DNA of 64,000 bases from Hyphomicrobium sp. (GTDB taxonomy: Bacteria > Pseudomonadota > Alphaproteobacteria > Rhizobiales > Hyphomicrobiaceae). The DNA lies in assembly GCF_019753045.1 (NCBI RefSeq), contig NZ_JAIELN010000002.1, positions 496,001 to 560,000 of the forward strand, in the 5' to 3' direction. Within the stretch, counting starts at the first letter, position 1; each line of letters opens with the position of its first letter. The notes beneath the pieces are model-generated. The model worked only from the letters and a program-made list of their open reading frames with translations, did not search any database and was not told the DNA's origin. The position numbers and the translations under genes are program-made. This document shows, piece after piece, positions 1 to 64,000 of the stretch.

Positions 1-248
1 CGCAGCTTGTTGCGCTCTTCCGCCGCCTTCATCGAGGTGCTCTGCTTCGCAAGTTCTTTCGGATCGTGCTTCGGATCGTACTTCGAGCCCGCAATCTTTT
101 CCGGGAAACCGGGCTTCGGTTCCCAGCAGTTCCCGTTCGCCTTGCAGTGCGTGCCGTCGTAGGCCAGAGCTGCAGGTGCGGTAGCTCCGGCGAGGCCCGC
201 GAGAGCGACGATGGTGCTAGCGATCAACGGGAGTGAAATCGGTTTCAT
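1..248 (-). CDS. mxaI: Methanol dehydrogenase small (beta) subunit MxaI, 3' end cut by window
   Basis: This encodes the small subunit of the periplasmic PQQ methanol dehydrogenase, which wraps around MxaF in the alpha2beta2 enzyme. Translation gives 82 residues: a signal peptide (MKPISLPLIASTIVALAG, cleaved near the Ala before YDGTHC) and then the hallmark MxaI sequence with GNCWEPKPG, EKIAGSKYDPKHDP and a Lys-rich helix. Two cysteines (CKANGNC) match the family disulfide. The precursor is normally about 95 aa, so roughly 12-15 C-terminal residues lie outside the window. A strong Shine-Dalgarno (GGAGG) sits 7 bases before the ATG at 248. It is the fourth gene of mxaFJGI, about 100 bp after mxaG. 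Identification is secure. Confidence 0.97.
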   Translation of the reverse strand, partial: MKPISLPLIASTIVALAGLAGATAPAALAYDGTHCKANGNCWEPKPGFPEKIAGSKYDPKHDPKELAKQSTSMKAAEERNKL

Positions 249-352
249 AGGCTTTCCTCCATTTTTGCTACTCACGATCAGGTGGGTTCACTCCACCCTC
301 ATTGTTTCCGTACCAGCCAACTTGCGCGATGCTGCCGCGTCGGGTCGTTGCG

Positions 353-934
353 CTAGTGCGCGGAAATCTTGCATTGCTCCTTCTGAGCCGCCGCGCGGCC
401 TGTCTTTTCCCAGTCCTCGATTTTGAATGGCTTGAATGATTTCTTCTGGTCGGGTGTGAGCCATTCTGCATCCTTCACGTCATCCTTTTGGATATGCCGT
501 ATCCAAGCGATCAGCTTCAGATTGTCATCGAGCTCGAGGTCTTGCCCATGAGGGCCCATCATGCCGTTCGCGCCGCCAAAGATCGTTTCAAACAGACCCT
601 TGTCAGTGGTGTTCTTCGGATACGTCCAATAGGCGTCGTTGAGGCCTGGTCCGACTTTTCCTTCGCCAACGTGCCCGTGGCAGCCGGAGCAGGATTCGAG
701 ATAAATCTCTTCGCCCCTCGGCAGGCAGCCTGTGACTTCCACGTAGGGGTCGACGCCCGTCTTCAGGAAGCTCTTAACTGCCGGCGTGTCTCTTCCCTCT
801 TTCGGCGCTATGGCGTCGACGTCCAGAACATCGCCCGTTACCGTGTTCCTGAAGTCTTGCTGTGCAACGGCTTCTTGCCCACTCGTCACCAACGCACAGA
901 CTGCCATACCCGCTGCAATAACTGCGAATTTCAT
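353..934 (-). CDS. mxaG: Cytochrome cL (MxaG), electron acceptor of methanol dehydrogenase
   Basis: A periplasmic class I c-type cytochrome that takes electrons from PQQ in MxaFI and passes them to a small cytochrome c and the terminal oxidase. The 193-aa product has a signal peptide (about residues 1-24, ending AVAQQ) and one heme site, CSGCH, at residues 82-86. A Met-rich segment near residues 122-126 (GANGMM) is a candidate axial-ligand region. GPGLNDAYWTYPKN and the acidic C-terminal half are typical of cytochrome cL. It follows mxaJ by about 60 bp and precedes mxaI. The order F-J-G-I makes the assignment very secure. Confidence 0.96.
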   Translation of the reverse strand: MKFAVIAAGMAVCALVTSGQEAVAQQDFRNTVTGDVLDVDAIAPKEGRDTPAVKSFLKTGVDPYVEVTGCLPRGEEIYLESCSGCHGHVGEGKVGPGLNDAYWTYPKNTTDKGLFETIFGGANGMMGPHGQDLELDDNLKLIAWIRHIQKDDVKDAEWLTPDQKKSFKPFKIEDWEKTGRAAAQKEQCKISAH

Positions 935-993
935 ATGCTATTTCTCTTCCACTCTTCCTTTGACACGACAGCGCAATTCCCCCTCCCGACCAT

Positions 994-1935
994 TTATGTG
1001 CGCGGCGCCGGCGGCACGTAGGGGACGCCTTCCTCTTTCAAGACAGACTCGATTTTCGCTTGCGCCTTGGGCAATGCTGCGTCGATGGCGGTCAGCAGAT
1101 CTTTGTCATCTTTCCGCACCGCGAATGATTGATCGAAGTGAAACGGCACTCTCTCGCCGTCCGATCGGACGTTGTTGTCGGAGATGACGACCATCTTCAG
1201 GGCGTTGTTCGCCGTGACGTAACGAGCGACCTCTGGCGCGAACGCGACGGCGAGCGCTGACGTCCTATCCGCGACTTCACCGACCATCCGCTCCGGCGGG
1301 ATGCGCGTGTAGGAGTTCCGCTTGTCCTTGAAGTTCGTCAGAGACGAAACGTAGTTGATACTGTCGTTGTAAAGATCGATCTTGTTCATCATGACTTCGG
1401 CAGGCGTGCCTTGAACGAAGCCGATCAGATTTGCTTTCGCGAGGTCCGGGCTGTCCCAGTTCTCGATCTTCAACGGCGAGTCGTTGCGGATGATGAAGAC
1501 ATAAGGCGCCCGGTAGTAGGGCCGGGAGGTCAGAACACGGTCGTCGCCGGTGTCGGCGCCGATCACGAGGTCGCAGAGCTTCTTATCGAGTTGATCGCGG
1601 ACTGCATAAATCGCAGGCTTCTCTGACCAGACGAATTCAGCTTTTCGGCCCATCGCAGCTGCAAGAATTTCTGCGATCTTGTTCTCGAAGCCCGATTTAT
1701 CGCTCGCGGAGTAGGGAAGTTCCTTGGCCGCCGCGCAAATCCGAAGCACGGACGCATCGTTTGCCGGTGTCGCCGACGTGTCGTCCGAATGCGATGGACT
1801 GGACGAGAAAATGGCTAGTGCTGTGATGCCGAGCACTGCTGCGAGCTGGATGCTTGATGGCAGAGAATTGGTGAAACGCTTTTCATTCTGCTCGCGCGTC
1901 ATACTGGAAGCACCTTTTAAGTTCGGGTGTCGCAT
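994..1935 (-). CDS. mxaJ: Methanol oxidation system protein MxaJ
   Basis: MxaJ is a periplasmic protein with the fold of a family 3 solute-binding protein and is needed for methanol dehydrogenase maturation. It is not thought to be a transporter component. The 313-aa reading has an N-terminal hydrophobic export signal (about residues 28-47), the opening core LRICAAAKELPYS, and the family segments KLCDLVIGADTGDDR and RPYYRAPYVF. Two starts are possible: ATG at 1935, or the internal ATG at 1902 (MTREQNEK), which leaves a shorter signal region; both have only moderate ribosome sites. It lies 187 bp after mxaF, separated by a strong stem-loop, and ends with a Pro-rich tail (PYVPPAPRT). Confidence 0.93.
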   Translation of the reverse strand: MRHPNLKGASSMTREQNEKRFTNSLPSSIQLAAVLGITALAIFSSSPSHSDDTSATPANDASVLRICAAAKELPYSASDKSGFENKIAEILAAAMGRKAEFVWSEKPAIYAVRDQLDKKLCDLVIGADTGDDRVLTSRPYYRAPYVFIIRNDSPLKIENWDSPDLAKANLIGFVQGTPAEVMMNKIDLYNDSINYVSSLTNFKDKRNSYTRIPPERMVGEVADRTSALAVAFAPEVARYVTANNALKMVVISDNNVRSDGERVPFHFDQSFAVRKDDKDLLTAIDAALPKAQAKIESVLKEEGVPYVPPAPRT

Positions 1936-2075
1936 GGCGACACTGCCTTCGAGCTAGCGGGACTCTCAAATTGCGAGCCGTTTCCCGCGCAGGTTGGTCG
2001 CTGCAGTCGTGATGTGAAATCGGCAATCGCTGCGCGGCCCAGAACGATTTTCAGATGCCAACGGCGAGGCAGGTA

Positions 2076-2110
2076 GTTGCGGCATCAGATCTATTTTCTG
2101 ATGCCGCAAC
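2076..2110 (-). promoter_or_regulatory. 13-bp perfect stem-loop between mxaF and mxaJ
   Basis: GTTGCGGCATCAG at 2076-2088 is exactly complementary to CTGATGCCGCAAC at 2098-2110, with a 9-base A/T loop. It begins 13 bases after the mxaF stop codon, in the mxaF transcript. There is no U-run after it in that direction, so it is more likely an mRNA-stabilising or partially terminating hairpin than a classical rho-independent terminator. It could set the high mxaF to mxaJGI transcript ratio. Confidence 0.75.
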
Positions 2111-2122
2111 CTTGAGCCGAGA

Positions 2123-4018
2123 TCAGCCCTTTTCGTACTCGCCGACGTTCACGTCGTCATAGGGGTTCTTGCCGTCCAGCGAGAACACTTCGACGCTGCC
2201 GCCCATTTGCGTGTAGTTCTGAAGGTTCTTGAAGGCACCGACTGCGCCGAGACCAGCGGTCGGGTCCTGGAGGTCGAATACCAGACCGACGCCCGGCCAA
2301 CCGCCAACACCCGACATAACCGCGATGTACTGCGTGCCCTTGTGTTCGTACGTCATCGGATAACCGATCACGCCGGACGGCAGCTTGTGCTTCCAAAGCA
2401 GTTCGCCCGTGTCCGAGTTGCGCGCTTTGATGAAGCCATCGAGCGTCCCGTAGAATACGAGGTTGCCTGCGGTCGCGAGCGTGCCGCCCCAGACTGCAAA
2501 GCGCTCCATGTGCTGCCACTTATAATCGCCGGTAATGGCGTTGTAGGCCTTGATCTGACCGAGACCCAGATAATTCTGACGGTCACCCTTCGGACCCGGG
2601 TACATCCACAACGTTGCGCCGACGAAGAACTGACCGGCACGATAGGGAAGCATGAAGGGCTCCCAGTCCATGCAGATGTGGTTGATGCCCATGAAGAACA
2701 ACTGCTTGGTCGGATCGTAGGAGTCGTGTCCCTGGTTATGGTAACCCATGGCCGACGGGCAGACTTCCGTCGCCTTGTGATCCATGCGCGTGCCATACTC
2801 CGGATCGCGAACAGGCAGACCCGTCTTGAGATCGACAGTCTTGAACACGTTCACCGTATCGTCGAGCTTGTTAGCCGAGATCAGGTCGCCATTTTCGCGA
2901 TCGAGCGTGTAGACGATGCCGTTACGGTCCGGATGGGTCAGAAGTTTACGCTGCTTGCCGTCCTTGTCTTTCTGCTCGGAGAGCATCATGACGTTGACGC
3001 CGGCGAAGTCCCATTCATCGTGAGGCGTCTTCTGGTAGCCGAACTTGAGCATACCGGTGTCGGCGTCGCGGGCCATGATCGTCATGGTCCACTTGTTGTC
3101 GCCCGGTCGCATTGTTTCGTTCCAAGGCGCAGGGTTGCCCGATCCGTAGTAAACTAGGTTCGTGCCTGGATCATAAGCGTACCAGCCCCAGTTCGTGCCG
3201 CCGCCGATCTTCCAGGCGTCGCCTTCCCAGGTTGCCGTGCCGAGTCCCTTCTGACCGTAGTGCGGGTTGGCCTTGTTGAAGTCGTCACCGATGCCGATCT
3301 CGTTGTCCGGACCCGTGGCGTACTTGCGCCAGATCATCTCGCCGGTCTTGATATTGTACGCCGTGGTATAGCCGCGAACACCGAGCTCAGCGCCCGATGA
3401 TCCGACGATCGCGATGTCTTTCACGACATAAGGCGCTTGCGTTTCCGTCTGGCCGACCTTGATGTCCGCGTTCTCGACCTTCCAGAACTCTTCGCCGGTC
3501 TTGGCGTTGAGGGCAACCAAGTGGCCGTCGAGCTGCGTCTTGATGATCAGCGCCGGAACAGTTCCGTCACCCGGCCAATACGCAAGGCCACGGTTCACGA
3601 GATCGCAACATGCGACCGAGCGAGCGGCGGGATCCTGCTTCGGGCTGTGCTGCCAAAGGATATGGCCCGGATCGTTGAGGTCGAGAGCAAACGTCTTGTT
3701 CGGGAAAGAGGTGTGGACGTACATGATGCCGTCGACGACGAGAGGAGCACCCTCGTGGCCGTGGAGCAGGCCGGTCGAGAACGACCAAGCGTGCTTCAGC
3801 TGCTTGACGTTCGTAGCGTTGATCTGGTCGTCTTCGCTGTAGTTGTTGGAGTCGTAGTTACGACCCGGCATAATCCAGTTTTCTTTGCTCTTTGAGAGCT
3901 CGACAAGCTTTTCATTCGCCTGAGCGCTGGATGCAACGCCCATTTGCAGTGCGACTGCCATCGCCATGCAGGACGCCGACATCAGCATCGAAGCGCCAAT
4001 GACTTTCTTCATGCCCAT
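2123..4018 (-). CDS. mxaF: Methanol dehydrogenase large (alpha) subunit MxaF, calcium/PQQ type
   Basis: The catalytic subunit of periplasmic methanol dehydrogenase oxidises methanol to formaldehyde using PQQ and calcium. From ATG 4018 (MGMKKVIGA) the product is about 631 aa with a signal peptide ending near [10 protein letters not shown]. The eight-bladed propeller carries the diagnostic vicinal cysteine pair (ACCDLVNRG, about residues 137-138), the tryptophan-docking repeats and the metal site. The catalytic Asp lies in [10 protein letters not shown] (about residue 337). Two residues after it stands Ala, as in calcium-dependent MxaF; lanthanide-dependent XoxF has Asp there. A longer reading to 4120 exists, but only 4018 has a good GAGG ribosome site and a direct signal peptide. 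It heads mxaFJGI. Confidence 0.97.
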
Positions 4019-4317
4019 ATAACCTCGCGTTTCCAAAGCCAGCTTTTTTTGTCGGACAGCGCCGGTCAACCGAAGACGGTTGAGTGCCGGTGCTTCCTCC
4101 TTGAGGCTCGAGCGGATCATGGGCGATCAAACCCCTATCCACCCTTCGATGCGTACCGTCCGGATTGCTGGTTGTTCGGCATTTTCGCGGGCGGTACGGG
4201 GCGAACCTATCGATGTGTGCACAGCCGGTCTTTAGATGGAGCGGCAAATAGAGCCGGGAAGATTCGGCAAAGAACCCTGCAACCGTTGACCTGGAAGATG
4301 TTGGAGGCGTCTGCCAT
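4019..4317. promoter_or_regulatory. Divergent control region between mxaF and the regulatory operon
   Basis: This 299-bp stretch separates mxaF (minus) from the lipoprotein/kinase/regulator operon (plus), so it must hold both promoters. Within the mxaF leader, CAACCG-AAGA-CGGTTG (4067-4082) forms a perfect 6-bp hairpin flanked by CCGG repeats that can extend it. It lies between the likely transcription start and the mxaF ATG. No certain -35/-10 for mxaF could be picked by eye. A GGAGG (4302-4306) is 11 bases before the lipoprotein ATG. The response regulator encoded next door is the natural candidate to bind here. Confidence 0.6.
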
Positions 4318-4866
4318 ATGTCGCCGCGTTGGATTCAATCAGCTCTGAAAACGGCCATCATCGTGAAATCGACACGGACCATACTGACGCTCTCGGGTTT
4401 CATCTTCTCGTTGCTCCTCTCAGGGTGCGGTGACGAGCAGCCGCGTCAGCAAAGCGGTGAAAAACGTTCCGGTCTCATCAAAGCCGAACAAACGGATTGG
4501 CTTTCGATGCAGGACGAAACTGCGCCGGGAGACTGGTTGCTTGCGCGCGAAATGAAGTCAGGCGCCAAACTTGTTCCGGGTGACGCCGATAAGCTTCGTC
4601 AGTCGCTCGCCGATGCTTCGGCGAGGTTCAAGGATTCACCGCGGATGGTCGCCAATCGCGCCGTGCAGCTTGAGAAAATGCTGAGGGAAGAAGGCGGCGA
4701 TGAAACCGCGGTTTTGCTGATTAGCGGGCTAACCAAGGCCTTCCTGCCGGGACGCATCGCAAGTTTTGGTGCGGCAGGAGAGCAATACTACAACATGCGA
4801 AAGGCTGGCTTTACCAGCGAGCGCGCCTTCCATGAACTATCCAAGCGTTACGGTCCGGAGGGCTGA
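4318..4866 (+). CDS. Putative lipoprotein heading the mxa two-component operon
   Basis: A 182-aa protein with a lipoprotein signal: hydrophobic TILTLSGFIFSLL followed by the lipobox LLSGC, so the mature N-terminus is Cys near residue 38, followed by a polar linker (GDEQPRQQSGEKRS). The mature part is charged and helical (KLRQSLADASARFKDSPRMVANRAVQLEKML) with no family I recognise. It is 3 bp upstream of the histidine kinase, so they are co-transcribed. In Paracoccus an uncharacterised gene (mxaZ) accompanies mxaY and mxaX; this could be a positional counterpart, but I cannot show homology. Inference: an envelope accessory that modulates the kinase or methanol dehydrogenase assembly. Confidence 0.8.
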   Translation: MSPRWIQSALKTAIIVKSTRTILTLSGFIFSLLLSGCGDEQPRQQSGEKRSGLIKAEQTDWLSMQDETAPGDWLLAREMKSGAKLVPGDADKLRQSLADASARFKDSPRMVANRAVQLEKMLREEGGDETAVLLISGLTKAFLPGRIASFGAAGEQYYNMRKAGFTSERAFHELSKRYGPEG

Positions 4867-4869
4867 GCC

Positions 4870-6354
4870 ATGCCCACGCTCTCGCCTCACACTTTTGTTG
4901 GCCGGCTGTCGGACAGGGTGTGGATCGGTCGCTCGATTCGCAACCAGGTGATGCTGGCAATTTCCGCGCTGCTCGTGTTCGCAGCTTTCGTCGCGGCGAC
5001 GGTCGCTGTCTTCAACGGACGCAAAGCGGTCGACATTGAAATAGAAGCCTCGATGGACTTTGCCGAGGGCAATATCCGCGAGCTTGTACAGCGCATAGCG
5101 GCCGAGAATAGATTAGCCGATCTCGATTATCTCGTGTCCCGCGAAGTGAAGCATTTGAGGCACGCGCGCGTTTATGTCCAAGATCCGGGCGCCCCTCCGA
5201 AGCTGTTGAAGCCCGAACCGACGTTGGAGGACGACGGCCAAACACTCGATCAGACGCCTGCCTGGTTTGAAAATCTGATGATGCCAAAGGGAGGCAACGA
5301 TCATTCGCGTCTGATCATGGTTCCGAAAGGCGAAAGATCTCTTTTTCTCAAGGGCGATCCGGACGATGAAATCGCGGAGAAATGGCGTGAGCTTTCGGCC
5401 TTGGCCATTGTCGCGATCGTGGCAATAACTTTGCTCGTCGCAGCATTCTATTTCGTGCTCGGGTGGATTCTCGATCCCCTGGTAGCACTTGCTCGCGGGT
5501 TGGTCGCCCTCGAAGCGGGCGAGCGATCTCAGCGTCTCAGCATTCCAAAGGTCGGAGAAGTCGCCGACATAGCGAGGAAGTTCAATTCACTCGCCGCATC
5601 GCTCGATCAAGCGCGCGCGGAAAATGGCGCGCTCTATCGTCAAATACAGTCTGTTCAAGAAGAGGAACGACGAGAGATCGCGCGCGAACTGCATGACGAA
5701 GCGGGGCCGTGTCTGTTCGGAATCACGGCGAATGCGGAATCGGTCGCCAGACTCGCGGGAAGGCTGAGCGAGGAAGACGCCAATCAGATTGCCAAGCGAA
5801 CCGACGAAATTCTGGCGATAGCGGATCGATTGAAAGTGATGAACCGGGCGCTTCTGAAGCGTCTGCATCCAATTTCCATCGGCAAGGTTCCATTGATAGC
5901 GTTGATTCAGGATTTGATCCGCGATTTTGAACGCCGTCACCCCGATGTGCGCATCGTTTCGTCCGTGGGCAATTTCGCGCGGGTCTATGGAGATAAAATC
6001 GACCTGATCGTGTATCGCGCTACACAGGAGGCTCTGACGAATGCCATTCGCCACGGTCAGGCAGCGAATATCGTGGTTGAACTCAATGAGGAGAGAGATA
6101 GCGGCAGCAAACATGGACAGAATGCACCAAGTCTCATCAGTCTTCGAGTGAGCGATGAAGGGACGGGGCTGAAGCCCGGCACCGAGGCAGGCTTCGGATT
6201 ATCGGCGATGCGCGAACGCGTGCTCTCCGCCGGAGGAAGTCTCATTGTCGAAGGTCATGAGCCGATTGGTACGACACTATCGATAAAAATTCCGGCGTTA
6301 CCCAGCGAATTCGAAAGACGCGCTATGGATGACGCCAACAGGGCATCCGCATGA
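4870..6354 (+). CDS. Membrane sensor histidine kinase, MxaY-like (HAMP, HisKA_3, HATPase)
   Basis: A 494-aa NarX/DegS-class sensor kinase. Membrane segments at about residues 29-47 and 176-198 frame a periplasmic sensor domain of about 125 residues; a HAMP linker follows (about 200-252). The dimerisation and phosphoacceptor helix reads EERREIARELHDEAGP with the phosphorylated His at 275. The ATP-binding domain has the N box (TQEALTNAIRHG) and G boxes (VSDEGTGLKPG, GFGLSAMRERV). It overlaps the response regulator start by ATGA. Its position divergent from mxaF mirrors the Paracoccus mxaXY regulators of methanol oxidation, so control of mxaFJGI is likely; the sensed signal is unknown. Confidence 0.92.
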   Translation: MPTLSPHTFVGRLSDRVWIGRSIRNQVMLAISALLVFAAFVAATVAVFNGRKAVDIEIEASMDFAEGNIRELVQRIAAENRLADLDYLVSREVKHLRHARVYVQDPGAPPKLLKPEPTLEDDGQTLDQTPAWFENLMMPKGGNDHSRLIMVPKGERSLFLKGDPDDEIAEKWRELSALAIVAIVAITLLVAAFYFVLGWILDPLVALARGLVALEAGERSQRLSIPKVGEVADIARKFNSLAASLDQARAENGALYRQIQSVQEEERREIARELHDEAGPCLFGITANAESVARLAGRLSEEDANQIAKRTDEILAIADRLKVMNRALLKRLHPISIGKVPLIALIQDLIRDFERRHPDVRIVSSVGNFARVYGDKIDLIVYRATQEALTNAIRHGQAANIVVELNEERDSGSKHGQNAPSLISLRVSDEGTGLKPGTEAGFGLSAMRERVLSAGGSLIVEGHEPIGTTLSIKIPALPSEFERRAMDDANRASA

Positions 6355-7040
6355 CCAAAATTCTTGTTATCGACGACCATCCGATTGTGCTGCTGGGCTG
6401 CCGCCGAGTTCTGGAGGACGCAGGCATCACCGATATTACGCTAGCGTCGAATTTGATCGAAGGCTTCCGTGCTTACAGAAGCGACAAGCCGGACGTGATC
6501 ATCATCGATCTCGCCATCAAGAAGGGAGTTCTCGTCGGGCTGACATTCATTAGGCGGCTTCGGGTTCACGACAAACATACGCCCATTCTGGTGCTGACGA
6601 TGCATGAAGATCCGATGATCGCGAGTCAGTCGTTGCGGCTCGGCGCTAACGGCTACATCCTGAAGGACACGTCCTCCGTCGACATCATCAAGGCGCTGCA
6701 GGCCGTCCGCCAAGGTAAACCATTTCTCAGTCACGCGATCGCATCAGCGATTGCGGTTATGGAAACGAAAGGCCGATCCAATCCTTTGAGCGCGATGACG
6801 CTGAGAGAACTTCAGACGCTCGAGCTAATCGCCCAAGGAAAGCAATACACGGCAATCGCCGAGGAGCTTAACGTCAGCTATAAGACAATTGCCAACACCT
6901 GTTCGCAGATCAAAGGGAAGCTTGGCGTCAAGTCGCTTCCCGAGCTCATGCGTATTGCAATTGATCACCTGCCCGAGATGTCGGGCCAGGGGATAGGCGA
7001 GCGGCCCGCGCCGACGTCAAGGACCGGGAAGTACTGGTAG
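6351..7040 (+). CDS. NarL/FixJ-type response regulator, MxaX-like
   Basis: A 229-aa response regulator with an N-terminal receiver and C-terminal LuxR-type helix-turn-helix. The acidic pair is DD at residues 8-9 (VIDDHP), the phosphoacceptor is Asp 53 (IIIDLAIKKG), and the conserved Lys lies in YILKDTSS. The DNA-binding domain reads LTLRELQTLELIAQGK...IAEELNVSYKTIANTCSQIKGKLGV with slightly divergent spacing. Its ATG is inside the kinase stop (ATGA), so translation is coupled. The likely target is the mxaF promoter region just upstream; this rests on position and on the Paracoccus precedent, not on a mapped site. Confidence 0.92.
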   Translation: MTKILVIDDHPIVLLGCRRVLEDAGITDITLASNLIEGFRAYRSDKPDVIIIDLAIKKGVLVGLTFIRRLRVHDKHTPILVLTMHEDPMIASQSLRLGANGYILKDTSSVDIIKALQAVRQGKPFLSHAIASAIAVMETKGRSNPLSAMTLRELQTLELIAQGKQYTAIAEELNVSYKTIANTCSQIKGKLGVKSLPELMRIAIDHLPEMSGQGIGERPAPTSRTGKYW

Positions 7041-7115
7041 AAAAATTGCCATGACTTGGCAGTCGTGTTCGCGCAATTCCTTTTGCGCCTTTCTGTCATT
7101 CAACTCGGATATGTC

Positions 7116-7760
7116 ATGCGCATATTTTTGACCGCCATTCTCGTCCTCACTTCGGCTCCCGCTTTCGCAGAACAAAGCTGCAGGGAGCAGGTCGACGCTG
7201 CATTCGCGAAATTGCGCGCGGCCAAATCCTTCAGGTTCGAAACGACGATCACCAATGCCGAAGGTTCGCTGAAGATGAGTTCGGACTACGTCCTGCCCGA
7301 TCGTATGCATCAGAAAGTGGTGCTGGGTAAGGACGGCGTCCCGATGGAAATGATTGTTGTGGGCAAGCGAGCCTGGTCCAACCAGGGGGCGGGCTGGGTC
7401 GAGCTTCCCGAGGCCTTTTCGAACACTGTTGCCAATCAAATTAAGGAGACGGTGACCGACGCGCCCAAGGCCGCGACCGATTATAAATGCGCGGGCGACA
7501 AGGAATTCGAAGGCAAGACATATGCCGTCTACCAAGGCGTGCTCGCGACACCTCTGCCCGCTGATGCAAAGGACAAAGGACCGCGCGTTTCGGCAGTTTC
7601 TGTTCCCAACCAGCAAAGCGTCTACGTCGATAAAGCGACAGGGCTTCCCGCGCGCAATATCGTTGCTCCAGTGACGGAACCCGATAAGCGACTCTTCGAC
7701 GGCACTTTCGTGGTCGGCGAAAATATCGCGATCGAGCCGCCGAAAGTTTCGTCGAACTGA
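7116..7760 (+). CDS. Secreted protein, possibly LolA/LppX-like carrier fold
   Basis: From ATG 7116 (MRIFLTAILVLTSAPAFA) this is a 214-aa exported protein with a clear signal peptide cleaved before EQSCREQV. The body has repeated beta-strand-like segments (FRFETTITNAEGSLKMSSDYVLPDRMHQKVVL, then KRAWSNQGAGWVELP) that recall the outer-membrane lipoprotein carrier fold. Longer in-frame starts (to 7056) lack a signal peptide at the N-terminus and were not used. Two cysteines (CREQ, KCAGDKEFEG) may form a disulfide. The gene starts 75 bp after the response regulator and 10 bp before the DUF3617 gene, and may belong to that transcription unit. The function is unknown. Confidence 0.8.
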   Translation: MRIFLTAILVLTSAPAFAEQSCREQVDAAFAKLRAAKSFRFETTITNAEGSLKMSSDYVLPDRMHQKVVLGKDGVPMEMIVVGKRAWSNQGAGWVELPEAFSNTVANQIKETVTDAPKAATDYKCAGDKEFEGKTYAVYQGVLATPLPADAKDKGPRVSAVSVPNQQSVYVDKATGLPARNIVAPVTEPDKRLFDGTFVVGENIAIEPPKVSSN

Positions 7761-7770
7761 AATAAATGCA

Positions 7771-8208
7771 ATGAAGCCAAGGCTTTTGCGGGCAATTCCG
7801 CTCGCCCTAATCGGCGCTGCGATCACGGCCATCGAAGCGACAGCTCCGGCTTGCGCCGATGAGTTGCCCGTCAGAAGGCCGGGGCTCTGGCGACTGACGA
7901 CTGTAGCCGAGAGCATCGGTATGAAGACGTTCGAGACATGCATCACGCCGGCGGATAGCATTATCACCGGCGTCGGCCAGAAAAACTGCAGCATATCGAA
8001 AGTGCTGCGCCTTGGCGGCGAACTCTACGTCGATCTCGAGTGTAAAGCCGATGCCGGATCGCAGAAGACGAGCACGGTTCTCACCGGAGACTTCGCGACA
8101 TGGTATCGAGCCATGTCGAAGATGACCTTCGATCCGCCGCAACAGGGCATTTCGCACATGGGCGTGACTGTCGACGGAAAATATTTGGGTCCCAAGTGCA
8201 CGCCGTGA
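7771..8208 (+). CDS. DUF3617-family secreted protein
   Basis: A 145-aa protein with an N-terminal signal segment (RAIPLALIGAAITAIEATAPACA) and the DUF3617 signature RRPGLWRLTT near residue 34. Conserved cysteines follow (ETCITP, KNCSIS, LECKAD, PKCTP), as expected for a small periplasmic disulfide-containing protein. The family has no established function. It follows the LolA-like gene by 10 bp and probably shares its transcript; a GC hairpin with a T-run about 200 bp downstream may end the unit. Confidence 0.8.
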   Translation: MKPRLLRAIPLALIGAAITAIEATAPACADELPVRRPGLWRLTTVAESIGMKTFETCITPADSIITGVGQKNCSISKVLRLGGELYVDLECKADAGSQKTSTVLTGDFATWYRAMSKMTFDPPQQGISHMGVTVDGKYLGPKCTP

Positions 8209-8410
8209 TCCGATTGCGCGCACCGAACGACGCGCAAGCTTCGCGGCTCCTGTGCCGGTAATGCCGGAGGATTGAACGCGAATTCCACTGCTCCGGAAGT
8301 ATGACCTCGAGCTTGGTCTTCTCTCTCCGCTGGACATGACGGTGTGGGAAGTTTGAGCCTCGTTGACATAGAGGCGGCCGAAGCATCAGAGGCAGAGCGC
8401 GGCGGCGCCC

Positions 8411-8443
8411 GCCCCGGTTCGCGCCGGACGCGGGGCCTTTTTT
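8411..8443 (+). terminator. Rho-independent terminator candidate
   Basis: GCCCCG (8411-8416) pairs with CGGGGC (8431-8436), and an inner CCGG/CCGG pairing (8414-8417 with 8423-8426) can compete with it. A run of six T (8438-8443) follows. It lies 200 bp beyond the DUF3617 stop and 59 bp before a small membrane ORF, so it probably closes the mxa regulatory transcript. Confidence 0.65.
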
Positions 8444-8501
8444 CGTTTCCGGCCCCACGCTATCCTCCCCGGCGCAACACGTCCCGAAACGGAGAAACGG
8501 G

Positions 8502-8690
8502 ATGCCGAAGTCTACGCAACTCGTCATCGTCGCCGCACTGATGTCTGGGATCTTCGTCGGCGTTATCTGGTACTTCCTGCCGGGCATTCATTGGGGCGTC
8601 TATCTCGTCGTCTGCCTCCTCCTGGCCGGCGCGACGCAGAGCCGAATGCTCCACGACGAGGCGAACCGAAAGATCGTCGACCGCCGATAG
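8502..8690 (+). CDS. Small membrane protein (62 aa), unknown
   Basis: A 62-aa ORF with two predicted membrane helices, TQLVIVAALMSGIFVGVIWYF and GVYLVVCLLLAGA, and a positively charged tail (HDEANRKIVDRR). The pair of helices is separated by LPGIHWG. A GGAG ribosome site (8490-8493) lies 8 bases before the ATG. Base use is like the surrounding core genes. I do not recognise a family. The clear membrane pattern and ribosome site favour a real gene. Confidence 0.6.
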   Translation: MPKSTQLVIVAALMSGIFVGVIWYFLPGIHWGVYLVVCLLLAGATQSRMLHDEANRKIVDRR

Positions 8691-8780
8691 CGGGATAGGA
8701 AAGCGATGCGGGAAACGGCGGGAAGGTTCGGGGAAAATGGCCCCCGGTTCGGGAACACAAGGCCTTGAAATATAAGGATC

Positions 8781-8889
8781 TTGGCGCCCCGTAGGGGGGG
8801 GGGCGGGGAATAAGCAATTGATTTTTAATGATAATTTGTCCTGCTACTGCTCTTTCGAGTAGCAGATATCAGGAGCAAAATCCAGTGCC
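8781..8889. repeat. Dispersed repeat copy A with tRNA-3'-end-like head and hairpin
   Basis: About 105 bp, roughly 75% identical by eye to copy B at 24982-25086 in the same orientation. It opens with TTGGCGCCCCGTAGGGG; its complement reads like a tRNA T-arm/acceptor end with CCA. An AT-rich segment (ATAAGCAATTGATT) and the hairpin CTGCTACT...AGTAGCAG (8841-8865) follow. Similarity to copy B starts abruptly at TTGG; the sequences upstream of the two copies are unrelated. Best reading: an attachment site plus conserved element end. No tRNA gene body is present. Confidence 0.6.
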
Positions 8890-8964
8890 GAAATGAGCGC
8901 GAGCGCTTCCTTCGAACTCGAAGTTTGGAGTTCTGAGCGGGAGTTGAAACGCTCGCGACTGCCC

Positions 8965-9330
8965 TCAGAATTCCGATTTCTCGATTGCTAGGCGAGCCAG
9001 TTCAGCGACACGCTGGATGTGCTCTAAGCTTGCCGCCGCGGCAGCTTTCTTATCGCGCTGGCAAATCGCTTTGTGTAGCGCGCGCATTTCGGCAATGGCG
9101 TGTTGTGCGCGTTCCAGCGTAGCAATTGTCATCGCGCGAAGATGATTTATCTGAGCGTTAAGCGATTGGACAACGCTCCAAGCGACCGGTTTCTCGGCGA
9201 TCTCAAATAACATCTGATAAAAGGACGTTGTCATCCGAAGAACGTCTTTCGGATTTTTCCGAGAGAAGGCGCTCTCGATCCGATCAATCGCTCCCTTCAA
9301 ATCTGCAAATGCAGCTTTCGTCCCTTTGTC
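8965..9330 (-). pseudogene. C-terminal fragment of a GntR-family (FCD domain) regulator
   Basis: The reading frame gives the C-terminal ligand-binding FCD half only: ADLKGAIDRIESAFSR, then TTSFYQMLFEIAEKP, RAMTIATLERAQHAIAEMR and ALHKAICQRDKKAAAAASLEHI, which follow the family pattern. The winged-helix DNA-binding domain is absent; upstream the sequence switches near 9330 to an unrelated YidB-like fragment on the other strand. The frame is otherwise open to a normal stop. It is a decapitated remnant and probably not expressed as a regulator. It is not a close copy of the intact FCD regulator at 19146. Confidence 0.75.
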
Positions 9331-9480
9331 GGCGCAAGCAGCTGCAGAAAGTGCTTGGTGCCGACACCCTCAAGGGGCTGGCCGACAAGGCCGGCATCAC
9401 GGCGGAGAAGATGACGGATAAGCTCACCCATCTCCTGCCGAACGCCGTCGACAAGTTGACGCCAACGGCACGACGCGTTG
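9324..9480 (+). pseudogene. Fragment of a YidB/DUF937-family protein
   Basis: The plus frame reads KQLQKVLGADTLKGLADKAG, then ITAEKMTDKLTHLLPNAVDK and LTP, which is the C-terminal repeat pattern of the YidB (DUF937) family (a leucine-rich stretch with a PxxVD.LTP ending). The N-terminal part is missing at the junction with the FCD fragment, and after LTP the frame drifts into Arg/Pro-rich sequence over a GC hairpin. It is a short remnant trapped between two other broken genes. Confidence 0.6.
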
Positions 9481-9489
9481 AAACGACTC

Positions 9490-9522
9490 GCCGGCGCCCG
9501 GGGAATTCCCCCGTGCGCCGGC
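9490..9522. repeat. GC-rich 33-nt inverted repeat
   Basis: GCCGGCGC (9490-9497) pairs with GCGCCGGC (9515-9522). The centre is the palindrome GGGGAATTCCCC (9500-9511), which nearly completes a continuous hairpin. It follows the YidB-like fragment. There is no T-run, so it may be an old terminator or a recombination scar. Confidence 0.5.
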
Positions 9523-9563
9523 CTCTCGCCTGGTCAGAGGCATCTCACCCGAGTCAGTAGTCC

Positions 9564-10017
9564 TCAATCGGCTTTGCAATGGTTCAACACTGGAACGTCG
9601 GCCCGCTCAAAATCAACCGCATCGCGCGTAACAACGGTAAGCCCTTGGCAAAGCGGCGTTGCCGCGATCAACAAGTCCGGCGGCGAGAACGTGTGCACGA
9701 CTTTTCGCCTTTTTCCGCCAGCAGCCGTCATTGAAACATCAAGTCCTCGTAAACCGGCAGAACCCGATCGTCAAACATCGGCCGGAGCTTGGGACTAAGC
9801 CAAGCATTGAGGTCTGAGCGTTTCACCGCATCGGCGATGCTTTCGATGCCAAACCGAATCTCGGCAAACGTCACGATACTCACATAGAGGTCCACCAACG
9901 CCTTTGACGACACGAAGGCGACGACACCTTCGCGTCGCGTTTCGGCTTGCGCAATTCCGGCAAGACATTGGTGTCAAGAAGCCACCCCACTCTCAACTCG
10001 ACCTTACGCTGGGGCAT
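9564..10017 (-). pseudogene. VapC-like PIN-domain toxin, frameshifted
   Basis: Three frames together give a complete PIN toxin. The start is VGWLLDTNVLPELRKPKRDAK with the first catalytic Asp (LDTNV), then after a frameshift near 9920 LVDLYVSIVTFAEIRFGIES with the conserved Glu, and after a second shift near 9740 SPPDLLIAATPLCQGLTVVT and RDAVDFERADV with the later acidic residues. Two frameshifts make a functional ribonuclease unlikely unless there are sequencing errors. It directly follows the broken antitoxin on the same strand, as in normal antitoxin-toxin operons. Confidence 0.75.
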
Positions 10018-10319
10018 AGTCGAGCATCTTGGCTGCAAATAAATATCGCGATGAGGCGATGCTGCGAGCGCCGCGATGAGGGCGTCACCATTCAGACGGC
10101 GAAACTATTCCGCCGAAATCACTACGACTTCGGCCCGCCCATGCATCGTGGCATGCTGCGGTCTCCCTCGCTGTGCACACACGTGACAAGTTCGCTGAAG
10201 CGCGCCTTCGCATCCTGCAACAGCCAATGGCCGCTGGGGCGCCGATGACGCGTCGCGGCACGCTGGGGAGGGCTGGGATGTTTCTGGTCATGCTGGACCA
10301 CGACGAAAGCTTCGCACAT
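10018..10319 (-). pseudogene. Phd/YefM-like antitoxin, frameshifted and interrupted
   Basis: The Phd/YefM DNA-binding start HWLLQDAKARFSELV is clear. After a shift near 10160 the frame continues RPQHATMHGRAEVVVISAE and then meets a TAG where the family usually has another Glu or Asp codon. The remainder (FRRLNGDALIAALAASPHRD) matches the usual C-terminal toxin-binding region in character. This is the antitoxin partner of the adjacent PIN toxin; both have decayed together. Confidence 0.65.
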
Positions 10320-10417
10320 TGCAGCCGCTCAGATTCAGTGGCATCTCAAAATTCTTCTGCGCGGTTTCGCGCGAGATGGGCTGCCCTGAGAAGGCGCGAC
10401 CAAATAGGAGTAGGACT

Positions 10418-11221
10418 GTGACACGGACGATCGGACTCATTGGCACTGGAATGATTGGAACCACCTTGGCGCGACTTGCAATTGCTGCCGGCATCGACGT
10501 CTTACTTAGCAACTCGCGCGGACCTGAAAGTTTGCGTGGCCTTGTTGCTGACCTCGGGCCGCGCGCCACCGCTTCGACTGTCGCAGACGCTGCAGTGACT
10601 GGCGACATTGTCATCGCCGCAATCCCGATGAGCGCCTATCGAAGCCTACAGGGCGACTTGCTCAAAGGTAAGATTGTTATCGACACGATGAACTACTATC
10701 CCACCGGTGATGACCACATCCCTATTCTCGACGAGGCTAAACTGACCTCGAGCGAGTTAGTCCAGCAGCACATCAAAGGCTCGACGGTGGTCAAGGCACT
10801 TTTCAATCTCGACTTCCATCACCTGCTTACCAACGCCCGTCCGCACAGGCATCCTGAGCGCACTACGCTGCCGATTGCCGGCGACGACGAAGAAGCGAAA
10901 AGCATCGTCGCCGGATTCATGGATGAGATCGGGTTTGATGCGCTGGACACGGGCACGCTAGCGGCAAGTTGGAGGATTGAGCCCGATACCCCGATTTATG
11001 TTTGGCCCTATGTGCCGAGCATGCCTGACCATCTCAGTGGTGAGGATCGCAAAAAATGGTACTGCGAACATGCGGGCAATCCGGTCACCCGGGAAACCGC
11101 GCAGAACCTTGTTGACGAGGCGATCCGTCGTCTCCCGGCGGGTGGTTTGCCTGAAAGACTTCCGCCTGAACATCTTGATTTGGTGGCCCAAATCTTTGCA
11201 AGCCGTTCGCTCGTGCAATGA
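10418..11221 (+). CDS. NADP-dependent F420-reductase-like dinucleotide-binding oxidoreductase
   Basis: A 267-aa Rossmann protein with the nucleotide motif IGLIGTGMIGTTLARLAIAA at its N-terminus, TVADAAVTGDIVIAAIPMSA (strand with the dinucleotide-adjacent loop) and VIDTMNYY. These match the F420-dependent NADP reductase-like family (PF03807), which includes many enzymes that do not use F420. The GTG at 10418 is chosen because AGGAG stands 6 bases before it; upstream in-frame codons lack a ribosome site. The C-terminal region (LSGEDRKKWYCEHAG) is unusually long. It lies 258 bp ahead of the monooxygenase gene, with no shared short spacing. Substrate unknown. Confidence 0.8.
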   Translation: MTRTIGLIGTGMIGTTLARLAIAAGIDVLLSNSRGPESLRGLVADLGPRATASTVADAAVTGDIVIAAIPMSAYRSLQGDLLKGKIVIDTMNYYPTGDDHIPILDEAKLTSSELVQQHIKGSTVVKALFNLDFHHLLTNARPHRHPERTTLPIAGDDEEAKSIVAGFMDEIGFDALDTGTLAASWRIEPDTPIYVWPYVPSMPDHLSGEDRKKWYCEHAGNPVTRETAQNLVDEAIRRLPAGGLPERLPPEHLDLVAQIFASRSLVQ

Positions 11222-11440
11222 GCTCGACGATTTCGCAAGCACACGAAGTCCTGACGACTGCGACCCAACAAGCTTCGCCCTTGATGCCCGACTACGGCGT
11301 CCTCCTCGTCATGTCCTGATGAAGGATTTGGTGGGCATCTTATCGAGCTCGCCGTCGCTTTCCCACGTCGCGCAGTGCACAAAAAATCGGCTCGAAATGT
11401 TCAATATTCAGCCTCGCTGGGGTATTGACGAAGCCTTCTA

Positions 11441-11469
11441 CTGGGTCAATGGTAGAACCAATGACCCAG
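11441..11469. promoter_or_regulatory. 29-bp near-perfect palindromic operator at the monooxygenase operon start
   Basis: CTGGGTCA-a-TGGT at 11441-11453, a 3-base centre, then ACCA-a-TGACCCAG at 11457-11469. All 12 paired positions match and only the single A on each side is unpaired. It abuts the ribosome site and lies 10 bp before the ATG of the HpaB-like gene. A half-site TGGGTCAA recurs at 19919-19926, upstream of the FCD regulator gene. The FCD (GntR-family) regulator at 19146 is the best candidate binder; this is inference. Confidence 0.7.
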
Positions 11470-11479
11470 GGGAGCCCAT

Positions 11480-12964
11480 ATGGTGAAAAACGTCGGTGAA
11501 AAAAAAGCGGCGGCTGGCCGCTCGCCCTATCTAAAAACTGGAGACGAGTTTCGCGCGAGCCTTCGAGACGGACGGCGCGTTGTTTACGGAGGTGACGAGA
11601 TCGCCGACGTAACGACGCATCCTCTCTTTCGCCGCTCGGTCGACCTGTGGGCGGAGCTATTTGATGCGCAGCACGACCCCGCAACGCAAGACATAACGAC
11701 CTACTTCGATCCCCAGCTCGGCGCGCGAGCGAGCACAGGGTGGCTCGTGCCAACTTCGAAAGAGGATCTCGCTCAGCGCCGCAGGCTGCTCGAATTCAGC
11801 ACCGACAAAACATTTGGCGTTTACGGCCGGCCGCCCGACTACGGTCCGACGCTTGCAATGGGCTTTCTAGCTGCAATGCACCTTATTGAAGGTGCAGAGC
11901 CGGATGCGTCGGCAAAGATCAAGAAATTCATCGAGTTCGGCCGTGAGAACAATCTTCTTAGCACGGACTTAATCGCGGACGCCCAAGCGGATAGATCGCT
12001 TCCGCATGCTGAGAATCCTGGCCGGCTTCGCTGCGTCAAGGAAACAGCTGAGGGCATTACGGTTTATGGCACAAAGCCCGTGGCCTCATCCGCGAGCATG
12101 GGAAACTGGGGCGGCGTCGCAACCCTGATCAGTCCCAACATGGATCCGGACGCGGTCTTATGGGCTTACGTACCCATGAATGCCAAAGGCATAACGTTTG
12201 TCGCCCGCGAGCAGGTTACGAGCGCTGCCGACAGCGCGGAAGATCACCCGATAAACCATCTCGGAGAAGAAGTGGACGCCCTGATCATTTTTGATCACGT
12301 GTTCATTCCTTGGGAGCATGTGTTCAGCTTCCGCAACAAAGCAACGCTGGCGTACTACCTGGATGTCGGTCTGCTGGCCCACTGGGCTATCCTCGCGCGC
12401 ATGGCACGTCGCGCGCAATATTTTGCAGCGACGGCCAAGTTGATCGTCGACGTCCTTGGAACCGAGAAAATTCCCCAAGTCCGCGCCCAGGTCGCGGAAG
12501 TTTACAGCTATGCTTCGGCCTTGGAAGCCTTCATTCTTGCGGGAGAAGAAAAGGGCGCTCAGAGTCCTCATGGAGTGTACGTCCCCGATCGAGCGTTGAT
12601 CACCTCGGGACGCCTCTACGCCATTACCCAATTGCCCGTCGTTATGCAGATCGTGCGTGAGCTGTGCGGGCAAGGATTGGTGAGCCGCTTTACGGCCAAG
12701 GATCTTGAACGTGCCGACATCGGCAAATGGGTCGATGAGTTCCTCCCGGGTCATCACATAACTGGCCGCGGCAAGAATCGCCTCATGAATTTCGTGTGGG
12801 ATCTGACTTGCAGTTCCCACTCCGCACGGGTGGCGTTGTTCGAGAACGTCAACTCGACTCCGCCGCCGACGGTTCGGCAGCAGGTCTACCAATCTTACGA
12901 TGTCGCTGCTGCGACACGGCTCATCCGCGAGGCAACCGGACTCGATCAATACACGACTGACTGA
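11480..12964 (+). CDS. HpaB-family FADH2-dependent monooxygenase
   Basis: A 494-aa oxygenase of the 4-hydroxyphenylacetate 3-monooxygenase (HpaB/PvcC) family, which hydroxylates substrates using reduced flavin supplied by a separate reductase. Family features run throughout: the N-terminal GDEFRASLRDGRRVVYGGDE, the flavin-region segments KTFGVYGRPPDYGPTLAMGF and GTKPVASSASMGNWGG, FDHVFIPWEHVF, and the C-terminal helical domain with FTAKDLERADIGKWVDEF. The length is typical. The start ATG has GGGGAG upstream, overlapped by the palindromic operator. It is followed after 24 bp by a RidA gene, and the probable flavin reductase partner is at 17493. The substrate is unknown; the cluster context suggests an N-heterocycle or cyclic amide. 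Confidence 0.88.
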   Translation: MVKNVGEKKAAAGRSPYLKTGDEFRASLRDGRRVVYGGDEIADVTTHPLFRRSVDLWAELFDAQHDPATQDITTYFDPQLGARASTGWLVPTSKEDLAQRRRLLEFSTDKTFGVYGRPPDYGPTLAMGFLAAMHLIEGAEPDASAKIKKFIEFGRENNLLSTDLIADAQADRSLPHAENPGRLRCVKETAEGITVYGTKPVASSASMGNWGGVATLISPNMDPDAVLWAYVPMNAKGITFVAREQVTSAADSAEDHPINHLGEEVDALIIFDHVFIPWEHVFSFRNKATLAYYLDVGLLAHWAILARMARRAQYFAATAKLIVDVLGTEKIPQVRAQVAEVYSYASALEAFILAGEEKGAQSPHGVYVPDRALITSGRLYAITQLPVVMQIVRELCGQGLVSRFTAKDLERADIGKWVDEFLPGHHITGRGKNRLMNFVWDLTCSSHSARVALFENVNSTPPPTVRQQVYQSYDVAAATRLIREATGLDQYTTD

Positions 12965-12988
12965 TTCTGAGAGAGGAGACGAACTAGT

Positions 12989-13435
12989 ATGAACACAATT
13001 GCAAGCCGATGGACACCGGCGAAGCGTTTGATGCCTGCAGGGCATTGGGACTGGTCGATGCCAGTTCCATTTTCCCAGGGCTGGAAATGCGGCCCGTTTA
13101 TCTACGTCGGTGGCCAGATTTCGGCGGATGACAAGGGCCGGACCATTGGCGTTGGCGATATCGAACTCCAGACGCGAAACGTCTTCACGGCCATCAAAAA
13201 CGTACTTGCAGAAGCTGGCGCCGAGATGCGCCACATCGTGAAGTTCAACACCTTTTATGTCTTTGACGGTCCCGACGAGGAACTAACGCCTTATTGGGAG
13301 CGAATGACGCGGGTTCGCCTCGAGTTCCTAAAGGAGCCCGGGCCTTGTGGAACCGCAGTTCGGATCCCCGGACTGGGTTACCCAGACTTGCTGATCGAGG
13401 TTGAGGCCATTGCCTACGTTCCGGAGCTAGCCTAG
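12989..13435 (+). CDS. RidA/YjgF-family protein
   Basis: A 148-aa RidA-superfamily protein. The conserved core is visible: PFSQGWKCGPFIYVGGQIS near residue 25, LQTRNVFTAIKNVLAEAGA, and the C-terminal GPCGTAVRIPGLGYPDLLIEV, where the Arg of TAVRI corresponds to the residue that binds the substrate carboxylate. Members hydrolyse reactive enamines or imines, or act on ring-opened products such as aminoacrylate in the Rut pathway. Placement right after a flavin monooxygenase (AGAGGAG ribosome site, 24-bp gap) fits a role in clearing an unstable N-containing intermediate; the exact substrate is not known. Confidence 0.88.
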   Translation: MNTIASRWTPAKRLMPAGHWDWSMPVPFSQGWKCGPFIYVGGQISADDKGRTIGVGDIELQTRNVFTAIKNVLAEAGAEMRHIVKFNTFYVFDGPDEELTPYWERMTRVRLEFLKEPGPCGTAVRIPGLGYPDLLIEVEAIAYVPELA

Positions 13436-13445
13436 CCGACGGATT

Positions 13446-13479
13446 TGGCGTCGGCGCCTCACTAAGAGCGCTGACGCCA
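13446..13479 (+). terminator. Stem-loop after the ridA-like gene
   Basis: TGGCGTCGGCGC (13446-13457) pairs with GCGCTGACGCCA (13468-13479) with one G-T mismatch and a 10-base loop. It lies 11 bp after the RidA stop. No T-run follows, so it may be an attenuating or protective hairpin separating the enzyme genes from the transporter genes. Confidence 0.5.
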
Positions 13480-13608
13480 GACGACCGCCCGTGCCGGGAT
13501 TGGGTCGGTAGTTCAGCTGAGCCCTACTGCGCAGTGAGAGTCCGGCTAAGCGAAGGGGAAATCCGGGTGGGATCAAGCCCGCCAGTACTCTGGATTTGAG
13601 AGCGAGAA

Positions 13609-14484
13609 ATGGCCTTTGCAGTGCAGATCCCTCCGGAACAAACAACGACAACACCCGAACACCTTTCCCGCATGGAGCAGGACGAAGATGCTCCATTGCG
13701 TGTGTTCAAGTTCGGTGCGGTGCTACCGCGATCAACCACGTTACTACTAGGCATTGTGGGCTGGGGTGTGCTGCTTGCCGTTTGGCAGCTTCTCGCCGAG
13801 ACAGGATCAATGTCGAGCTTGGTGCTCCCAGGTCCAGCAGCAGTCGTGTCGGCGCTATACAGGCTGTTTGCCGAACGCGATTTCATCGGCGACGTGACAG
13901 CCAGTATCGTTCGTGTGCTCGAGAGCTTCCTCGCCGCCTGCCTCGTTGCTGTTCCCCTCGGCATTGTCATGGGAGCGTTCCGTCCGATCGAAGCCTTAGT
14001 CAATCCTATTGTTGCAGCTTGGCGCTACCTGCCCGCGCCCTCGTTCGTGCCCCTGCTATTGATGTGGTTCGGCACCGGCGACACCCAGAAGCTGGCGTTG
14101 CTGTTTCTCGGCGTCGTTTGGTTTCTCATCACACTCGTGATGGACTACACCAAGGCCGTGCGCACTGAACTCGTCGAGACTGCACTGACGCTGGGCGGAA
14201 CCTCCAGACAGATCCTATGGACCGTAGTGGTTCCCGCAGCCCTACCAAACATATTTATCGCCTTGCGTCAGGTACTAGCGGTGTCTTGGACCTATCTCGT
14301 CATCGCCGAGATCGTCGCGGCGACCGACGGCATCGGGGCGATGATGATGCGGGCCAGCCGCTTCGTTCGCACAGACGAAGTCATGGCAGGCATCCTGATG
14401 ATCGGCCTTCTCGGGCTTGTCTTCGACTTCCTATTTGCTTGCGCTCAGCGCTTTCTCTTTCCCTACGAACGCGGAGGAACTTGA
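13609..14484 (+). CDS. ABC transporter permease, TauC/SsuC-like
   Basis: A 291-aa inner-membrane permease with about six transmembrane segments, beginning at LGIVGWGVLLAVWQLLAE. The binding-protein-dependent transport loop that contacts the ATPase is present as VETALTLGGTSRQILWTVVVPAALP, a version of the EAA motif. The C-terminal part (AEIVAATDGIGAMMMRASRF) is typical of nitrate/sulfonate/taurine-class importers. The next gene, its ATPase, starts 1 bp after the stop. The long polar N-terminus (about 40 residues) is usual in this subfamily. Confidence 0.9.
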   Translation: MAFAVQIPPEQTTTTPEHLSRMEQDEDAPLRVFKFGAVLPRSTTLLLGIVGWGVLLAVWQLLAETGSMSSLVLPGPAAVVSALYRLFAERDFIGDVTASIVRVLESFLAACLVAVPLGIVMGAFRPIEALVNPIVAAWRYLPAPSFVPLLLMWFGTGDTQKLALLFLGVVWFLITLVMDYTKAVRTELVETALTLGGTSRQILWTVVVPAALPNIFIALRQVLAVSWTYLVIAEIVAATDGIGAMMMRASRFVRTDEVMAGILMIGLLGLVFDFLFACAQRFLFPYERGGT

Positions 14485-14485
14485 G

Positions 14486-15328
14486 ATGGAGGAACATGCC
14501 ATGTCGCCCTCACCGCCAATGCCCACTCCGTCATCGACGGAGCCCACGAGAGAAAAATTACACATCGTCGGCGTCTCTAAATGGTTTACATCCAGGATGG
14601 GCCGGACCACTGCCCTCCAAGACATATCCCTGAAAATCCATGACGGCGAATTCGTCGTTTTGCTTGGGGCATCAGGATGCGGTAAATCAACCCTTCTGAG
14701 GATGATCGCGGGTCTCGAAGTTCCCTCCGCGGGTCGGATTTTTGCCGAAGGTCGTGAAATCACGAGCCCAGGCCGCGACCGCGGGCTCATCTTCCAAACC
14801 TACACTTCATTTCCTTGGCTCACGGTGCGTAAGAACGTCGAGTATGGGATGCGGTTGAGGGGAATGCCTCGAAAGGAACGAACCAGTCAGGCGCGGCACT
14901 TCATAGAGCTTGTCGGCCTGGAACGGTTCATGGATGCCTATCCCTACCAACTCTCGGGTGGGATGAAGCAGCGCGTCGCAATTGCAAGGACGCTCGCGAA
15001 CAGACCAGAGGTGCTGCTGATGGACGAACCATTCGGCGCACTGGATCCCGAGACCCGTTGGCAGATGCACGACCTCATGTCGGACGTCATGGCCAAGTCT
15101 AAAACCACGGTCATCATGGTTACGCATGACGTCGAGGAAGCCATACTTCTCGCCGACCGAATTGTCTTCATGGGCCGGAACCCGGGACGCATTCGCGAAG
15201 TCATAGAGCCTGCCCTCGAAAAGAACGCAGGCGACAAGGAAAGCCTCAGGACTACACCAGCCTTTATCGCGCTCGAACGCAAGATCCGCTGCACGATGCG
15301 GGCGGACAGCCCCACCACGCTTCAGTGA
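14486..15328 (+). CDS. ABC transporter ATP-binding protein, TauB/SsuB-like
   Basis: A 280-aa importer ATPase. Visible motifs: Walker A GASGCGKSTLL (about residues 65-75), Q-loop FQTYTSFPWLT, signature LSGGMKQR, Walker B VLLMDEPFGALD and switch His in MVTHDVEEA. The ATG at 14486 stands 1 bp after the permease stop; a second ATG at 14501 (MSPSPPM) has an equally good ribosome site, so the true start is uncertain by five codons. The polar N-terminal extension (PPMPTPSSTEP) is dispensable-looking. It energises the permease before it with the binding protein after it. Confidence 0.92.
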   Translation: MEEHAMSPSPPMPTPSSTEPTREKLHIVGVSKWFTSRMGRTTALQDISLKIHDGEFVVLLGASGCGKSTLLRMIAGLEVPSAGRIFAEGREITSPGRDRGLIFQTYTSFPWLTVRKNVEYGMRLRGMPRKERTSQARHFIELVGLERFMDAYPYQLSGGMKQRVAIARTLANRPEVLLMDEPFGALDPETRWQMHDLMSDVMAKSKTTVIMVTHDVEEAILLADRIVFMGRNPGRIREVIEPALEKNAGDKESLRTTPAFIALERKIRCTMRADSPTTLQ

Positions 15329-15361
15329 ATCCGGTCGCCCTTCCAACAGAGAGGAGTTCCC

Positions 15362-16447
15362 ATGCTTGACACCCCACTTGCTATGTCGCGCCTCAGCATC
15401 GGTAAAACATTTGCCCTGGCCGCAGTCGGAATACTGCTTGGCGCGGCACCATCGATTGCGAAAGAGAGCGTAAAAATAGGCCTCGCTTACCCCTGGGCCG
15501 GCTACGGCTTTTGGTACTTAGCGAAGGAAAAAAACCTCGCTCCGGACCTCGACATTGAAATCACTATCATGAGTGATCCATTGCAAAGCCAAGCCCTTTT
15601 GGCGGCCGGGGCCATCGACGTCGTCGACAGCACGGTCGACTACGCACCGGTCGCCGCGGAAAATAAACTGCCTCTCAAGATCGTCGCCAGTCACACCGCA
15701 TCTTATGGTGCCGACAAGATTCTAATCCGGCCCGGCGTCGACATCCCTGCAGGAATCATTGGTCAGAAAGTTGCTGTTCAAGAAGGATTCATCGGCCAGA
15801 TCATGATGGGTATGTGGCTCGAGAAGAACGGCGTCGGAGTGGACAAGGTCAAATGGGTCAGCATCGGCCCCGAGCAGACAGTCGCCCCTATGATCACCGG
15901 AGATATCAAGGTCGGCTATCTCTTCGAGCCGTGGTCGAGCCAACTTCTCAAACAACTCGAGGGCTCGAGCGTAGTGTATAGCACCCTCGATCCCGACTTG
16001 CAGAAAGCGGCGATCGTTGCCGACGCCATGTACATGTCGGATAAATTTTTATCGCAGCGACGCGAGATCGCGGTCAAGGCGATGAAGGCCTATTGGGACG
16101 GAGTCGCTTACTGGAGGAAGAATCCGGCTGAGGCCAACGCGATTATGGCCAAGGCTCTGCAATTTACGCTCGCTGACGTGACAGGTACGATCGGGTCGAC
16201 CGGTTCAGGAACCGACGGTCCACTCCACGTCGACACGTTTTCCTACGCGGCAACTTACTGCGGTCAAGCCGACGGCGAAATGCCGGCTGGTCAGAAGAAG
16301 GGACAAATCTTCGACAGCCTCAAGACTATCAATGACTGGTGGATAAAGCTCGGCGTCATGAAAACCAAAGTCGACATCGCGGCGCATGTCGATTGCGGGC
16401 TGTTTGGCGAACTCATAAAGGCGGGCTACGGCGATCCCGCTAAGTAG
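15362..16447 (+). CDS. ABC transporter substrate-binding protein, NMT1/SsuA-like
   Basis: A 361-aa periplasmic binding protein with a signal peptide (about residues 12-31, ending APSIAKES) and the family pattern KIGLAYPWAGYGFWYLAKEK, then SQALLAAGAIDVVDSTVDYAP and GPEQTVAPMITGDIKVGYLFEP. Such proteins bind sulfonates, thiamine pyrimidine or small organic nitrogen compounds; the many aromatic residues in the N-lobe would suit a ring substrate, but this is only a suggestion. It follows the ATPase by 33 bp with a GAGAGGAG ribosome site and completes the importer of cluster A. Confidence 0.88.
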   Translation: MLDTPLAMSRLSIGKTFALAAVGILLGAAPSIAKESVKIGLAYPWAGYGFWYLAKEKNLAPDLDIEITIMSDPLQSQALLAAGAIDVVDSTVDYAPVAAENKLPLKIVASHTASYGADKILIRPGVDIPAGIIGQKVAVQEGFIGQIMMGMWLEKNGVGVDKVKWVSIGPEQTVAPMITGDIKVGYLFEPWSSQLLKQLEGSSVVYSTLDPDLQKAAIVADAMYMSDKFLSQRREIAVKAMKAYWDGVAYWRKNPAEANAIMAKALQFTLADVTGTIGSTGSGTDGPLHVDTFSYAATYCGQADGEMPAGQKKGQIFDSLKTINDWWIKLGVMKTKVDIAAHVDCGLFGELIKAGYGDPAK

Positions 16448-16504
16448 CTAGCCCCTGTCGCGCCATGACGCCCCAAATTGCCTGACTTTCTTGGAGAAAC
16501 GCCC

Positions 16505-17422
16505 ATGATTCAAAATCCCGTTCCGTGGCCAAATGGCGCGCGTTGCGCTTGCGCCATCACGTTCGACATTGACACCGACTGCATCTTGCATCTTGAGCAT
16601 AAGGAGCGCGCGCCACAGCTCGTCTCGACAATGTCGTGGTTGAAATACGATGAGGTCGCGATACCTCGCATCCTCGAAATGTATCGTCGCTTCAACATTC
16701 GCCAAACGTTTTTCTATCCGGCTTGGTGCATCGAACGCTATCCGCGGCTCGTCGAGATGATTCTGAAGGATGGCCACGAAATCGCTGCTCACGGCTACTT
16801 ACACGAGAATCCTAACCAGCTCCCGCCAGAAGAGGAGTTGTTTTGGCTAGAAAAGCAGATCGACATCATCAAACGGACAACGGGACAGGCGCCGCGCGGC
16901 TGGCGCGCGCCGCTGTACAATTTCTCCCAGTGCTCCGCTGAGTATCTCGCACGCAATGGCTTGATCTACGATTCGAGTCTCATGGGTGATGATATTCCCT
17001 ACATTCTCCGGACGGTCTCCGGCGACGTTGTCGAGTTGCCGACTCACTGGGCGATGGATGACTGGCCGCACTACACCCACTTGCCCGATATGCATTACTC
17101 GATGCCGATAAAAGCGCCGGATGAAGCGATGAATGTCTTCATGTCGGAATTTGACGCCATGTGGACCCACGGCGGCCTTTGGGTGACGGTCTGGCATCCC
17201 TTCGTGTCGGGCAGGCTCGCGCGGTGTGTACGCGTCTCTCAAATGATCGAGGAGATGCTCGATCGCGGCAATGTTTGGTTTGCGCCGCTCGAAGAGATCG
17301 CACGCCATGTGAAGGCATGCATTGCGGATGGGCGGTGGAAGCCGCGTGTCGATTCACTCCCGTACTATGATGCTGTGATACCGGAGCTTTCCATCGAACC
17401 GAAGCGGGGCAAGGCCGCTTGA
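16505..17422 (+). CDS. Polysaccharide deacetylase-fold hydrolase (candidate cyclic imide hydrolase)
   Basis: A 305-aa NodB-fold metal hydrolase. The metal Asp motif is TFDIDTDC and the His pair is HGYLHEN (GHEIAAHGYLHENPN); a later HPFVSGR (VWHPFVSGR) provides the C-terminal His. The set resembles the HpPgdA/allantoinase-PuuE/cyclic-imidase branch, not a secreted sugar deacetylase, and there is no signal peptide, so the protein is cytoplasmic. ATG 16505 follows TTGGAGAAA. Cyclic imide hydrolase (known in Pseudomonas putida) belongs to this fold, which fits a cluster with a flavin monooxygenase and an M20 amidohydrolase. The imide assignment is inference; the fold is secure. Confidence 0.8.
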   Translation: MIQNPVPWPNGARCACAITFDIDTDCILHLEHKERAPQLVSTMSWLKYDEVAIPRILEMYRRFNIRQTFFYPAWCIERYPRLVEMILKDGHEIAAHGYLHENPNQLPPEEELFWLEKQIDIIKRTTGQAPRGWRAPLYNFSQCSAEYLARNGLIYDSSLMGDDIPYILRTVSGDVVELPTHWAMDDWPHYTHLPDMHYSMPIKAPDEAMNVFMSEFDAMWTHGGLWVTVWHPFVSGRLARCVRVSQMIEEMLDRGNVWFAPLEEIARHVKACIADGRWKPRVDSLPYYDAVIPELSIEPKRGKAA

Positions 17423-17492
17423 CACGCGCTCGAAGCCACGCGCGTTGTTACGAATATCGCCTCTATCCGCTGGTTCCAATTTGAGACGGCCA

Positions 17493-17984
17493 ATGACAAA
17501 AGATCTCTTTCTTCAAGGGATGAGTAGAGCAGCCTGCACGGTCTCATTGGTAACGACGGACGGACCAGCGGGGCGGGGAGGAGCGACCGTCAGCACCTTG
17601 ACGTCAGTCTCCGCCGATGGCGTTCGTCCTTCGCTCCTGGTCTGCATGCATCACCTGAGCCATGCAGCCGGAGCCGTGCATCGTAATCGCGTTTTCTGTG
17701 TCAACATCTTGCGCGAGGAACACGCGGAGCTATCGGATGTTTTCGCAGGTCGATCCCAGGTGCACTCAGATAAGAAATTTGAATACGCGAACTGGCATAC
17801 GTTCAAGACGGGCTCGCCTATTTTGTCGGACGCGCTGGTCGCGTTTGACTGCGAGCTGAAGAGCGAAATGCAGTATGGCACGCACTGGATCTTCATCGGC
17901 GAGGTGGCGGATTTGAAGCTTTCCAAGCCGGGCTTGCCTCTCCTCTATGCAAATCATTCTTACGGGATTCCGGCAACGCTCTAA
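17493..17984 (+). CDS. Flavin reductase family protein, probable partner of the HpaB-like oxygenase
   Basis: A 163-aa short-chain flavin reductase (HpaC-like) that would supply FADH2 or FMNH2 to a two-component monooxygenase. The family pattern is visible: AACTVSLVTTDGPAGRGGAT, STLTSVSADGVRPSLLVCMH (flavin loop), NRVFCVNILREEHAEL, VAFDCELKSEMQYGTHWIFI and GEVADLKL. ATG 17493 is selected because the family N-terminus aligns there; the upstream in-frame codons are not conserved-looking. It is 70 bp after the deacetylase-fold gene and 38 bp before the M20 gene. A second flavin reductase lies in cluster B (27196). Confidence 0.88.
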   Translation: MTKDLFLQGMSRAACTVSLVTTDGPAGRGGATVSTLTSVSADGVRPSLLVCMHHLSHAAGAVHRNRVFCVNILREEHAELSDVFAGRSQVHSDKKFEYANWHTFKTGSPILSDALVAFDCELKSEMQYGTHWIFIGEVADLKLSKPGLPLLYANHSYGIPATL

Positions 17985-18022
17985 CGGCTGACTGCCCCAC
18001 CTGCCTCAATGGAGCGCTAAGC

Positions 18023-19153
18023 ATGAATACTTTGTTGGATCCGGTGGCTTTGACGAGCCGCTTGGTGCGTTACAACTCTATCACCGGGCCTCAAGCTGAA
18101 AATGCCTGCGGGCGTGATCTTGGCCAATGGCTTACTGATGCAGGTTTCCGCGTCGAGTATCATGAATATGGTCCGGGGCGGCCAAACCTTCTCGCCCGAT
18201 TGGGCCGGTCGGATCTCGGGCCGCCACTTGGATTTAGCGGGCATCTCGATGTCGTCCCGCTCGGAGATCAGGAATGGTCGGTCAATCCGTTCGGCGGCGA
18301 TATTGTGCACGGCCGGGTCTATGGTCGCGGCTCCACAGACATGAAGGGTGGAATCGCAGCCTTTGTCAGCGCTGTCGCTGGATTGCGACGCGAACTCGAG
18401 TCCACCGCTGGCGTTCTCCTTGTCATTACTGCCGCAGAGGAGACGGCGTGCCAGGGCGCGCTTCATCTTGCTAAGCTTGGCGTGCTCGGGAACGTCAGCG
18501 GACTTGTGCTCGCGGAGCCAACCAACAACAGGCCGGTGATCGCTCACAAGGGCGTGCTGTGGGTGCGGGCGGAGACGGAAGGGGTTGCCGCCCACGGCTC
18601 GACGCCGCAGCTTGGTGTCAATGCGATTCACAAGATTGCTGACGCAGTTCAGGCGTTGCGGGCGCTGAAGCTGCCCGACGACCTCGATCCGCTGATGGGT
18701 TGCGCAACGCTCAATATCGGTAAGATCGGTGGCGGCGCGAACATCAATTCGGTTCCTGATCGCGCTTTCGTCGAGGTCGACATTCGCACGCTGCCAACGA
18801 TGAGGCATGCGGACATTCGCGACGCCCTTGAAGCGGCTCTAACCGCGACGGGCGCACGTATTGATACTCTCGCCGATCTTTCCGGGATATGGACGGACCC
18901 AAGAGGGCCATTTGTCCGTGATATCTTTGAGATCGTGAAATCGGAGACCGGAGCAACGCCGGCCATCGAGGCCGCCCCTTACATTACCGATGCGTCGGCT
19001 CTGACGCCCGCCTTTGGCGGCGTGCCGACCGTCATCTGGGGGCCAGGTGACCCGGCTTTGGCTCATTGTTGCGACGAGTACATCGAGGTATCGCGGATCG
19101 AACAAGCGACGCGATTCTATGATGCCCTACTAAGGCGCCTTGTTATCAAGTGA
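18023..19153 (+). CDS. M20-family metallo-amidohydrolase (ArgE/DapE-like)
   Basis: A 376-aa zinc amidohydrolase. All metal and catalytic motifs are present: FSGHLDVVP (His ligand plus Asp), GRGSTDMKGGIAAF (bridging Asp), ITAAEETACQGA (catalytic and ligand Glu), and the C-terminal DPALAHCCDEYIEV His. The dimerisation domain runs from about residue 180 to 290 (VAAHGSTPQLGVNAI). These enzymes cleave N-acyl or N-carbamoyl amino acids, for example acetylornithine or succinyl-diaminopimelate. In cluster A it could hydrolyse the half-amide released by ring opening. It overlaps the convergent FCD regulator gene by 8 bp at its 3' end. Confidence 0.9.
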   Translation: MNTLLDPVALTSRLVRYNSITGPQAENACGRDLGQWLTDAGFRVEYHEYGPGRPNLLARLGRSDLGPPLGFSGHLDVVPLGDQEWSVNPFGGDIVHGRVYGRGSTDMKGGIAAFVSAVAGLRRELESTAGVLLVITAAEETACQGALHLAKLGVLGNVSGLVLAEPTNNRPVIAHKGVLWVRAETEGVAAHGSTPQLGVNAIHKIADAVQALRALKLPDDLDPLMGCATLNIGKIGGGANINSVPDRAFVEVDIRTLPTMRHADIRDALEAALTATGARIDTLADLSGIWTDPRGPFVRDIFEIVKSETGATPAIEAAPYITDASALTPAFGGVPTVIWGPGDPALAHCCDEYIEVSRIEQATRFYDALLRRLVIK

Positions 19154-19895
19154 GGGGAATTTCGTTCAGACGCGCGACCTCTATCGCTCGGTCGCTCCAC
19201 GTCCGTATATGGCGTTGCATGAGATTCTCGGCGCCACTTGCGTCGCCGGATTTTATCGCCCGAACGATTCTGCTGTGCTCCTTAACGCGCTGGTTGTGTA
19301 TGGAGTCCCATACTGGGCTTTCGGCAAATGGAGCACGGATCAACCGCCTCAGCGCACTACTGCAGCCCTCCATGACCAAGTTGGCGAGCTCATTTCCTGC
19401 GGCTGCGACAACGGCCACATGGAATTCTGCATCAATCTCATCATAAGACTCATGCTTTTGGCCCGACTTCTTCATGGATGTTACGAATTTGCCTAGGTCG
19501 GCAGCAATCTCCTCATGCTTCGGCGAGGAAGCGACTTTGCGTGCCGCCCAGGAGGATATAACGATAAGCATATCGACGACATGCTCGATCGAAATGTGCT
19601 TCAGAAGCAAATAAAGCTTCAAGAGCTGAACAAATGCGTCACCCGGCTCGCGACGAACTATTGATCCACCAGTTTCCGCGCCACGTTGAACTTTGACGAC
19701 GCCTAAAGCCTCGAAGACACGTAAAGCCTCGCGAACGGAATTTCTGGAGATGCCAAACTTCGCCGCCAGCTCCCGCTCAGGAGGCAGTCGGTCACCAGCC
19801 GACAGATGCCCTTCCAGAATGGCACCTTCAAACTGCTCCAAGACTTCCTCGAAGCCGCGGCGGACACTGACTGGCCGAAAGATATTATCGATCAT
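19146..19895 (-). CDS. GntR-family regulator with FCD domain
   Basis: A 249-aa FadR-like transcriptional regulator, intact. The winged helix is at the N-terminus (LPPERELAAKFGISRNSVRE, then ALRVFEALGVVKVQRG) and the helical FCD ligand domain follows with its metal-type residues (EIDAEFHVAVVAAAGN; QRVKEHSRIVRAIKSGD; LMQRHIRTW). It is convergent with the cluster A enzyme genes and shares its 3' end with the M20 gene. A half-site TGGGTCAA is 24 bp upstream of its start, matching the 29-bp palindrome before the monooxygenase. The simplest view is that it represses cluster A and itself until the substrate or an intermediate binds. Confidence 0.88.
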   Translation of the reverse strand: MIDNIFRPVSVRRGFEEVLEQFEGAILEGHLSAGDRLPPERELAAKFGISRNSVREALRVFEALGVVKVQRGAETGGSIVRREPGDAFVQLLKLYLLLKHISIEHVVDMLIVISSWAARKVASSPKHEEIAADLGKFVTSMKKSGQKHESYDEIDAEFHVAVVAAAGNELANLVMEGCSSALRRLIRAPFAESPVWDSIHNQRVKEHSRIVRAIKSGDASGAENLMQRHIRTWSDRAIEVARLNEIPLT

Positions 19896-20316
19896 GACTA
19901 TGGCGAGGGTTCTCGTCGTGGGTCAACGTTCTGCTGAAACGTCTGCGAACTGAAATTGAGACCGAAGCACTATAGCACCGGTGGGGCGGCAGATACAATG
20001 TCGCTTCTGCCAGGAAGATCAAAAGAAACAATCGGATAGTTTCGACGTTGGCCTGTCCGTCGTCAGGTTTTTCGGGACAGCTGAGCATCTGATCCGAGAA
20101 CGGGTTTCGCTCATCTGGCTGAAGCTCATGCGGATATATTCCAGCGAGGATGCTGATCGAGGGTTCGTTGCTTGATCTTTCCTCGGCGCTGCAGGATGCG
20201 AGCACCGTCGTGCAGCACGGTCCGCCTAAGACCACGGGAGAACCCGATGACGTTCATGACCTCGAGCGGGCCATCGGAGAGCATGATCGTTGTGACTGGC
20301 CTTGGGGGGGCTCCCT
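19896..20316. other. 421-bp intergenic region without a recognised gene
   Basis: It holds the promoter side of the FCD regulator gene (half-site at 19919-19926). The rest contains only short ORFs without family features. A short plus-strand stretch near 20280-20330 reads MIVVTGLGG, which resembles the start of a ketosynthase, but it is far too short to assign. No strong terminator was seen for the GMC gene that ends at 20317. Confidence 0.5.
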
Positions 20317-21981
20317 TTAAGTGCCAGCCGCGATCCAGCGGGCTGCTTTTTCGGCGATCATCAGCGTTGGGCTGTTGGTATTACCGCTGATGATTGTCGG
20401 CATCACGCTGGCATCAACGACACGCAACCCCTTCACGCCGCGAACACGAAGGTGAGAGTCCACGACCGCGAGCGGATCGTCGGATCTGCCCATCTTGGCG
20501 GTGCCGACGGGATGAAAGATGGTGGTGCCGATGTCGCCCGCTATCTTTGCAAGTGCTTCGTCGGTGTCGAAGGCCTTGCCGGGCTTGACCTCTTCGGGCG
20601 CAAAGCGCGTAAGGGCGGGTTGCGATGCAATCCGGCGAGCGACACGGATCGCATCGGCGGCGACCTTGCGATCTTCTTCCGTCGATAGGTAGTTGGTCAT
20701 GATCGACGGCGCATCCTGCGAGCGCGGGCTGGCTATCGTAACCGTGCCGCGGCTTGTCGGATTGAGGCCACAGACACTTGCCGTAACGGCCGAGAACGAA
20801 TGCAAGGGCTGGCCGAAGGCCTCCAGCGAAAGCGGTTGGACGTGGAATTCGATGTTGGCGTGAGTCTGAGATGGATCGCTCCTGGTAAAGATTCCAAGTT
20901 GTGAGGGCGCCATGCTCATGGGCCCGGTGCGAGTGAGCGCATATTCGAGGCCAATCGTCGCCTTGCCCCAGAGCGAGGACGCCAAGGTATTGAGAGTCTT
21001 CGCCCCGTTGATCCGGTAGACTGTGCGCAGCTGGAGATGATCCTGCAAGTTGGCACCAACACCCGGTAAGTCTTGCACCGTAGCGATGCCGTGCTTCTGC
21101 AAGAGCATGCCAGGGCCGATGCCAGAGAGTTGCAGGAGTTGTGGGCTGCCTATGGCACCGGCAGCGAGCACAACCTCTCGCCGGGCGACGGCCTTCACGG
21201 GCGCGGCTCTCGATTCAAACTCGACGCCCTTGCAAACGAGGGCACCGAGGGAATCTCGCCCAAGCGTCACGCCCTTGACCTGCGCGTTGGTCCAGACCGT
21301 GAGATTCTTGCGCCTTTCGATCGGTTTCAGAAAGCCGCTTGCCGTGCTCCAGCGCCAGCCTTTGCGCTGATTAACTTCGAAATAAGCCACGCCCGTGTTG
21401 TCGCCGCGATTGAAGTCATCGGTTTTCGGAATCCCGGCTTGCACGGCTGCGTTCGCGAACTCATCGAGAATCTCCCAGCGGAGACGCTGCGCTTCTATGC
21501 GCCATTCGCCGCCGTGGCCGTGGTGGCGCTGGATTTCGGTCGCAGTACCGTTGAGCCGGGGGCGAGCATCGATGTCAAGCTGGTGGTAGTCCTCGTGTGC
21601 CTTGAAGTCGGGAAGGCAGGCCTCCCACGACCATTCGTTAGCGCCGGTCAGGCGGGCCCATTGATCGTAGTCCCTGGCCTGACCGCGCAGATAGAGCATG
21701 CCGTTGATTGACGAGCAGCCGCCAAGCGTACGTCCGCGCGGATAGAGGAGCTTGCGCCCGTTGAGGCCTGGATCGGGTTCGGTGCGCAAACACCAGTCGG
21801 TCCGCGGATTGTCGATGCAGTAGAGATAACCAACGGGTATGTGAATCCACGGATAGGAATCCCGGCCGCCCGCTTCCAGGAGCAGCACGCTTCGCGATGG
21901 GTCCGCAGACAGCCGGTTGGCCAAAAGGCAACCGGCTGTGCCGGCGCCAACCACGATATAGTCGAAGGCGAGTTCGCTCAT
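20317..21981 (-). CDS. GMC-family FAD oxidoreductase (choline/alcohol dehydrogenase-like)
   Basis: A 554-aa flavoprotein of the glucose-methanol-choline family. The FAD motif [19 protein letters not shown] is at the N-terminus, followed by SVLLLEAGG, the signature [19 protein letters not shown], the second signature [16 protein letters not shown], and the active-site region [11 protein letters not shown] with the catalytic His, then [14 protein letters not shown]. Such enzymes oxidise primary alcohols to aldehydes. The ATG at 21981 is used because the FAD motif begins five residues later; the longer frame is an upstream remnant's shadow. Its start overlaps the stop of an upstream ORF (aldehyde dehydrogenase tail) by ATGA. 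Confidence 0.92.
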
Positions 21982-22223
21982 TTGGACACCGGCATAGCGA
22001 ATTCCGCGCCCTTCGAGATCTCCTGCGACCAACGTTCTATGATCGCCTTTTGCCTGGTGTCCAAGCGCACGCCTTCCTCGCCGTAAGTGTGCGTATCGCC
22101 GAATAGGCTGTTCCTCCAACCACTGAAACCGCGCCACGCCATCGGCAAGCGGCCATCGCTCGCTGCAAGACAGCTGCTGCCGATGCCGTTTCCGATCATG
22201 ATCGGCTGTCCTGTCGTGTCCAT
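21978..22223 (-). pseudogene. C-terminal remnant of an MmsA-like aldehyde dehydrogenase, coupled to the GMC gene
   Basis: The 81-aa frame contains [20 protein letters not shown], then [20 protein letters not shown], which is the C-terminal signature of methylmalonate-semialdehyde dehydrogenase-type enzymes (PMAFFSFGGWKGSLFGD...GVRFYT..K). The first 25 residues are unrelated, so about 400 residues of the enzyme are missing. It keeps a start codon, has the TetR operator about 60 bp upstream, and its stop overlaps the GMC start. It may therefore still be translated as a leader peptide that couples into the GMC gene. Confidence 0.65.
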
Positions 22224-22280
22224 GATCAGTTCCTCCGTTTCAGTCGCAGCGTTGTTCGGGTGGCACTGGCTACGCGGCTT

Positions 22281-22300
22281 AATTAGACCAACCGTCTAGA
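22281..22300. promoter_or_regulatory. NemR-like operator box upstream of the GMC gene
   Basis: AATTAGACCAACCGTCTAGA. The palindrome TAGAC-N5-GTCTA is shared with the site at 22953-22972, with 18 of 20 positions identical. It sits in the gap between the TetR gene and the GMC operon, about 58 bp before the leader ORF start. TAGACC-type palindromes are bound by NemR/AcuR-type TetR regulators. Confidence 0.75.
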
Positions 22301-22318
22301 AAAGGGCAAAAAACACGC

Positions 22319-22945
22319 TCATTTTTGGACGACGGCAAAAAAGCCATCGGCAAATATCCTTAGCGGTTTGGCGCTTTGCTCGAGCTTGGCACGTAACACC
22401 GCGCCCTCCCAGCCGATCCAGAAGAGGGTAGCGAGTTGTTTGCAGTCGGCATCGACAGCGATTTCTCCTGCGTCTTTGGCGCCCTCCAGGCATTTCGCTG
22501 TTCGCGCTTCCCAGTCTTTGAAGACGCTGCTCAACTGCCGTCGGTATCCATCGGGAAGAGCGCCCATTTCCTGGCCGAGATTGCCGACTAGGCAACCGCG
22601 CCGGAAACCGTGCCGTGCCATGCCGCGTTCGGCGTCACGCGTGAATTCCTTGAGCCGCTCCAGTGGCGAGCACTCCGCGTTCAACAAAAACCTATCGATA
22701 CGGCCCGCGAAGTAGGCAGCGTAGCGCTCGATGAGCACGGCGCCAAACCTCTCCTTGCTCTCGAAGTAGTGGTAGAAAGAACCTTTGGGAACATTGACCG
22801 CAGAAAGGATCTCGTCGAGACCCGCAGCCAAGAACCCCTTTTCCGTCAGGATCGCCATGCCGACGCGGATGAGATCTTCCCGTGTCTGGCTAAAGCTGGC
22901 ATGGGCTTTCAGCGGTCGGCCGCGACGGCGTGACGGTGTCGTCAT
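22319..22945 (-). CDS. TetR-family regulator, AcuR/NemR-like
   Basis: A 208-aa TetR regulator. The N-terminal helix-turn-helix reads GLDEILSAVNVPKGSFYHYF preceded by a basic arm (SRRRGRPLKA). The C-terminal ligand domain contains RRGCLVGNLGQEMGALPDG, where the Cys matches the reactive position that NemR/AcuR-type regulators often use to sense electrophiles. Its start is 8 bp from its own operator at 22953-22972, and a second copy controls the GMC operon downstream on the same strand. Likely role: aldehyde- or electrophile-responsive repressor of the GMC alcohol oxidoreductase and of itself. Confidence 0.88.
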   Translation of the reverse strand: MTTPSRRRGRPLKAHASFSQTREDLIRVGMAILTEKGFLAAGLDEILSAVNVPKGSFYHYFESKERFGAVLIERYAAYFAGRIDRFLLNAECSPLERLKEFTRDAERGMARHGFRRGCLVGNLGQEMGALPDGYRRQLSSVFKDWEARTAKCLEGAKDAGEIAVDADCKQLATLFWIGWEGAVLRAKLEQSAKPLRIFADGFFAVVQK

Positions 22946-22952
22946 GGCGAAT

Positions 22953-22972
22953 AATTAGACCAATAGTCTAGA
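22953..22972. promoter_or_regulatory. NemR-like operator box upstream of the TetR gene
   Basis: AATTAGACCAATAGTCTAGA, differing from the box at 22281-22300 only in two spacer bases. It lies 8 bp upstream of the TetR start codon, consistent with autorepression. Confidence 0.75.
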
Positions 22973-22984
22973 GAATGTCAACGA

Positions 22985-23165
22985 TTATGGCTCGGCTGCT
23001 GCGTTGAAGTGCTGTTGGCGTCGTAGTTCGAGTGTTCGCCGCTTGATGTCGTCGCGTCATTCGAGGATGCGAGGTCCCCGTCCGAAGTAGACGTCGGCCG
23101 AGGCTAGATTGTCCAGGTTTTCGTGATAGTGGCGGTGGTTGTGGCTATGGGCGAAGTTGTCCCTT
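22985..23165 (-). pseudogene. IS3/IS481-type transposase, C-terminal remnant
   Basis: The minus frame reads SHNHRHYHENLDNLASADVY, then FGRGPRILE, an in-frame stop, and continues RDDIKRRTLELRRQQHF. This is the usual C-terminus of rve-domain transposases (YHESLGNLTPADVYFGRG...IKRRTL). Only about 55 residues remain and the frame has a stop. The remnant abuts the truncated ParA gene on its other side, so its insertion or deletion probably removed the ParA N-terminus. Confidence 0.75.
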
Positions 23166-23757
23166 TAGATCGCCATCAAGCTTCAATCTGAGCGACTATT
23201 TACAGTCGTCTCCATTCAAGACAGATGAAGCGACTCGGTTTGATATGGTTTTGATTGATGCGCCGCCGCGATTGCTCACAGGCGTAGTCAACGCGCTCAC
23301 CGCCAGCACGCACGTCCTAGTTCCGACAATTCTGGACGGCCAATCGCTCAATGCGACGCTCAACACTCTCGCAGCCATTCAGCAGTTCCGAATGAAGCTC
23401 AATCCTCAGCTTCAGGTCCTCGGCGTAGTGCCGTCGATGATTGCTGCGTCCACTGGCTACAGCCCTTTGGAAGAGACATTCATTGAGTCTCTCGAACGGC
23501 AAATTCCGCCGATGTACAATGGCATTGTTCCACTTCTAACCAGCACCCCAATCTGTCAGCGCCAAGAACTTGCTAAAGCTGGCGGCAGCGAAATACTTTT
23601 CAGCTCTGACGGGAAGTCTGCCTCAGTTCGGGCGGCGCGAGATATGTTCCGTGAGCTTGGTCAGTCGATTGGGGAGCGTCTGCGCTGGACCAATCCGATA
23701 GACCGTTCGGACGTTTATGTGATGCCCGGCCAAGATAAGAGAGCGTTGGTATCGTGA
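23164..23757 (+). pseudogene. ParA-family ATPase lacking its N-terminus
   Basis: The open frame runs from the IS junction and reads FNLSDYLQSSPFKTDEATRF, then DMVLIDAPPRLLTGVVNALT (the ParA/MinD switch II region with DAPP) and THVLVPTILDGQSLNATLNT, LNPQLQVLGVVPSM. The deviant Walker A (KGGxGKT) that should lie about 110 residues earlier is absent. An ATG at 23245 could start a 170-aa product, but it could not bind ATP. The frame overlaps the next gene by ATGA, the usual arrangement for a ParA with a small partner. Best read as a truncated partition or positioning ATPase. Confidence 0.75.
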
Positions 23758-24200
23758 AAGTCAAAGACTTGCGGGAGAGATTAATCGGAGCTGCCGAAGG
23801 GAACTCCGACGCCCTGGCATTGCTGGAAATGCTAGACCAGATCGGAGAGGTCTCCGTCGAGGAATTCGGACGGGCGATAAAGCCTGCTCTTGATAAGTTG
23901 ATCAAGAAAGTGGCGTCTGAAAAGAAGAAACGAGAAGCATTCAATAACGACGCTATAGATCGCTTTCTTTCCGAACTAGCGACAACGAAGGAAGATAACG
24001 CGTCATTCGAAGCCGTCGTAAAGCGGATCGAAAAAGACAAAGCTTTGAAGATCGCCGATGCGAAAGAACTAGCACGGAAGTTCCTTGGCGAACTGCCAAA
24101 GACAAAGACAAAAGGCGATCTTCTGAAAGCAATCCTTCAGCGTCAAATAGAGGAACGTCGACTGAAAGATCGTCGCGAACACATCAGCGATCTGTTCTGA
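23754..24200 (+). CDS. Hypothetical partner of the ParA fragment (148 aa)
   Basis: A charged, largely helical 148-aa protein with Lys/Glu-rich heptad-like stretches (LDKLIKKVASEKKKREAFNN; ELARKFLGELPKTKTKGDLL; RQIEERRLKDRRE). I recognise no family. The KTKGDLLKAILQRQIEER segment could form a DNA-binding or oligomerising helix. It starts inside the ParA stop codon (ATGA), so the pair was translationally coupled and this is probably the ParB-like or adaptor partner of the ParA. With the ATPase decapitated, its current role is unclear. Confidence 0.65.
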   Translation: MKVKDLRERLIGAAEGNSDALALLEMLDQIGEVSVEEFGRAIKPALDKLIKKVASEKKKREAFNNDAIDRFLSELATTKEDNASFEAVVKRIEKDKALKIADAKELARKFLGELPKTKTKGDLLKAILQRQIEERRLKDRREHISDLF

Positions 24201-24440
24201 GATCAGCGAGACGGACACCAAGGGTACCGATCTCACAACCTACACTGAACTTGATCTGCTCCGAAGATGGCAGTTTGAACGAACGGCTACTTATCCAGTA
24301 ACCCATTGGACAGCGCGGAAAACTGTAAACTCCATAGGTTCGAGTTTTTGCCTCGACAACGGAGTTCTTCGGAAGGAGTTCGTTCGCTTCTCCGTGTGAA
24401 GCCAGGGATAGCCTTAGCTACCCCTGCTTCTTACTCAGAC

Positions 24441-24596
24441 CTATCGCTCGTTATCGGGCGGCAACGCTTGAGGAGGGCGGGGTCGTCTAGCCCATATCTC
24501 TCCAATGACGAATCCGATGGCTGCGAATGCAGTCCAGACCTCCCAATCGCCGATGTGAGCGACGCGACTGGCTCCAACTACCGACAAGCCAATCAC
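24441..24596 (-). CDS. Small putative membrane protein (51 aa), third of a tiny-ORF operon
   Basis: From a GTG at 24596 the frame reads VIGLSVVGASRVAHIGDWEV, then WTAFAAIGFVIGEIWARRPR and a Pro-rich tail ending PPDNER. The hydrophobic stretch (WTAFAAIGFVIGEIWA) followed by basic residues suggests one membrane helix with a cytoplasmic tail. No strong ribosome site is visible, so expression may depend on the ORF 25 bp upstream. No family recognised. Confidence 0.4.
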   Translation of the reverse strand: MIGLSVVGASRVAHIGDWEVWTAFAAIGFVIGEIWARRPRPPQALPPDNER

Positions 24597-24620
24597 GAGC
24601 CGTAGAAGCCGCGCTGGGGT

Positions 24621-24698
24621 TCAGAAGCTCTTCACAATCGAGAGAATGATGATTGCCCACAGAGCGGTGCCGAAGGCCGCAAAGACAAAAGTCATCAT
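24621..24698 (-). CDS. 25-aa single-helix membrane peptide
   Basis: MMTFVFAAFGTALWAIIILSIVKSF is quoted here only by its ends: Met-Met-Thr start, a 20-residue uninterrupted hydrophobic helix (TFVFAAFGTALWAIIILSIV), and a Lys-Ser-Phe end. GGAGG lies 6 bases before the first ATG, and the ATG overlaps the stop of the preceding ORF (ATGA). Size, helix and coupling resemble small membrane peptides such as toxins or holin-like regulators, but no family is assignable. Too short for most gene finders. Confidence 0.5.
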   Translation of the reverse strand: MMTFVFAAFGTALWAIIILSIVKSF

Positions 24699-24883
24699 TG
24701 ATGGGCCTCCATCGGGACGGCGCTACAAGCAATGACGAATGCGAGGTCATCATTGTCGTTGGCAGCGGAATCGATGACGGCGTTGAGTATGTCGTCAGGG
24801 TGCCTCTGTTCTCTTCGGCGCGAGGCCATACGGCTAACAGAGATCGTTTGACGTCTTGTCGCTCGATCGATTTTAGGCAACAT
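24695..24883 (-). CDS. Small hypothetical protein (62 aa), first of a tiny-ORF operon
   Basis: Starts with ATG 24883 after a GGAG ribosome site 7 bases upstream. The N-terminal third is basic (KIDRATRRQTISVSRMASRR), and the rest is acidic to neutral (HPDDILNAVIDSAANDNDDL, then AFVIACSAVPMEAHQ). The AANDND segment is a feature often seen in small rhizobial and phage-encoded proteins. No recognisable family. The stop overlaps the start of the 25-aa membrane peptide. Confidence 0.45.
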   Translation of the reverse strand: MLPKIDRATRRQTISVSRMASRRREQRHPDDILNAVIDSAANDNDDLAFVIACSAVPMEAHQ

Positions 24884-24981
24884 TCTCTCATCTCCTGCTA
24901 GGTCACATTGAGTGCCCAGCGGAAGTTGCCTACTGAAGTCAAAGCGTTGAAATTACTTGCAAAAACGCCGTCGAAGACGGA

Positions 24982-25086
24982 TTGGCGCCCCGTAGGGGAC
25001 GGGGACATAAGCTATTGATTATATTGGATAATTTTGACTGCTACTGCTATTCTGAGTAGCAGACTTGGGTTGCTAATTCCAGGGTC
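24982..25086. repeat. Dispersed repeat copy B (same orientation as copy A)
   Basis: Opens with TTGGCGCCCCGTAGGGGAC, continues ATAAGCTATTGATTATATTG and ends in a hairpin CTGCTACT...AGTAGCAG (25038-25062) and CCAGGGTC. Matches copy A (8781-8889) along its whole length with scattered differences, including a shorter G-run. The two copies are 16.2 kb apart in direct orientation and bracket cluster A together with its flanking scars. Confidence 0.6.
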
Positions 25087-25741
25087 AAATACATGCAATT
25101 GATTTTGTCACGCAACTCACCACGGACAGAATCGAACGGCGCAGATGCAAAAGCGAGTCCGGCAACGAGCGAAGGTCGTAATTCACAATGCGTCGTCGGA
25201 GACGGACTTCGCAGAAGCGCTTAGGCCGCTTGATCCCAATAGCGGAAGTCGATCGCGCGCATGATCGGCGAGGCGGAGGCTATTGCCGACCGAGTCTGCT
25301 TACTGTTGTATTGCGTCAGGCCATGGCGAGTTGAACAGAGTGCCTCGCCCTGCATCTGAAGTTTGGTTCGGATCGACCACGCCTGGATCGGCCTCAGCCC
25401 CGATTAGCTTGCCCTTACCCGAGGGCATGCGAACTGTGTGCTTGTCAGCCGTGCATGCTTATCCTTGGTGGAGAGACAAACAACATGCACCCGCTCAGCA
25501 CATCTCCGTGGTCCAACGTCTAGTTTTGGCAACTATCTCCGCTCTTTCGGTTAGCGATCGACACTTAGCAGACATTGACGCTTGTTTATCCACCGGCAGA
25601 TAGAGCGTAAGTCGACCTGGCGATTCAGCATCGACTTTCAACGGTGGACCTCACGTGTCGCACACCTTCCCTGACCAGACGAGACTTTGATCCTCGTTCT
25701 TCCAATTTGATGAGCCAAATGAGAGAAGTTCGGTCCGCGTC
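25087..25741. other. 655-bp stretch without a recognised gene
   Basis: A 106-aa open frame on the plus strand (25283-25603) shows no family features, has an odd composition and no ribosome site. I see nothing else that can be assigned; the stretch looks like decayed sequence following repeat copy B and ends at the convergent Lrp-family gene. Confidence 0.5.
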
Positions 25742-26764
25742 TCATCGTTCAGTAGACCGGGCAGTTCCGAGCAACTGAGCATCGTCGTCGCGGATGGGTG
25801 TGAGGCGCTTGTAGTGCAGGTCGATGTAAATCGACACTTCCGCGCAGGCTACCGACGGCCAGCTTCGTACCTCATTGTCGATAATCTCCAGCAGCTCGTG
25901 CTCTGACCTGCAAATGATTTCCGTAAAGATGTCGAACCGGCCCGCGCAAATCGCGACGTAAGTCGTATTGGGCAGGCATGCCAGTGCATCGGCAAGCTCG
26001 GCAACCCGGTGGCCTGGTGCTGCGCGCAATGCCACCAAGGCCATGCTCCGGTATTCAAAACCCATAGGATTGATGAGTGCGATCACCTCGAGGATTCGCG
26101 ACTCGGTGAGCTGCTTCACACGCGTGCGGACCTGGGTTTCCGAGATATTTAGATCATCGGCGATCTGCTGAAAGGATGCACGCCCATCTCGACTGAGCGC
26201 TCTCACGATATTCTTGTCGGTCTGATCGAGTTCGCGCGGACGAATCCCCTCATGCGCTTCGCTTTTGCTTCGCGCGGAAGCAAAATGCGCGTTTTGATAG
26301 TGCAGGTTTAGATATGGAAAGACCTCGATCGAATTGATTCCTACTATCGGGCCGATGTTGGCCTCGATCGTCTCTTGCAACTTGCTCATGCCGGAGCACA
26401 GGATCTCCGCATACAAAGCGAAACGTCCCGTTGCGATAATGACGTAGTCGATCGCGGGAATCTTCTTCAGCGCCTCCGCAATCCGTGAAGCCGGCACCTT
26501 GGGATCGGTCGTGAGGCCGAGGAGCGCTGCTGCGCCATACCCGAGCACTCTGGGATCGGTGAGCGCGGTGATCTGGATGACGCCTTCGTCGAGGAGATGC
26601 CGCACGCGTTGGCCCACCGTTTTCTCGGCGATGCCTACGTCGCGAGCGATCTGAGCGAACGACTGGCGTCCGTCCGCTTGCAGCATCGACACGATTTGTC
26701 GGTCAACGTCCGAGAGCGGAGCTGCCAGTCGCAAGTAGTCTGTAATCGTAAGCTTTTTTGCCAT
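25742..26764 (-). CDS. Double-domain Lrp/AsnC-family regulator
   Basis: A 340-aa regulator made of two complete Lrp/AsnC units in tandem. Unit 1 has LSDVDRQIVSMLQADGRQSF with the helix-turn-helix AQIARDVGIAEKTVGQRVRH and a RAM domain (ALLGLTTDPKVPASRIAEAL). Unit 2 repeats LDQTDKNIVRALSRDGRASF, QQIADDLNISETQVRTRVKQ and a second RAM domain. ATG 26764 (MAKKLTI) is chosen because AGAGGG precedes it; a start 14 codons upstream has no ribosome site. It is divergent from the flavin reductase gene of cluster B. A paralogue with the same architecture is at 55275. Confidence 0.88.
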   Translation of the reverse strand: MAKKLTITDYLRLAAPLSDVDRQIVSMLQADGRQSFAQIARDVGIAEKTVGQRVRHLLDEGVIQITALTDPRVLGYGAAALLGLTTDPKVPASRIAEALKKIPAIDYVIIATGRFALYAEILCSGMSKLQETIEANIGPIVGINSIEVFPYLNLHYQNAHFASARSKSEAHEGIRPRELDQTDKNIVRALSRDGRASFQQIADDLNISETQVRTRVKQLTESRILEVIALINPMGFEYRSMALVALRAAPGHRVAELADALACLPNTTYVAICAGRFDIFTEIICRSEHELLEIIDNEVRSWPSVACAEVSIYIDLHYKRLTPIRDDDAQLLGTARSTER

Positions 26765-27195
26765 CCGGCCCTCTTTTGCCGCCTCGGGACGGCGGATCGT
26801 GTTCAAAAAAATGTCACTATACCCGAAATCTGCCTATTGACCTGACAAAATACGCGGAATACGGTCCTTTTGTCGCGTTGCGCGGCGGAAGATGAATTCA
26901 GCGAGCTGTTGGCTTTCCCCTAAGCTACGGCAGCAGATTGAGAAAACAGGCATGGACGATCTTCCCTTGCACATTCACGGCCTCAAGCACTCAGACATCG
27001 AGAAATCGCTCGGACGCATGGCTGGGCAGGTCGATGTGATCGTTCGCCGACAAGCAGTTCTGGCAGTTGCCGGATGAGAGGGGCCGACACGCCGTCCGAC
27101 GAAATCGTCGCCAGATCCGCCACATTAAGGATGGTCTCCCATTGTGCTCGGCCGGAAGCCCTGGCCGAGAAACCGATGCCAAAGAGGGAACGCGT
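26765..27195. promoter_or_regulatory. Divergent control region of cluster B
   Basis: 431 bp between the Lrp-family gene and the flavin reductase gene. It contains an inverted repeat GACAAAA (26844-26850) and TTTTGTC (26868-26874) around a G/C spacer, and upstream TTGACC (26837-26842), which could be a -35 box. Near the flavin reductase there is a 41-codon frame (27072 onward) overlapping its start by ATGA, without family features. The Lrp-type regulator is the expected binder. Confidence 0.5.
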
Positions 27196-27729
27196 ATGAG
27201 CCACATCCTCGATCCTCACTTTGTCGTCGAATGCAACAGCATCGACCCGAATGTATTCAAGGGCGCCATGGCTGCGATGCCGGCCGCGGTAACGGTCATC
27301 ACGACGCTTGCCCGGGATGGTAGTCCGACAGGCGCTACTCTGTCGGCAGTGACGCCTCTTTCGTTGACTCCCGCCCTCATGCTCGCCTGCTTCGACCACC
27401 GCTCGGATACCCTAACGGCTATTCGTGCGACGCGCCGCTTCCTTATCCACGTTCTGGCCGACGGCCAGCAGAAGCTTGCACGGTGTTTCGCCGGTAAGGG
27501 CTTAGGCAAGTTCGACGGTGTTGATTGGACTGAAGGCCCTTTGAAACTGCCGTTGCTCAAGGGGAGTGCCATCACAGTCGCGTGCTGTCTATCCGAAGTT
27601 GTCCCCGGCGGCGATCACGCCATCGTCCTCGGCGAGATTGCGGACATCAACATGAACAGCAAGCTGCGTCCGCTTGTCTATGCTGAGCGGCAGTTCATTC
27701 CTCTGATGCTCGAGGGCTCGAGGTCATGA
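27196..27729 (+). CDS. Flavin reductase family protein (cluster B)
   Basis: A 177-aa flavin reductase of the HpaC/DIM6 type. The pattern AMAAMPAAVTVITTLARDGS, then PTGATLSAVTPLSLTPALML (flavin loop), RRFLIHVLADGQQKLARCFA and GDHAIVLGEIADINM matches the family. ATG 27196 follows AAAGAGGGA. It probably supplies reduced flavin to the LLM monooxygenase five genes downstream (32757). It is separated from that operon by 342 bp with a 22-bp palindrome, so it may have its own promoter. It differs from the cluster A reductase (17493) by more than half its residues. Confidence 0.88.
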   Translation: MSHILDPHFVVECNSIDPNVFKGAMAAMPAAVTVITTLARDGSPTGATLSAVTPLSLTPALMLACFDHRSDTLTAIRATRRFLIHVLADGQQKLARCFAGKGLGKFDGVDWTEGPLKLPLLKGSAITVACCLSEVVPGGDHAIVLGEIADINMNSKLRPLVYAERQFIPLMLEGSRS

Positions 27730-27918
27730 AACGGTTCGCAGCAATTTAGGCGTTTGGATTTAGTGCCAGGACAAACGCTTCTTAGCAGCGCCTCTTCATC
27801 CGCAAACGGTCTGAACATTGCTTCGGTCGTCATGACTGGCGTCATTGCGCCGGCGCAATACGCAGCGGACAGTTTCGGTGGGCAATCATCGTGCTGAACA
27901 TCTGCAAGAATTGTCCTG

Positions 27919-27940
27919 ACCGAAGTAGCGCTACTTCGGT
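27919..27940. promoter_or_regulatory. 22-bp perfect palindrome upstream of the thiolase operon
   Basis: ACCGAAGTAGC at 27919-27929 is followed directly by its exact complement GCTACTTCGGT at 27930-27940, with no unpaired centre. It lies about 130 bp before the DUF35 gene start and about 190 bp after the flavin reductase stop. A perfect, gapless palindrome suggests a dimeric repressor operator; it could also form a hairpin that ends the upstream transcript, but no T-run follows. Confidence 0.65.
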
Positions 27941-28071
27941 TCGTTGGCGGCTGGCGAGGCGAATACCAAACCAGAGTGACTATAGATCATTCAGCAATGA
28001 GAAATTGGGGGCCTACGTGCGGAAGAAGTTTCTGCCACTCTAAGGCAATCATTCTGACGATCGGAGCTGTA

Positions 28072-28440
28072 ATGCCTGCTGGATATGCCTTTGTAGCAGA
28101 CGAGTTCGGTGAGATGACCCTTCTCGCGTCGAAAAGCCGAACAACCGGTTTGGGAGTCTTCCCGCGTCTGCCCGCGACCGCCCCTTCTGCCTCGCAATAT
28201 GAAGATCTCGAGATTCACGGGCACGCTTCGCTCTACAGCTTCACCGTCATTCATCCGAATCCAAAATCCGGTCTCGCACCTTTCGTGCTCGCAATGGCCG
28301 ACTTCCCCCAGGAGGTGCGGGTCCTGGGCCGGCTCGAGTGTGCACTCACAGACGTTGCAATCGGCATGAAATTGAGCTGTCGGCCGGCCAGCGACAACGC
28401 ATCGGGCTTCGTGTTCGTTCCTGCTGCGGGGGCTGCGTAA
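28072..28440 (+). CDS. DUF35/OB-fold acyl-CoA-associated protein
   Basis: A 122-aa OB-fold protein of the DUF35 type that normally forms a complex with an SCP-x-like thiolase. Visible pattern: GVFPRLPATAPSASQYEDLE, then IHGHASLYSFTVIHPNPKSG, PFVLAMADFPQEVRVLGRLE, DVAIGMKL. The N-terminal zinc ribbon usually has four Cys; here the corresponding segment (LLASKSRTTGLGVFPRLP) has none, so the metal site is lost. ATG 28072 follows GGAG. The stop overlaps the thiolase ATG (TAATG), a hallmark DUF35-thiolase pair. Confidence 0.85.
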   Translation: MPAGYAFVADEFGEMTLLASKSRTTGLGVFPRLPATAPSASQYEDLEIHGHASLYSFTVIHPNPKSGLAPFVLAMADFPQEVRVLGRLECALTDVAIGMKLSCRPASDNASGFVFVPAAGAA

Positions 28441-29585
28441 TGCGTGAGGTTTACATTTCCGGAGCGGCGATGACGCCCTTCGCCCGGCACACCCGCTCGA
28501 TACAGGACCTCGTGCAGGAAGCCGTTCTCGGTGCCGTGCGCAATGCAGAGATCAAGCTTTCAGACATTCAGGCGATGTACAGCGCCAATGTTTTTGGAGG
28601 CATGATCCTCGGCCAGGTTCTGGTTCGCGACCTCGGGATCACGGGGCCTGCGCTCTATAACGTGGAGAATGCCTGTGCCAGCGGTGCGACTGCCGTGCAT
28701 CTGGCGCGGATGGCATTGCAGCTCGGCAAATACGATACGGTCGTCGTTTGGGGCGTGGAAATGCTTAGCCAGCTTGGCGGCGGCACCATCCCTCTTCAGC
28801 GCAATGACTACAAAACTGAGCTCTACGCCGCTCAAGGCCTGACACTTCCATCGGTCTACGCGATGAGGGCGACACGTTATTTGCATGAGCGCAATCTTCC
28901 GCGGTCGGTCCTTGCTGAAATCGCTGTGAAGAATCGCGCCGCAGGCAGTCGCAACCCGTATGCGCAGCAGCGCAAGGAAGTGACCGTCGAGGAGGTGCTC
29001 GCCTCGCGTCAGGTCGCGGAGCCGCTGACCTTGCTGCAATGCTGTCCGTCGGTCGTTGACGGCGCGGCGTGCGTGGTTCTCACGACCCGCAAGCCGACCA
29101 ATAGCGCCAAGCCAGTGCGCATTCTCGGTTCCGCTGTGCAGTCGGGTCACCAAGAACTCGGGTGTGGAGACATTCTCGATGGCGAGATAACCGCGCGTAC
29201 GGCACGGCTGGCTTACGAAGAAGCCGGCGTCGACCCGAGCGAAGTGGACGTCGTCGAACTGCACGACGCCTTCACGATTGCCGAGCTCATCTACTACGAA
29301 GCGCTCGGTCTTTGTGCTCCCGGTGAGAGCGCGTCGCTCCTTCAGAGCGGCGCGACAAGTCTCGGCGGTCGCGTGCCGGTCAATCCGAGTGGCGGGCTGC
29401 TCGCCAAGGGACACCCACTCGGCGCGACTGGCGTCGCTCAGATGGTCGAGATCGTCTGGCAGCTTCGAGGCCAGGCGGAAGGCCGTCAAGCTGAGGGTGC
29501 GCGCGTCGGCGTCACTCAGTGCACCGGCGGCGGCATCGCCGGCGTCGATCACGCTGCCTCATCAGTTCACGTGCTGGCGGTGTGA
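28440..29585 (+). CDS. Acetyl-CoA acetyltransferase/SCP-x-type thiolase
   Basis: A 381-aa thiolase of the non-decarboxylating SCP-x branch. The nucleophilic Cys lies in NACASGATAVHL (about residue 80), the active-site His residues in HDAFTIAELIYYEALG and AKGHPLGATG, and the second Cys in VTQCTGGG. The enzyme would cleave a 3-ketoacyl-CoA with CoA to release acetyl- or propionyl-CoA. Its start overlaps the DUF35 stop, its stop overlaps the SDR start, and the operon continues with beta-oxidation partners, so it is the terminal step of the cluster B degradation. Confidence 0.92.
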   Translation: MREVYISGAAMTPFARHTRSIQDLVQEAVLGAVRNAEIKLSDIQAMYSANVFGGMILGQVLVRDLGITGPALYNVENACASGATAVHLARMALQLGKYDTVVVWGVEMLSQLGGGTIPLQRNDYKTELYAAQGLTLPSVYAMRATRYLHERNLPRSVLAEIAVKNRAAGSRNPYAQQRKEVTVEEVLASRQVAEPLTLLQCCPSVVDGAACVVLTTRKPTNSAKPVRILGSAVQSGHQELGCGDILDGEITARTARLAYEEAGVDPSEVDVVELHDAFTIAELIYYEALGLCAPGESASLLQSGATSLGGRVPVNPSGGLLAKGHPLGATGVAQMVEIVWQLRGQAEGRQAEGARVGVTQCTGGGIAGVDHAASSVHVLAV

Positions 29586-30340
29586 TGATGGAACAGAGAT
29601 CTGTCATCGTCACAGGCGGCGCTCGCGGCATAGGCTTCGGCATCGCTAAGCATTTTGCACAGTATGGCTACGACGTTGCGCTGTTCGATCGGGATAGCGC
29701 CGCCTTAGCTGACGCGAAGGAAAGGCTCGCGGAGGACGCGGGCGAAACAAGCGTTCTCACTCTGGAGGTCGACGTCACCCAAGGTGCGGCCGTGAAGGAG
29801 GCTGTCGAGGCAACGCGAACGGCCTTCGGCCGCGTCGACGTTCTGGTCAACAACGCCGGCATCGTGCGCGACAAGCGCATCGTGAACATGGAAGAGGAAG
29901 ATTGGGACCTCGTTATTGCGACCAATCTGCGATCTCAATTCCTGGCCTGCAAGCACGTCGCCCCCATCATGCTCGAGCAGGGGGCGGGGCGGATCATCAA
30001 TATCTCGTCGCGCGCTTGGCTTGGCGGGTTCGGACAGAGCAATTACTCAGCTGCAAAGGGCGGCGTCGTCAGTCTCACTCGCAGCCTTGCCCTCGAATTC
30101 GCCAGCAAAGGCGTGACTGTCAACGCCATTGCGCCCGGCATTATAGAAACACCGCTTTTCCTCGGGTTCGACGCCAAAGTGCAAGAAAATCTGCGCTCCT
30201 CGGTGCCGCGCAAGCGAATTGGCCGGCCCGATGACATTGCGCGCCTGGCTCTGTTCCTTGCAGAGCCCGACAATGACTACGTCACTGGGCAGACGATCTA
30301 TGTTTGCGGCGGTCGTTCCCTCTCGAGCGTCAGTGTCTGA
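29585..30340 (+). CDS. Short-chain dehydrogenase (FabG/3-hydroxyacyl-CoA dehydrogenase-like)
   Basis: A 251-aa SDR. The cofactor motif is TGGARGIGFGIA, followed by NNAGIVRDKRI, the catalytic Ser (ISSRAWLGGFG), YxxxK as YSAAKGGV, and PGIIETP. The acidic residue after the second strand (ALFDRDSA) implies NAD. Start ATG overlaps the thiolase stop; a second ATG at 29588 is equally possible. In this operon it is the best candidate for the 3-hydroxyacyl-CoA dehydrogenase step between the hydratase and the thiolase. Confidence 0.9.
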   Translation: MMEQRSVIVTGGARGIGFGIAKHFAQYGYDVALFDRDSAALADAKERLAEDAGETSVLTLEVDVTQGAAVKEAVEATRTAFGRVDVLVNNAGIVRDKRIVNMEEEDWDLVIATNLRSQFLACKHVAPIMLEQGAGRIINISSRAWLGGFGQSNYSAAKGGVVSLTRSLALEFASKGVTVNAIAPGIIETPLFLGFDAKVQENLRSSVPRKRIGRPDDIARLALFLAEPDNDYVTGQTIYVCGGRSLSSVSV

Positions 30341-30347
30341 GGGGCCC

Positions 30348-31151
30348 ATGGGAATTCGCACAAACATCGAAGCTGGACTAGCGATCGTCACCATCGACCG
30401 CGCCGAAAAGCACAACGCGCTCGATATCGATCACCTTAAAGCATTGCGTGATGCTCTTACTCGCTGTGACGCTGAACCGGACGTCAGGGTCGTGCTGCTG
30501 ACTGGAGCCGGAGGGCGCGCCTTCTCCACCGGAACCGACCTCTCCTCGGTCGGGACTGATGGTCCGCGGTACGCGGAGGCTTACGGGAAGGGCCTCGATT
30601 CGGCATCGCGGATGGGGCTCTATATCCGGCTCCTGGATTTGACCAACGTACCGCGCCGCAAGCCGCTCATCGCTGCTGTCGACGGCTACTGCCTTGGCGG
30701 CGGTTTTGAACTTGCGCTTCAGTGCGATCTCATCATTGCCAGCGACAAGGCCCAGTTCGGTCTTCCCGAAGTGTCGATCGGCAGTCTGCCCGGAGCAGGC
30801 GGCGTCTGGAACATCTTCCGCTGGCTACCGCGGGGGCTGGCCATGCATCTGCTGCTGACCGGAGAGCGCTTATCGGCAATGCGTGCTGTCGAGGTCGGTC
30901 TCGTCGGTAAGATCTTTCCGGCCGAGGAATTCGCTGTTCTTAGTCGGTCTTACAGCGCCTCTCTCGCCCGGCAAGCGCCTCTGTCGCTGCAGCTTATCAA
31001 GATGCTTGCTTCGCAGACCGAGGGCGCGCCTCCCGCTCTCGGCATGCAGTTGAGCGAACTAGCCTGGGGCCACTTGCGCGATACCGAAGATCGTCTCGAG
31101 GGCCGTCAGGCTTTCATGGAGAAGCGTGCACCGGTCTACAGCGGACGATGA
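30348..31151 (+). CDS. Enoyl-CoA hydratase/isomerase
   Basis: A 267-aa crotonase-family enzyme. The first oxyanion-loop segment reads AFSTGTDLSSVG, and both catalytic glutamates are present: GGGFELALQCDLIIASDKAQ and FGLPEVSIGSLPGAGGVW. The C-terminal part includes LLTGERLSAMRAVEVGLVGK. It starts 8 bp after the SDR gene, with GAGGGG upstream of ATG. It would hydrate the enoyl-CoA from the acyl-CoA dehydrogenase. The length and motifs are typical. Confidence 0.9.
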   Translation: MGIRTNIEAGLAIVTIDRAEKHNALDIDHLKALRDALTRCDAEPDVRVVLLTGAGGRAFSTGTDLSSVGTDGPRYAEAYGKGLDSASRMGLYIRLLDLTNVPRRKPLIAAVDGYCLGGGFELALQCDLIIASDKAQFGLPEVSIGSLPGAGGVWNIFRWLPRGLAMHLLLTGERLSAMRAVEVGLVGKIFPAEEFAVLSRSYSASLARQAPLSLQLIKMLASQTEGAPPALGMQLSELAWGHLRDTEDRLEGRQAFMEKRAPVYSGR

Positions 31152-31203
31152 ATTCCACCAGAAGGTCACCGACACCCGTGGCCCGTTGGGACTGTTGAAG
31201 GAT

Positions 31204-32691
31204 ATGATGTTGATGAAGCAGACCTCCTCCTCCTCATTGCGTGCTCTTGAGTTTGCAGCACGCTCTCACCGGATGTTCATCGACGGTGAATGGGTGCCTG
31301 CCGCATCCGGCGAAACCTTCGACACCATAAACCCGGCGACCGAAGAGCTGCTCGCAACCGTTCCCAAGGGTGGCGCGGAGGACATCGACCGTGCCGTCCG
31401 CGCCGCGCGCAAGGCCTTCGAATACGACGCACCTTGGAGGCGCATGACCCCATCGGAGCGGGGCAAGGTCATCCATCGGATCGGCGATCTGATCCTCGAA
31501 AATGCCGACGAGCTGGCGATGATCGAGACGCTCGACAACGGCAAGCCGTTTTCGGTCGCTCGTCACGGCGACATCCCCTTTGCCGCCGACGTCTTCCATT
31601 ACATGTCGGGTTGGGCGACGAAGGTGGAAGGAAGTTCTATTCCGCTCGGGCAGAAGTACCTCGCGTTCACGCAGAAGGAACCGGTCGGGGTCGTGGGCGT
31701 CGTCATAGCGTGGAACTTTCCGCTGCTCTTGTGCGCGTGGAAGCTCGGTCCGGCTCTCGCCGCCGGATGCACGGTTGTGGTCAAGCCGGCCGAGCAAACG
31801 CCGCTCGCGGCATTGCGCTTGGCGGAGATAGCGCGCGAGGCCGGACTTCCAGACGGCGTGCTCAACGTTGTTACCGGCTACGGCGACGCGGGAGCCGCTC
31901 TGACGGCACACCCCCACGTCGACAAAGTCACGTTCACCGGCTCGACTGAGGTCGGCAAGAAAATCGTGCACGCCGCCACGGGCAACCTCAAGAAGGTCTC
32001 GCTCGAGCTCGGCGGAAAGTCGCCGAACATCGTCTACGCAGACGCGGATCTCACCACCGCCATCCCGGCCGTGGCAAATGCGATCTTCGCTTATCACGGA
32101 CAGGCCTGTAACGCCGGCTCGCGGCTCTACGTCGAGAAATCCATATTCGACAAAGTCGTGGTCGGGGTGAGCGACTACGCCAACAGCATAGTCCTTGGCC
32201 CCGGCGCCGAGAGCACGACCCAGATGGGTCCGCTAGTGAGCGACGAGCAGCTCAACCGCATCCTTGGCTACATCGCCGCGGGCAAGGGCGATGGCGCCCA
32301 GATCGCCGCGGGCGGCGAGCGGCACGGCAGCAAAGGCTACTTCGTCAAGCCGACCGTGCTGACCGATACGCGCCCCGATATGTCGGTTGTGCGTGAGGAG
32401 ATCTTCGGCCCGGTGCTTGTCGCCATGCCATTCACGGACGCGTCCGACGTTATCCGGCAGGCGAACGACAGTCCGTACGGCCTCGCCGCGGGCGTGTTCA
32501 CGACCAACCTGTCGCGAGCGTACACGACCGCGGCGCGCCTTCAGGCCGGCACCGTCTACATCAACCAATACCACATGCTCAACGCAGCGCTGCCTTTCGG
32601 CGGCTTCAAGGAGTCGGGTTGGGGCCGCGAGTTGGGCCGGCTCGCAGTCGATGACTTCATGGAGTCGAAGTCGGTGGTGGCGGCACTGTGA
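31204..32691 (+). CDS. NAD(P)-dependent aldehyde dehydrogenase (first of two)
   Basis: A 495-aa aldehyde dehydrogenase. The NAD-binding and substrate motifs are FTGSTEVGKKIV, LELGGKSPNIVYADADL with the general-base Glu, and GQACNAGSRLYV with the catalytic Cys. The C-terminal PFGGFKESGWGRELG is typical. ATG 31204 is preferred because family similarity begins after a short polar head; the frame extends further but without a ribosome site. It is in the same operon as the beta-oxidation genes and precedes the LLM monooxygenase. A second, divergent aldehyde dehydrogenase is at 40669. Confidence 0.92.
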   Translation: MMLMKQTSSSSLRALEFAARSHRMFIDGEWVPAASGETFDTINPATEELLATVPKGGAEDIDRAVRAARKAFEYDAPWRRMTPSERGKVIHRIGDLILENADELAMIETLDNGKPFSVARHGDIPFAADVFHYMSGWATKVEGSSIPLGQKYLAFTQKEPVGVVGVVIAWNFPLLLCAWKLGPALAAGCTVVVKPAEQTPLAALRLAEIAREAGLPDGVLNVVTGYGDAGAALTAHPHVDKVTFTGSTEVGKKIVHAATGNLKKVSLELGGKSPNIVYADADLTTAIPAVANAIFAYHGQACNAGSRLYVEKSIFDKVVVGVSDYANSIVLGPGAESTTQMGPLVSDEQLNRILGYIAAGKGDGAQIAAGGERHGSKGYFVKPTVLTDTRPDMSVVREEIFGPVLVAMPFTDASDVIRQANDSPYGLAAGVFTTNLSRAYTTAARLQAGTVYINQYHMLNAALPFGGFKESGWGRELGRLAVDDFMESKSVVAAL

Positions 32692-32756
32692 GGATCGATG
32701 CGCAACAGCCTACCCGCCGTTAGCACTCACAAAAATGATCAAGGGAGGAGAAAAAG

Positions 32757-33854
32757 GTGCGTGTAGGTTTATTGCAAGAGGGTGACTTCACCGGCACGAC
32801 GATGGCGGAACGCTATCGCGAGATGATCAACGAAGTGGCTCTCGCCGACAAGTTGGGTTTCTCCGCGTGGGGAACGTCAGAGCAGCACTTCAGTCCGCCG
32901 TCGTTCAGCGTCTCTGCGCCAGAAGTGCTGTATGCCGCGGTGGCGGAAAACACCGAGCAGATCATCCTTCGCGTGATGGCCTCGATCCTCGTGCAGTACA
33001 ACCATCCCGTAATGATTGCCGAGCGGGCCGCCACGATGGACATCATCTCCAACGGGCGATACGAGCTGTGCACGGGCCGATCCAACAACAAGACCACGCT
33101 GAATGCCTTCAAGGTGCCTATCGCCACCACTCAGGAGCAGTGGACTGAGGGCATTGAACTGCTCCGCCGAGCGTTCACCGACGAAGTGCTGACATTCGAC
33201 GGAAAATTCTGGCAGGTGGGGGAATGCCAAGTCACTCCCAAGCCGATCCAGAAGCCGTACCCACCACTTTCAGTCACCGCGACCAGCGTGAAAACCCACG
33301 GCTTGGCGGGTGCCAAGGGGCTCGGCGTTGTCTCGGCGGACAGCTACTTCGGCTGGGACTACATCCGTCAGTGCGTCCGCGCCTACATTGAAGGCTCCAA
33401 GAGCGAGCCGAACGTACAGCCGCGCAACAACTATTACGGCTACTACGTCTGCACGGCCTACTGCGCTGAAACGCGCGAGGAAGCCTTCGCGATCGCTGAA
33501 GCGCAAGCGCTCCAGTACTTCAAGGCTGTCGTCGATTTGTACTCCGGGATGTCGTCGAACGCGTCCTACGAATATATGGCGCAGATCGAGCCCCTACTGA
33601 AGCACAAGGACGACATTCAGGCGCTCATGCAGCATACTCCTGCTGTGATTGTCGGAACTCCCGACTACTTCATAGAGACCTTCCGCAGGCTCGAGGAGCA
33701 AGGCATTGACGAGGTGCTGCTCCGCATCGACGGCTTTGGCCACCAGAACCACCTGAAGACAATTCGTCTGATCGGCGAGAAAGTCATCCCCAACGTGCGC
33801 GGGGAGCGTGGTCGTGACGTGCGCACCAACCTCACTATGGGAACGGGAGCCTGA
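32757..33854 (+). CDS. LLM-class flavin-dependent monooxygenase (cluster B)
   Basis: A 365-aa bacterial luciferase-like oxygenase that uses reduced flavin from a separate reductase. The start is GTG 32757 with a strong GGGAGGAG site. Features: N-terminal GLLQEGDFTGTTMAERY, WGTSEQHFSPPSFSVSAPEV, SNGRYELCTGRSNNKT, SYFGWDYIRQCVRAYIEGSK and the C-terminal VGTPDYFIETFRRLEEQG. Its closest relative in the window is the protein at 61951, which shares the same blocks throughout. The flavin reductase at 27196 is the likely electron donor. Substrate unknown. Confidence 0.9.
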   Translation: MRVGLLQEGDFTGTTMAERYREMINEVALADKLGFSAWGTSEQHFSPPSFSVSAPEVLYAAVAENTEQIILRVMASILVQYNHPVMIAERAATMDIISNGRYELCTGRSNNKTTLNAFKVPIATTQEQWTEGIELLRRAFTDEVLTFDGKFWQVGECQVTPKPIQKPYPPLSVTATSVKTHGLAGAKGLGVVSADSYFGWDYIRQCVRAYIEGSKSEPNVQPRNNYYGYYVCTAYCAETREEAFAIAEAQALQYFKAVVDLYSGMSSNASYEYMAQIEPLLKHKDDIQALMQHTPAVIVGTPDYFIETFRRLEEQGIDEVLLRIDGFGHQNHLKTIRLIGEKVIPNVRGERGRDVRTNLTMGTGA

Positions 33855-33856
33855 CA

Positions 33857-34090
33857 ATGTCGAAGCAATTCGCTCCAGCGGAGAGTGCTAGTTCCGCGAA
33901 CACTGCCACACCCAGAGGCCATGCATCTGATTATGACAATGAGCTTGCGTCTCTGCTCGCAGAGCGGATCCGCTTGGTGGAATCCGGCGTGTCAGAGGAC
34001 ACGGCACTACGGGCACGCGACTACATTTTGGCAATTTTGGTGGCAGGGGTTCTTCCTCTGATCGCGCTGGTGATCGGAGGAATGCAATGA
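33857..34090 (+). CDS. Small membrane protein coupled to an NCS1 permease (77 aa)
   Basis: A 77-aa protein whose first two-thirds are polar and acidic (EYD-rich middle, SDYDNELASLLAERIRLVES) and which ends in one membrane helix (YILAILVAGVLPLIALVIGG). Its stop overlaps the start of the permease (ATGA), and it starts 2 bp after the monooxygenase stop, so it is translated with the transporter. No family recognised. It may be an accessory or stabilising subunit for the permease, a role described for small proteins next to other secondary transporters. Confidence 0.7.
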   Translation: MSKQFAPAESASSANTATPRGHASDYDNELASLLAERIRLVESGVSEDTALRARDYILAILVAGVLPLIALVIGGMQ

Positions 34091-35496
34091 GCGACTTTAC
34101 CACTTACGTAACGAGAGCTAACGATGAAGGCTGGTGGCCGGCAGCGCCGGGCGACCGGATCTGGTCGACGACGACCATGTTCGGCGTCGCGGTGAGTGTG
34201 TCCGTCGCTACATGGGTGTTCATCATCGGCGCTACCGCTGCTGCGTATCTGAATTTCACTCAGGGCGTTGTGGCGATGCTCGCAGGGTCGATGCTCGGCA
34301 TTCTCATTCCGGTTCTGGCCGTTCTGCCGATCACTGCTAAGTACGGCATTGACTCGGTGGCGGCACTGCGGCCCCAGATGGGCACGCGAGGCGCATACTT
34401 CGGTCTGATTCTGCTTGCGCTCTCCGTCATCGGGTGGAATTCGGTGCTGACCATCTTTCTTGGCCAGGCATCGTCACAAATCGGGGTGTCGCTCGGGCTG
34501 GTCGGCGCCGATCAGGCCGCCAGCGTCCAGATCGCTGTTATTGCTGCGACCGTACTCGGTGTATGGATCACCCTGGCGCGCGGCGCCCAATCGGTATCGA
34601 TGGTCGGCACGCTTGTGGCGCTCTCCGTACTCGTGCTCAGCGCCTTGATCATTTTCCTGATCATCAACGGGTTCGGCTTGGACAAGCTACTGGCCGCCAA
34701 GCCCGCGTACGCTAGCGAGTCTCATAGATACAATTTTACCACCGGCGTCGAACTGCTGATGGCGATCAACCTCGCATGGTGGCCATACATCGGCGGACTG
34801 GTGCGGCTGGGTAATGGTCCGCGCCGCTCGATGTGGCCCATGATCCTGGGCATCGGACTGTCCGTTGCCGGCGTTTCGGTCATCGGTCTCGCGGCCACGC
34901 TCGCAGTGCCGGATTCCGCTGGCGACCCGACGAAGTTCCTGCTCCAACTCGCGGGACCAATTGGGGGTGTCCCGATCCTGCTGTTCATCATCCTGGCCAA
35001 CTTCGGCACGCTGCTGGTCGGAACTTACGTGTTCGCAGTCGGCATCGGTCAGGTGACTTCGCTTCAGGGGAAGTTGCCGTGGAACGTGGCGACGCTGCTG
35101 GGCATCTTGCCGGTGTTCATCGTATCGACGTTCTTTGCCGAGCAGCTGTACGGACATATTCCGGTGTTTCTCGCTTTCCTCGGCCTGACCTTCGCGCCTG
35201 TGTGCGGCATCCAGCTTGCCGACACGTTCCTGCTGCGCCGTAAGGCGTCGCTTACGGGGATTTTCGTGCACGGACCGGGCACGCCCTACCACTACGTGGG
35301 TGGTGTGAACCCGTTCGCGCTTGTCGCGCTGGTCGTAGGCGTTGCCACGTACATGTTCCTGCTCGATCCGCTGACGTTCGCGTCCAGCACGCCCTACGAG
35401 TATGTGACGGCGACCCTGCCGTCAGTGTTGCTATCGGGCCTTTCTTACGCGGCGCTGATGAAGTGGGCGGCGCCCAAGAGTTGGCTGGAATCATGA
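34087..35496 (+). CDS. NCS1-family permease (purine/cytosine/hydantoin-type)
   Basis: A 469-aa secondary transporter with about 12 membrane segments and the NCS1 pattern: PGDRIWSTTTMFGVAVSVSV near the N-terminus, AKYGIDSVAALRPQMGTRGA (reentrant/substrate region), NLAWWPYIGGLVRLGNG and the later FLAFLGLTFAPVCGIQLADTF. NCS1 carriers import nucleobases, hydantoins, allantoin and related N-heterocycles with Na+ or H+. Its place in a cluster with a flavin monooxygenase and a formamidase-like hydrolase supports a nitrogen-containing substrate, but the exact ligand cannot be read from sequence. Two strong hairpins follow its stop. Confidence 0.88.
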   Translation: MSDFTTYVTRANDEGWWPAAPGDRIWSTTTMFGVAVSVSVATWVFIIGATAAAYLNFTQGVVAMLAGSMLGILIPVLAVLPITAKYGIDSVAALRPQMGTRGAYFGLILLALSVIGWNSVLTIFLGQASSQIGVSLGLVGADQAASVQIAVIAATVLGVWITLARGAQSVSMVGTLVALSVLVLSALIIFLIINGFGLDKLLAAKPAYASESHRYNFTTGVELLMAINLAWWPYIGGLVRLGNGPRRSMWPMILGIGLSVAGVSVIGLAATLAVPDSAGDPTKFLLQLAGPIGGVPILLFIILANFGTLLVGTYVFAVGIGQVTSLQGKLPWNVATLLGILPVFIVSTFFAEQLYGHIPVFLAFLGLTFAPVCGIQLADTFLLRRKASLTGIFVHGPGTPYHYVGGVNPFALVALVVGVATYMFLLDPLTFASSTPYEYVTATLPSVLLSGLSYAALMKWAAPKSWLES

Positions 35497-35505
35497 ACCC
35501 AACCC

Positions 35506-35571
35506 GACCGCGAGCCGCGTAGCAGCTCGCGGTCGACCTAAGCCGCGCAGGGCGCTGTCAGTGCCCTGCGC
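35506..35571 (+). terminator. Tandem hairpins after the NCS1 permease
   Basis: GACCGCGAGC (35506-35515) pairs with GCTCGCGGTC (35525-35534), a 10-bp stem. GCGCAGGGC (35545-35553) pairs with GCCCTGCGC (35563-35571), a 9-bp stem. Both are perfect and lie 10 and 49 bp after the permease stop. No T-run follows, so they may act as a barrier to 3' exonucleases or a partial terminator between two operon halves. Confidence 0.6.
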
Positions 35572-35622
35572 TTCCGAGCCTCTCCCGACTTTTCCGTCAG
35601 ATCCATCGAGAAGGGTCAATGC

Positions 35623-35985
35623 ATGATCTTCGAGTATCGCAAGTACGTCGCCACTCCTGGCAAGCTGCCGAACGTTCACGCGCGTTTCGAGAACTACCTC
35701 GTGGCACTCTTCGAGCGGCACGGAATGGAGGTGATCGGATTCTGGACCCCCGTGCATGGCGACTCCTTCATCAGCCAACTGCACTACATTCTGCGGTGGC
35801 GCTCCATCGACGCGATGCAAGAGGCCTGGGCACGTCTCCTTGCCGACCCCGATTGGATAAGTGCAGCGGCAGAATCGGAGCGCGACGGACCTCTTATCCA
35901 GAGTGCGGAGTCGCACATCTGGGCAGCGACGCAGTATTCGCCAGTCCCCACTTCGCAGACGACCAGTTCGCAAAAAAGTTCATGA
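35623..35985 (+). CDS. NIPSNAP-family protein
   Basis: A 120-aa small alpha/beta-barrel protein of the NIPSNAP type (dimeric ferredoxin-like fold). The start MIFEYRKYVATPGKLPNVHA, the middle GFWTPVHGDSFISQLHYILR and MQEAWARLLADPDWISAAAE match the family. Members are often found in bacterial degradation clusters and probably bind reactive or hydrophobic intermediates; no defined reaction is known. It opens the second half of cluster B after the tandem hairpins and precedes the fused hydrolase gene. Confidence 0.85.
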   Translation: MIFEYRKYVATPGKLPNVHARFENYLVALFERHGMEVIGFWTPVHGDSFISQLHYILRWRSIDAMQEAWARLLADPDWISAAAESERDGPLIQSAESHIWAATQYSPVPTSQTTSSQKSS

Positions 35986-36098
35986 CATTTGCTCTCGCCT
36001 CCCGGCGGGGACCTCTACCACCACGATAGGTGCTGCGATCGGACGGAGGAACTTCGTCTGATCCAACCGTTCGAAATAGCCTGCAAGGAACTGATGGA

Positions 36099-37367
36099 AT
36101 GCTCGAGTTCTTCCACTATGACGATACTGGGCTGGAGAAGCAGTACGCCCTGCGGATGTACCGGCCGGATTTCGATACCGATATTTGGCCGTCCTGGGTG
36201 AAGAGAGCCAACGATTATCGTGCGATCGCTCCCTGTCGGCTGGATTTGGAGTATGGAAGCCTCCCGCGCGAGCGATTGGATTTCTTCTCTGCACAAGGTG
36301 GAAAGGACGCACCCGTTGTTGTTTATTTCCACGGGGGATACTGGCAGCGCGGAAGCAAGGACTACTACAGCTTCCTCGCAGAGCCGTTCGTCAAGAACGG
36401 CATTTCCATCGCGATCGTAAATTACGATCTATGCCCCTCAGTACAAATCAAGGAGATCAGCGAGCAAGCTCGCCGTGCCGTAGCCTGGGTCTGGCGCAAC
36501 GCGTCCGATCTGGACGTCTCACGAGACAAGGTTTTCGCCATGGGGCATTCGGCGGGTGGGCATATTACGGCAATGCTCATGGCGACCGATTGGCCGTCCC
36601 ACGGCAGCGACTTGCCGCGCGATCTCCTGAGGGGCGGCATACCCGTCTCGGGACTGTTCGACCTTGTGCCGCTGCTTCCAACGTCCATCAACGCGGGCCT
36701 CAAGATGGATGAGGCGGAAGCCAAGGCCGAGAGCCCAATGAACAACCCTCCTGCAACGAACGCTCCGCAGCTTGTTGTCGTCGGGGGCCGTGAGACGCCG
36801 GAGTTCCACCGACAATCAGATATCTACGCGAATGCCTTCGCCACGACAGAAAGAAGTATGGAGCGCTACGACGTTCCTGCCAGCGATCACTTCGACGAAT
36901 TGAATGAACTGGCCCAGGAGAGCAGCGAATTCTTCCGGAGAACGAAGGAGTTCATCTTCGCTACGGTCGACAAAGCTGCGAATGGTCCTGTCACCGAGGT
37001 CGTCGTGCGCGAGTACCTGGCCGCTTTCAATAAGCGTAACCTCAATGCGATCGAGGCATTGTTCGCAAGTGACGTTGAAATGCTGACGCCGGGAGGATCC
37101 GACTTCTGGGGTACGCGCTTCAAAGGTAAGGACACCGTGATGGATGCGATCCGTGCGCGACTTGCTGCTTCTCCCGATCTGCAATGGAACGATGAACGCT
37201 CATGGGTCATGGGCAACAAGGCTGTCATCGAGTGGCGGGTTACCGCTACGCAGACAGACGGAAGCAAGCTCGATTGCCTCGGCGTCGATCTATTGGAGTA
37301 CAGGGGCACAAAGATCACGAAGAAAGACACGTACTATAAGAATGTCCAAAAAAATGTCGCACGCTAA
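36099..37367 (+). CDS. Alpha/beta hydrolase (kynurenine formamidase-like) fused to an SnoaL/NTF2-like domain
   Basis: A 422-aa two-domain protein. The N-terminal domain (about residues 1-290) is an alpha/beta hydrolase of the arylformamidase/BD-FAE kind: HGGYWQRGSKDYY (oxyanion motif), GHSAGGHITAML (nucleophile Ser) and SDHFDELNELAQ (His with preceding Asp). The C-terminal 130 residues (VREYLAAFNKRNLNAIEALF, then FWGTRFKGKDTVMDAIRARL) are an SnoaL-like NTF2 fold. ATG 36099 has AAGGAA upstream. A fusion of these two folds is unusual. The enzyme would cleave an N-formyl or aryl/alkyl amide or ester, with the NTF2 part binding a hydrophobic ligand. It is followed by the acyl-CoA dehydrogenase gene. 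Confidence 0.8.
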   Translation: MLEFFHYDDTGLEKQYALRMYRPDFDTDIWPSWVKRANDYRAIAPCRLDLEYGSLPRERLDFFSAQGGKDAPVVVYFHGGYWQRGSKDYYSFLAEPFVKNGISIAIVNYDLCPSVQIKEISEQARRAVAWVWRNASDLDVSRDKVFAMGHSAGGHITAMLMATDWPSHGSDLPRDLLRGGIPVSGLFDLVPLLPTSINAGLKMDEAEAKAESPMNNPPATNAPQLVVVGGRETPEFHRQSDIYANAFATTERSMERYDVPASDHFDELNELAQESSEFFRRTKEFIFATVDKAANGPVTEVVVREYLAAFNKRNLNAIEALFASDVEMLTPGGSDFWGTRFKGKDTVMDAIRARLAASPDLQWNDERSWVMGNKAVIEWRVTATQTDGSKLDCLGVDLLEYRGTKITKKDTYYKNVQKNVAR

Positions 37368-37545
37368 TAGACCGAAGACGTCTCAAGGCCCCTCTCTCGC
37401 AGTCCTCGACCATATCAGAGCCTTTGCCCACAAGCGCGACCGGGATGTTTCGGTGTCTGCTGAAGATCAAGCTCGCCAGCGAAGTCTACGCTTCCATCAG
37501 GGACGCAAGTTGAGCGAAGCAAACAGGCGACGGGGAGCGAAATGA
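37342..37545 (+). CDS. Small basic ORF overlapping two enzyme genes (67 aa)
   Basis: A 67-aa Lys/Arg-rich frame (KRDRDVSVSAEDQARQRSLR; NRRRGAK end) that starts inside the hydrolase gene and whose stop overlaps the acyl-CoA dehydrogenase ATG (ATGA). Coupling makes expression possible, but there is no ribosome site and no family. It could be a small basic protein or a chance frame; the 174-bp gap between the two enzyme genes is otherwise unexplained. Confidence 0.3.
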   Translation: MSKKMSHANRPKTSQGPSLAVLDHIRAFAHKRDRDVSVSAEDQARQRSLRFHQGRKLSEANRRRGAK

Positions 37546-38699
37546 ATTTTCAACTGACGGAAGAGCAGCGATTGCTCGTCGATGCCACGCGGCGGCTTAC
37601 GCTGGAGACACTCGAGCCGATCCTCAAACGGCACGCGCCTGACCGGTCTTTGCCAAAGCAAGCGATGCTCGAAATCTACGCTGCATTGGCAGAGTTCGGC
37701 GTGACCTCGATGCGGCTTCCGGCCGATCGAGGCGGCGCGGGAATGGCGGCTCTCGACTTCGGATTGATGCTGGAGCAACTGCCGCCGGTCGTGGCGATCT
37801 CACTGATATCGCACGACGGGTCCACGGTGCGGCTCAGCGCCGGTGCCAGCGAGGCAGTATGCGCGCGCTATCTGCCTGACCTCACCGCGGGGCGCAAAAT
37901 TGCCTGCACCGCGACGAGTGAAGGCGGGTCAGGTTCGGATTCGAACGCAATATCGACGCGGCTGACGGTGCGAGGTGAGCGCGCAATCATCTCAGGGCAA
38001 AAGCTTTGGATTACCAATGGCTCGATCTGCGACGTGATGGTTGTCGCCTGCACGACTGGGGCAGACGACAGGGGCCGTCCACTCAATCGCCGCGTCATCG
38101 TGGACCTTCATGAAGCAAAGAACGTCACCATCCGCGAGATCCCCATAACGGGGCTCAGGCAGGGGCATTTGAGCGAGGTCTTCTTCGACGACGTCGAGGT
38201 GCCGGTGGAGAATATCGTCGGCGAACCGGGCGATGCCGGAAAATACATGACGCTGATGTGGAACGGGAACCGTCCGCTTCTCGGCTTGATCTGCGCCGGC
38301 ATCGCATCGCGAGCCTATCAGATCGCGAGAGATCATTGCGCAAATCGCAAGCAGTTCGGCCGCCCTCTCGCCAGTATGCAGTTGGTCCAACAAGACTTGT
38401 CAGACATCGAAACCGCCGTCACGGCGTCGCGGCTGATGTGCCTTTCGGCATTGGATGCCCTGGATCATGGACTACGCGGCAATGGCACCTCGGCGATGGC
38501 TAAGCGGTTCGCCACGAGCCAATCGCTGCGCGCTGTCGACCTTTCGATGCAGCTCATGGGCGCACTGGGTACCTGCGAGGAGGTCGGGCTGGAGCAGATG
38601 TGGCGGGACACTCGCGTCTTCCAGGTACCCGATGGAACCAACGGTATCCTCGCGCTGATCCACGGCCGTGAGATTACTTCCACCGCGGCCTTTCGCTGA
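37542..38699 (+). CDS. Acyl-CoA dehydrogenase with an altered catalytic-base motif
   Basis: A 385-aa acyl-CoA dehydrogenase. Features: CTATSEGGSGSDSNAISTRL, WITNGSICDVMVV (FAD and substrate loops), ARDHCANRKQFGRPLASMQL and GTCEEVGLEQMWRDTRVFQV. The catalytic-base position, normally YEGT, reads PDGT here (VFQVPDGTNGI), so the usual Glu is Asp. Asp at the base position could slow or alter catalysis. The C-terminus resembles glutaryl-CoA dehydrogenases (LIHGREIT). It is in the same operon as a CoA transferase and would introduce the double bond for the hydratase at 30348. Confidence 0.88.
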   Translation: MNFQLTEEQRLLVDATRRLTLETLEPILKRHAPDRSLPKQAMLEIYAALAEFGVTSMRLPADRGGAGMAALDFGLMLEQLPPVVAISLISHDGSTVRLSAGASEAVCARYLPDLTAGRKIACTATSEGGSGSDSNAISTRLTVRGERAIISGQKLWITNGSICDVMVVACTTGADDRGRPLNRRVIVDLHEAKNVTIREIPITGLRQGHLSEVFFDDVEVPVENIVGEPGDAGKYMTLMWNGNRPLLGLICAGIASRAYQIARDHCANRKQFGRPLASMQLVQQDLSDIETAVTASRLMCLSALDALDHGLRGNGTSAMAKRFATSQSLRAVDLSMQLMGALGTCEEVGLEQMWRDTRVFQVPDGTNGILALIHGREITSTAAFR

Positions 38700-38704
38700 T
38701 CTGA

Positions 38705-40672
38705 GTGAAGATAGACAGAGCCATGAATGTCTTAAGTTTGGATGGGCGTCTCGCTGTTACACTTTGCGGCCAACTGCTGCGAAAGGCGGGGGCGAAAGTG
38801 TATCCGGAAGATTGCGCGCAATTCGCGGGTCCATACGATGTCGTGCTTTTCTCATCGGACGAGAACGATGCAGCTGCGATCGCCGCGGAACATTGCAGTG
38901 CAGTCCTGTGCGACATTGCAACCGGCTTTGGGCCAAATAGCGATGGACCGAGCTTGAGCGATGCCGAGATACAGGCGCTTTTTGGCCTGACCGATGTCAC
39001 GGGCTTTGCTGAGCACGGGGCTACCGCGACGCAGATACCGGTGGTCGAAATCTCGGCCGCCCTGTATGCAGCCGCACTGATTTCGGCATCTCGGCTGGCA
39101 GGGAAACCTCCGCGCCGGATCGGTGTATCGTTGGTTGCCACTGCGGTGGCAATGCTGACCACCTTTCTGCCGAAAGCCTTCCTCGGTCATCGCAGCGGAC
39201 GCGTTGGCAACCGGCACACAGCAGCAGCTCCCTGGAATGGCTATCCTACGCGTGACGGACACGTGTTAATTTGCACCACCACAGATGCTCAATGGGCACG
39301 CCTGCGCGAAACAATCGGCGATTCCGCACTTGAGGATCCGCGATTTGCAACCTCGCCAGACCGCATCGCGGCCGTGGACGCTTTGGACGCGCTGATCGCA
39401 AAATGGACGGCTTCACTGGCGACCTCAAAATGTGTAGCCGTCTGCGAGGCCATTCAGATTCCAGCTGGACCCATAGTTGCTCCTGAAGATCTTTGGCGTG
39501 AGCCGAACTTCGCCTTTAGACATCCTGAAGCCGCAGCAAAGCTGGAAGCCTCAGTCTCCGGCAGCGCCGTTGCGGCAAACGTCGACCTCTTTCGTCTCTC
39601 TTTCCTGAATGGTGGGGCAGCTCAAATACCGCGCCGGACAGGCACCGCCACGCAACCCCTGTCGGGCTGGAAAGTGATCGAGCTTGGTCAATTCACCGCC
39701 GTCCCCTTAGCTACCCGGCATCTGGCCTCGCTCGGCGCGACGATTGTGAAAGTTGAGGCACCCTCCGGCGAAACATCGCGGCGCTGGCAGCCGGGAATGG
39801 ATGGGACGAGCTACTACTTCGCGCAGACAAATGCCGGCAAACGCTGCGAGCGGTTGGATTTGACCGCGCACGAGGGCAAGACGCGTCTGGAAGAGTTGAT
39901 CAGCGACGCTCACATACTGGTCGAGAACATGCGCCCCGGCTCGCTTGAGAAACTAGGTTTCGGCGTCGAGCGATTGGCCCGGATCAATCCAAACTTATTG
40001 TATTGCTCGGTCTCGGGTTTCGGGCTTGCAACGGCCTATCCTGGCCGACCTGCATTCGACACAGTGATACAGGCCATGTCGGGGGCGATGGTCGCAACGC
40101 CAAGCAGTCGAGGTCCGGTGAAGCTTGGCATTTCGGCTGCCGACATTCTTGGCGCCCAGGTGACGCTGTTCGCCATTCTGGCAGGCGTGTGGTCGACGAA
40201 CCGCCTTGTCGACGTCGCGATGCAGGACGTCACTGCCTGGGCCGCGCTTCTGGCCGGCGAAGGCGAAGGGAACGCAGGCTATCTGCTTGAAGTCTTAGAC
40301 GGGCCAATTTGGATCGCCGACGAGAGTATCGTGGACGAAGCTGAATTGCTCTTCGTGACAACGCTTCCTCGAGCGCACGCAGCATGTCGACTCCGTAGCG
40401 CGGGCAATCGTGTGCAACCGGTGCGCAGGGTGGACGAGCTGCTCTTCGATCCAGCATTTCAGCGCGACATGATCCTTACCGCCTCCGATGAGGATGGTCG
40501 GGGATGGCCGCTTCTTCATCCGCCTTATCGCATCAATGGCGTGGACTTTCCGCCGCCAAGTTTACCGCCGCGGGTCGACCGGATGTCCTTATACGGACCC
40601 CTCGATTCGGCTCCCACGCGTGAGACTGTTTTGCCCGACGGACGGCGTCACTCCCATGGAAGTAACATATGA
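38705..40672 (+). CDS. Double-domain CaiB/BaiF (family III) CoA-transferase
   Basis: A 655-aa protein made of two family III CoA-transferase units. The C-terminal unit is complete: LSGWKVIELGQFTAVPLATR, IVKVEAPSGETSRRW, NAGKRCERLDL, PAFDTVIQAMSGAM, with the catalytic Asp in GISAADILGA. The N-terminal unit keeps the small domain (PWNGYPTRDGHVLICTTTDA, then LRETIGDSALEDPRF) but the catalytic position reads Glu (VVEISAALYA), and its Rossmann part is shortened. So the first unit is probably non-catalytic. The enzyme would activate an acid with a CoA donor before the dehydrogenase acts. GTG 38705 or ATG 38723 could be the start. It overlaps the aldehyde dehydrogenase start (ATGA). Confidence 0.85.
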   Translation: MKIDRAMNVLSLDGRLAVTLCGQLLRKAGAKVYPEDCAQFAGPYDVVLFSSDENDAAAIAAEHCSAVLCDIATGFGPNSDGPSLSDAEIQALFGLTDVTGFAEHGATATQIPVVEISAALYAAALISASRLAGKPPRRIGVSLVATAVAMLTTFLPKAFLGHRSGRVGNRHTAAAPWNGYPTRDGHVLICTTTDAQWARLRETIGDSALEDPRFATSPDRIAAVDALDALIAKWTASLATSKCVAVCEAIQIPAGPIVAPEDLWREPNFAFRHPEAAAKLEASVSGSAVAANVDLFRLSFLNGGAAQIPRRTGTATQPLSGWKVIELGQFTAVPLATRHLASLGATIVKVEAPSGETSRRWQPGMDGTSYYFAQTNAGKRCERLDLTAHEGKTRLEELISDAHILVENMRPGSLEKLGFGVERLARINPNLLYCSVSGFGLATAYPGRPAFDTVIQAMSGAMVATPSSRGPVKLGISAADILGAQVTLFAILAGVWSTNRLVDVAMQDVTAWAALLAGEGEGNAGYLLEVLDGPIWIADESIVDEAELLFVTTLPRAHAACRLRSAGNRVQPVRRVDELLFDPAFQRDMILTASDEDGRGWPLLHPPYRINGVDFPPPSLPPRVDRMSLYGPLDSAPTRETVLPDGRRHSHGSNI

Positions 40673-42150
40673 AAACCTACCAGCTCTTCATCGACGGTGC
40701 TTTTGTCGATACGGTTTCGGGATCGTGGTTTGATAGCATCGATCCCTACCGGGGAACCATTTGGGCAAAGCTGCCGCGCGGCGGCGAAGCCGATGTCGAA
40801 CGCGCTGTAGCAGCCGCCAAGCGCGCCATGACCGAGGGGCCCTGGTCCCGGATGAGCGCGACCGAGCGGGGCTCGATCCTAGTAAGGCTCGCGGGACTGA
40901 TTGCCGACAATGCCGAGCGACTCGCGCAGATCGAAGTGCGGGACAATGGAAAGCTTCTGACCGAGATGCTCGGCCAGATGCGCTACATCCCGCACTGGTG
41001 GCGCTACTACGGTGGCCTTGCCGACAAGCTGCAAGGCCATGTCGTGCCTATCGACAAGCCTGACATGTTTGCATTTGTCGAGCACGAACCGGTCGGAGTA
41101 GTTGCCGCGCTGACCGCTTGGAACTCGCCTCTGCTTTTTGTTGCATTCAAATGTGCTCCGGCGTTGGCAGCCGGCTGCGCAGTCGTCGTGAAACCGTCGG
41201 AGTTCGCGTCGGCCAGCACTCTAGAATTTGCCGAACTTGCAGCATTAGCGGGCATCCCGCCCGGCATGTTCAACGTCGTCACGGGTTTCGGGCCGGAAGC
41301 TGGCAAGGCACTCGTCGATCATCCAGACATAGCAATGGTGACTTTCACCGGGTCCGACACCACGGGTGCCGCGATCTATGCTCAGGCTGCGAAATCCATG
41401 AAGCGGGTGGCATTGGAGCTGGGGGGCAAGTCCCCCAACATCGTCTTTGCTGATGCCGACATTGACGCTGCTGTAGCAGGGGTCGTGTCGGGAATCTTTG
41501 CCGCCACCGGCCAAACTTGCATCGCCGGATCGCGTCTTCTCGTGCAAAATTCGATCCGCAACGATTTTGTCGAACGCCTGATTGAAATGGCGAGCTCCGC
41601 GCGGATCGGCGACCCTATGTTGCCGCAGACCAATATTGGGCCGATCACGACGCCCAGCCAGTACCAAAAGGTGCTGGACTACATAGACATCGCCAAACGC
41701 GAAGGCGCGCGCTGCATTTTGGGTGGTAAGCCCGCTTCCGGCAAAGGGATATCGGGGGGGCAGTTCATCGAACCCACCATCTTCGACGACGTAACGTCCC
41801 GCATGCGTATCGCTCAAGAGGAAGTCTTTGGTCCGGTCCTGTCAATTTTGGGTTTCGATGACGAAGCCGAAGCCGTGCGCATCGCCAACGATACGATCTA
41901 CGGTCTCGCGGCTGGAGTCTGGACTAATGACATGAAGCGCGCACTCCGGATGCGGAAAGCACTGCGCGCAGGAACCATTTGGGTCAACACTTACCGTGCT
42001 GTCAGCTTTATGATGCCATTTGGCGGAATGAAACATTCCGGTCTGGGGCGCGAGAATGGCATCGAGGCGATTAACGATTTTCTCGAACGTAAAAGCGTCT
42101 GGATCTCCACCTCGGACAGCATCCCCGGGAATCCATTCGTGATGCGTTGA
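40669..42150 (+). CDS. NAD(P)-dependent aldehyde dehydrogenase (second of two)
   Basis: A 493-aa aldehyde dehydrogenase with FTGSDTTGAAIYA, LELGGKSPNIVFADADI (general-base Glu) and TGQTCIAGSRLLV (catalytic Cys), ending PFGGMKHSGLGRENG. It overlaps the CoA-transferase stop and ends the second operon of cluster B. It belongs to a different subfamily from the enzyme at 31204, so two successive aldehydes may be oxidised in the pathway. The acid product could then be the substrate of the CoA transferase beside it. Confidence 0.92.
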   Translation: MKTYQLFIDGAFVDTVSGSWFDSIDPYRGTIWAKLPRGGEADVERAVAAAKRAMTEGPWSRMSATERGSILVRLAGLIADNAERLAQIEVRDNGKLLTEMLGQMRYIPHWWRYYGGLADKLQGHVVPIDKPDMFAFVEHEPVGVVAALTAWNSPLLFVAFKCAPALAAGCAVVVKPSEFASASTLEFAELAALAGIPPGMFNVVTGFGPEAGKALVDHPDIAMVTFTGSDTTGAAIYAQAAKSMKRVALELGGKSPNIVFADADIDAAVAGVVSGIFAATGQTCIAGSRLLVQNSIRNDFVERLIEMASSARIGDPMLPQTNIGPITTPSQYQKVLDYIDIAKREGARCILGGKPASGKGISGGQFIEPTIFDDVTSRMRIAQEEVFGPVLSILGFDDEAEAVRIANDTIYGLAAGVWTNDMKRALRMRKALRAGTIWVNTYRAVSFMMPFGGMKHSGLGRENGIEAINDFLERKSVWISTSDSIPGNPFVMR

Positions 42151-42366
42151 GCTCTGGCTGACGCATGTTGCCCGGGCGTTTCCTAACGGGGTTTCCGCCA
42201 GCCTCCTCGGCTTTTCCAGACGGAGCTGACAGCTTCGCCCACATTCGAAGGTGGCGTTCTGGAGAGCGGACAATTGGGTTTGCTTAGCACCTGGTTCTGT
42301 GCAACGTTAAATCTCAAAATCAATGCGCCAAAACAACGCTCCGTTGGTTGTAACGAGATACCGCGA

Positions 42367-43344
42367 ATGCGCACTCTTCCGCCGCTCAATCCCTTACGCG
42401 CATTCGAAGCTGCCGCACGGCACAAGAGCATTCGAAAAGCCGCGGAAGAGTTAGGTGTCACGTCAGGGGCAGTTAGCCGGCAAGTTAAGGTCCTCGAAGA
42501 ATTCCTTGGCATCGCCATGTTTCGCCGCTCGCCTAGCGAGGTAATTTTGACGGCTGAAGGCGAACAATACTTTCAGATTGTAACGGTGCACCTGCACGCT
42601 TTAGCCGAAGGAACGAACATCCTCACTGGGTACAAGGACGAGCAGATTGTTCGAATCCGAGCTTACACAACGTTTGCCGCCAAGTGGCTAATTCCGAGGA
42701 CAAAGTCGTTTTATCTAGAAAATCCGAATACAGAGTTGCGCCTTACGACCTCGCTTGAAGGCGTCGATTTTGAACGAGAAAACATCGATGCCGCCATCCG
42801 TTTGTGCGATGGTAGTTACCCTGGCTGCGAAATAGATCGTCTCGTTGCGAATGATCTGACTCCGCTTTGTAGTCCCCAGTATGCCGCTGAGCATGGCTTG
42901 CGCACGGGACGGGATCTTGCTCGCGTGAGATTTCTTCACACGGTAGCAAGGCCCGACGACTGGCGACTCTGGATCGAGGCAGCGGGCCTTACGGGAGTGG
43001 TCGATGCGCATGGAGGGCCTAAGTTCGCCTCCTCGCTTCTCGCTTACCAAGCCGCGATGGGGAACCAAGGCGTGCTGCTTGGGCCGATTGCACTATTCCG
43101 CGATGACATCCAGCAAGGAACGCTCGTTCAAGTATGCGATCCTGTCGTGTCTCGCGGCAATTTCACCTACTATTTTGTTTATCCGCGAAGCCGGCTACGA
43201 AATCCAGCATTGAGACGTTTCCGTTCGTGGCTGTTGAGACAGATAGAAGATGAAATGGGACTAGACGCCAAGCAAGGCGCTAAGGCGATTCTGCAATGTC
43301 GACACGACCAATCGCTAATCACAGATGAATGGAATTGGCGTTGA
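42367..43344 (+). CDS. LysR-family regulator, GcvA-like
   Basis: A 325-aa LysR regulator. The winged helix reads LNPLRAFEAAARHKSIRKAA, then EELGVTSGAVSRQVKVLEEF, and the effector domain resembles the GcvA branch (LIPRTKSFYLENPNTELRLT; NIDAAIRLCDGSYPGCEIDR). ATG 42367 is chosen since the family N-terminus begins right there; 31 upstream codons are not family-like. It lies downstream of the cluster B enzymes on the same strand, with a 216-bp gap, and is a second candidate controller of the cluster beside the Lrp-type protein. The effector ligand is unknown. Confidence 0.88.
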   Translation: MRTLPPLNPLRAFEAAARHKSIRKAAEELGVTSGAVSRQVKVLEEFLGIAMFRRSPSEVILTAEGEQYFQIVTVHLHALAEGTNILTGYKDEQIVRIRAYTTFAAKWLIPRTKSFYLENPNTELRLTTSLEGVDFERENIDAAIRLCDGSYPGCEIDRLVANDLTPLCSPQYAAEHGLRTGRDLARVRFLHTVARPDDWRLWIEAAGLTGVVDAHGGPKFASSLLAYQAAMGNQGVLLGPIALFRDDIQQGTLVQVCDPVVSRGNFTYYFVYPRSRLRNPALRRFRSWLLRQIEDEMGLDAKQGAKAILQCRHDQSLITDEWNWR

Positions 43345-43651
43345 GGCGGCGTTCAAGTATTGCCTGTTTTGTGTAACGTGCCTTTTGGCGGCGCTCGCTC
43401 TGGGCGCGGGCACCTCTGTTGCGCTGATCGATCCGATCACCCTCGCACCGAACCTTGGGCGGCGCTACCCTCAGTGCTGGTAGGAGCATTGGTCTACACG
43501 GTTGCGTTTGGCACCTCGCGTGTTGAGCCGCAAATTTCGCGGATGCCAGATTACATTACAAATACCGGGCGCCAATCACGGCGTCCGGACTCCCTACTCA
43601 TCTCTTTCGATTTTTTAACCCCGCTCACGTTAGCGGCTTAATGAGCGGAGC
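43345..43651. other. 307-bp spacer without an assignable gene
   Basis: A short frame overlapping the LysR end (43325-43483) reads as a possible secreted or membrane peptide (YCLFCVTCLLAALALGAG) but has no ribosome site or family. A small hairpin CCGCT-cacgtt-AGCGG lies at 43621-43636, 16 bp before the antiporter start. Nothing else supports a gene. Confidence 0.4.
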
Positions 43652-45157
43652 TTGCGTTTGGGCGTGTCGTTTCACTTCTTGCTTGTTGCCGTAACGCTAG
43701 CCTGTATCGCCGTATTGAAGTATCGCGTAATCACGGCTGCCATCATAGGTCCGAGCGCCATTATTGCCGGCTCATTCTTCTTCGTAGGTGGGGCCTGGGC
43801 GGGAGAACGCGTACACATTGACGGTCAGCACCTCGGCGCGCTGTGGATCGTCCCGTTCGTAGGCCTTTTGTTGTCGATCGCCATTGTGCCCCTGACGCAT
43901 CCGCGCTTTTGGCATCACAACTTCGGAAAGATAGCAGCGGCCTGGGCGTTCGCTTTTCTTTTGCCCAGCTCGCTCGTCTTCGGTCTCACTTCAACGCTCT
44001 ACGAACTGGCTCACACTTTGTTGCTCGAGTATATACCGTTCGTAGTCCTGCTTCTCGCCCTCTTCACCGTGGCCGGAGGCGTACTGGTGAAGGTGAACCT
44101 CCACGGCTCGCCAGCTCTGAATACGACCATTCTTGGAATTGGGGCACTCATCGCCGGGGTAGCCGGAACAACCGGTGCAGCTATGCTCCTGATCCGTCCG
44201 GTTATTCGAGCTAACGACCACCGACTTCACAATGTGCACGTCATCGTCTTCTTCATCTTCATCGTTGGAAATATGGGTGGCGCACTGACGCCCCTCGGAG
44301 ACCCTCCTCTGTTTCTTGGCTTTCTGAAGGGGGTCGGTTTTTTCTGGCCCACCGTCCATCTCTTTGGTCCCTGGCTCGTCGTCGTGTCGGCATTGCTCGC
44401 CGTTTTCTTCGTTCTCGATTCATATCTCTTTCGGCTCGAGAAGAGACACCCTCCCAAGCGAGATCCTACTCTCGACAGCAGGCTGAGCATTGCGGGATGG
44501 ATCAATATTGCGCTGCTCGCCGGTATCGTGCTCGTGGTGTTGTCTAGCGGTCTGTGGAAGCCGGGAGTCGGTCTGAACATCTGCGGCGTTGAGATTGGGC
44601 TACAAGATCTACTGCGTGATGTCGTACTCTTGCTGATCACTTGGTGCTCGTGGGCAAGCACTTCAGAGGATATTCGCGCTGGCAATGACTTCAGCTGGGC
44701 CCCGATCGTCGAGGTTACAAAGCTGTTTGGCGGCATCTTCATCACCCTTATCCCGGCGATCATCATCCTGAAAGCCGGTAGTGCGGGTGCGCTCGCACCA
44801 GTCATACGCCTCGCAATGGACGAGGCCGGTCAGCCAAACAACGTCATGTATTTCTGGCTTGCAGGTGGTCTGTCGAGCTTTCTCGACAATGCCCCAACCT
44901 ATCTTGTGTTCTTCAATATGGCAGGCGGAGATCCTGCCCTCCTCACCGGCCCTTTGCGAACTACACTAACGGCAATCTCCGTGGGCGCAGTGTTTATGGG
45001 TGCGAATACGTACATCGGCAATGCTCCCAATTTGATGGTCAAGGCCATTGCTGAGAGCCAAGGAATCCGAATGCCAAGCTTCTTTGGCTATATGGCTTGG
45101 TCGGGGGCCATTCTCGTCCCTTGCTTCTTGCTGCTCACATGGCTCTTCTTCCTATGA
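43652..45157 (+). CDS. CitMHS_2-type sodium:proton antiporter/anion permease
   Basis: A 501-aa membrane protein with about 12 helices. The diagnostic segment is FIVGNMGGALTPLGDPPLFL, then GFLKGVGFFWPTVHLFGPWL, shared by putative sodium:proton antiporters of the ion-transporter superfamily (CitMHS_2). Other features: GTTGAAMLLIRPVIRANDHR, and near the end GGLSSFLDNAPTYLVFFNMA. The start is probably TTG at 43652 after GAGCGGAG; an ATG is not available nearby. It could extrude Na+ brought in with cluster B substrates, or export an acid. It is the last gene of the cluster. Confidence 0.85.
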   Translation: MRLGVSFHFLLVAVTLACIAVLKYRVITAAIIGPSAIIAGSFFFVGGAWAGERVHIDGQHLGALWIVPFVGLLLSIAIVPLTHPRFWHHNFGKIAAAWAFAFLLPSSLVFGLTSTLYELAHTLLLEYIPFVVLLLALFTVAGGVLVKVNLHGSPALNTTILGIGALIAGVAGTTGAAMLLIRPVIRANDHRLHNVHVIVFFIFIVGNMGGALTPLGDPPLFLGFLKGVGFFWPTVHLFGPWLVVVSALLAVFFVLDSYLFRLEKRHPPKRDPTLDSRLSIAGWINIALLAGIVLVVLSSGLWKPGVGLNICGVEIGLQDLLRDVVLLLITWCSWASTSEDIRAGNDFSWAPIVEVTKLFGGIFITLIPAIIILKAGSAGALAPVIRLAMDEAGQPNNVMYFWLAGGLSSFLDNAPTYLVFFNMAGGDPALLTGPLRTTLTAISVGAVFMGANTYIGNAPNLMVKAIAESQGIRMPSFFGYMAWSGAILVPCFLLLTWLFFL

Positions 45158-46216
45158 CTTCAGTTGCACACTGAGTCGAAAGGTGAGAACCGTCGTTACG
45201 ACCGGTGACCTTCATTAGTGACTATCCAGCGAATGACCGCGACCATGGTGAGATCTATGATCCAAAGGACGCGCAGCGACGTAGTGCAAGAAGGACGACA
45301 TGAATGGCATCCTGGTCGTCGGCATTCACTGGATTCGCCAGCAAGTAATTTGAAATCACGACGCTGCGGAGCCGGCCAGTCTCCCGCTTCGCCACTAAGG
45401 GCGCCGAAGCGCATTTCTGCAGCTTACTTGGATTTGCAGACCCGATGTCCCATACAGCATCCTTTTCCCCCAGAGTGATCCAGCGCATGACCGACGTCTA
45501 CAGACGCGCGGCCTAGACACTCAAGCTTGACTGGGCGCGCGAGCGCGACCGTCTTGCCGTCTATATTCCGTCCGTCGGAAACACGCTCGACGACACGCAC
45601 CGGATGCGCGACAGTGCCGTGCGCATGTATAGACGGGCGGCAATGCTCGATGGGCTTCCCCTCGCCAGCACCAACGCCTCTTCCGACCTCGAATCTCGGT
45701 CTGACGAAAGCGCAGCAGAGTCACCTCCCTCGGTAGTGGAGCGGCATGTTCCCGAGTGGGCGGTCACCCACGCGAACGCCGGAATGATTTCTGTTGTTGG
45801 CCCTTTGCGTCAATTGGTGGTTGTCTGCTTTCGGTGGTCTTGCCGACGTAACCGCAGCACACTTGACCTAGGGGTGACCGCGGACGAAGGAAGGTCCGCT
45901 TTCTCGGCAAAGCGGTCCTGTTTCGGTAAGAAACATTTTGATCGCAAATGTTTGTTTCCAGTCAGAAGCGGACCTTTTTCTTTTCTGCATGGTGCAGCTT
46001 TTATCGACTACGGCGCAGTCTTTGCAACGTCCATCATTGAATGAAGCGCAAGCCCTATTAAGCGAATTAAATAACGTAAAGAAGACCGTCGTTGTCTCAA
46101 ATTGGTTCTCGCCAACCTCACAATCGCTGCGCGATTGTGGACGACGCAGTGTTGCGGATTGGCATACCTTTCGCTTGTCACGTTCCAACAGCGTAACGCA
46201 TCGGAACGGCAAAGCT
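45158..46216. pseudogene. Decayed region with an interrupted unknown ORF (45484-45860)
   Basis: A plus frame from 45484 starts MTDVYRRAA, meets a stop, then stays open for about 110 codons (LDWARERDRLAVYIPSVGNT, then LDDTHRMRDSAVRMYRRAAM, VERHVPEWAVTHANAG). Its internal repeat of the start motif (VYRRAA, MYRRAA) is curious, but I recognise no family. A small hairpin GCGGAC/GTCCGC lies near 45880. The rest of this 1-kb stretch shows no gene. It marks the left edge of the mobile replication module. Confidence 0.4.
46119..46139. promoter_or_regulatory. 21-bp palindrome upstream of the first module gene
   Basis: CACAATCGC (46119-46127), a 3-base centre TGC, and GCGATTGTG (46131-46139) form a perfect 9-bp inverted repeat about 80 bp before the start of the HTH-like gene. 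It could be an operator for that protein or a replication-control site of the mobile module. Confidence 0.5.
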
Positions 46217-46615
46217 ATGAAATATACGCTTTTCGACTTTGAGAACAATCCCGCTTTCTGGCATGGGACCCCCACGTCGCTGGACAGGAAAAGCCGTCAA
46301 GTCGAATTAAGCGCCAGGCTCGCGAAACCATCGCGCGGTAAACAGAGCGAATACGGAGACGCGAAACGCGTTGTCCCGATCATTTTTCACGCGTTACAGA
46401 GTAACCGCCTATCGCAGCTTCACCATCGCCATATGCGACCGATCGCGGAGATGATCGCCGAAGAGCTCCGTCGGGCAGGCGCCGCGAGGTCGATCAGAGC
46501 TATCTCGAAAATAATGCATGAGGTCTCGGGTATTCCTGAAGCGACCATTCGAGATTGGATTATGAGGGCGGATCGAGTCGACCGCCTCAAGGGAACCGGC
46601 AAATATCGCGGTTGA
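46217..46615 (+). CDS. Hypothetical protein with a helix-turn-helix-like C-terminus (132 aa)
   Basis: A 132-aa protein with an N-terminal KYTLFDFENNPAFWHGTPTS segment and a C-terminal region that looks helical and DNA-binding (RSIRAISKIMHEVSGIPEAT, then IRDWIMRADRVDRLKG), a helix-turn-helix-like pattern. I assign no family. ATG 46217 is preferred: longer upstream frames exist but have a different, low-complexity composition. It opens the module that encodes primase and helicase and lies just after a 21-bp palindrome, so a copy-number or excision regulator is plausible. Confidence 0.55.
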   Translation: MKYTLFDFENNPAFWHGTPTSLDRKSRQVELSARLAKPSRGKQSEYGDAKRVVPIIFHALQSNRLSQLHHRHMRPIAEMIAEELRRAGAARSIRAISKIMHEVSGIPEATIRDWIMRADRVDRLKGTGKYRG

Positions 46616-46737
46616 AAATTCCGCCTGTTAACTTCTGGTGGGGATTTTTTAAATTTCCAACCATCCGCTCTCCTCGGTCAAAAAAGCGTTCGGGCGGCAC
46701 GGTGTCGCCCAACCGTCCCCCCGGAGGAGATCACTGA

Positions 46738-47373
46738 ATGTTGGAAGAATACACAAGCGAGCCATCTAAGCGCGATGCTCACGTTTGCTACTATATTGAA
46801 GCTCATCGACGTGTTGCTGATGGCCCCTTGATGCAACTGGGTGTGATCGTCAAGGAAGTTGATCAGCCTGTTCCGCTCTCGATCACGGATCAGAGCGAAT
46901 GGTTCAATCCTGTCGACGAGGAACTCAGCCATTTTGCTTACCACATAAAATTTACTTTGCCGCTCTCGGCTGATCATGCGGACTTGGTGACGGCTGCGGC
47001 GGAGAAATATCCGCTCACCGCCTCTGAAATCAAATCTATTGTAGCGGGCGCCGGAAGCGTTTCTCCCGATGGTGACTGCCCGTTCTGCGGCCGATGGCGA
47101 GGGGCTCTAACGGACGACGGGATGAGAAAGCTTCAGGCGGAGGTTCATGAACTCCGCGGGAATCAAGAAGTGATCACATCTCAACTCGGCTCGTCGTGCC
47201 GCGGATGTGCTTCCAACGCCTTAATTGAACCGGTAGTGCGGGCGCTGACGATCATGCTTTCGGTCGTCCACGTGCAAGATCCCTGGCTACGCGAGGAAGT
47301 CGAAAATTATTTCGAGGAGCTCAAGCGCGCATGCGATGGCTTCGACAGATGGGGAAGCGATTACAGTCACTGA
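46738..47373 (+). CDS. Hypothetical protein with Cys pairs (211 aa)
   Basis: A 211-aa protein after a strong GGAGGAG site. It contains two Cys pairs, CPFCGRWRG and CRGCASN, 45 residues apart, which could bind one zinc as a knuckle pair. The N-terminal half (CYYIEAHRRVADGPLMQLGV; FAYHIKFTLPLSADHADLVT) has no known domain. It is part of the unknown-gene block ahead of the primase, so a module-specific or nucleic-acid-linked role is a guess. No homologue recognised. Confidence 0.6.
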   Translation: MLEEYTSEPSKRDAHVCYYIEAHRRVADGPLMQLGVIVKEVDQPVPLSITDQSEWFNPVDEELSHFAYHIKFTLPLSADHADLVTAAAEKYPLTASEIKSIVAGAGSVSPDGDCPFCGRWRGALTDDGMRKLQAEVHELRGNQEVITSQLGSSCRGCASNALIEPVVRALTIMLSVVHVQDPWLREEVENYFEELKRACDGFDRWGSDYSH

Positions 47374-47491
47374 TGATGAAAGCGTCGAAGTGCAGTGAAA
47401 GTCCGCCTTCGACCGACTCGTTTGATGGCGTGTGAGGCATGCCCGCCGGGGAGAGCCGGTGGACGTACCCCTAGAAAGCAAGGAATCAAAA

Positions 47492-47827
47492 ATGGACCAA
47501 TTTGAGATGTTCTGCGCGTGGGTCATCCAGCAGAAGCATGGAAGCGTTCATATCGACTCTGTCGAAACGTCGCCAACGAAGAACGAATTTGAGCTTCAAA
47601 TTGTAAGTCGCCCGGTATCTGGTTCTGCTGTTCAGTCGATTTATCATATCCATTTCTCCCGACAGCTGGTGCCGAGGCGCGACGAAGCGATCGAAGAGGA
47701 GGCGATCAAGTTCGGGCTTGATCGTAACGACCTGCGCCAAATCTGCGAGATAGCGGTTCAAATGGTGAGAGAGCCAGATAACGACAATCTCCCTTCAGCA
47801 CCAACCACCACCCTGCACCGCCATTAA
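47492..47827 (+). CDS. Hypothetical protein (111 aa) ahead of the primase
   Basis: A 111-aa acidic protein (MDQFEMFCAWVIQQKHGSVH, ending in a disordered PDNDNLPSAPTTT tail). ATG 47492 is preceded by AAGGAA. No family recognised. It lies between the Cys-rich protein and the primase gene on the same strand with short gaps, consistent with one transcript for the module. Confidence 0.5.
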   Translation: MDQFEMFCAWVIQQKHGSVHIDSVETSPTKNEFELQIVSRPVSGSAVQSIYHIHFSRQLVPRRDEAIEEEAIKFGLDRNDLRQICEIAVQMVREPDNDNLPSAPTTTLHRH

Positions 47828-47859
47828 TCGCGAAATGCTTTTTGGTCAAAGGTCGAGTC

Positions 47860-49152
47860 GTGTCTGAAATGAATCAAAAGAAAGAGCGTGCGCCGTTTAC
47901 GAAAGAAGGGAAAGCGCCGCCCGAAGTGCTGGCGCAAATCCGTGACTGCCACACAATTCCCTCGCTTGCCTCATTGAACGCGCGTATCGGCTCCCTGTCC
48001 TATCTTGCTTCCCGTTCGGCTAAGGAATTTCTGCCACTGCGAGACGTTCCATTGGCGGGGATCGTCAAGAACTTGTGCCCAGGGCATCTCGAGCAAAGCG
48101 ACAAAGACGAAAATGCGCTGATCTGGGGCGACTGCAAAGGCGCCCGTTCCAATTTGAACATGCAGTCGATGGAGGCGCTGGCTTTTGATTGCGACGGTGC
48201 CATCAGCCTCTCTGCACTCAAAGCGCGTCTGGCGACATCTGGCCATACGGCGCTCGTTTATACGACTTATTCCCATGGCAAAATCAGCACCAAGGTCAGC
48301 GCAGAGCGCTATCAGGTCTTCGCGGCAAAGCATGGGCTGCCGTTTCCGCCGACCCGAGAAGCGATGACGAGGTACCTTCAGGCCAACAAACTCGGTCATC
48401 TGCAGAATATCCTTTTCGATCTCAGCCCGGAAAACTTCGCCATACATGTCGCTTGGGGAGGCCATTACGTGGTCTTGCACGACCCGCTCGAGAAGCTGCG
48501 GGTGATCCTTTTCCTCGACAAGACAATGCCCCTTGTAGGTGAGGGGGCTGTTGGAATTGATGGTTATAAAGCGCTCTATGAGAAAGCGGCGATCGAACTC
48601 TTCGGGCCGGAGGTCCTCGACATCATCGATCTTAGCTGCCGCAATCCATGCCAGCCAATCTACCTCCCGGCCAAGCCAACCGGCTCGACGCTTGATCATG
48701 AGATCATAATATTCGATGGCCAGCTCTGGAGCTGGCAGCCGGCATGGCAGGACGTATCGAAGGAAATTGAGGCGCGCCGCCTCGAGATCGCAGCGCGGCG
48801 CGAAAAATTCGCCGATATCCCGCACGACCACAAGATCCGTCAGCTCGCAGAGTGTCTGAAGCGAATTCCGGCCGACGATTACGAGACGTGGATCCGCTGC
48901 CTCATCGTCATTTTCAATGAAACGGATGGGTCAGACGAGGGATTACGGCTGGCGCACGACTGGTCGGCCACCGTCCCCGACAAATACGACGAGGATGCGC
49001 TAGAGCGAAAATGGGAGTCCTTTGGCTCGCCTTCAAATAGCGCATCGCGCGTCGGGCTCGGCACGCTCGTCTACCTCGCACGGATGAGCGATCCAAAGTT
49101 CTACCTCGGCCAGGACCAATCGGATTTCAATCTCAGCCTTGTCGGACTTTAA
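47860..49152 (+). CDS. Phage/plasmid-type DNA primase with PriCT-2 domain
   Basis: A 430-aa protein with a primase-polymerase-like N-terminal part (AFDCDGAISLSALKARLATS; LVYTTYSHGKISTKVSAERY, with the acidic DCD pattern) and a C-terminal PriCT-2 domain (IRQLAECLKRIPADDYETWI, then LRLAHDWSATVPDKYDEDAL). PriCT-2 domains link a primase to a superfamily 3 helicase on phages and plasmids. GTG 47860 is chosen for its AAAGG site; ATG 47869 is possible. The helicase gene follows after 15 bp. So the pair should prime and unwind DNA for replication of an integrated element. Confidence 0.8.
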   Translation: MSEMNQKKERAPFTKEGKAPPEVLAQIRDCHTIPSLASLNARIGSLSYLASRSAKEFLPLRDVPLAGIVKNLCPGHLEQSDKDENALIWGDCKGARSNLNMQSMEALAFDCDGAISLSALKARLATSGHTALVYTTYSHGKISTKVSAERYQVFAAKHGLPFPPTREAMTRYLQANKLGHLQNILFDLSPENFAIHVAWGGHYVVLHDPLEKLRVILFLDKTMPLVGEGAVGIDGYKALYEKAAIELFGPEVLDIIDLSCRNPCQPIYLPAKPTGSTLDHEIIIFDGQLWSWQPAWQDVSKEIEARRLEIAARREKFADIPHDHKIRQLAECLKRIPADDYETWIRCLIVIFNETDGSDEGLRLAHDWSATVPDKYDEDALERKWESFGSPSNSASRVGLGTLVYLARMSDPKFYLGQDQSDFNLSLVGL

Positions 49153-49167
49153 TTTAGGAGATTAGTT

Positions 49168-51252
49168 TTGCGGATCGAGTCTCTCACCACCTCGAGCACC
49201 ACAGAAGAAGTTGATGCCGCCATCGCGGAGATTGCCGGCTGGCCCGCCTCCTCACACGCCTTTTTCCTCTCACAGGTCAAGGGCAAGACGGGACGCGATA
49301 TCGCTTCGCTGTCGGCGCGCCTTCGCCGGGCCATTAGGAAGCGAGAGGGGACCAAGTATAGCCGGCTGAAACTCAAATCGCTCCTCGTTGCCACGGGAAT
49401 TGCAGGGCGTGAGGATGACAACGCGTTGATTATCCCGGACCCCCTGGTCGAGGGTGATGAAATCAAAGTGCGGGACGCGACTTTGCTCGGATATAAGCCG
49501 ATTGTTGAGAAGGAGACCGGCTACGCTTATCCAGTAGATGACTACGTCGTCGCTCTTATCGGCGACGCTGACATCAAACCGCATCAGATCTCAAAAGCCG
49601 AGATCAAGGATTTCGCTAATCAGCTTTGCGATTGCGATATTACGCGTGAGATTTCGCCGCGCTTGCTCTCTACGCCCAATATTTCCGCCTTTGAAGAGGT
49701 GGTTCAGGAAAGCCACGACCGTCTTCTCATCACGTTGCGCCTCAACAAGCGCTATTCGCTGGTCGAAAATGCTGGCCAGATTGTCGTCTTCGAGAATGAA
49801 ACGCGCGTGGCTTACACCCGCGAGGAATTCAAGGTGAAGATCGGGGCAGAAACCGAGATTGTGAATGTTGGAGGCAAACTGCGTGAAAAGCCGCGCTCAC
49901 TCATTTGGCTGGAGGACCCTGCGCGTGCACTCTATCGAGGCGTCACCTTCGCTCCTTGCGATCGTGACAAGCACGGGCGGCAAATGGATTTGAGCATGGT
50001 CTTCAATCTATGGTCGGGCTTCGGACAGATGGGTGCGCCCGGAGACTGGTCGCTTCTCAAGGAACACATCAGGACAGTCCTCTGCCGGGGCGACGAGACC
50101 TGCTACGAATATGTTTTGAACTGGCTAGCGCATCTGTTCCAAAAACCGTGGGAAAAGCCCGGCGTTGCCATCGTCTGCTGGGGCGACAAGCGCACCGGCA
50201 AAGGCACCGTCGCCGACGCCATTCGTGAGGCGCTGGGCGGGGAGCTTTCACGTATGTTCGCGCAAAAAGAACACGTTGTCGGGCGCTTCGCCGGCTCAGC
50301 GCAACCGATGATGTTCAATCAAATCGAAGAGGCGGTGTTCGCTCGTGATCCGCGCGAAGAAGGTCCGCTCAAGTCAAAGATTACCGATCCAACTGAGACT
50401 GTCGAACTGAAGTTCAAAACGCCTTATGAAGTGCCATCGTTCGGGCGTTGGTGGTTCAATTCGAATTCATCGACGCCGGTTCCAATCACCTTCGACGAAG
50501 AACGCTATTTCGTCCTGCACGTCGATAATAGCCGCGCCAGCGATCACGCCTATTTCAGCGCCATTCGCCAGCAACTCTATCATGAGGGCGGGCTGGCGGC
50601 GATGATCGATGAGTTGATGCAGCGTGACATTTCAAATTTCAATATCAGAAAGCCACCGCACACCGAACATCGTGCCAAGATGGTTCTGGAGATGTTGACG
50701 TCGCAAGATCGCGCAATTGCCGATATCCTGATCGAAGGGGAGGTAGCGCTCCTCGATACCAACAAAGGTGACGTCGAACTTCGCAAACCGCTTAATTTGA
50801 ATGGACCGACCTGGGTTGATAAAGATCTTGTCCGTTCGGTGCTCAATCACGCGTTCAAGCGGTACGGTGCCAAGGAGGCTTCCGCTGCTGATATCACGCG
50901 TACACTGATGGATTTGGGGGTTGTCGACGCCTCACGCAATGCTCACCGCGATCGCGAGCAGAAGGCGGCCTATCGTTTTCTCCCGCTTAGCGCAGCTCGC
51001 GCCAACTTCGCGGACAAGCGCAAAATTGACGTGCAGTTTCTGGTCAGCGGTGACGAGCCCCTTTCTCCCATTGAAGAAATTCAAGATCTCGTCGGTGCCG
51101 TGGTCGCCTGGTGTGAAAAGTTCGAAACAGGGCCGGGAGAGCCCCCCAATTTCAAGGCCTTCAAAGCCGCCGTCCTCCACGCGCAGCGGTTGGTGCAAAC
51201 GAAAGACCCGGCCAACGACAACAGTGAAGCGGCACGTGCGGTGGGATCATGA
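49168..51252 (+). CDS. Superfamily 3 helicase/phage-type DUF5906 replication ATPase
   Basis: A 694-aa replication ATPase with a TTG start at 49168 after a strong AGGAG site (7-bp spacing). The helicase core begins with Walker A WGDKRTGKGTVADAI and Walker B-like PMMFNQIEEAVFA, followed by the conserved arginine and Asn segments (KFKTPYEVPSFGRWWFNSNS), the DUF5906/D5-like order. The first 350 residues hold no clear domain and probably interact with the primase. Its combination with the PriCT-2 primase is the replication core of the element. The stop is followed by a long inverted repeat. Confidence 0.85.
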   Translation: MRIESLTTSSTTEEVDAAIAEIAGWPASSHAFFLSQVKGKTGRDIASLSARLRRAIRKREGTKYSRLKLKSLLVATGIAGREDDNALIIPDPLVEGDEIKVRDATLLGYKPIVEKETGYAYPVDDYVVALIGDADIKPHQISKAEIKDFANQLCDCDITREISPRLLSTPNISAFEEVVQESHDRLLITLRLNKRYSLVENAGQIVVFENETRVAYTREEFKVKIGAETEIVNVGGKLREKPRSLIWLEDPARALYRGVTFAPCDRDKHGRQMDLSMVFNLWSGFGQMGAPGDWSLLKEHIRTVLCRGDETCYEYVLNWLAHLFQKPWEKPGVAIVCWGDKRTGKGTVADAIREALGGELSRMFAQKEHVVGRFAGSAQPMMFNQIEEAVFARDPREEGPLKSKITDPTETVELKFKTPYEVPSFGRWWFNSNSSTPVPITFDEERYFVLHVDNSRASDHAYFSAIRQQLYHEGGLAAMIDELMQRDISNFNIRKPPHTEHRAKMVLEMLTSQDRAIADILIEGEVALLDTNKGDVELRKPLNLNGPTWVDKDLVRSVLNHAFKRYGAKEASAADITRTLMDLGVVDASRNAHRDREQKAAYRFLPLSAARANFADKRKIDVQFLVSGDEPLSPIEEIQDLVGAVVAWCEKFETGPGEPPNFKAFKAAVLHAQRLVQTKDPANDNSEAARAVGS

Positions 51253-51676
51253 TTAACCATTTGGCGGGCAAAAATCGCGGCTCAGCGGGCTAAAAACGGG
51301 CCCATAGGCTGGCGCGGAAGACCCGCCAAATGCTTAATTTTATGCGCAGGATGGGACAAATCACCCTTTCACCCCTCGCAAACCGGCGGAGGGCGAGGCG
51401 CACTGCGGGCAGAAAAATATAGTTAATTCACACAGTTAAGTTCGTGGCGAGGCCTGCGAGACCTAATCTTCATTTTGGAGGAAAAAGAAGTTCAGCAACA
51501 AACTACGTCAGCCATGCATCAGGCCTCGCCGACCTCGCATGAGGCTAAGTACCTGAATTGACTTGCTCTTGCTTTCTTTTTCGTGCGCTCTGCAGATGCG
51601 CGCCGCGAGGGGAAACAAGCGTGAAAACTCAGTGCCGGCGCGCGTCCTGGACGGACGGACAGTGTCAGATATTGCC
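51253..51676. other. Module junction with an inverted repeat (51258-51332)
   Basis: Directly after the helicase stop, CATTTGGCGGG (51258-51268) has its exact complement CCCGCCAAATG at 51322-51332, an 11-bp inverted repeat with a 53-bp centre. The centre contains AGCGGGCTAAAAACGGGCCC, itself partly palindromic. This could be an origin, a terminator or an excision site. The remaining stretch to the next gene shows no ORF of note. Confidence 0.5.
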
Positions 51677-52141
51677 TTAGCGGCGACGCGCGCCGGCGCG
51701 CTGGGCAAGGGCGAGCAACGCCGCCTTGCGGGCGGGGGCGAGCGCCAGGTTTGCGGCCGCCAGCCGTTGCCAGACGCCTTGCGCGGCCCAGCGTCCAAAG
51801 CGCCGCCGCACCGCATCGGAAGACGGGCCGCGGTGGCGCGGGTCCGTCCACGCCCCCCGCGCCATGGCAACGAGGACGGCGTCGAGGAAGGCGCGATTGC
51901 ACATGGCGTGGGCCTGTGACGGCTCGGCGGAGAGATGCGGCGCAATCAGATCCCATTCAGGATCACTGAGCGCTTGACCTGATGGCGCCGCCGCCATGGG
52001 CTCAGGCTCATGGGTGCAGACTGGGTCGGGCCAGCGGATGACGGTGGGATCGACACCAATAGCGCGCAGCATCGCATCCCGCTGCGCCGTCTCGGCATCA
52101 ACGTCCGCTTCCACAGATCCTGGCGTCGCATGTTCCTCCAT
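51677..52141 (-). CDS. DUF4096-like transposase-N-domain protein paired with an integrase (154 aa)
   Basis: A 154-aa protein whose middle (LSDPEWDLIAPHLSAEPSQAH, then AFLDAVLVAMARGAWTDPRH, RRFGRWAAQGVWQRL) matches the N-terminal DNA-binding domain of IS5-type transposases (DUF4096 pattern). No DDE catalytic domain follows: the end is a short Ala/Arg-rich tail (PARKAALLALAQRAGARRR). It starts 51 bp after the tyrosine recombinase stop on the same strand. The likely role is a DNA-binding helper of the recombinase, for example an excisionase substitute. No known function. Confidence 0.6.
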   Translation of the reverse strand: MEEHATPGSVEADVDAETAQRDAMLRAIGVDPTVIRWPDPVCTHEPEPMAAAPSGQALSDPEWDLIAPHLSAEPSQAHAMCNRAFLDAVLVAMARGAWTDPRHRGPSSDAVRRRFGRWAAQGVWQRLAAANLALAPARKAALLALAQRAGARRR

Positions 52142-52191
52142 GGCTTAAAGATGGGGATGCGCACGTCCTCAAACAATGTGCGCGGCGCCGA

Positions 52192-53190
52192 CTAGACGAA
52201 GCGCGCGGCGTTGTCGTCGAAGGCGTCAGCAGCGCGAATGTAGGATCTGAGCACGTCGACAGACTTGTGGCGGCTCGTCCGTTGAATGAGGTGCTCGGGA
52301 ACGTTGGCCGCCGCCGCCGCGGTGATGAAGCCGGCGCGCAGCGAATGCGGTGAGTAGCGCGCGGTCTCGAGACCCGCCATCGACAGGCGCTGGGCGAGGA
52401 TGTGACGGACGCTGGTCGGATCGAGGCGGCGCTCGAGCGGGCGCCCGGCCTTGCTGATGGCGCGGAACAGTGGCCCGGAGGTCAAAGCCGCGTTGGCCAG
52501 ATACGTCTCGAGCGCAGCCACCGGGCAGAGCTCATCGCTGCGGCGGGGGAGGGCGACGGTTTCAGTTCTCCGCGACGCCTTGGTCGAAGTTAGATGCAAC
52601 ACGAGGCCGCGATCTGAGAGAGCGATCGGCGAGCGGCCGGTGAGGTCGAGGCTGGCAATCTCTGAGCGCCTGAGCGCCGCGAAGAAGGCGATCAGGATCA
52701 GGGCCCGATCGCGCAACGACCGGAGGTCATCTCCTGACAGGGAGGCTATGAGCCGGCGCAAGCTCCCCATATCAAGGGCGGCGGCGCGCTCGCGCGGCCG
52801 TTCGCAGGTGCGGGCGATGCCGGCGACGATGTCGGCGATCGCATGATGTTTGCGGTCCAGCGCATGTCCGCAAGCGCGGTGGTGCGACTGGATGGCTGAG
52901 AGGGCGACGTTGATCGCCGAGACCGATTTGCCGGCGCGTGCCAACGACGCCAGGTACGCGGCGACGGCCTCGGGCGCCGCCGGCAGGGCCGAGGTGTGGT
53001 GGAGATCACACCAGGCCGCCCACTGCGCGAAGGCCTCAGCGTAGACGCGGCGCGTGCCGTCCGATTGCGCCGCTTGTGAGAAGGGGAGCGCCTTCTGCAG
53101 TGCCATGGCGAGGGCGCCATTCGCGACTGTTTCGGGTTGGGACGAATTCGGTGTCGGCATCGGATCACTCACGCAAATATCGATTTTCAT
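52192..53190 (-). CDS. Tyrosine recombinase/integrase, apparently intact
   Basis: A 332-aa site-specific recombinase. The N-terminal core-binding domain covers about residues 30-130 (SDGTRRVYAEAFAQWAAWCD). The catalytic domain has all active residues: Arg in FFAALRRSEIASLDL, Lys in TSTKASRRTETVALP, His-x-x-Arg in SPHSLRAGFITAA, His/Lys in TSRHKSVDVL and Tyr in LRSYIRAAD. The start at 53190 is the first Met in an uninterrupted frame. It lies next to the DUF4096-like gene, and the replication genes of the module are beyond. It probably excises or integrates this element. Confidence 0.9.
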   Translation of the reverse strand: MKIDICVSDPMPTPNSSQPETVANGALAMALQKALPFSQAAQSDGTRRVYAEAFAQWAAWCDLHHTSALPAAPEAVAAYLASLARAGKSVSAINVALSAIQSHHRACGHALDRKHHAIADIVAGIARTCERPRERAAALDMGSLRRLIASLSGDDLRSLRDRALILIAFFAALRRSEIASLDLTGRSPIALSDRGLVLHLTSTKASRRTETVALPRRSDELCPVAALETYLANAALTSGPLFRAISKAGRPLERRLDPTSVRHILAQRLSMAGLETARYSPHSLRAGFITAAAAANVPEHLIQRTSRHKSVDVLRSYIRAADAFDDNAARFV

Positions 53191-54183
53191 AAGTAATCAC
53201 ATGGTGCGCCAAGCCGCTTTGAGTAGATCAAACGCTGACGGAATTGTCTCAATTGGTGAATCGAAGCTCAATGCGAAAAGCTATGGTGTGCGGCCGTCGC
53301 TGGTGCTCTTCGATGGAGCGTGAATATCGATCTCGTCGCCTAGCAAGGTGAGGACCGAGCCTGCATCACGTCGCGACAGCAAACGCCATTACGCATCGGC
53401 TTGCCGCTACCGAGCAACTCGTCGTCTCTTGCTACTGAGCGCGTCTCGGTGGCGTGTTAGGCCGTGGCTCGCCGCCATGCCGATGTGCGACTTCGCAATC
53501 AGCAAAATTCTTGATTTGAAATTCGAACTGTCAACGCGAACGACTGGTTCGTAGCAAAAAAAAAATCGCGCAATCCCTCATTACGTCGTCCCGCTCGAGG
53601 ACCGGCACCCCCGGGGGGTACTTGCCGCCCCGGTTATGGGACCCAAGCCGAGGGGATGGGGGTGGGCATAAAAATTGCCTACTCTGGTTCTTCAAAATGG
53701 GGGCGGACGGTCGAGTCTGTGCTAAAAACACCACAAGAAATAGGACAACCCCATTTAGGGTAGGCTCCGGCCACTTGTCATAGCCTTCGCGGCGCGCCAA
53801 TCTCCGGCTCATATTGGAAATTAATTGGGTGGGAAATGGGTGGCGGGGGGCAGCACTTCCAAACAAAGATATAAAGCCGTTTCGTCAGGTAGGTGTCAGA
53901 TTATCGCTGCGGAAACTTCCCCGGACGGCAAACACATAGTCATTTGCGCCGAGGTCAAATCTTTCCTTGGCTTAAAGACACAACACGCGGGCATGCTCTT
54001 TTGGAACGAAAGACTTTTGTCGGCCGCGTCGCGATCGCAAAGCGAGATGCTAAGTCACCTTCGGGCGTAAAAATCGCAGCTTAGCAGTAAGAACGGGTGT
54101 CCACCTACCGTTGAAGCATTTCAAAGAGCGGCCCATGGCGATTCAGTTGAACTCTAAAGCCTCCTTCTGCTCAGGATAAAGCC
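53191..54183. other. 993-bp gap without a recognised gene
   Basis: Two open frames occur here (53531-53866 minus and 53825-54070 plus), but both have odd composition, no ribosome site and no family. A GC-rich stretch with C and G runs near 53605-53660 is unusual. The left end (53191-53350) probably holds the integrase promoter and a possible attachment site, which I could not locate by eye. The rest looks like decayed sequence. Confidence 0.5.
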
Positions 54184-55005
54184 TTGGGCAAACCTGGCTT
54201 AGGTGAGCAGCCTCGCGCCGTACAAGCGGGAGCCCAACGCAAACGCGCAACCGCTAGGAAAGATTCGAAGCAGAAGGTTGGCGGCATCAAATGCGTCCGC
54301 TCCATGACGGGCGTCGGCATTCTCGCCGACAAGGCCGCAAAGGACGTTGTTCCGGTCTTCCGTCGCTCTAATCTCGTCTACGGCTTCAACGGTTCGGGAA
54401 AGAGCATGTTGTCGCGCATCTTTACCTCGCTGCAATCGGGTCACACAAGTGCTCTGCTCCCCGAAGGATGCGCCTTCGAAGTCGAGATGGAAGATGCAAC
54501 CATCTACCCAAGCAAAGAACTCTCTGGGCTTGAGAAGTCAGTCTGCGTGTTCAATGCCGATTTTATTGCCGAGCATCTGCAATGGGAGAAGGGCGTCGCT
54601 AAGTCCATCTTCTATATCAGCAAGGAGCAAGCTGACGTTGCCGAGCAACTGCTGGCGGCTGATCATCGTTGCCTCTGCGAAGATGCAAAGAAGGCCGCTG
54701 AAAAGTTGTCCAAGGAACGCGACAAGACCTTCAAGACATATTGTACCGAGCGCGCCAAGGTCGTGCATGGCGCTTTGCATCTCGGCAGCCGAAAATTTGA
54801 AGCGCCGCACCTCAAGGCAGCTTGTGAGAGTGTTCCGTACGGCGAGAAATCTCTACTCAATGCAGGCAATCTTAATGCCTTTCAAAACCTCGTTCGCTTG
54901 ACCGCTCCCCCGCCGCCTGGGCGAAAGTCGCACCTGCAATTAGCGGCACACAACAATTTCTGGATGCAGCCCGGTGCATCTTCGACGTTATGCCGTAGGC
55001 TGTGA
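54184..55005 (+). pseudogene. N-terminal fragment of an AAA_13 ATPase (RloC/PrrC-like)
   Basis: The product (273 aa) has Walker A NLVYGFNGSGKSMLSRIFTS and the AAA_13 pattern VCVFNADFIAEHLQWEKGVA, then KSIFYISKEQADVAEQ and a predicted coiled coil (CEDAKKAAEKLSKERDKTFK). These are found in RloC/PrrC-like anticodon nuclease-type proteins and related SMC-like defence ATPases, which are usually 700 aa or more. The rest, including the second ATP-binding half, is missing after about residue 240, where the frame goes on in unrelated Pro/His-rich sequence. The start is uncertain (TTG 54184). Most likely a broken defence gene. Confidence 0.7.
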
Positions 55006-55099
55006 AACCTCACTCCGCGCCGCTTGAAATTTCCCAAAACCGCTCGAAGTATGTCGAAAACTGTTTGACCAAAAGCCTCGTCCTTGCCTTTTCAAAATG

Positions 55100-55193
55100 T
55101 GGAAAGAGACAAAGAGAAGGACGGGATCCGCTACTTCGACGTCACCCCTATCGGTATTGATCCCTTCGACGAAGAAGCGGTTGATATCAGCTA
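55100..55193 (+). pseudogene. Fragment of unknown protein
   Basis: A short plus frame reads KDGIRYFDVTPIGIDPFDEE, then AVDIS and a stop. It has the acidic character of a protein C-terminus but is too short for assignment. It sits between the AAA_13 fragment and the convergent Lrp gene and may be the tail of the deleted gene. Confidence 0.3.
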
Positions 55194-55274
55194 AGAGAAA
55201 GAGGCGCGCACGGATAACTTCGCTGCGAAAGACACCGATGCTATGGGGCCGCTATAGAACGGTAAAGCCCATTT

Positions 55275-56354
55275 TCATTCGCACGAATTATCTTGTTCGT
55301 GCTGAACGTCATCGAGGTCGTCGGGGAGCTCTACAGTGCCCGTCGAACGATCTGTACCGTAACCGTTCATGGGGATGACCGGTTTATAATGGAGATCGAA
55401 ACAGAAGTTAGCCTCGACACTACGGACGTTGGGATTGTCGCGAACCTTATTGTCGATAGTGGCTAACAACGCTTCGGTAGAGGGACAGACGATTTCAGCA
55501 AAGATATCAAACCGTCCGGCACAGATGACCACGTAGCTGATGTACGGAATCTCGGCCATATCACGAGCCAAGGATCGAAGGCTGCTATTGCCATTCGCCT
55601 TTATCGCTAACCAAGCCATAGCGCTGTTTGGTAGGTTCATTGGATTGACGATGGCCATGATCGTCATAGTGCCGGCCGACGCCATGTTTTGTATCCGCGC
55701 TCTGACCTGCGTCTCCGACATCCCCACGTTTTGCGCCACATTCTTTAGCGGTGCGCGGCCGTTATGGCTGAGTTCAACGGCGATTGATCTATCGAGAAGA
55801 TCAAGCTGTTCGCCGTGCGCGCTTGAGAGCCCCTTCGCAGCCTTAGGCTGGGTAAAAAAAGCTGCTTGCTGATAGTAAAAGCTGAAATAGGGGAAAAGTT
55901 CGACGCGTGCGATGCCGTCGATTCCCCGGACTTTCGTATGGAAGGTCTCGAGTAACGTTTGCCTGCTGGGTGAGACGAGTTCGGCCAGAATATCGTACCG
56001 GCCCGATGTTGACACGACGTAATCCACGTCATCGACGCCCGCCAGCGCCCTAGCAACGTCTGTGATTTGCGCTGAGCTTTCGACGTTTATCGCGACTAAT
56101 GCTCCAGCGTTGTACCCGATTGCGCTCGGCATAGTGAGAGCGACGATTCGAATGATGTTGGATCCGAGCAACTGACGAACGCGCGTGCGCACGGTCTTTT
56201 CCGTTACACCAACGGCACGGGCGATGGTTACGAAAGCCCGACGTCCGTCCTCCTGCAAGTGCGTGATGATCTGTCGATCGAGATCGGACAAGGGCCATTG
56301 TCGCAACGGGTCACTTCCCGCCGCGAAGTCACGCTTAGAAGGTCTTGAATTCAT
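55275..56354 (-). CDS. Double-domain Lrp/AsnC-family regulator (cluster C)
   Basis: A 359-aa regulator with two Lrp/AsnC units in tandem. Unit 1: LSDLDRQIITHLQEDGRRAF with VTIARAVGVTEKTVRTRVRQ and a RAM domain; unit 2: LDLLDRSIAVELSHNGRAPL with KNVAQNVGMSETQVRARIQN and a second RAM domain (VEANFCFDLHYKPVIP). The start at 56354 (MNSRPSK) is preferred; an ATG at 56387 lacks a ribosome site. It has the same architecture as the protein at 25742, is divergent from the cluster C importer, and is its natural regulator. The C-terminal tail is acidic (DDLDDVQHEQDN). Confidence 0.88.
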   Translation of the reverse strand: MNSRPSKRDFAAGSDPLRQWPLSDLDRQIITHLQEDGRRAFVTIARAVGVTEKTVRTRVRQLLGSNIIRIVALTMPSAIGYNAGALVAINVESSAQITDVARALAGVDDVDYVVSTSGRYDILAELVSPSRQTLLETFHTKVRGIDGIARVELFPYFSFYYQQAAFFTQPKAAKGLSSAHGEQLDLLDRSIAVELSHNGRAPLKNVAQNVGMSETQVRARIQNMASAGTMTIMAIVNPMNLPNSAMAWLAIKANGNSSLRSLARDMAEIPYISYVVICAGRFDIFAEIVCPSTEALLATIDNKVRDNPNVRSVEANFCFDLHYKPVIPMNGYGTDRSTGTVELPDDLDDVQHEQDNSCE

Positions 56355-56463
56355 TTCTGCGCCCTGTCTGTCCCGCACCGCGGACATTAGGCGGACGTCT
56401 GTAAGCTTTGCAAGCCGGGTCGAAACCGGTCGAAATTAACGAGAAAACCCACGTTAAAATCTA

Positions 56464-56534
56464 TTGACATGGACTGCTCCACAAAAATACAGTCACAAAT
56501 ACCGGAAAATCCGCTAAATCTGGAAATCTTTAGC
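56464..56534 (+). promoter_or_regulatory. Promoter and inverted repeat of the cluster C importer operon
   Basis: TTGACA (56464-56469), an 18-bp spacer and TACAGT (56488-56493) fit a sigma-70 promoter. Just downstream, GCTAAA (56513-56518) and TTTAGC (56529-56534) form an inverted repeat with a 10-bp AT-rich centre, a possible site for the divergent Lrp-type regulator. Confidence 0.55.
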
Positions 56535-56591
56535 ATCGGCGATCCTTAACGGATATCAGACGCCCTCGGCGTCCCAAGGGGAAGAACAAGC

Positions 56592-57557
56592 ATGTCTCAT
56601 CAAGCTAAGCGCACAGCGACCTGTCTCCTCTTTATGGGAGCTGCCCTCCTCTGCAATTCACCGGCTCGGGCGGGCGCTGAGTCGCAGGATCCCATCAAGC
56701 TTGCCATCAACGAATGGCAGGGCCAGCACGTCACGACGTATCTGGCAGGCGAGACGCTCAAGCGGCTCGGTTACAAAGTTGAATATCTGACTGCGGGCTA
56801 TCTTCCTCAGATCGAAGGCGTGATGGACGGAGACATCACCGCGACGTTGGAGCTTTGGGAGCATACCATCCAAGGCAATTTCGACAGGGCGATCGCGAGC
56901 GGCAAGGCCGAAGATCTGGGCAGCACCGGCTTTATGTCGAAGGAAGGCTGGATTTATCCGGCGTACCTGGAAGAGGTATGCCCCGGACTTCCTGATTACA
57001 AGGCACTGAACGACTGCGCTCAGAAGCTTGCAACCGCCGAAACGTTCCCGCAGGGCCGGCTACTTGATTACCCTGCCGATTACGGACCTGACAATGACAA
57101 GCGCGTCGCCGCGCTCGGTTTAAATTTCAAAGTGGTTCCGCCGGGATCGGACGGAGCGGCAGCAGCTGAATTCGCGGCTGCTGTCGCAGCACATAAGCCA
57201 ATTCTCATGATGCTGTGCAGCCCGCATTGGCTCTTAGCGAAGTTCCATCCCAAAATGGTGAAGCTGCCTGAAAGCAGACCCGAATGCTACACGGATCCGA
57301 AGTGGGGACCGAATCCTGATGCTACGCATGACTGCGGATGGCCCAACGGCTGGGTAAAGAAGCTGGGCTGGGTGGGCATGAAAGATAAATGGCCCGGAGC
57401 GTATCGGGTCCTGAAGGAGTTTTCGATTTCGGCTGAGCAGCAAGATGCGCTGTCGCTCGAAGTCGAAGAGAAAAAGATCCCGATTGAAGAAGCCGCCAAC
57501 AAGTGGCTCGATGGCCATCCTGATATCTTAGCAAAGTGGCTTGCCGCCGCGAAATAA
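56592..57557 (+). CDS. proX: Glycine betaine/proline-type ABC transporter substrate-binding protein
   Basis: A 321-aa periplasmic binding protein of the ProX/OpuAC type. It has a signal peptide (about residues 1-28, ending ARAGAESQ) and the family pattern KLAINEWQGQHVTTYLAGET, LTAGYLPQIEGVMDGDITAT, LELWEHTIQGNFDRAI, then PHWLLAKFHPKMVKLPES. Trp residues in the pocket (INEW, LELW, GWIYP) fit binding of a quaternary ammonium headgroup. It precedes proV by 42 bp. The true ligand may be a betaine-like compound or another amine; osmoprotection or catabolism cannot be separated by sequence. Confidence 0.88.
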   Translation: MSHQAKRTATCLLFMGAALLCNSPARAGAESQDPIKLAINEWQGQHVTTYLAGETLKRLGYKVEYLTAGYLPQIEGVMDGDITATLELWEHTIQGNFDRAIASGKAEDLGSTGFMSKEGWIYPAYLEEVCPGLPDYKALNDCAQKLATAETFPQGRLLDYPADYGPDNDKRVAALGLNFKVVPPGSDGAAAAEFAAAVAAHKPILMMLCSPHWLLAKFHPKMVKLPESRPECYTDPKWGPNPDATHDCGWPNGWVKKLGWVGMKDKWPGAYRVLKEFSISAEQQDALSLEVEEKKIPIEEAANKWLDGHPDILAKWLAAAK

Positions 57558-57599
57558 CAGCGCAATCCCAGTCGGCGAAGATAAAACCGGAGGCTCGCC

Positions 57600-58673
57600 A
57601 TGAGTGCGCGTGGGACAACAGTCCATACCAAAATTCGATGTCGCAATCTTTGGAAGACATTCGGCAGCGAGGCGACGAGCCAACTGCGTCGTACACTTCA
57701 TGAAACGGGGGACGCCAGCGAGGCACTTCACGCGCTGAAGGCCAGCGGCCACCTTGTGGCGGTCGCCGATGCGAGCTTCGAGGTCGCCGAAGGCGAGATC
57801 CTTGTGATCATGGGCCTGTCGGGATCTGGAAAATCTACTTTGATAAGGTGCCTTTCCCGACTAGTCGAGCCGAGCGCCGGCGAAGTCACCTTCGACGGCC
57901 TCGACCTGCTGAAACTCTCGCACCGGGAACTCATTGAGATACGGCGTCACAAGATGGGTATGGTATTCCAGTCCTTCGGATTACTTCCGCATTTCAATGT
58001 GCTCGAGAATGTTGCTTTTCCTCTTCGCATTCAGGGGGTCTCAAAAGTTGAACGCGAGAACCGTGCTCGCGAAATGATTGGGCTTGTCGGACTTCAGGGG
58101 AGGGAAACCGCCTTCCCGCGAGAGCTTTCGGGCGGTCAGCAGCAACGCGTTGGTATTGCCCGCTCGCTGGCGGTGGGACCAGATCTCTGGTTTCTCGACG
58201 AGCCTTTTTCTGCGCTGGATCCTCTCATTAGAAGACAGATGCAGGAGGAATTTCTTCGGCTGCAGAAATTGCTGAAGAAGACCATCATCTTTATTACGCA
58301 TGATTTCTCAGAAGCGTTGAAACTGGCCGACCGGATCATCGTAATGCGTGACGGGCGGATCGTACAAATTGGCCGACCTTCCGAAATTGTTCTCGCACCC
58401 GCTGACGAATACGTTGCCAAATTTGCTTCTGAAGTACCGCTCACCAAGGTGCTCTCGGCCGCCGACGTTTTGGAGCCTCTTGAAAGCACAAATGGCATTA
58501 GTAACCCTGCACCCCTGTCGGCGTCCGCAGAAGAATTGATAGCCCGTTTTTCCGAAACAGACACCGTTTTCATCGCGGATGATGCCGGCCTCCATGGCCA
58601 AGTGACGTCAGCGGGCTTGTTGCGCGCAATCAGCCGCATCAGCTCGCAGATTCGAACAGAGGGCGGCATTTGA
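57600..58673 (+). CDS. proV: Glycine betaine-type ABC transporter ATPase
   Basis: A 357-aa ATPase of the ProV/OpuAA type. Walker A GLSGSGKSTLI, Q-loop VFQSFGLLPH, signature LSGGQQQRVGIA, Walker B DLWFLDEPFSALDP and switch His FITHDFSEALKLAD are all visible. The C-terminus (about residues 275-357: SADVLEPLESTNGISNPAPL; DTVFIADDAGLHGQVT) carries a CBS-like regulatory tail. The N-terminal extension (KIRCRNLWKTFGSEATSQLR) is normal for this family. Its stop codon overlaps the permease start. Confidence 0.9.
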   Translation: MSARGTTVHTKIRCRNLWKTFGSEATSQLRRTLHETGDASEALHALKASGHLVAVADASFEVAEGEILVIMGLSGSGKSTLIRCLSRLVEPSAGEVTFDGLDLLKLSHRELIEIRRHKMGMVFQSFGLLPHFNVLENVAFPLRIQGVSKVERENRAREMIGLVGLQGRETAFPRELSGGQQQRVGIARSLAVGPDLWFLDEPFSALDPLIRRQMQEEFLRLQKLLKKTIIFITHDFSEALKLADRIIVMRDGRIVQIGRPSEIVLAPADEYVAKFASEVPLTKVLSAADVLEPLESTNGISNPAPLSASAEELIARFSETDTVFIADDAGLHGQVTSAGLLRAISRISSQIRTEGGI

Positions 58674-60757
58674 GCGTGGTTCAAATTTCCGAAACTCGCG
58701 TTGCACCGCAATTCTCAGAATTAAACACTCGCGCAATTGGTTGGCTTGCAGTTCTGCTGTTCGCCGTTTGGTGCGAGACAGCCGGGCGCAACGTTCAAGC
58801 AGTCCACGTCATTCCGGTGGCCTGGACTCTCCGCACTGCCGACTGGATCAATCAGGCGTTCGGCGGCATCCTTCCGCATATTCAGTGGATTTTCCGCGCT
58901 ATCGCCGCACTTATTGCGCTGCCGTTGTCCTTTCTTCAGGCTGCTCTCGCCAAATTGCCTTGGTCCGTGATCGCCGTAGCGATCACCTTAATCGCGTTCA
59001 GAGCTGGAGGACACCGCCTCGCTTTGATCACCTCGGGAAGTGTAGCCTACATCATCGTGCTCGGGTACTGGACGCATACGATGAATACGGTCGCGTCCGT
59101 GTTAATCGGCGTCCCGATTGCAGTGACAATCGGGTTCGCATTCGGGGTCATGGGGTACGTTTTTGTCTGGGGCCGCCCATTTGTCATGACGACACTTGAT
59201 CTCATGCAGACGGTTCCGACCTTTTCATATCTCATCCCCATTCTGCTTCTGTTCGGATTCGGGCCAGTCGTCGGCATCATCGCCAGTGCGATTTATGCCA
59301 TCGGGCCGATGGCCCAGAACACCTTACTTGGATTGAAACGTGTCCCCGCCTCCCTTCGAGAAGCGGGCGAAATGAGCGGATGTACTCGATCGCAGCTCTT
59401 TTGGCACGTCGAAGTTCGCGCCGCGCTGGGCCAGATCCTGGTCGGCGTCAACCAAGCCGTCATGGCCATCTTTGCGATGGTGATTATCGCTGCCGTGATT
59501 GGCGGCTCCGACGATATCGGATGGCAAGTGCTGACCACGATGCGTAAAGCCCAATTTGGGGAAAGCTTGCTTTGCGGCGGGGTGATCGCGTTGCTTGCGA
59601 TCATGATGGATCGGATAACGACGGGATTCGCTTGCGGCAAGCAACACAGTTTCACCCGCAAACAGTTCCTGGCAGTTTTCCTCGCTGGCCTTGCATTCGC
59701 TTTTCTCGCAGCGCAGATCTTTCCCGAGTTGGACAGATTTCCTGCAGCCTGGCACTATAATCCCTCCGAAGGACTCAACGCGGCGCTAAGAGCGTTCATT
59801 GCAAACTTTGGTGAATACCTAGCGACCCTTAAGAACGCAGTATTGTTCTTCGTGCTCCTTCCACTCCGCGTGGGTTTAGTTCAGGCCATCAGTCCATTCA
59901 CCTGGGGCATTACCTTTACTCCAGAACTGATGATTGGCTATTGGGCGGTCTCAGTCATTCTTGCTTTTCTTTCTTGGCTCCTATTCCGTCGCTTGGGCAT
60001 CTGTCTTTCGGTGCTTTTTCTCGCATGGCTCCTCTACTTTGGAACTACCGGAGTCGCTTGGCCGGCATTTATTCTGGTCGTGACTATGCTCGCACTCACA
60101 ATAGGCGGATTAAGGTTGGCAGCCTTCGTTCTGCTGGCCTTGTTGTTTATTGCGGCGAGCGGCGCCTGGAGCAGCACAATGCAGTCGCTTTATCTTTGCA
60201 CGGTGGCCGTAATCTTGTCGTGCCTGTGTGGGGGGGCGATCGGCATATTGGCTGGTAAGAGCGATCGCGTATCCTTTTATCTGCGTCCGATGCTCGACAC
60301 CTTGCAAACTATGCCACAGTTCGTGCTGCTGATACCTGCTCTCATGCTGTTTCAGGTTGGCGAATTCACAGCACTTATTGCCATCGTCCTCTATGCCATC
60401 GTTATGCCCATACGGTATTTCGAGCATGGCATTCGAAGCGTCCCACCCGAAATCGTTGAAGCTGCGCGGCAAATGGGTTGCAGCGGTACGCAGCAATTGT
60501 TCCATGTCGAACTTCCGATCGCTTGGCCTGTTATCATGCTGGGACTTAACCAGACAATTCTCGCTTCTTTGGGCATGCTATCTATCGCGGCCATGGTTGG
60601 AGCGCAGGGTCTTGCCCAAGACCTCTATGTGGCGCTTTCCAAAGCGAACGTTGGCCTCGGCATGGTTGCGGGACTTTCCATCGCCCTGGTCGCGCTCATT
60701 TCCGACCGCATGATCCAAACTTGGAGTCGCCGGCGCTCGTCAGCTCTAGGCTTGTGA
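58670..60757 (+). CDS. proW: Tandem (doubled) ProW-type permease
   Basis: A 695-aa membrane protein holding two ProW-type permease units, whereas a usual ProW is about 300-350 aa. Unit 1 has PTFSYLIPILLLFGFGPVVG and the ATPase-contact EAA-type loop SLREAGEMSGCTRSQLFWHV. Unit 2 repeats PQFVLLIPALMLFQVGEFTA and PPEIVEAARQMGCSGTQQLF. About 14-16 helices in total, so one chain could supply both halves of the transport channel. It starts with TTG at 58670 overlapping the proV stop; fused permeases of this kind are known in Rhizobiales relatives. It forms the importer with ProX and ProV. Confidence 0.88.
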   Translation: MSVVQISETRVAPQFSELNTRAIGWLAVLLFAVWCETAGRNVQAVHVIPVAWTLRTADWINQAFGGILPHIQWIFRAIAALIALPLSFLQAALAKLPWSVIAVAITLIAFRAGGHRLALITSGSVAYIIVLGYWTHTMNTVASVLIGVPIAVTIGFAFGVMGYVFVWGRPFVMTTLDLMQTVPTFSYLIPILLLFGFGPVVGIIASAIYAIGPMAQNTLLGLKRVPASLREAGEMSGCTRSQLFWHVEVRAALGQILVGVNQAVMAIFAMVIIAAVIGGSDDIGWQVLTTMRKAQFGESLLCGGVIALLAIMMDRITTGFACGKQHSFTRKQFLAVFLAGLAFAFLAAQIFPELDRFPAAWHYNPSEGLNAALRAFIANFGEYLATLKNAVLFFVLLPLRVGLVQAISPFTWGITFTPELMIGYWAVSVILAFLSWLLFRRLGICLSVLFLAWLLYFGTTGVAWPAFILVVTMLALTIGGLRLAAFVLLALLFIAASGAWSSTMQSLYLCTVAVILSCLCGGAIGILAGKSDRVSFYLRPMLDTLQTMPQFVLLIPALMLFQVGEFTALIAIVLYAIVMPIRYFEHGIRSVPPEIVEAARQMGCSGTQQLFHVELPIAWPVIMLGLNQTILASLGMLSIAAMVGAQGLAQDLYVALSKANVGLGMVAGLSIALVALISDRMIQTWSRRRSSALGL

Positions 60758-60856
60758 CGGTCGACCACTCGCGGAAAAGCGCGGCACGAACTTAGACCTG
60801 CTTTCGCAACGCTTGTTGATTGAACGTCGTGAAAGATTTGCTCAACGAGGTTCCAT

Positions 60857-61819
60857 CTATCGTATGGCCCGCACTAGGCAGGTTTCAAAGCCGGCTCTCA
60901 GTGCGGCTGTGTCCAGTCGGCGACCGATGAACACCAACCGGCTCTCACGGAGCTTCCCCTCAGCCCAAGGCTCGCGGACATCCCCCTCCAAGATTGTTTG
61001 TACGCCTTGAAATATGAATCGACGATCTTCTCCTGCGAAGGCAACGATGCCTTTGCATCGCAGGATGTCCCGCCCGTTGCGGCGGATGACATTGGAAATC
61101 CATTCCGCAAAAAGTTCGGCATCAACCGGCTCCTGCGCCGTCAATGAAACGCTGACCACATCGTGCCGCGGCGGTCTGGTTGGTCTGTTAACGAAAGAAA
61201 GCCGAGCATGTTGATCGACCGGAATTGCAAGTAAATCCACAACGTCGACAACATCACGGTCCGTTCTGAGGACTGGCGAGATCCGATTGATGCTTTTTAC
61301 CAGCGCCTCGGCGGATTGCAGTTGCTCGCCGCTTGCAACGTCGCACTTATTCAACAAAACAATATCACCCAACGCAATCTGGCTTTCCACAACGGGATCC
61401 TCGCCGATTTGATCGTTCACCAGCGGCACGTCGATCAAGGTGATGATGGCCTTTAGTTTCACGCGGTCGAAAATATCGTCATCCAAAAGGAACGTAGCTG
61501 CGATCGGGGCGGGATCAGCGAGCCCGGTCGTTTCGATCAAGATTTCGTCCACTCCGTCAACCCTAGCGACTACCGTTTCTAACGCACCCAAAAGGTCTCC
61601 CCGGACGCTGCAGCAAAGGCAGCCATTATTCAGCTCAATTACATTTTCGTTCGCATCGACGATGAGGGCGCCATCAATCCCTATAGAGCCGAACTCATTG
61701 ACGATGACGCCATAACGACGTCCGCGCTGATTGGCGAGCAAGCGATTGAGAAGGGTGGTCTTTCCGGAACCGAGGTAGCCGGTCAGTACCGAAACAGGAA
61801 TGTGGGCGTTAGCTCTCAT
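60857..61819 (-). CDS. CobW/COG0523-family GTPase (metallochaperone-like)
   Basis: A 320-aa G3E GTPase. Walker A is GYLGSGKTTLLNRLL, the metal motif CxCC is NGCLCCSVRGDL, the Walker B and switch region reads IETTGLADPAPIA, and the guanine-specificity NKCD motif is VLLNKCDVASG. The C-terminal domain (VVSVSLTAQEPVDAELFAEW) is of the CobW_C type. Such proteins deliver metal ions to client enzymes. The gene is divergent from the LLM monooxygenase and metal-dependent amidohydrolase genes, so the amidohydrolase is a plausible client. This link is inference; the family is secure. Confidence 0.9.
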   Translation of the reverse strand: MRANAHIPVSVLTGYLGSGKTTLLNRLLANQRGRRYGVIVNEFGSIGIDGALIVDANENVIELNNGCLCCSVRGDLLGALETVVARVDGVDEILIETTGLADPAPIAATFLLDDDIFDRVKLKAIITLIDVPLVNDQIGEDPVVESQIALGDIVLLNKCDVASGEQLQSAEALVKSINRISPVLRTDRDVVDVVDLLAIPVDQHARLSFVNRPTRPPRHDVVSVSLTAQEPVDAELFAEWISNVIRRNGRDILRCKGIVAFAGEDRRFIFQGVQTILEGDVREPWAEGKLRESRLVFIGRRLDTAALRAGFETCLVRAIR

Positions 61820-61875
61820 TGATCAATCCTCCAGAAATCGGACCAACGATTGCCAATAATTCTGTTTAACGGTTC

Positions 61876-61904
61876 TTGACAAGCTTTTTTCCGGCTTATA
61901 CGGT
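61876..61904 (+). promoter_or_regulatory. Sigma-70-like promoter of the second LLM operon
   Basis: TTGACA at 61876-61881, a 17-bp spacer, and TACGGT at 61899-61904 (the overlapping TATACG starts two bases earlier). It lies about 47 bp before the ATG at 61951 in the divergent gap with the CobW gene. Confidence 0.55.
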
Positions 61905-61950
61905 CATGAGAAAGGTAGGTTTGCGCGAAATTCGGAGAAATGGTGGTTAA

Positions 61951-63030
61951 ATGAAGATCGGCTTGATTCAGGAAGGTGAGGTAATGCCGGGCAATACCGT
62001 TGCTCAGCGTTACGACGAGATGATTGCCGAGGTTGAACTCGCTGATCGCGTGGGCTTCCACTGCTGGGGCACTTCCGAACAGCATTTCACACCGCCCCGT
62101 TTCAGCGTCGCTGCCCCCGAAATTCTCTATGCCGCCATCGCGCGCCAAACGAAAAATATAAAGCTGCGGATCATGTGCTCCGTGCTGCTCCAGTGGAATC
62201 ATCCCATCCTTGTTGCGGAGCGTTTGGCGACACTCGACATTGTGTCGAAGGGACGTGCGGAATTGGCGACCGCGCGTTCAAACAATTTGACGACTTTGGC
62301 AGCTTTCGGCGTCGATCCTTCCCAAACGCGAACACAATGGGAAGATTCGATGGCTGTTCTCGCGAAGATATTCGAGAAGGAATATATCGAACACGACGGG
62401 CCGGTTTGGAAAATACCTCGTGTGCCGATCTTGCCACGCTGCATTCAATCTCCTAATCCTCCGATATTTGTGGCGGCCTCAAGCGCCCAGTCGCACAAAA
62501 ACGCCGGGGAAATTGGAATTGGCGTCATCAGTTTCGACAACTACTTTGGGTTCGATTATCTAAGGGAATGCATCGACGCTTATCGGAGCGGAGCTGCTGA
62601 AGCCGCCGGGCGCAGCTTGATGCCGAAGCGGACCGATCTATTGAGCGTTCTTATCATCACGGCATTCTGCGCTCAATCAAAGCAGGACGCGGTGAACAAG
62701 GCTCGCGACATCAGCCTTGGCTATTTCAATTTCATCCTCGACCTATATGCACCGCTAGGAAAAAAGATCTCGTACGAATATCTCGACAAGAAGATTTTGA
62801 GGCTCTTGGACCACCGGACAGATATGGACTTTCTGCTGACCGAAACACCTTCGGTGTTGGTCGGCACACCTGATGAATTCATCAAGAGGTTACGTCTACT
62901 CGAAGAGCTTGGGGTCGAAGAAGTCGTCATGAGAATTGATGGGATGCCGCATGAAGACATCATGCGCTCAATCGAACTAATCGGTCGGGAAGTCATTCCC
63001 GCGTTCAAGCGCACTCGGGAACTCATCTGA
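61951..63030 (+). CDS. LLM-class flavin-dependent monooxygenase (cluster C)
   Basis: A 359-aa luciferase-like oxygenase of the same subfamily as the protein at 32757: KIGLIQEGEVMPGNTVAQRY, WGTSEQHFTPPRFSVAAPEI, SKGRAELATARSNNLTTLAA, FDNYFGFDYLRECIDAYRSG and VGTPDEFIKRLRLLEELGVE. The reduced flavin donor is not in this cluster; either flavin reductase (17493 or 27196) or one elsewhere could serve. Its stop overlaps the amidohydrolase start, so both are co-translated. The parallel to cluster B suggests similar chemistry on a related substrate. Confidence 0.9.
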   Translation: MKIGLIQEGEVMPGNTVAQRYDEMIAEVELADRVGFHCWGTSEQHFTPPRFSVAAPEILYAAIARQTKNIKLRIMCSVLLQWNHPILVAERLATLDIVSKGRAELATARSNNLTTLAAFGVDPSQTRTQWEDSMAVLAKIFEKEYIEHDGPVWKIPRVPILPRCIQSPNPPIFVAASSAQSHKNAGEIGIGVISFDNYFGFDYLRECIDAYRSGAAEAAGRSLMPKRTDLLSVLIITAFCAQSKQDAVNKARDISLGYFNFILDLYAPLGKKISYEYLDKKILRLLDHRTDMDFLLTETPSVLVGTPDEFIKRLRLLEELGVEEVVMRIDGMPHEDIMRSIELIGREVIPAFKRTRELI

Positions 63031-64000
63031 TGGCCACTGAAGCTGATTACGCCGACCTCATCGTAGTCGGCGGGCGTGCCATTACAATGCATGACAACGA
63101 TAGGGATGCCCATGGCCTAGCCATTCGCGGCGACCGCATAATTCGCGTGCTACGCCGCGATGAAATTGATCAGTTCCGAGGTCCGGACACGAACATTTAT
63201 GATCTTGGCGACCGTCCGATAATGCCGGGTTTTGTAGATGTTCACGCTCATAGCGAAGTGATTTTTCGCACCGATTATCAGACAATTGACTGCCGGCTTC
63301 CGGAATGCAGCAGTGTTGGCGATATTTGCGATGCGCTAACGACAGGCGCGAAGGCCAGTGACTATTGGATTGTTGGCCAAGGCAACCTGTTCTTCGATCG
63401 AAAGCTGAAAGAAGGGCGTCTTCCTACTCGCGAGGAGCTCGACAAAGTCAGTCGGGATCGGCCGGTGGCACTGAGGGCCGGCGGGCACATCACGGTGCTC
63501 AATAGCAAGGCACTGGAAGTATCAGGGATCGATCGCAACTACGTGCCTCCTGATTATAGTGTGACCGGTCTGCCCGTTGTTGAACGTAATGCGAGTGGCG
63601 ATCCCACGGGGGTCGTAAAGGAAATGGACGCTCTTCTATCCTTTCCTCAGGTTGATAAAAGTGAACTTCGGTCAGTGCTGAAGAATGGCGTAGCGAAGTA
63701 TTTCACCCGCTTCGGTGTGACGACAATCGGTGAAATCTCGGAAACGATCGACGGCGTCGAAACCCTCAATGCGCTCGCCGCATCAGATGAACTCGACGCG
63801 AGCTACCGTATCTATATCTGGGCACCTGGGACCCTTAAACTTGAACAGGCCGCCGACTGGAAAAGTCATATAAATTTGAATGCGAACGATGCCGCAATTC
63901 GCATTCAAGGCATCAAATTATTTTCGGATGGGGGGTTTTCCGCTAAAAGCGCCGCCGTTACCTGTCCATATGTGGGCTCCGATGGTTGCGGGCAGATCGC
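63030..64000 (+). CDS. YtcJ-like amidohydrolase, 3' end cut by window
   Basis: The first 323 residues of an amidohydrolase-superfamily enzyme (Amidohydro_3, YtcJ type, usually 550-600 aa). Features: N-terminal DLIVVGGRAITMHDNDRDAH with the mobile-loop beta sandwich, the metal-binding HxH in GFVDVHAHSEVIF, GGHITVLNSKALE, and IKLFSDGGFSAKSAAVT. The ATG overlaps the LLM stop (ATGA). It would hydrolyse a C-N bond in a small imported compound, probably the product of the monooxygenase. It has no stop in the window and lies at the edge, so the end is unknown. Confidence 0.85.
   Translation, partial: MATEADYADLIVVGGRAITMHDNDRDAHGLAIRGDRIIRVLRRDEIDQFRGPDTNIYDLGDRPIMPGFVDVHAHSEVIFRTDYQTIDCRLPECSSVGDICDALTTGAKASDYWIVGQGNLFFDRKLKEGRLPTREELDKVSRDRPVALRAGGHITVLNSKALEVSGIDRNYVPPDYSVTGLPVVERNASGDPTGVVKEMDALLSFPQVDKSELRSVLKNGVAKYFTRFGVTTIGEISETIDGVETLNALAASDELDASYRIYIWAPGTLKLEQAADWKSHINLNANDAAIRIQGIKLFSDGGFSAKSAAVTCPYVGSDGCGQI

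What the first reader, a model, noticed from the sequence alone, without database searches (positions are those of the whole stretch)
25742..63030. Clusters B and C are variations of one plan: double-Lrp regulator, importer, LLM monooxygenase, hydrolase
Two 340-360-aa regulators with tandem Lrp units each face an operon that includes a transporter and a closely similar LLM monooxygenase (same N-terminal blocks). Double-domain Lrp proteins are uncommon. This repeated architecture in one 64-kb window suggests a modular catabolic system that may be more widespread.
Basis: partly seen in the sequence, partly recalled or inferred. Interest (0 to 1): 0.75.

Follow-up and report, generated by a model that had tools for sequence, protein, structure and literature searches.

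The report
Mobile ring-opening catabolic gene modules
Two gene clusters in this bacterium are variants of one transferable kit, a double-headed switch protein near an importer, an oxygen-using enzyme and a hydrolase, that probably breaks open nitrogen-containing ring compounds and is carried on a mobile DNA island.

Summary
Regulators B (25742-26806) and C (55275-56387) each carry two Lrp/AsnC units, and their clusters hold LLM monooxygenases that are 47% identical. The plan is wider than reported: cluster C runs past the window end (amidohydrolase, flavin reductase, EthD, aldehyde dehydrogenase), and a third copy (D) lies about 74 kb left of the window.

The linkage is not chance. In one scan, 13 of 15 double-Lrp ORFs had an LLM relative within 10 kb, against 0 of 46 single-Lrp ORFs. 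In 347 genomes of the order, the 4 with the regulator (this genome included) also had the LLM on the same contig. It is not absolute: orphan regulators exist.

Not in the finding: B and C share one island at a tRNA-Glu gene, between exact 20-bp repeats, absent from that site in Hyphomicrobium facile.

Best reading: LLM plus flavin reductase opens an N-heteroaromatic ring, a formamide-type hydrolase cleaves the amide, an aldehyde dehydrogenase follows. The nearest relative believed characterised is the Arthrobacter pyridine cluster (LLM 36-39%). The substrate is unproven. New variant of a known kind.

The parts
8781..8797 (+). 17-bp copy of the tRNA-Glu 3' end, likely older or second attachment site
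   Evidence: exact match, 2 hits in the window vs 0.01 expected; 4 copies in 4.5 Mb
24981..25000 (+). 20-bp exact copy of the tRNA-Glu 3' end (L011:6508-6527): left end of the island carrying B and C
25742..26806 (-). double-Lrp regulator B (354 aa)
   Evidence: Pfam HTH_AsnC-type and AsnC_trans_reg, two stretches each
27067..27729 (+). flavin reductase (first ORF start; true start may lie later)
   Evidence: Pfam Flavin_Reduct; 44-50% to C and D reductases
27976..28440 (+). ChsH2-type OB-fold protein
   Evidence: Pfam OB_ChsH2_C
28338..29585 (+). thiolase
   Evidence: Pfam Thiolase_C_1, Thiolase_N
29519..30340 (+). SDR dehydrogenase
   Evidence: Pfam adh_short_C2
30219..31151 (+). enoyl-CoA hydratase family
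   Evidence: Pfam ECH_1
31126..32691 (+). aldehyde dehydrogenase 1 of cluster B
   Evidence: Pfam Aldedh; 44-45% to C and D enzymes; below the cut-off of each of the 25 NCBIfam families shown of 38
32757..33854 (+). LLM monooxygenase B
   Evidence: Pfam Bac_luciferase; 46.6% to C, 50.6% to D
34087..35496 (+). NCS1-type importer
   Evidence: Pfam Transp_cyt_pur; 39% to NCS1 of cluster D
36030..37367 (+). alpha/beta hydrolase (HGGYW, GHSAGG) fused to SnoaL-like domain
   Evidence: Pfam; kynurenine formamidase third among 44 PDB sequence hits, after a lipase and a putative esterase; motifs
37542..38699 (+). acyl-CoA dehydrogenase
   Evidence: Pfam
38705..40672 (+). fused class III CoA-transferase
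   Evidence: Pfam CoA_transf_3, two stretches
40669..42150 (+). aldehyde dehydrogenase 2 of cluster B
   Evidence: Pfam Aldedh
42274..43344 (+). LysR regulator at the end of cluster B; membership uncertain
   Evidence: Pfam
43652..45157 (+). CitMHS_2 transporter; membership uncertain
   Evidence: Pfam
47842..51252 (+). PriCT_2 and DUF5906 proteins between B and C, of the kind found in mobile-element replication genes (recalled)
   Evidence: Pfam
52192..53190 (-). tyrosine recombinase inside the island
   Evidence: Pfam Phage_integrase
55275..56387 (-). double-Lrp regulator C (370 aa)
   Evidence: Pfam; AlphaFold pLDDT 77.6, pTM 0.71; full-length fold match to NirDL
56592..57557 (+). periplasmic binding protein of the betaine/TMAO type
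   Evidence: Pfam OpuAC; PDB 4xz6 E=8.9e-66; cage comparison
57600..58673 (+). ABC ATPase, betaine/proline/choline type
   Evidence: NCBIfam TIGR01186 above cut-off, 338.3 of 326.6 bits
58670..60757 (+). ABC permease, two permease domains in one chain
   Evidence: Pfam BPD_transp_1, two stretches
60857..61819 (-). CobW-family GTPase
   Evidence: Pfam cobW, CobW_C
61951..63030 (+). LLM monooxygenase C
   Evidence: Pfam Bac_luciferase; 61% to D; model pLDDT 83.6
63030..64000 (+). amidohydrolase, continues to L011:685; then flavin reductase L011:685-1236, EthD L011:1277-1603, aldehyde dehydrogenase L011:1743-3254, integrase L011:4461-6476, tRNA-Glu L011:6510-6585

Best explanation
Clusters B and C, with cluster D elsewhere in the genome, are paralogous modules for taking up and oxidatively opening N-heteroaromatic compounds. 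A dedicated importer brings the substrate in: NCS1 in B and D, a betaine/TMAO-type ABC system in C. A flavin reductase supplies reduced FMN to the LLM monooxygenase, which breaks the ring next to the nitrogen and leaves an N-formyl (N-acyl) open chain. A hydrolase removes the acyl group: a metal amidohydrolase in C and D, a kynurenine-formamidase-like alpha/beta hydrolase in B. An aldehyde dehydrogenase oxidises the released semialdehyde. In B, CoA-transferase, acyl-CoA dehydrogenase, hydratase, SDR and thiolase genes suggest a longer chain finished by beta-oxidation. The double-Lrp protein, probably an internal pseudo-dimer, senses substrate or product and controls the divergent promoter. Shown: gene content, homology, linkage, residue motifs, the signs of an integrated island. 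Inferred: ring opening, formyl intermediate, ligand, regulation.
For: LLM, amidohydrolase, flavin reductase and aldehyde dehydrogenase of C and D all have relatives in the Arthrobacter sp. 68b p2MP cluster (LLM 36%, and 39% for B; amidohydrolase 27-28%; reductase 35%, B 37%; dehydrogenase 31-33%, B1 35%); that this cluster degrades pyridine is recalled. An LLM relative on a Rhodococcus opacus plasmid sits beside an annotated TpdB and an amidase; the tpdABC operon for tetramethylpyrazine breakdown is described in PMC6099782 (abstract start, passages). Exactly one of the two hydrolase types occurs in 18 of 21 core LLM loci and never both, against 1 of 13 lower-scoring LLM loci; that one is L024, whose LLM ORF is split. 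Metal-ligand-like motifs HxH, HAxGD, EH and SSD are kept in both amidohydrolases. Binding protein C keeps W55, W102 and E131 of the TMAO-binding TmoX and has Tyr at W177. The full-length regulator model aligns with the tandem Lrp-fold protein NirDL over 324 columns.
Against: No substrate, product or activity of any core member was found in these calls. Identity to PyrA-like proteins is below 40%, where LLM chemistry can change. More distant LLM relatives sit with CoA ligases and hydratases instead. The dehydrogenases of C and D fall well below the succinate-semialdehyde cut-offs (about 398 of 646 bits and 384-395 of 521). The best PDB matches of the B hydrolase are a lipase and a putative esterase, ahead of kynurenine formamidase. 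Orphan double-Lrps show that the regulator also stands by other genes. The shared promoter word is weak.
Confidence: 0.6

Rival explanations
1. A pyrimidine-type (Rut-like) ring-opening pathway: LLM, flavin reductase and a nucleobase permease acting on uracil-like rings.
For: NCS1-type permeases in B and D (39% to B; best NCBIfam hit a putative hydroxymethylpyrimidine transporter model, 85.8 of 309.85 bits); flavin reductase B has a RutF match of 75 bits.
Against: RutF cut-off is 254.75 bits; no RutA model among the 24 families listed for LLM C (that the library holds such a model is recalled); amidohydrolase and aldehyde dehydrogenase are not Rut-type genes (recalled).
Confidence: 0.08
2. The LLM is a Baeyer-Villiger or desulfonating oxygenase for a non-nitrogen substrate, and the hydrolases are esterases or lactonases for its product.
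For: The LLM fold also serves Baeyer-Villiger and sulfur oxygenases; the best PDB hits of the B hydrolase are a lipase and a putative esterase; the beta-oxidation genes of B would suit an alicyclic substrate.
Against: Relatives in clusters of similar make-up are the p2MP pyridine and tpd pyrazine systems; betaine-type importer in C; HGGYW motif in B.
Confidence: 0.2
3. The repeated architecture is coincidence: mobile islands collect unrelated catabolic genes.
For: B and C do sit on one mobile island; regulators without LLM exist.
Against: 13 of 15 (15 of 18 with plasmids) vs 0 of 46; co-occurrence in order and genus; cluster D is off the island, and an adjacent regulator-LLM pair is seen in six other genomes of the genus.
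Confidence: 0.02
4. The double-Lrp proteins are not DNA-binding regulators but enzymes of the siroheme decarboxylase (NirDL) type.
For: Best full-length fold match is NirDL 4ch7/4czc.
Against: Siroheme decarboxylase models score 41-53 bits against cut-offs of 125-140; the AsnC-type HTH family passes its Pfam cut-off with two stretches; no haem genes among the proteins scanned in the two clusters.
Confidence: 0.03

Closest known systems
pyr cluster of Arthrobacter sp. 68b plasmid p2MP (pyridine ring opening by LLM PyrA; name and function recalled)
   Same: LLM, amidohydrolase, flavin reductase and aldehyde dehydrogenase homologues together
   Different: 36-39% LLM identity; no double-Lrp in the p2MP stretch read (L016); no NCS1 or betaine-type importer found there; B uses another hydrolase fold
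tpd cluster of Rhodococcus (tetramethylpyrazine)
   Same: LLM of the same wider group (37%) with an amidase next to it
   Different: large LuxR-type regulator TpdR (PMC6099782, passages), extra TpdB subunit, no double-Lrp in the stretch read
tgn trigonelline pathway of Acinetobacter (TgnA/TgnB; host recalled)
   Same: [quoted passage not shown] TgnB is a flavin-dependent luciferase-like protein (PMC11354265, one legend passage)
   Different: TgnB sequence not available here, so kinship untested
TmoXVW trimethylamine N-oxide importer
   Same: binding protein of C matches TmoX 4xz6 at E=8.9e-66; W55, W102, E131 kept
   Different: W222 is C here and Y in four relatives, F106 is I, F220 is M; two permease domains fused
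NirDL siroheme decarboxylase
   Same: tandem Lrp-like fold in one chain
   Different: decarboxylase models of NCBIfam stay below cut-off; HTH units intact

Membership tests
Lrp/AsnC regulators (tandem) | AsnC-type HTH plus RAM ligand domain, here twice | tested here: met
   N halves 41-57% and C halves 38-57% between paralogues, N to C 26-35%, so the duplication predates B, C and D
Siroheme decarboxylase NirDL/AhbAB | NCBIfam model score above cut-off | tested here: not met
   AhbA 53 of 140 and AhbB 41 of 125 bits for B; 43 of 140 and 45 of 125 for C
Pyridine ring-cleavage (pyr) system | LLM homologous to the p2MP LLM | tested here: met
   36-39% over 361-362 aa
Pyridine ring-cleavage (pyr) system | amidohydrolase homologous to the p2MP enzyme (clusters C and D) | tested here: met
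   C 26.7%, D 28.4% near full length
Pyridine ring-cleavage (pyr) system | amidohydrolase homologous to the p2MP enzyme (cluster B) | tested here: not met
   none found in cluster B, which has an alpha/beta hydrolase
Pyridine ring-cleavage (pyr) system | succinate-semialdehyde dehydrogenase | tested here: inconclusive
   C and D about 398 bits, cut-off 646; 31-33% to the p2MP enzyme
Pyridine ring-cleavage (pyr) system | opens a pyridine ring in vitro | not testable with these tools
   needs enzyme assay
Rut pyrimidine pathway | RutF model above cut-off | tested here: not met
   75 of 254.75 bits for reductase B; not listed at E<=1e-20 for C
TmoX-type binding protein | four-tryptophan box and Glu131 | tested here: not met
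   W55, W102, E131 kept in all five; W177 is Y here and W in four relatives; W222 is C here and Y in four
tgn trigonelline pathway | TgnB homology | not tested
   TgnB sequence not at hand; the paper is not held
tRNA-integrated genomic island | tRNA 3' end repeated at the far end, integrase beside the tRNA, variable occupancy | tested here: met
tRNA-integrated genomic island | excision and transfer | not testable with these tools
   needs PCR of the circular form

The most novel reading that the evidence does not exclude
A mobile, interchangeable pathway family under double-Lrp control opens N-methylpyridinium-like or pyridine N-oxide rings, natural osmolytes among them, and feeds the released formate and methylamine to methylotrophs. 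Hosts of the cluster C type with its ABC importer are this Hyphomicrobium-like genome, two Hansschlegelia, Methyloligella and Roseovarius (their methylotrophic or methylamine-using habit is recalled), and the importer of C is of a type that binds quaternary ammonium and N-oxide compounds. This would offer a route for compounds such as homarine, whose degradation pathway was called uncharacterised in PMC8269262 (2021, passages); later work on it was not seen here.
Probability: 0.25. Interest if true: 0.7.

Novelty: new variant of a known kind. Interest (0 to 1): 0.52.

Why it matters
If right, one regulator type marks a transferable family of ring-opening pathways whose importer and hydrolase are swapped while oxygenase and switch mostly stay together. 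The double-Lrp protein then becomes a search handle for N-heterocycle degradation genes, and the cluster C importer gives a testable link between pyridinium-type osmolytes and methylotrophic bacteria.

Tried and rejected
Operator search: the best 9-base word shared by the promoter regions of B, C, D and two relatives, ACCGTATTT, was equalled or beaten by 5 of 100 shuffles; at 10 bases 60 of 100 and at 12 bases 17 of 100 did so, so it is only a hint. CYGTAWTTY occurs once in the window, in front of cluster C, with 1.81 expected; a longer pattern with two mismatches gave 8 hits, 3.65 expected, in front of B and C and elsewhere. The E-clade regulators follow the hydrolase gene on the same strand and were not used.

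Co-descent: the tree-distance correlation is modest, and the stronger identity correlation weakens when near copies are thinned. The Hansschlegelia quercus second regulator (L028b) was left out of the correlations because its LLM partner is unknown; with the pairing I assumed, the trees disagree. In one search the two regulators of L028 count the same LLM.

Dinucleotide signature: the island parts score 53-77 against flanks of 38 and 19, but the right flank was part of the reference and two stretches off the island, L009:1-9000 and cluster D, score 47 and 40. This is weak support at best.

The LLM of L024 is split over two ORFs; it was counted as found, left out of the LLM tree, fell in the lower-scoring group, and was not mended. 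A partial regulator match in G111 (C13, L098) was fetched and compared with my reference proteins, but its neighbours were not scanned for families. L012, L013 and L099 were fetched and gave no gene used here (L012 served only as composition reference); L013, around a weak AsnC match on contig C7, was not analysed. The 17-bp word also occurs once on contig C5 where no tRNA was found, so not every copy is a working site.

Fold searches of the LLM gave only general LLM relatives. Megablast of 55-63.1 kb and of 44.9-55 kb against plasmids gave no match. Paper searches returned nothing; the absence of a described double-Lrp/LLM system in print rests alone and on a library without most subscription journals.


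Full report
What was checked. The window is G000:C1:496001-560000 of a 4.52-Mb genome. A Pfam search of that genome for the AsnC HTH gave 10 places, and three proteins hold two each: regulators B and C of the finding and a third at C1:418.6-419.7 kb. Pfam gives two HTH and two ligand-domain stretches in B and in C. The LLM proteins are 46.6% (B-C), 50.6% (B-D) and 61.0% (C-D) identical. Between regulators the first halves match first halves (41-57%) and second halves match second halves (38-57%), while first-to-second matches are 26-35%. The tandem was therefore formed once, before the three copies separated.

Full extent of the plan. Cluster C continues beyond the window: the amidohydrolase starts at 63030 and is followed by flavin reductase, an EthD-like protein and aldehyde dehydrogenase in L011. 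Cluster D (L009) has regulator, LLM, amidohydrolase, flavin reductase, EthD-like protein and aldehyde dehydrogenase, with an MFS-type protein (named by eye) and an NCS1-type permease on the other side; its end lies 73.5 kb left of the window. Amidohydrolases C and D are 59% identical and the dehydrogenases 76%. Cluster B has the reductase, dehydrogenase, LLM and NCS1 permease, an alpha/beta hydrolase in place of the amidohydrolase, no EthD match, and a set of CoA-thioester genes. In LLM and dehydrogenase C and D are closer to each other than either is to B; among the regulators B and D are the closest pair (56%).

Neighbourhood test. One scan of genome contigs with the three regulators returned 60 loci. 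These gave 15 double-Lrp ORFs at 14 loci and 46 single-Lrp ORFs; an LLM relative lay within 10 kb of 13 of 15 double and 0 of 46 single ORFs (Fisher p 1.6e-11). With six plasmid loci the double count is 15 of 18 at 17 loci (p 5e-12), but two of the three added ORFs were fetched through their LLM. The exceptions are a contig that ends early but keeps the B-type hydrolase (L027), Sinorhizobium fredii NGR234 with an amidohydrolase but no LLM (L017), and Shinella (L033). Starting from the LLM on plasmids, 44 records matched; the 2 above 60% identity, pYKAM101 and Arthrobacter crystallopoietes pLDW-10, both carry a double-Lrp within 3 kb. Starting from the regulator, 3 plasmid records matched, and 2 of them are these.

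Genome-level test (the window's genome is in every set). In 347 genomes of the order the regulator profile (E<=1e-45) hit 4 and the LLM profile (E<=1e-80) hit 5; 4 were shared, and in these 4 both lie on one contig; G111 has a further partial regulator match on another contig without an LLM. In 22 genomes of the genus: regulator 8, LLM 7, shared 7. In 367 of the class: regulator 2, LLM 8, shared 2. Without the window's genome the Fisher p values are 5.8e-7, 1.3e-4 and 0.019. The six other genus genomes with an LLM at this cut-off have one each, beside the regulator, so copies of B and C were not found there. Orphans: G350 has a second regulator beside PQQ dehydrogenase, cytochrome c and lipase genes; G360 has one beside FUSC/HlyD efflux and SDR genes; G361 has a second one with an amidohydrolase, a ribose-type ABC importer and a Rieske oxygenase. 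So the link is strong, not obligatory.

Trees. Clade D is 100/100 in both trees. Clade C has support 87/92 for the LLM and 85/81 for the regulator, with the same members except L028b. Clade E, alphaproteobacterial and unplaced bins, has 100/100 (4 rows) and 95/95 (6 rows). B joins D in the regulator tree (98/98) and is unresolved in the LLM tree.

What it does. Among 21 core LLM loci (over 300 bits, the three of this genome included), 17 have the regulator, 15 the flavin reductase, 12 the aldehyde dehydrogenase, 11 EthD, 11 the amidohydrolase and 7 the alpha/beta hydrolase; exactly one hydrolase type in 18, both in 0, neither in 3 (L096, L154, L157). Among 13 lower-scoring LLM loci the figures are regulator 1, amidohydrolase 0, alpha/beta hydrolase 1, both in L024 with its split LLM ORF. 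Eleven of the 21 core loci were found through the regulator, so the figure of 17 is biased; the hydrolase figures are less so. Two different folds filling one place points to one chemical step, and both fit hydrolysis of a formamide: one is homologous to the p2MP amidohydrolase, the other carries HGGYW and GHSAGG and has kynurenine formamidase third among its PDB matches, behind a lipase and a putative esterase. That HGGYW is typical of kynurenine formamidases is recalled. On the Aminobacter MSH1 plasmid a distant LLM relative sits with genes annotated as N-formylglutamate deformylase and peptide deformylase. Flavin supply recurs: pYKAM101 has a RibBA-type gene in the module and p2MP has a riboflavin kinase. 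What p2MP does with pyridine (PyrA and following steps) is recalled; the paper is not held.

Importers. The cluster C binding protein is closest to 4xz6, identified as TmoX in PMC8918994 (passages). Of the seven TMAO pocket residues named there, W55, W102 and E131 are kept in this protein and four relatives; F106 is I and F220 is M in all five; W177 is Y here and W in the four; W222 is C here and Y in the four. A cage for a cationic or N-oxide nitrogen is thus likely, for a ligand other than TMAO. The same importer type goes with the module in two Hansschlegelia, Methyloligella and Roseovarius, while pYKAM101, whose LLM falls in the same clade, has an NCS1 permease. So the importer is exchangeable.

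Regulator. The AlphaFold model has two full HTH+RAM units (pLDDT 77.6, pTM 0.71). Its top fold match over the whole length is NirDL, a tandem Lrp-like chain (324 columns, TM 0.66 by target and 0.56 by query length, rmsd 5.6). This favours an internal pseudo-dimer without proving it. NirDL is an enzyme, but the decarboxylase models stay far below cut-off and both HTH units are intact.

Island. A tRNA-Glu lies at L011:6510-6585, with a tyrosine integrase beside it. Its 3' end recurs exactly over 20 bases at window 24981-25000 and over 17 at 8781-8797. The 17-mer occurs 4 times in the whole genome (up to 1 mismatch allowed), 3 of them here in one orientation and 1 on contig C5 without a tRNA. Clusters B and C therefore probably share a 45.5-kb element, perhaps in tandem with a 16.2-kb one. 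H. facile (G349, recognised by the contig length 1323007 shared with L023) keeps both flanks and the tRNA but holds other DNA between them, with its own 17-bp repeat; window 25-64 kb has no blastn match there. Composition adds only weak support (see tried and rejected). pYKAM101 carries its module between two copies of an IS21-like element. The module thus appears on two kinds of mobile DNA.

Verdict. Observation and main interpretation are supported. The kind is known (flavin-dependent opening of N-heteroaromatic rings); the double-Lrp control, the exchange of importer and hydrolase, and the island are the new parts. Substrates remain open.

Noticed in passing
   Followed up: partly
L009:9120-18460 (C1:413-422 kb): Third copy of the plan (cluster D), off the island; an adjacent regulator-LLM pair is present in six other genomes of the genus, and seven of its proteins are 93-99% identical in Hyphomicrobium facile (L023).
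   Followed up: yes
L151 (G361) and L017 (NGR234): Relatives of the double-Lrp sit with an amidohydrolase (61-62% to C) but no LLM; in L151 also a ribose-type ABC importer, a Rieske oxygenase and a relative of the cluster C permease: a possible oxygenase swap of the same plan.
   Followed up: partly
L149, L150: Double-Lrps 77-78% identical to D stand beside PQQ dehydrogenase/lipase or FUSC efflux genes, yet have CAATTCGT or TGTAATTCGTA words in front, like the sites of cluster D (seen by eye, not tested).
   Followed up: partly
window 54184-55005: N-terminal part of an AAA_13 protein (matches profile 8-139 of 713) beside cluster C, likely a remnant.
   Followed up: no
L015:1-7216: Arthrobacter crystallopoietes plasmid has a second LLM cluster with PucR regulator, BCCT importer, flavin reductase and aldehyde dehydrogenase; its LLM is only 22-26% identical to B, C and D.
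   Followed up: no
L124-L125 (H. facile, G349:C4:804-831 kb): The same tRNA-Glu carries a different insert with its own 17-bp repeat: a shared integration hotspot.
   Followed up: partly
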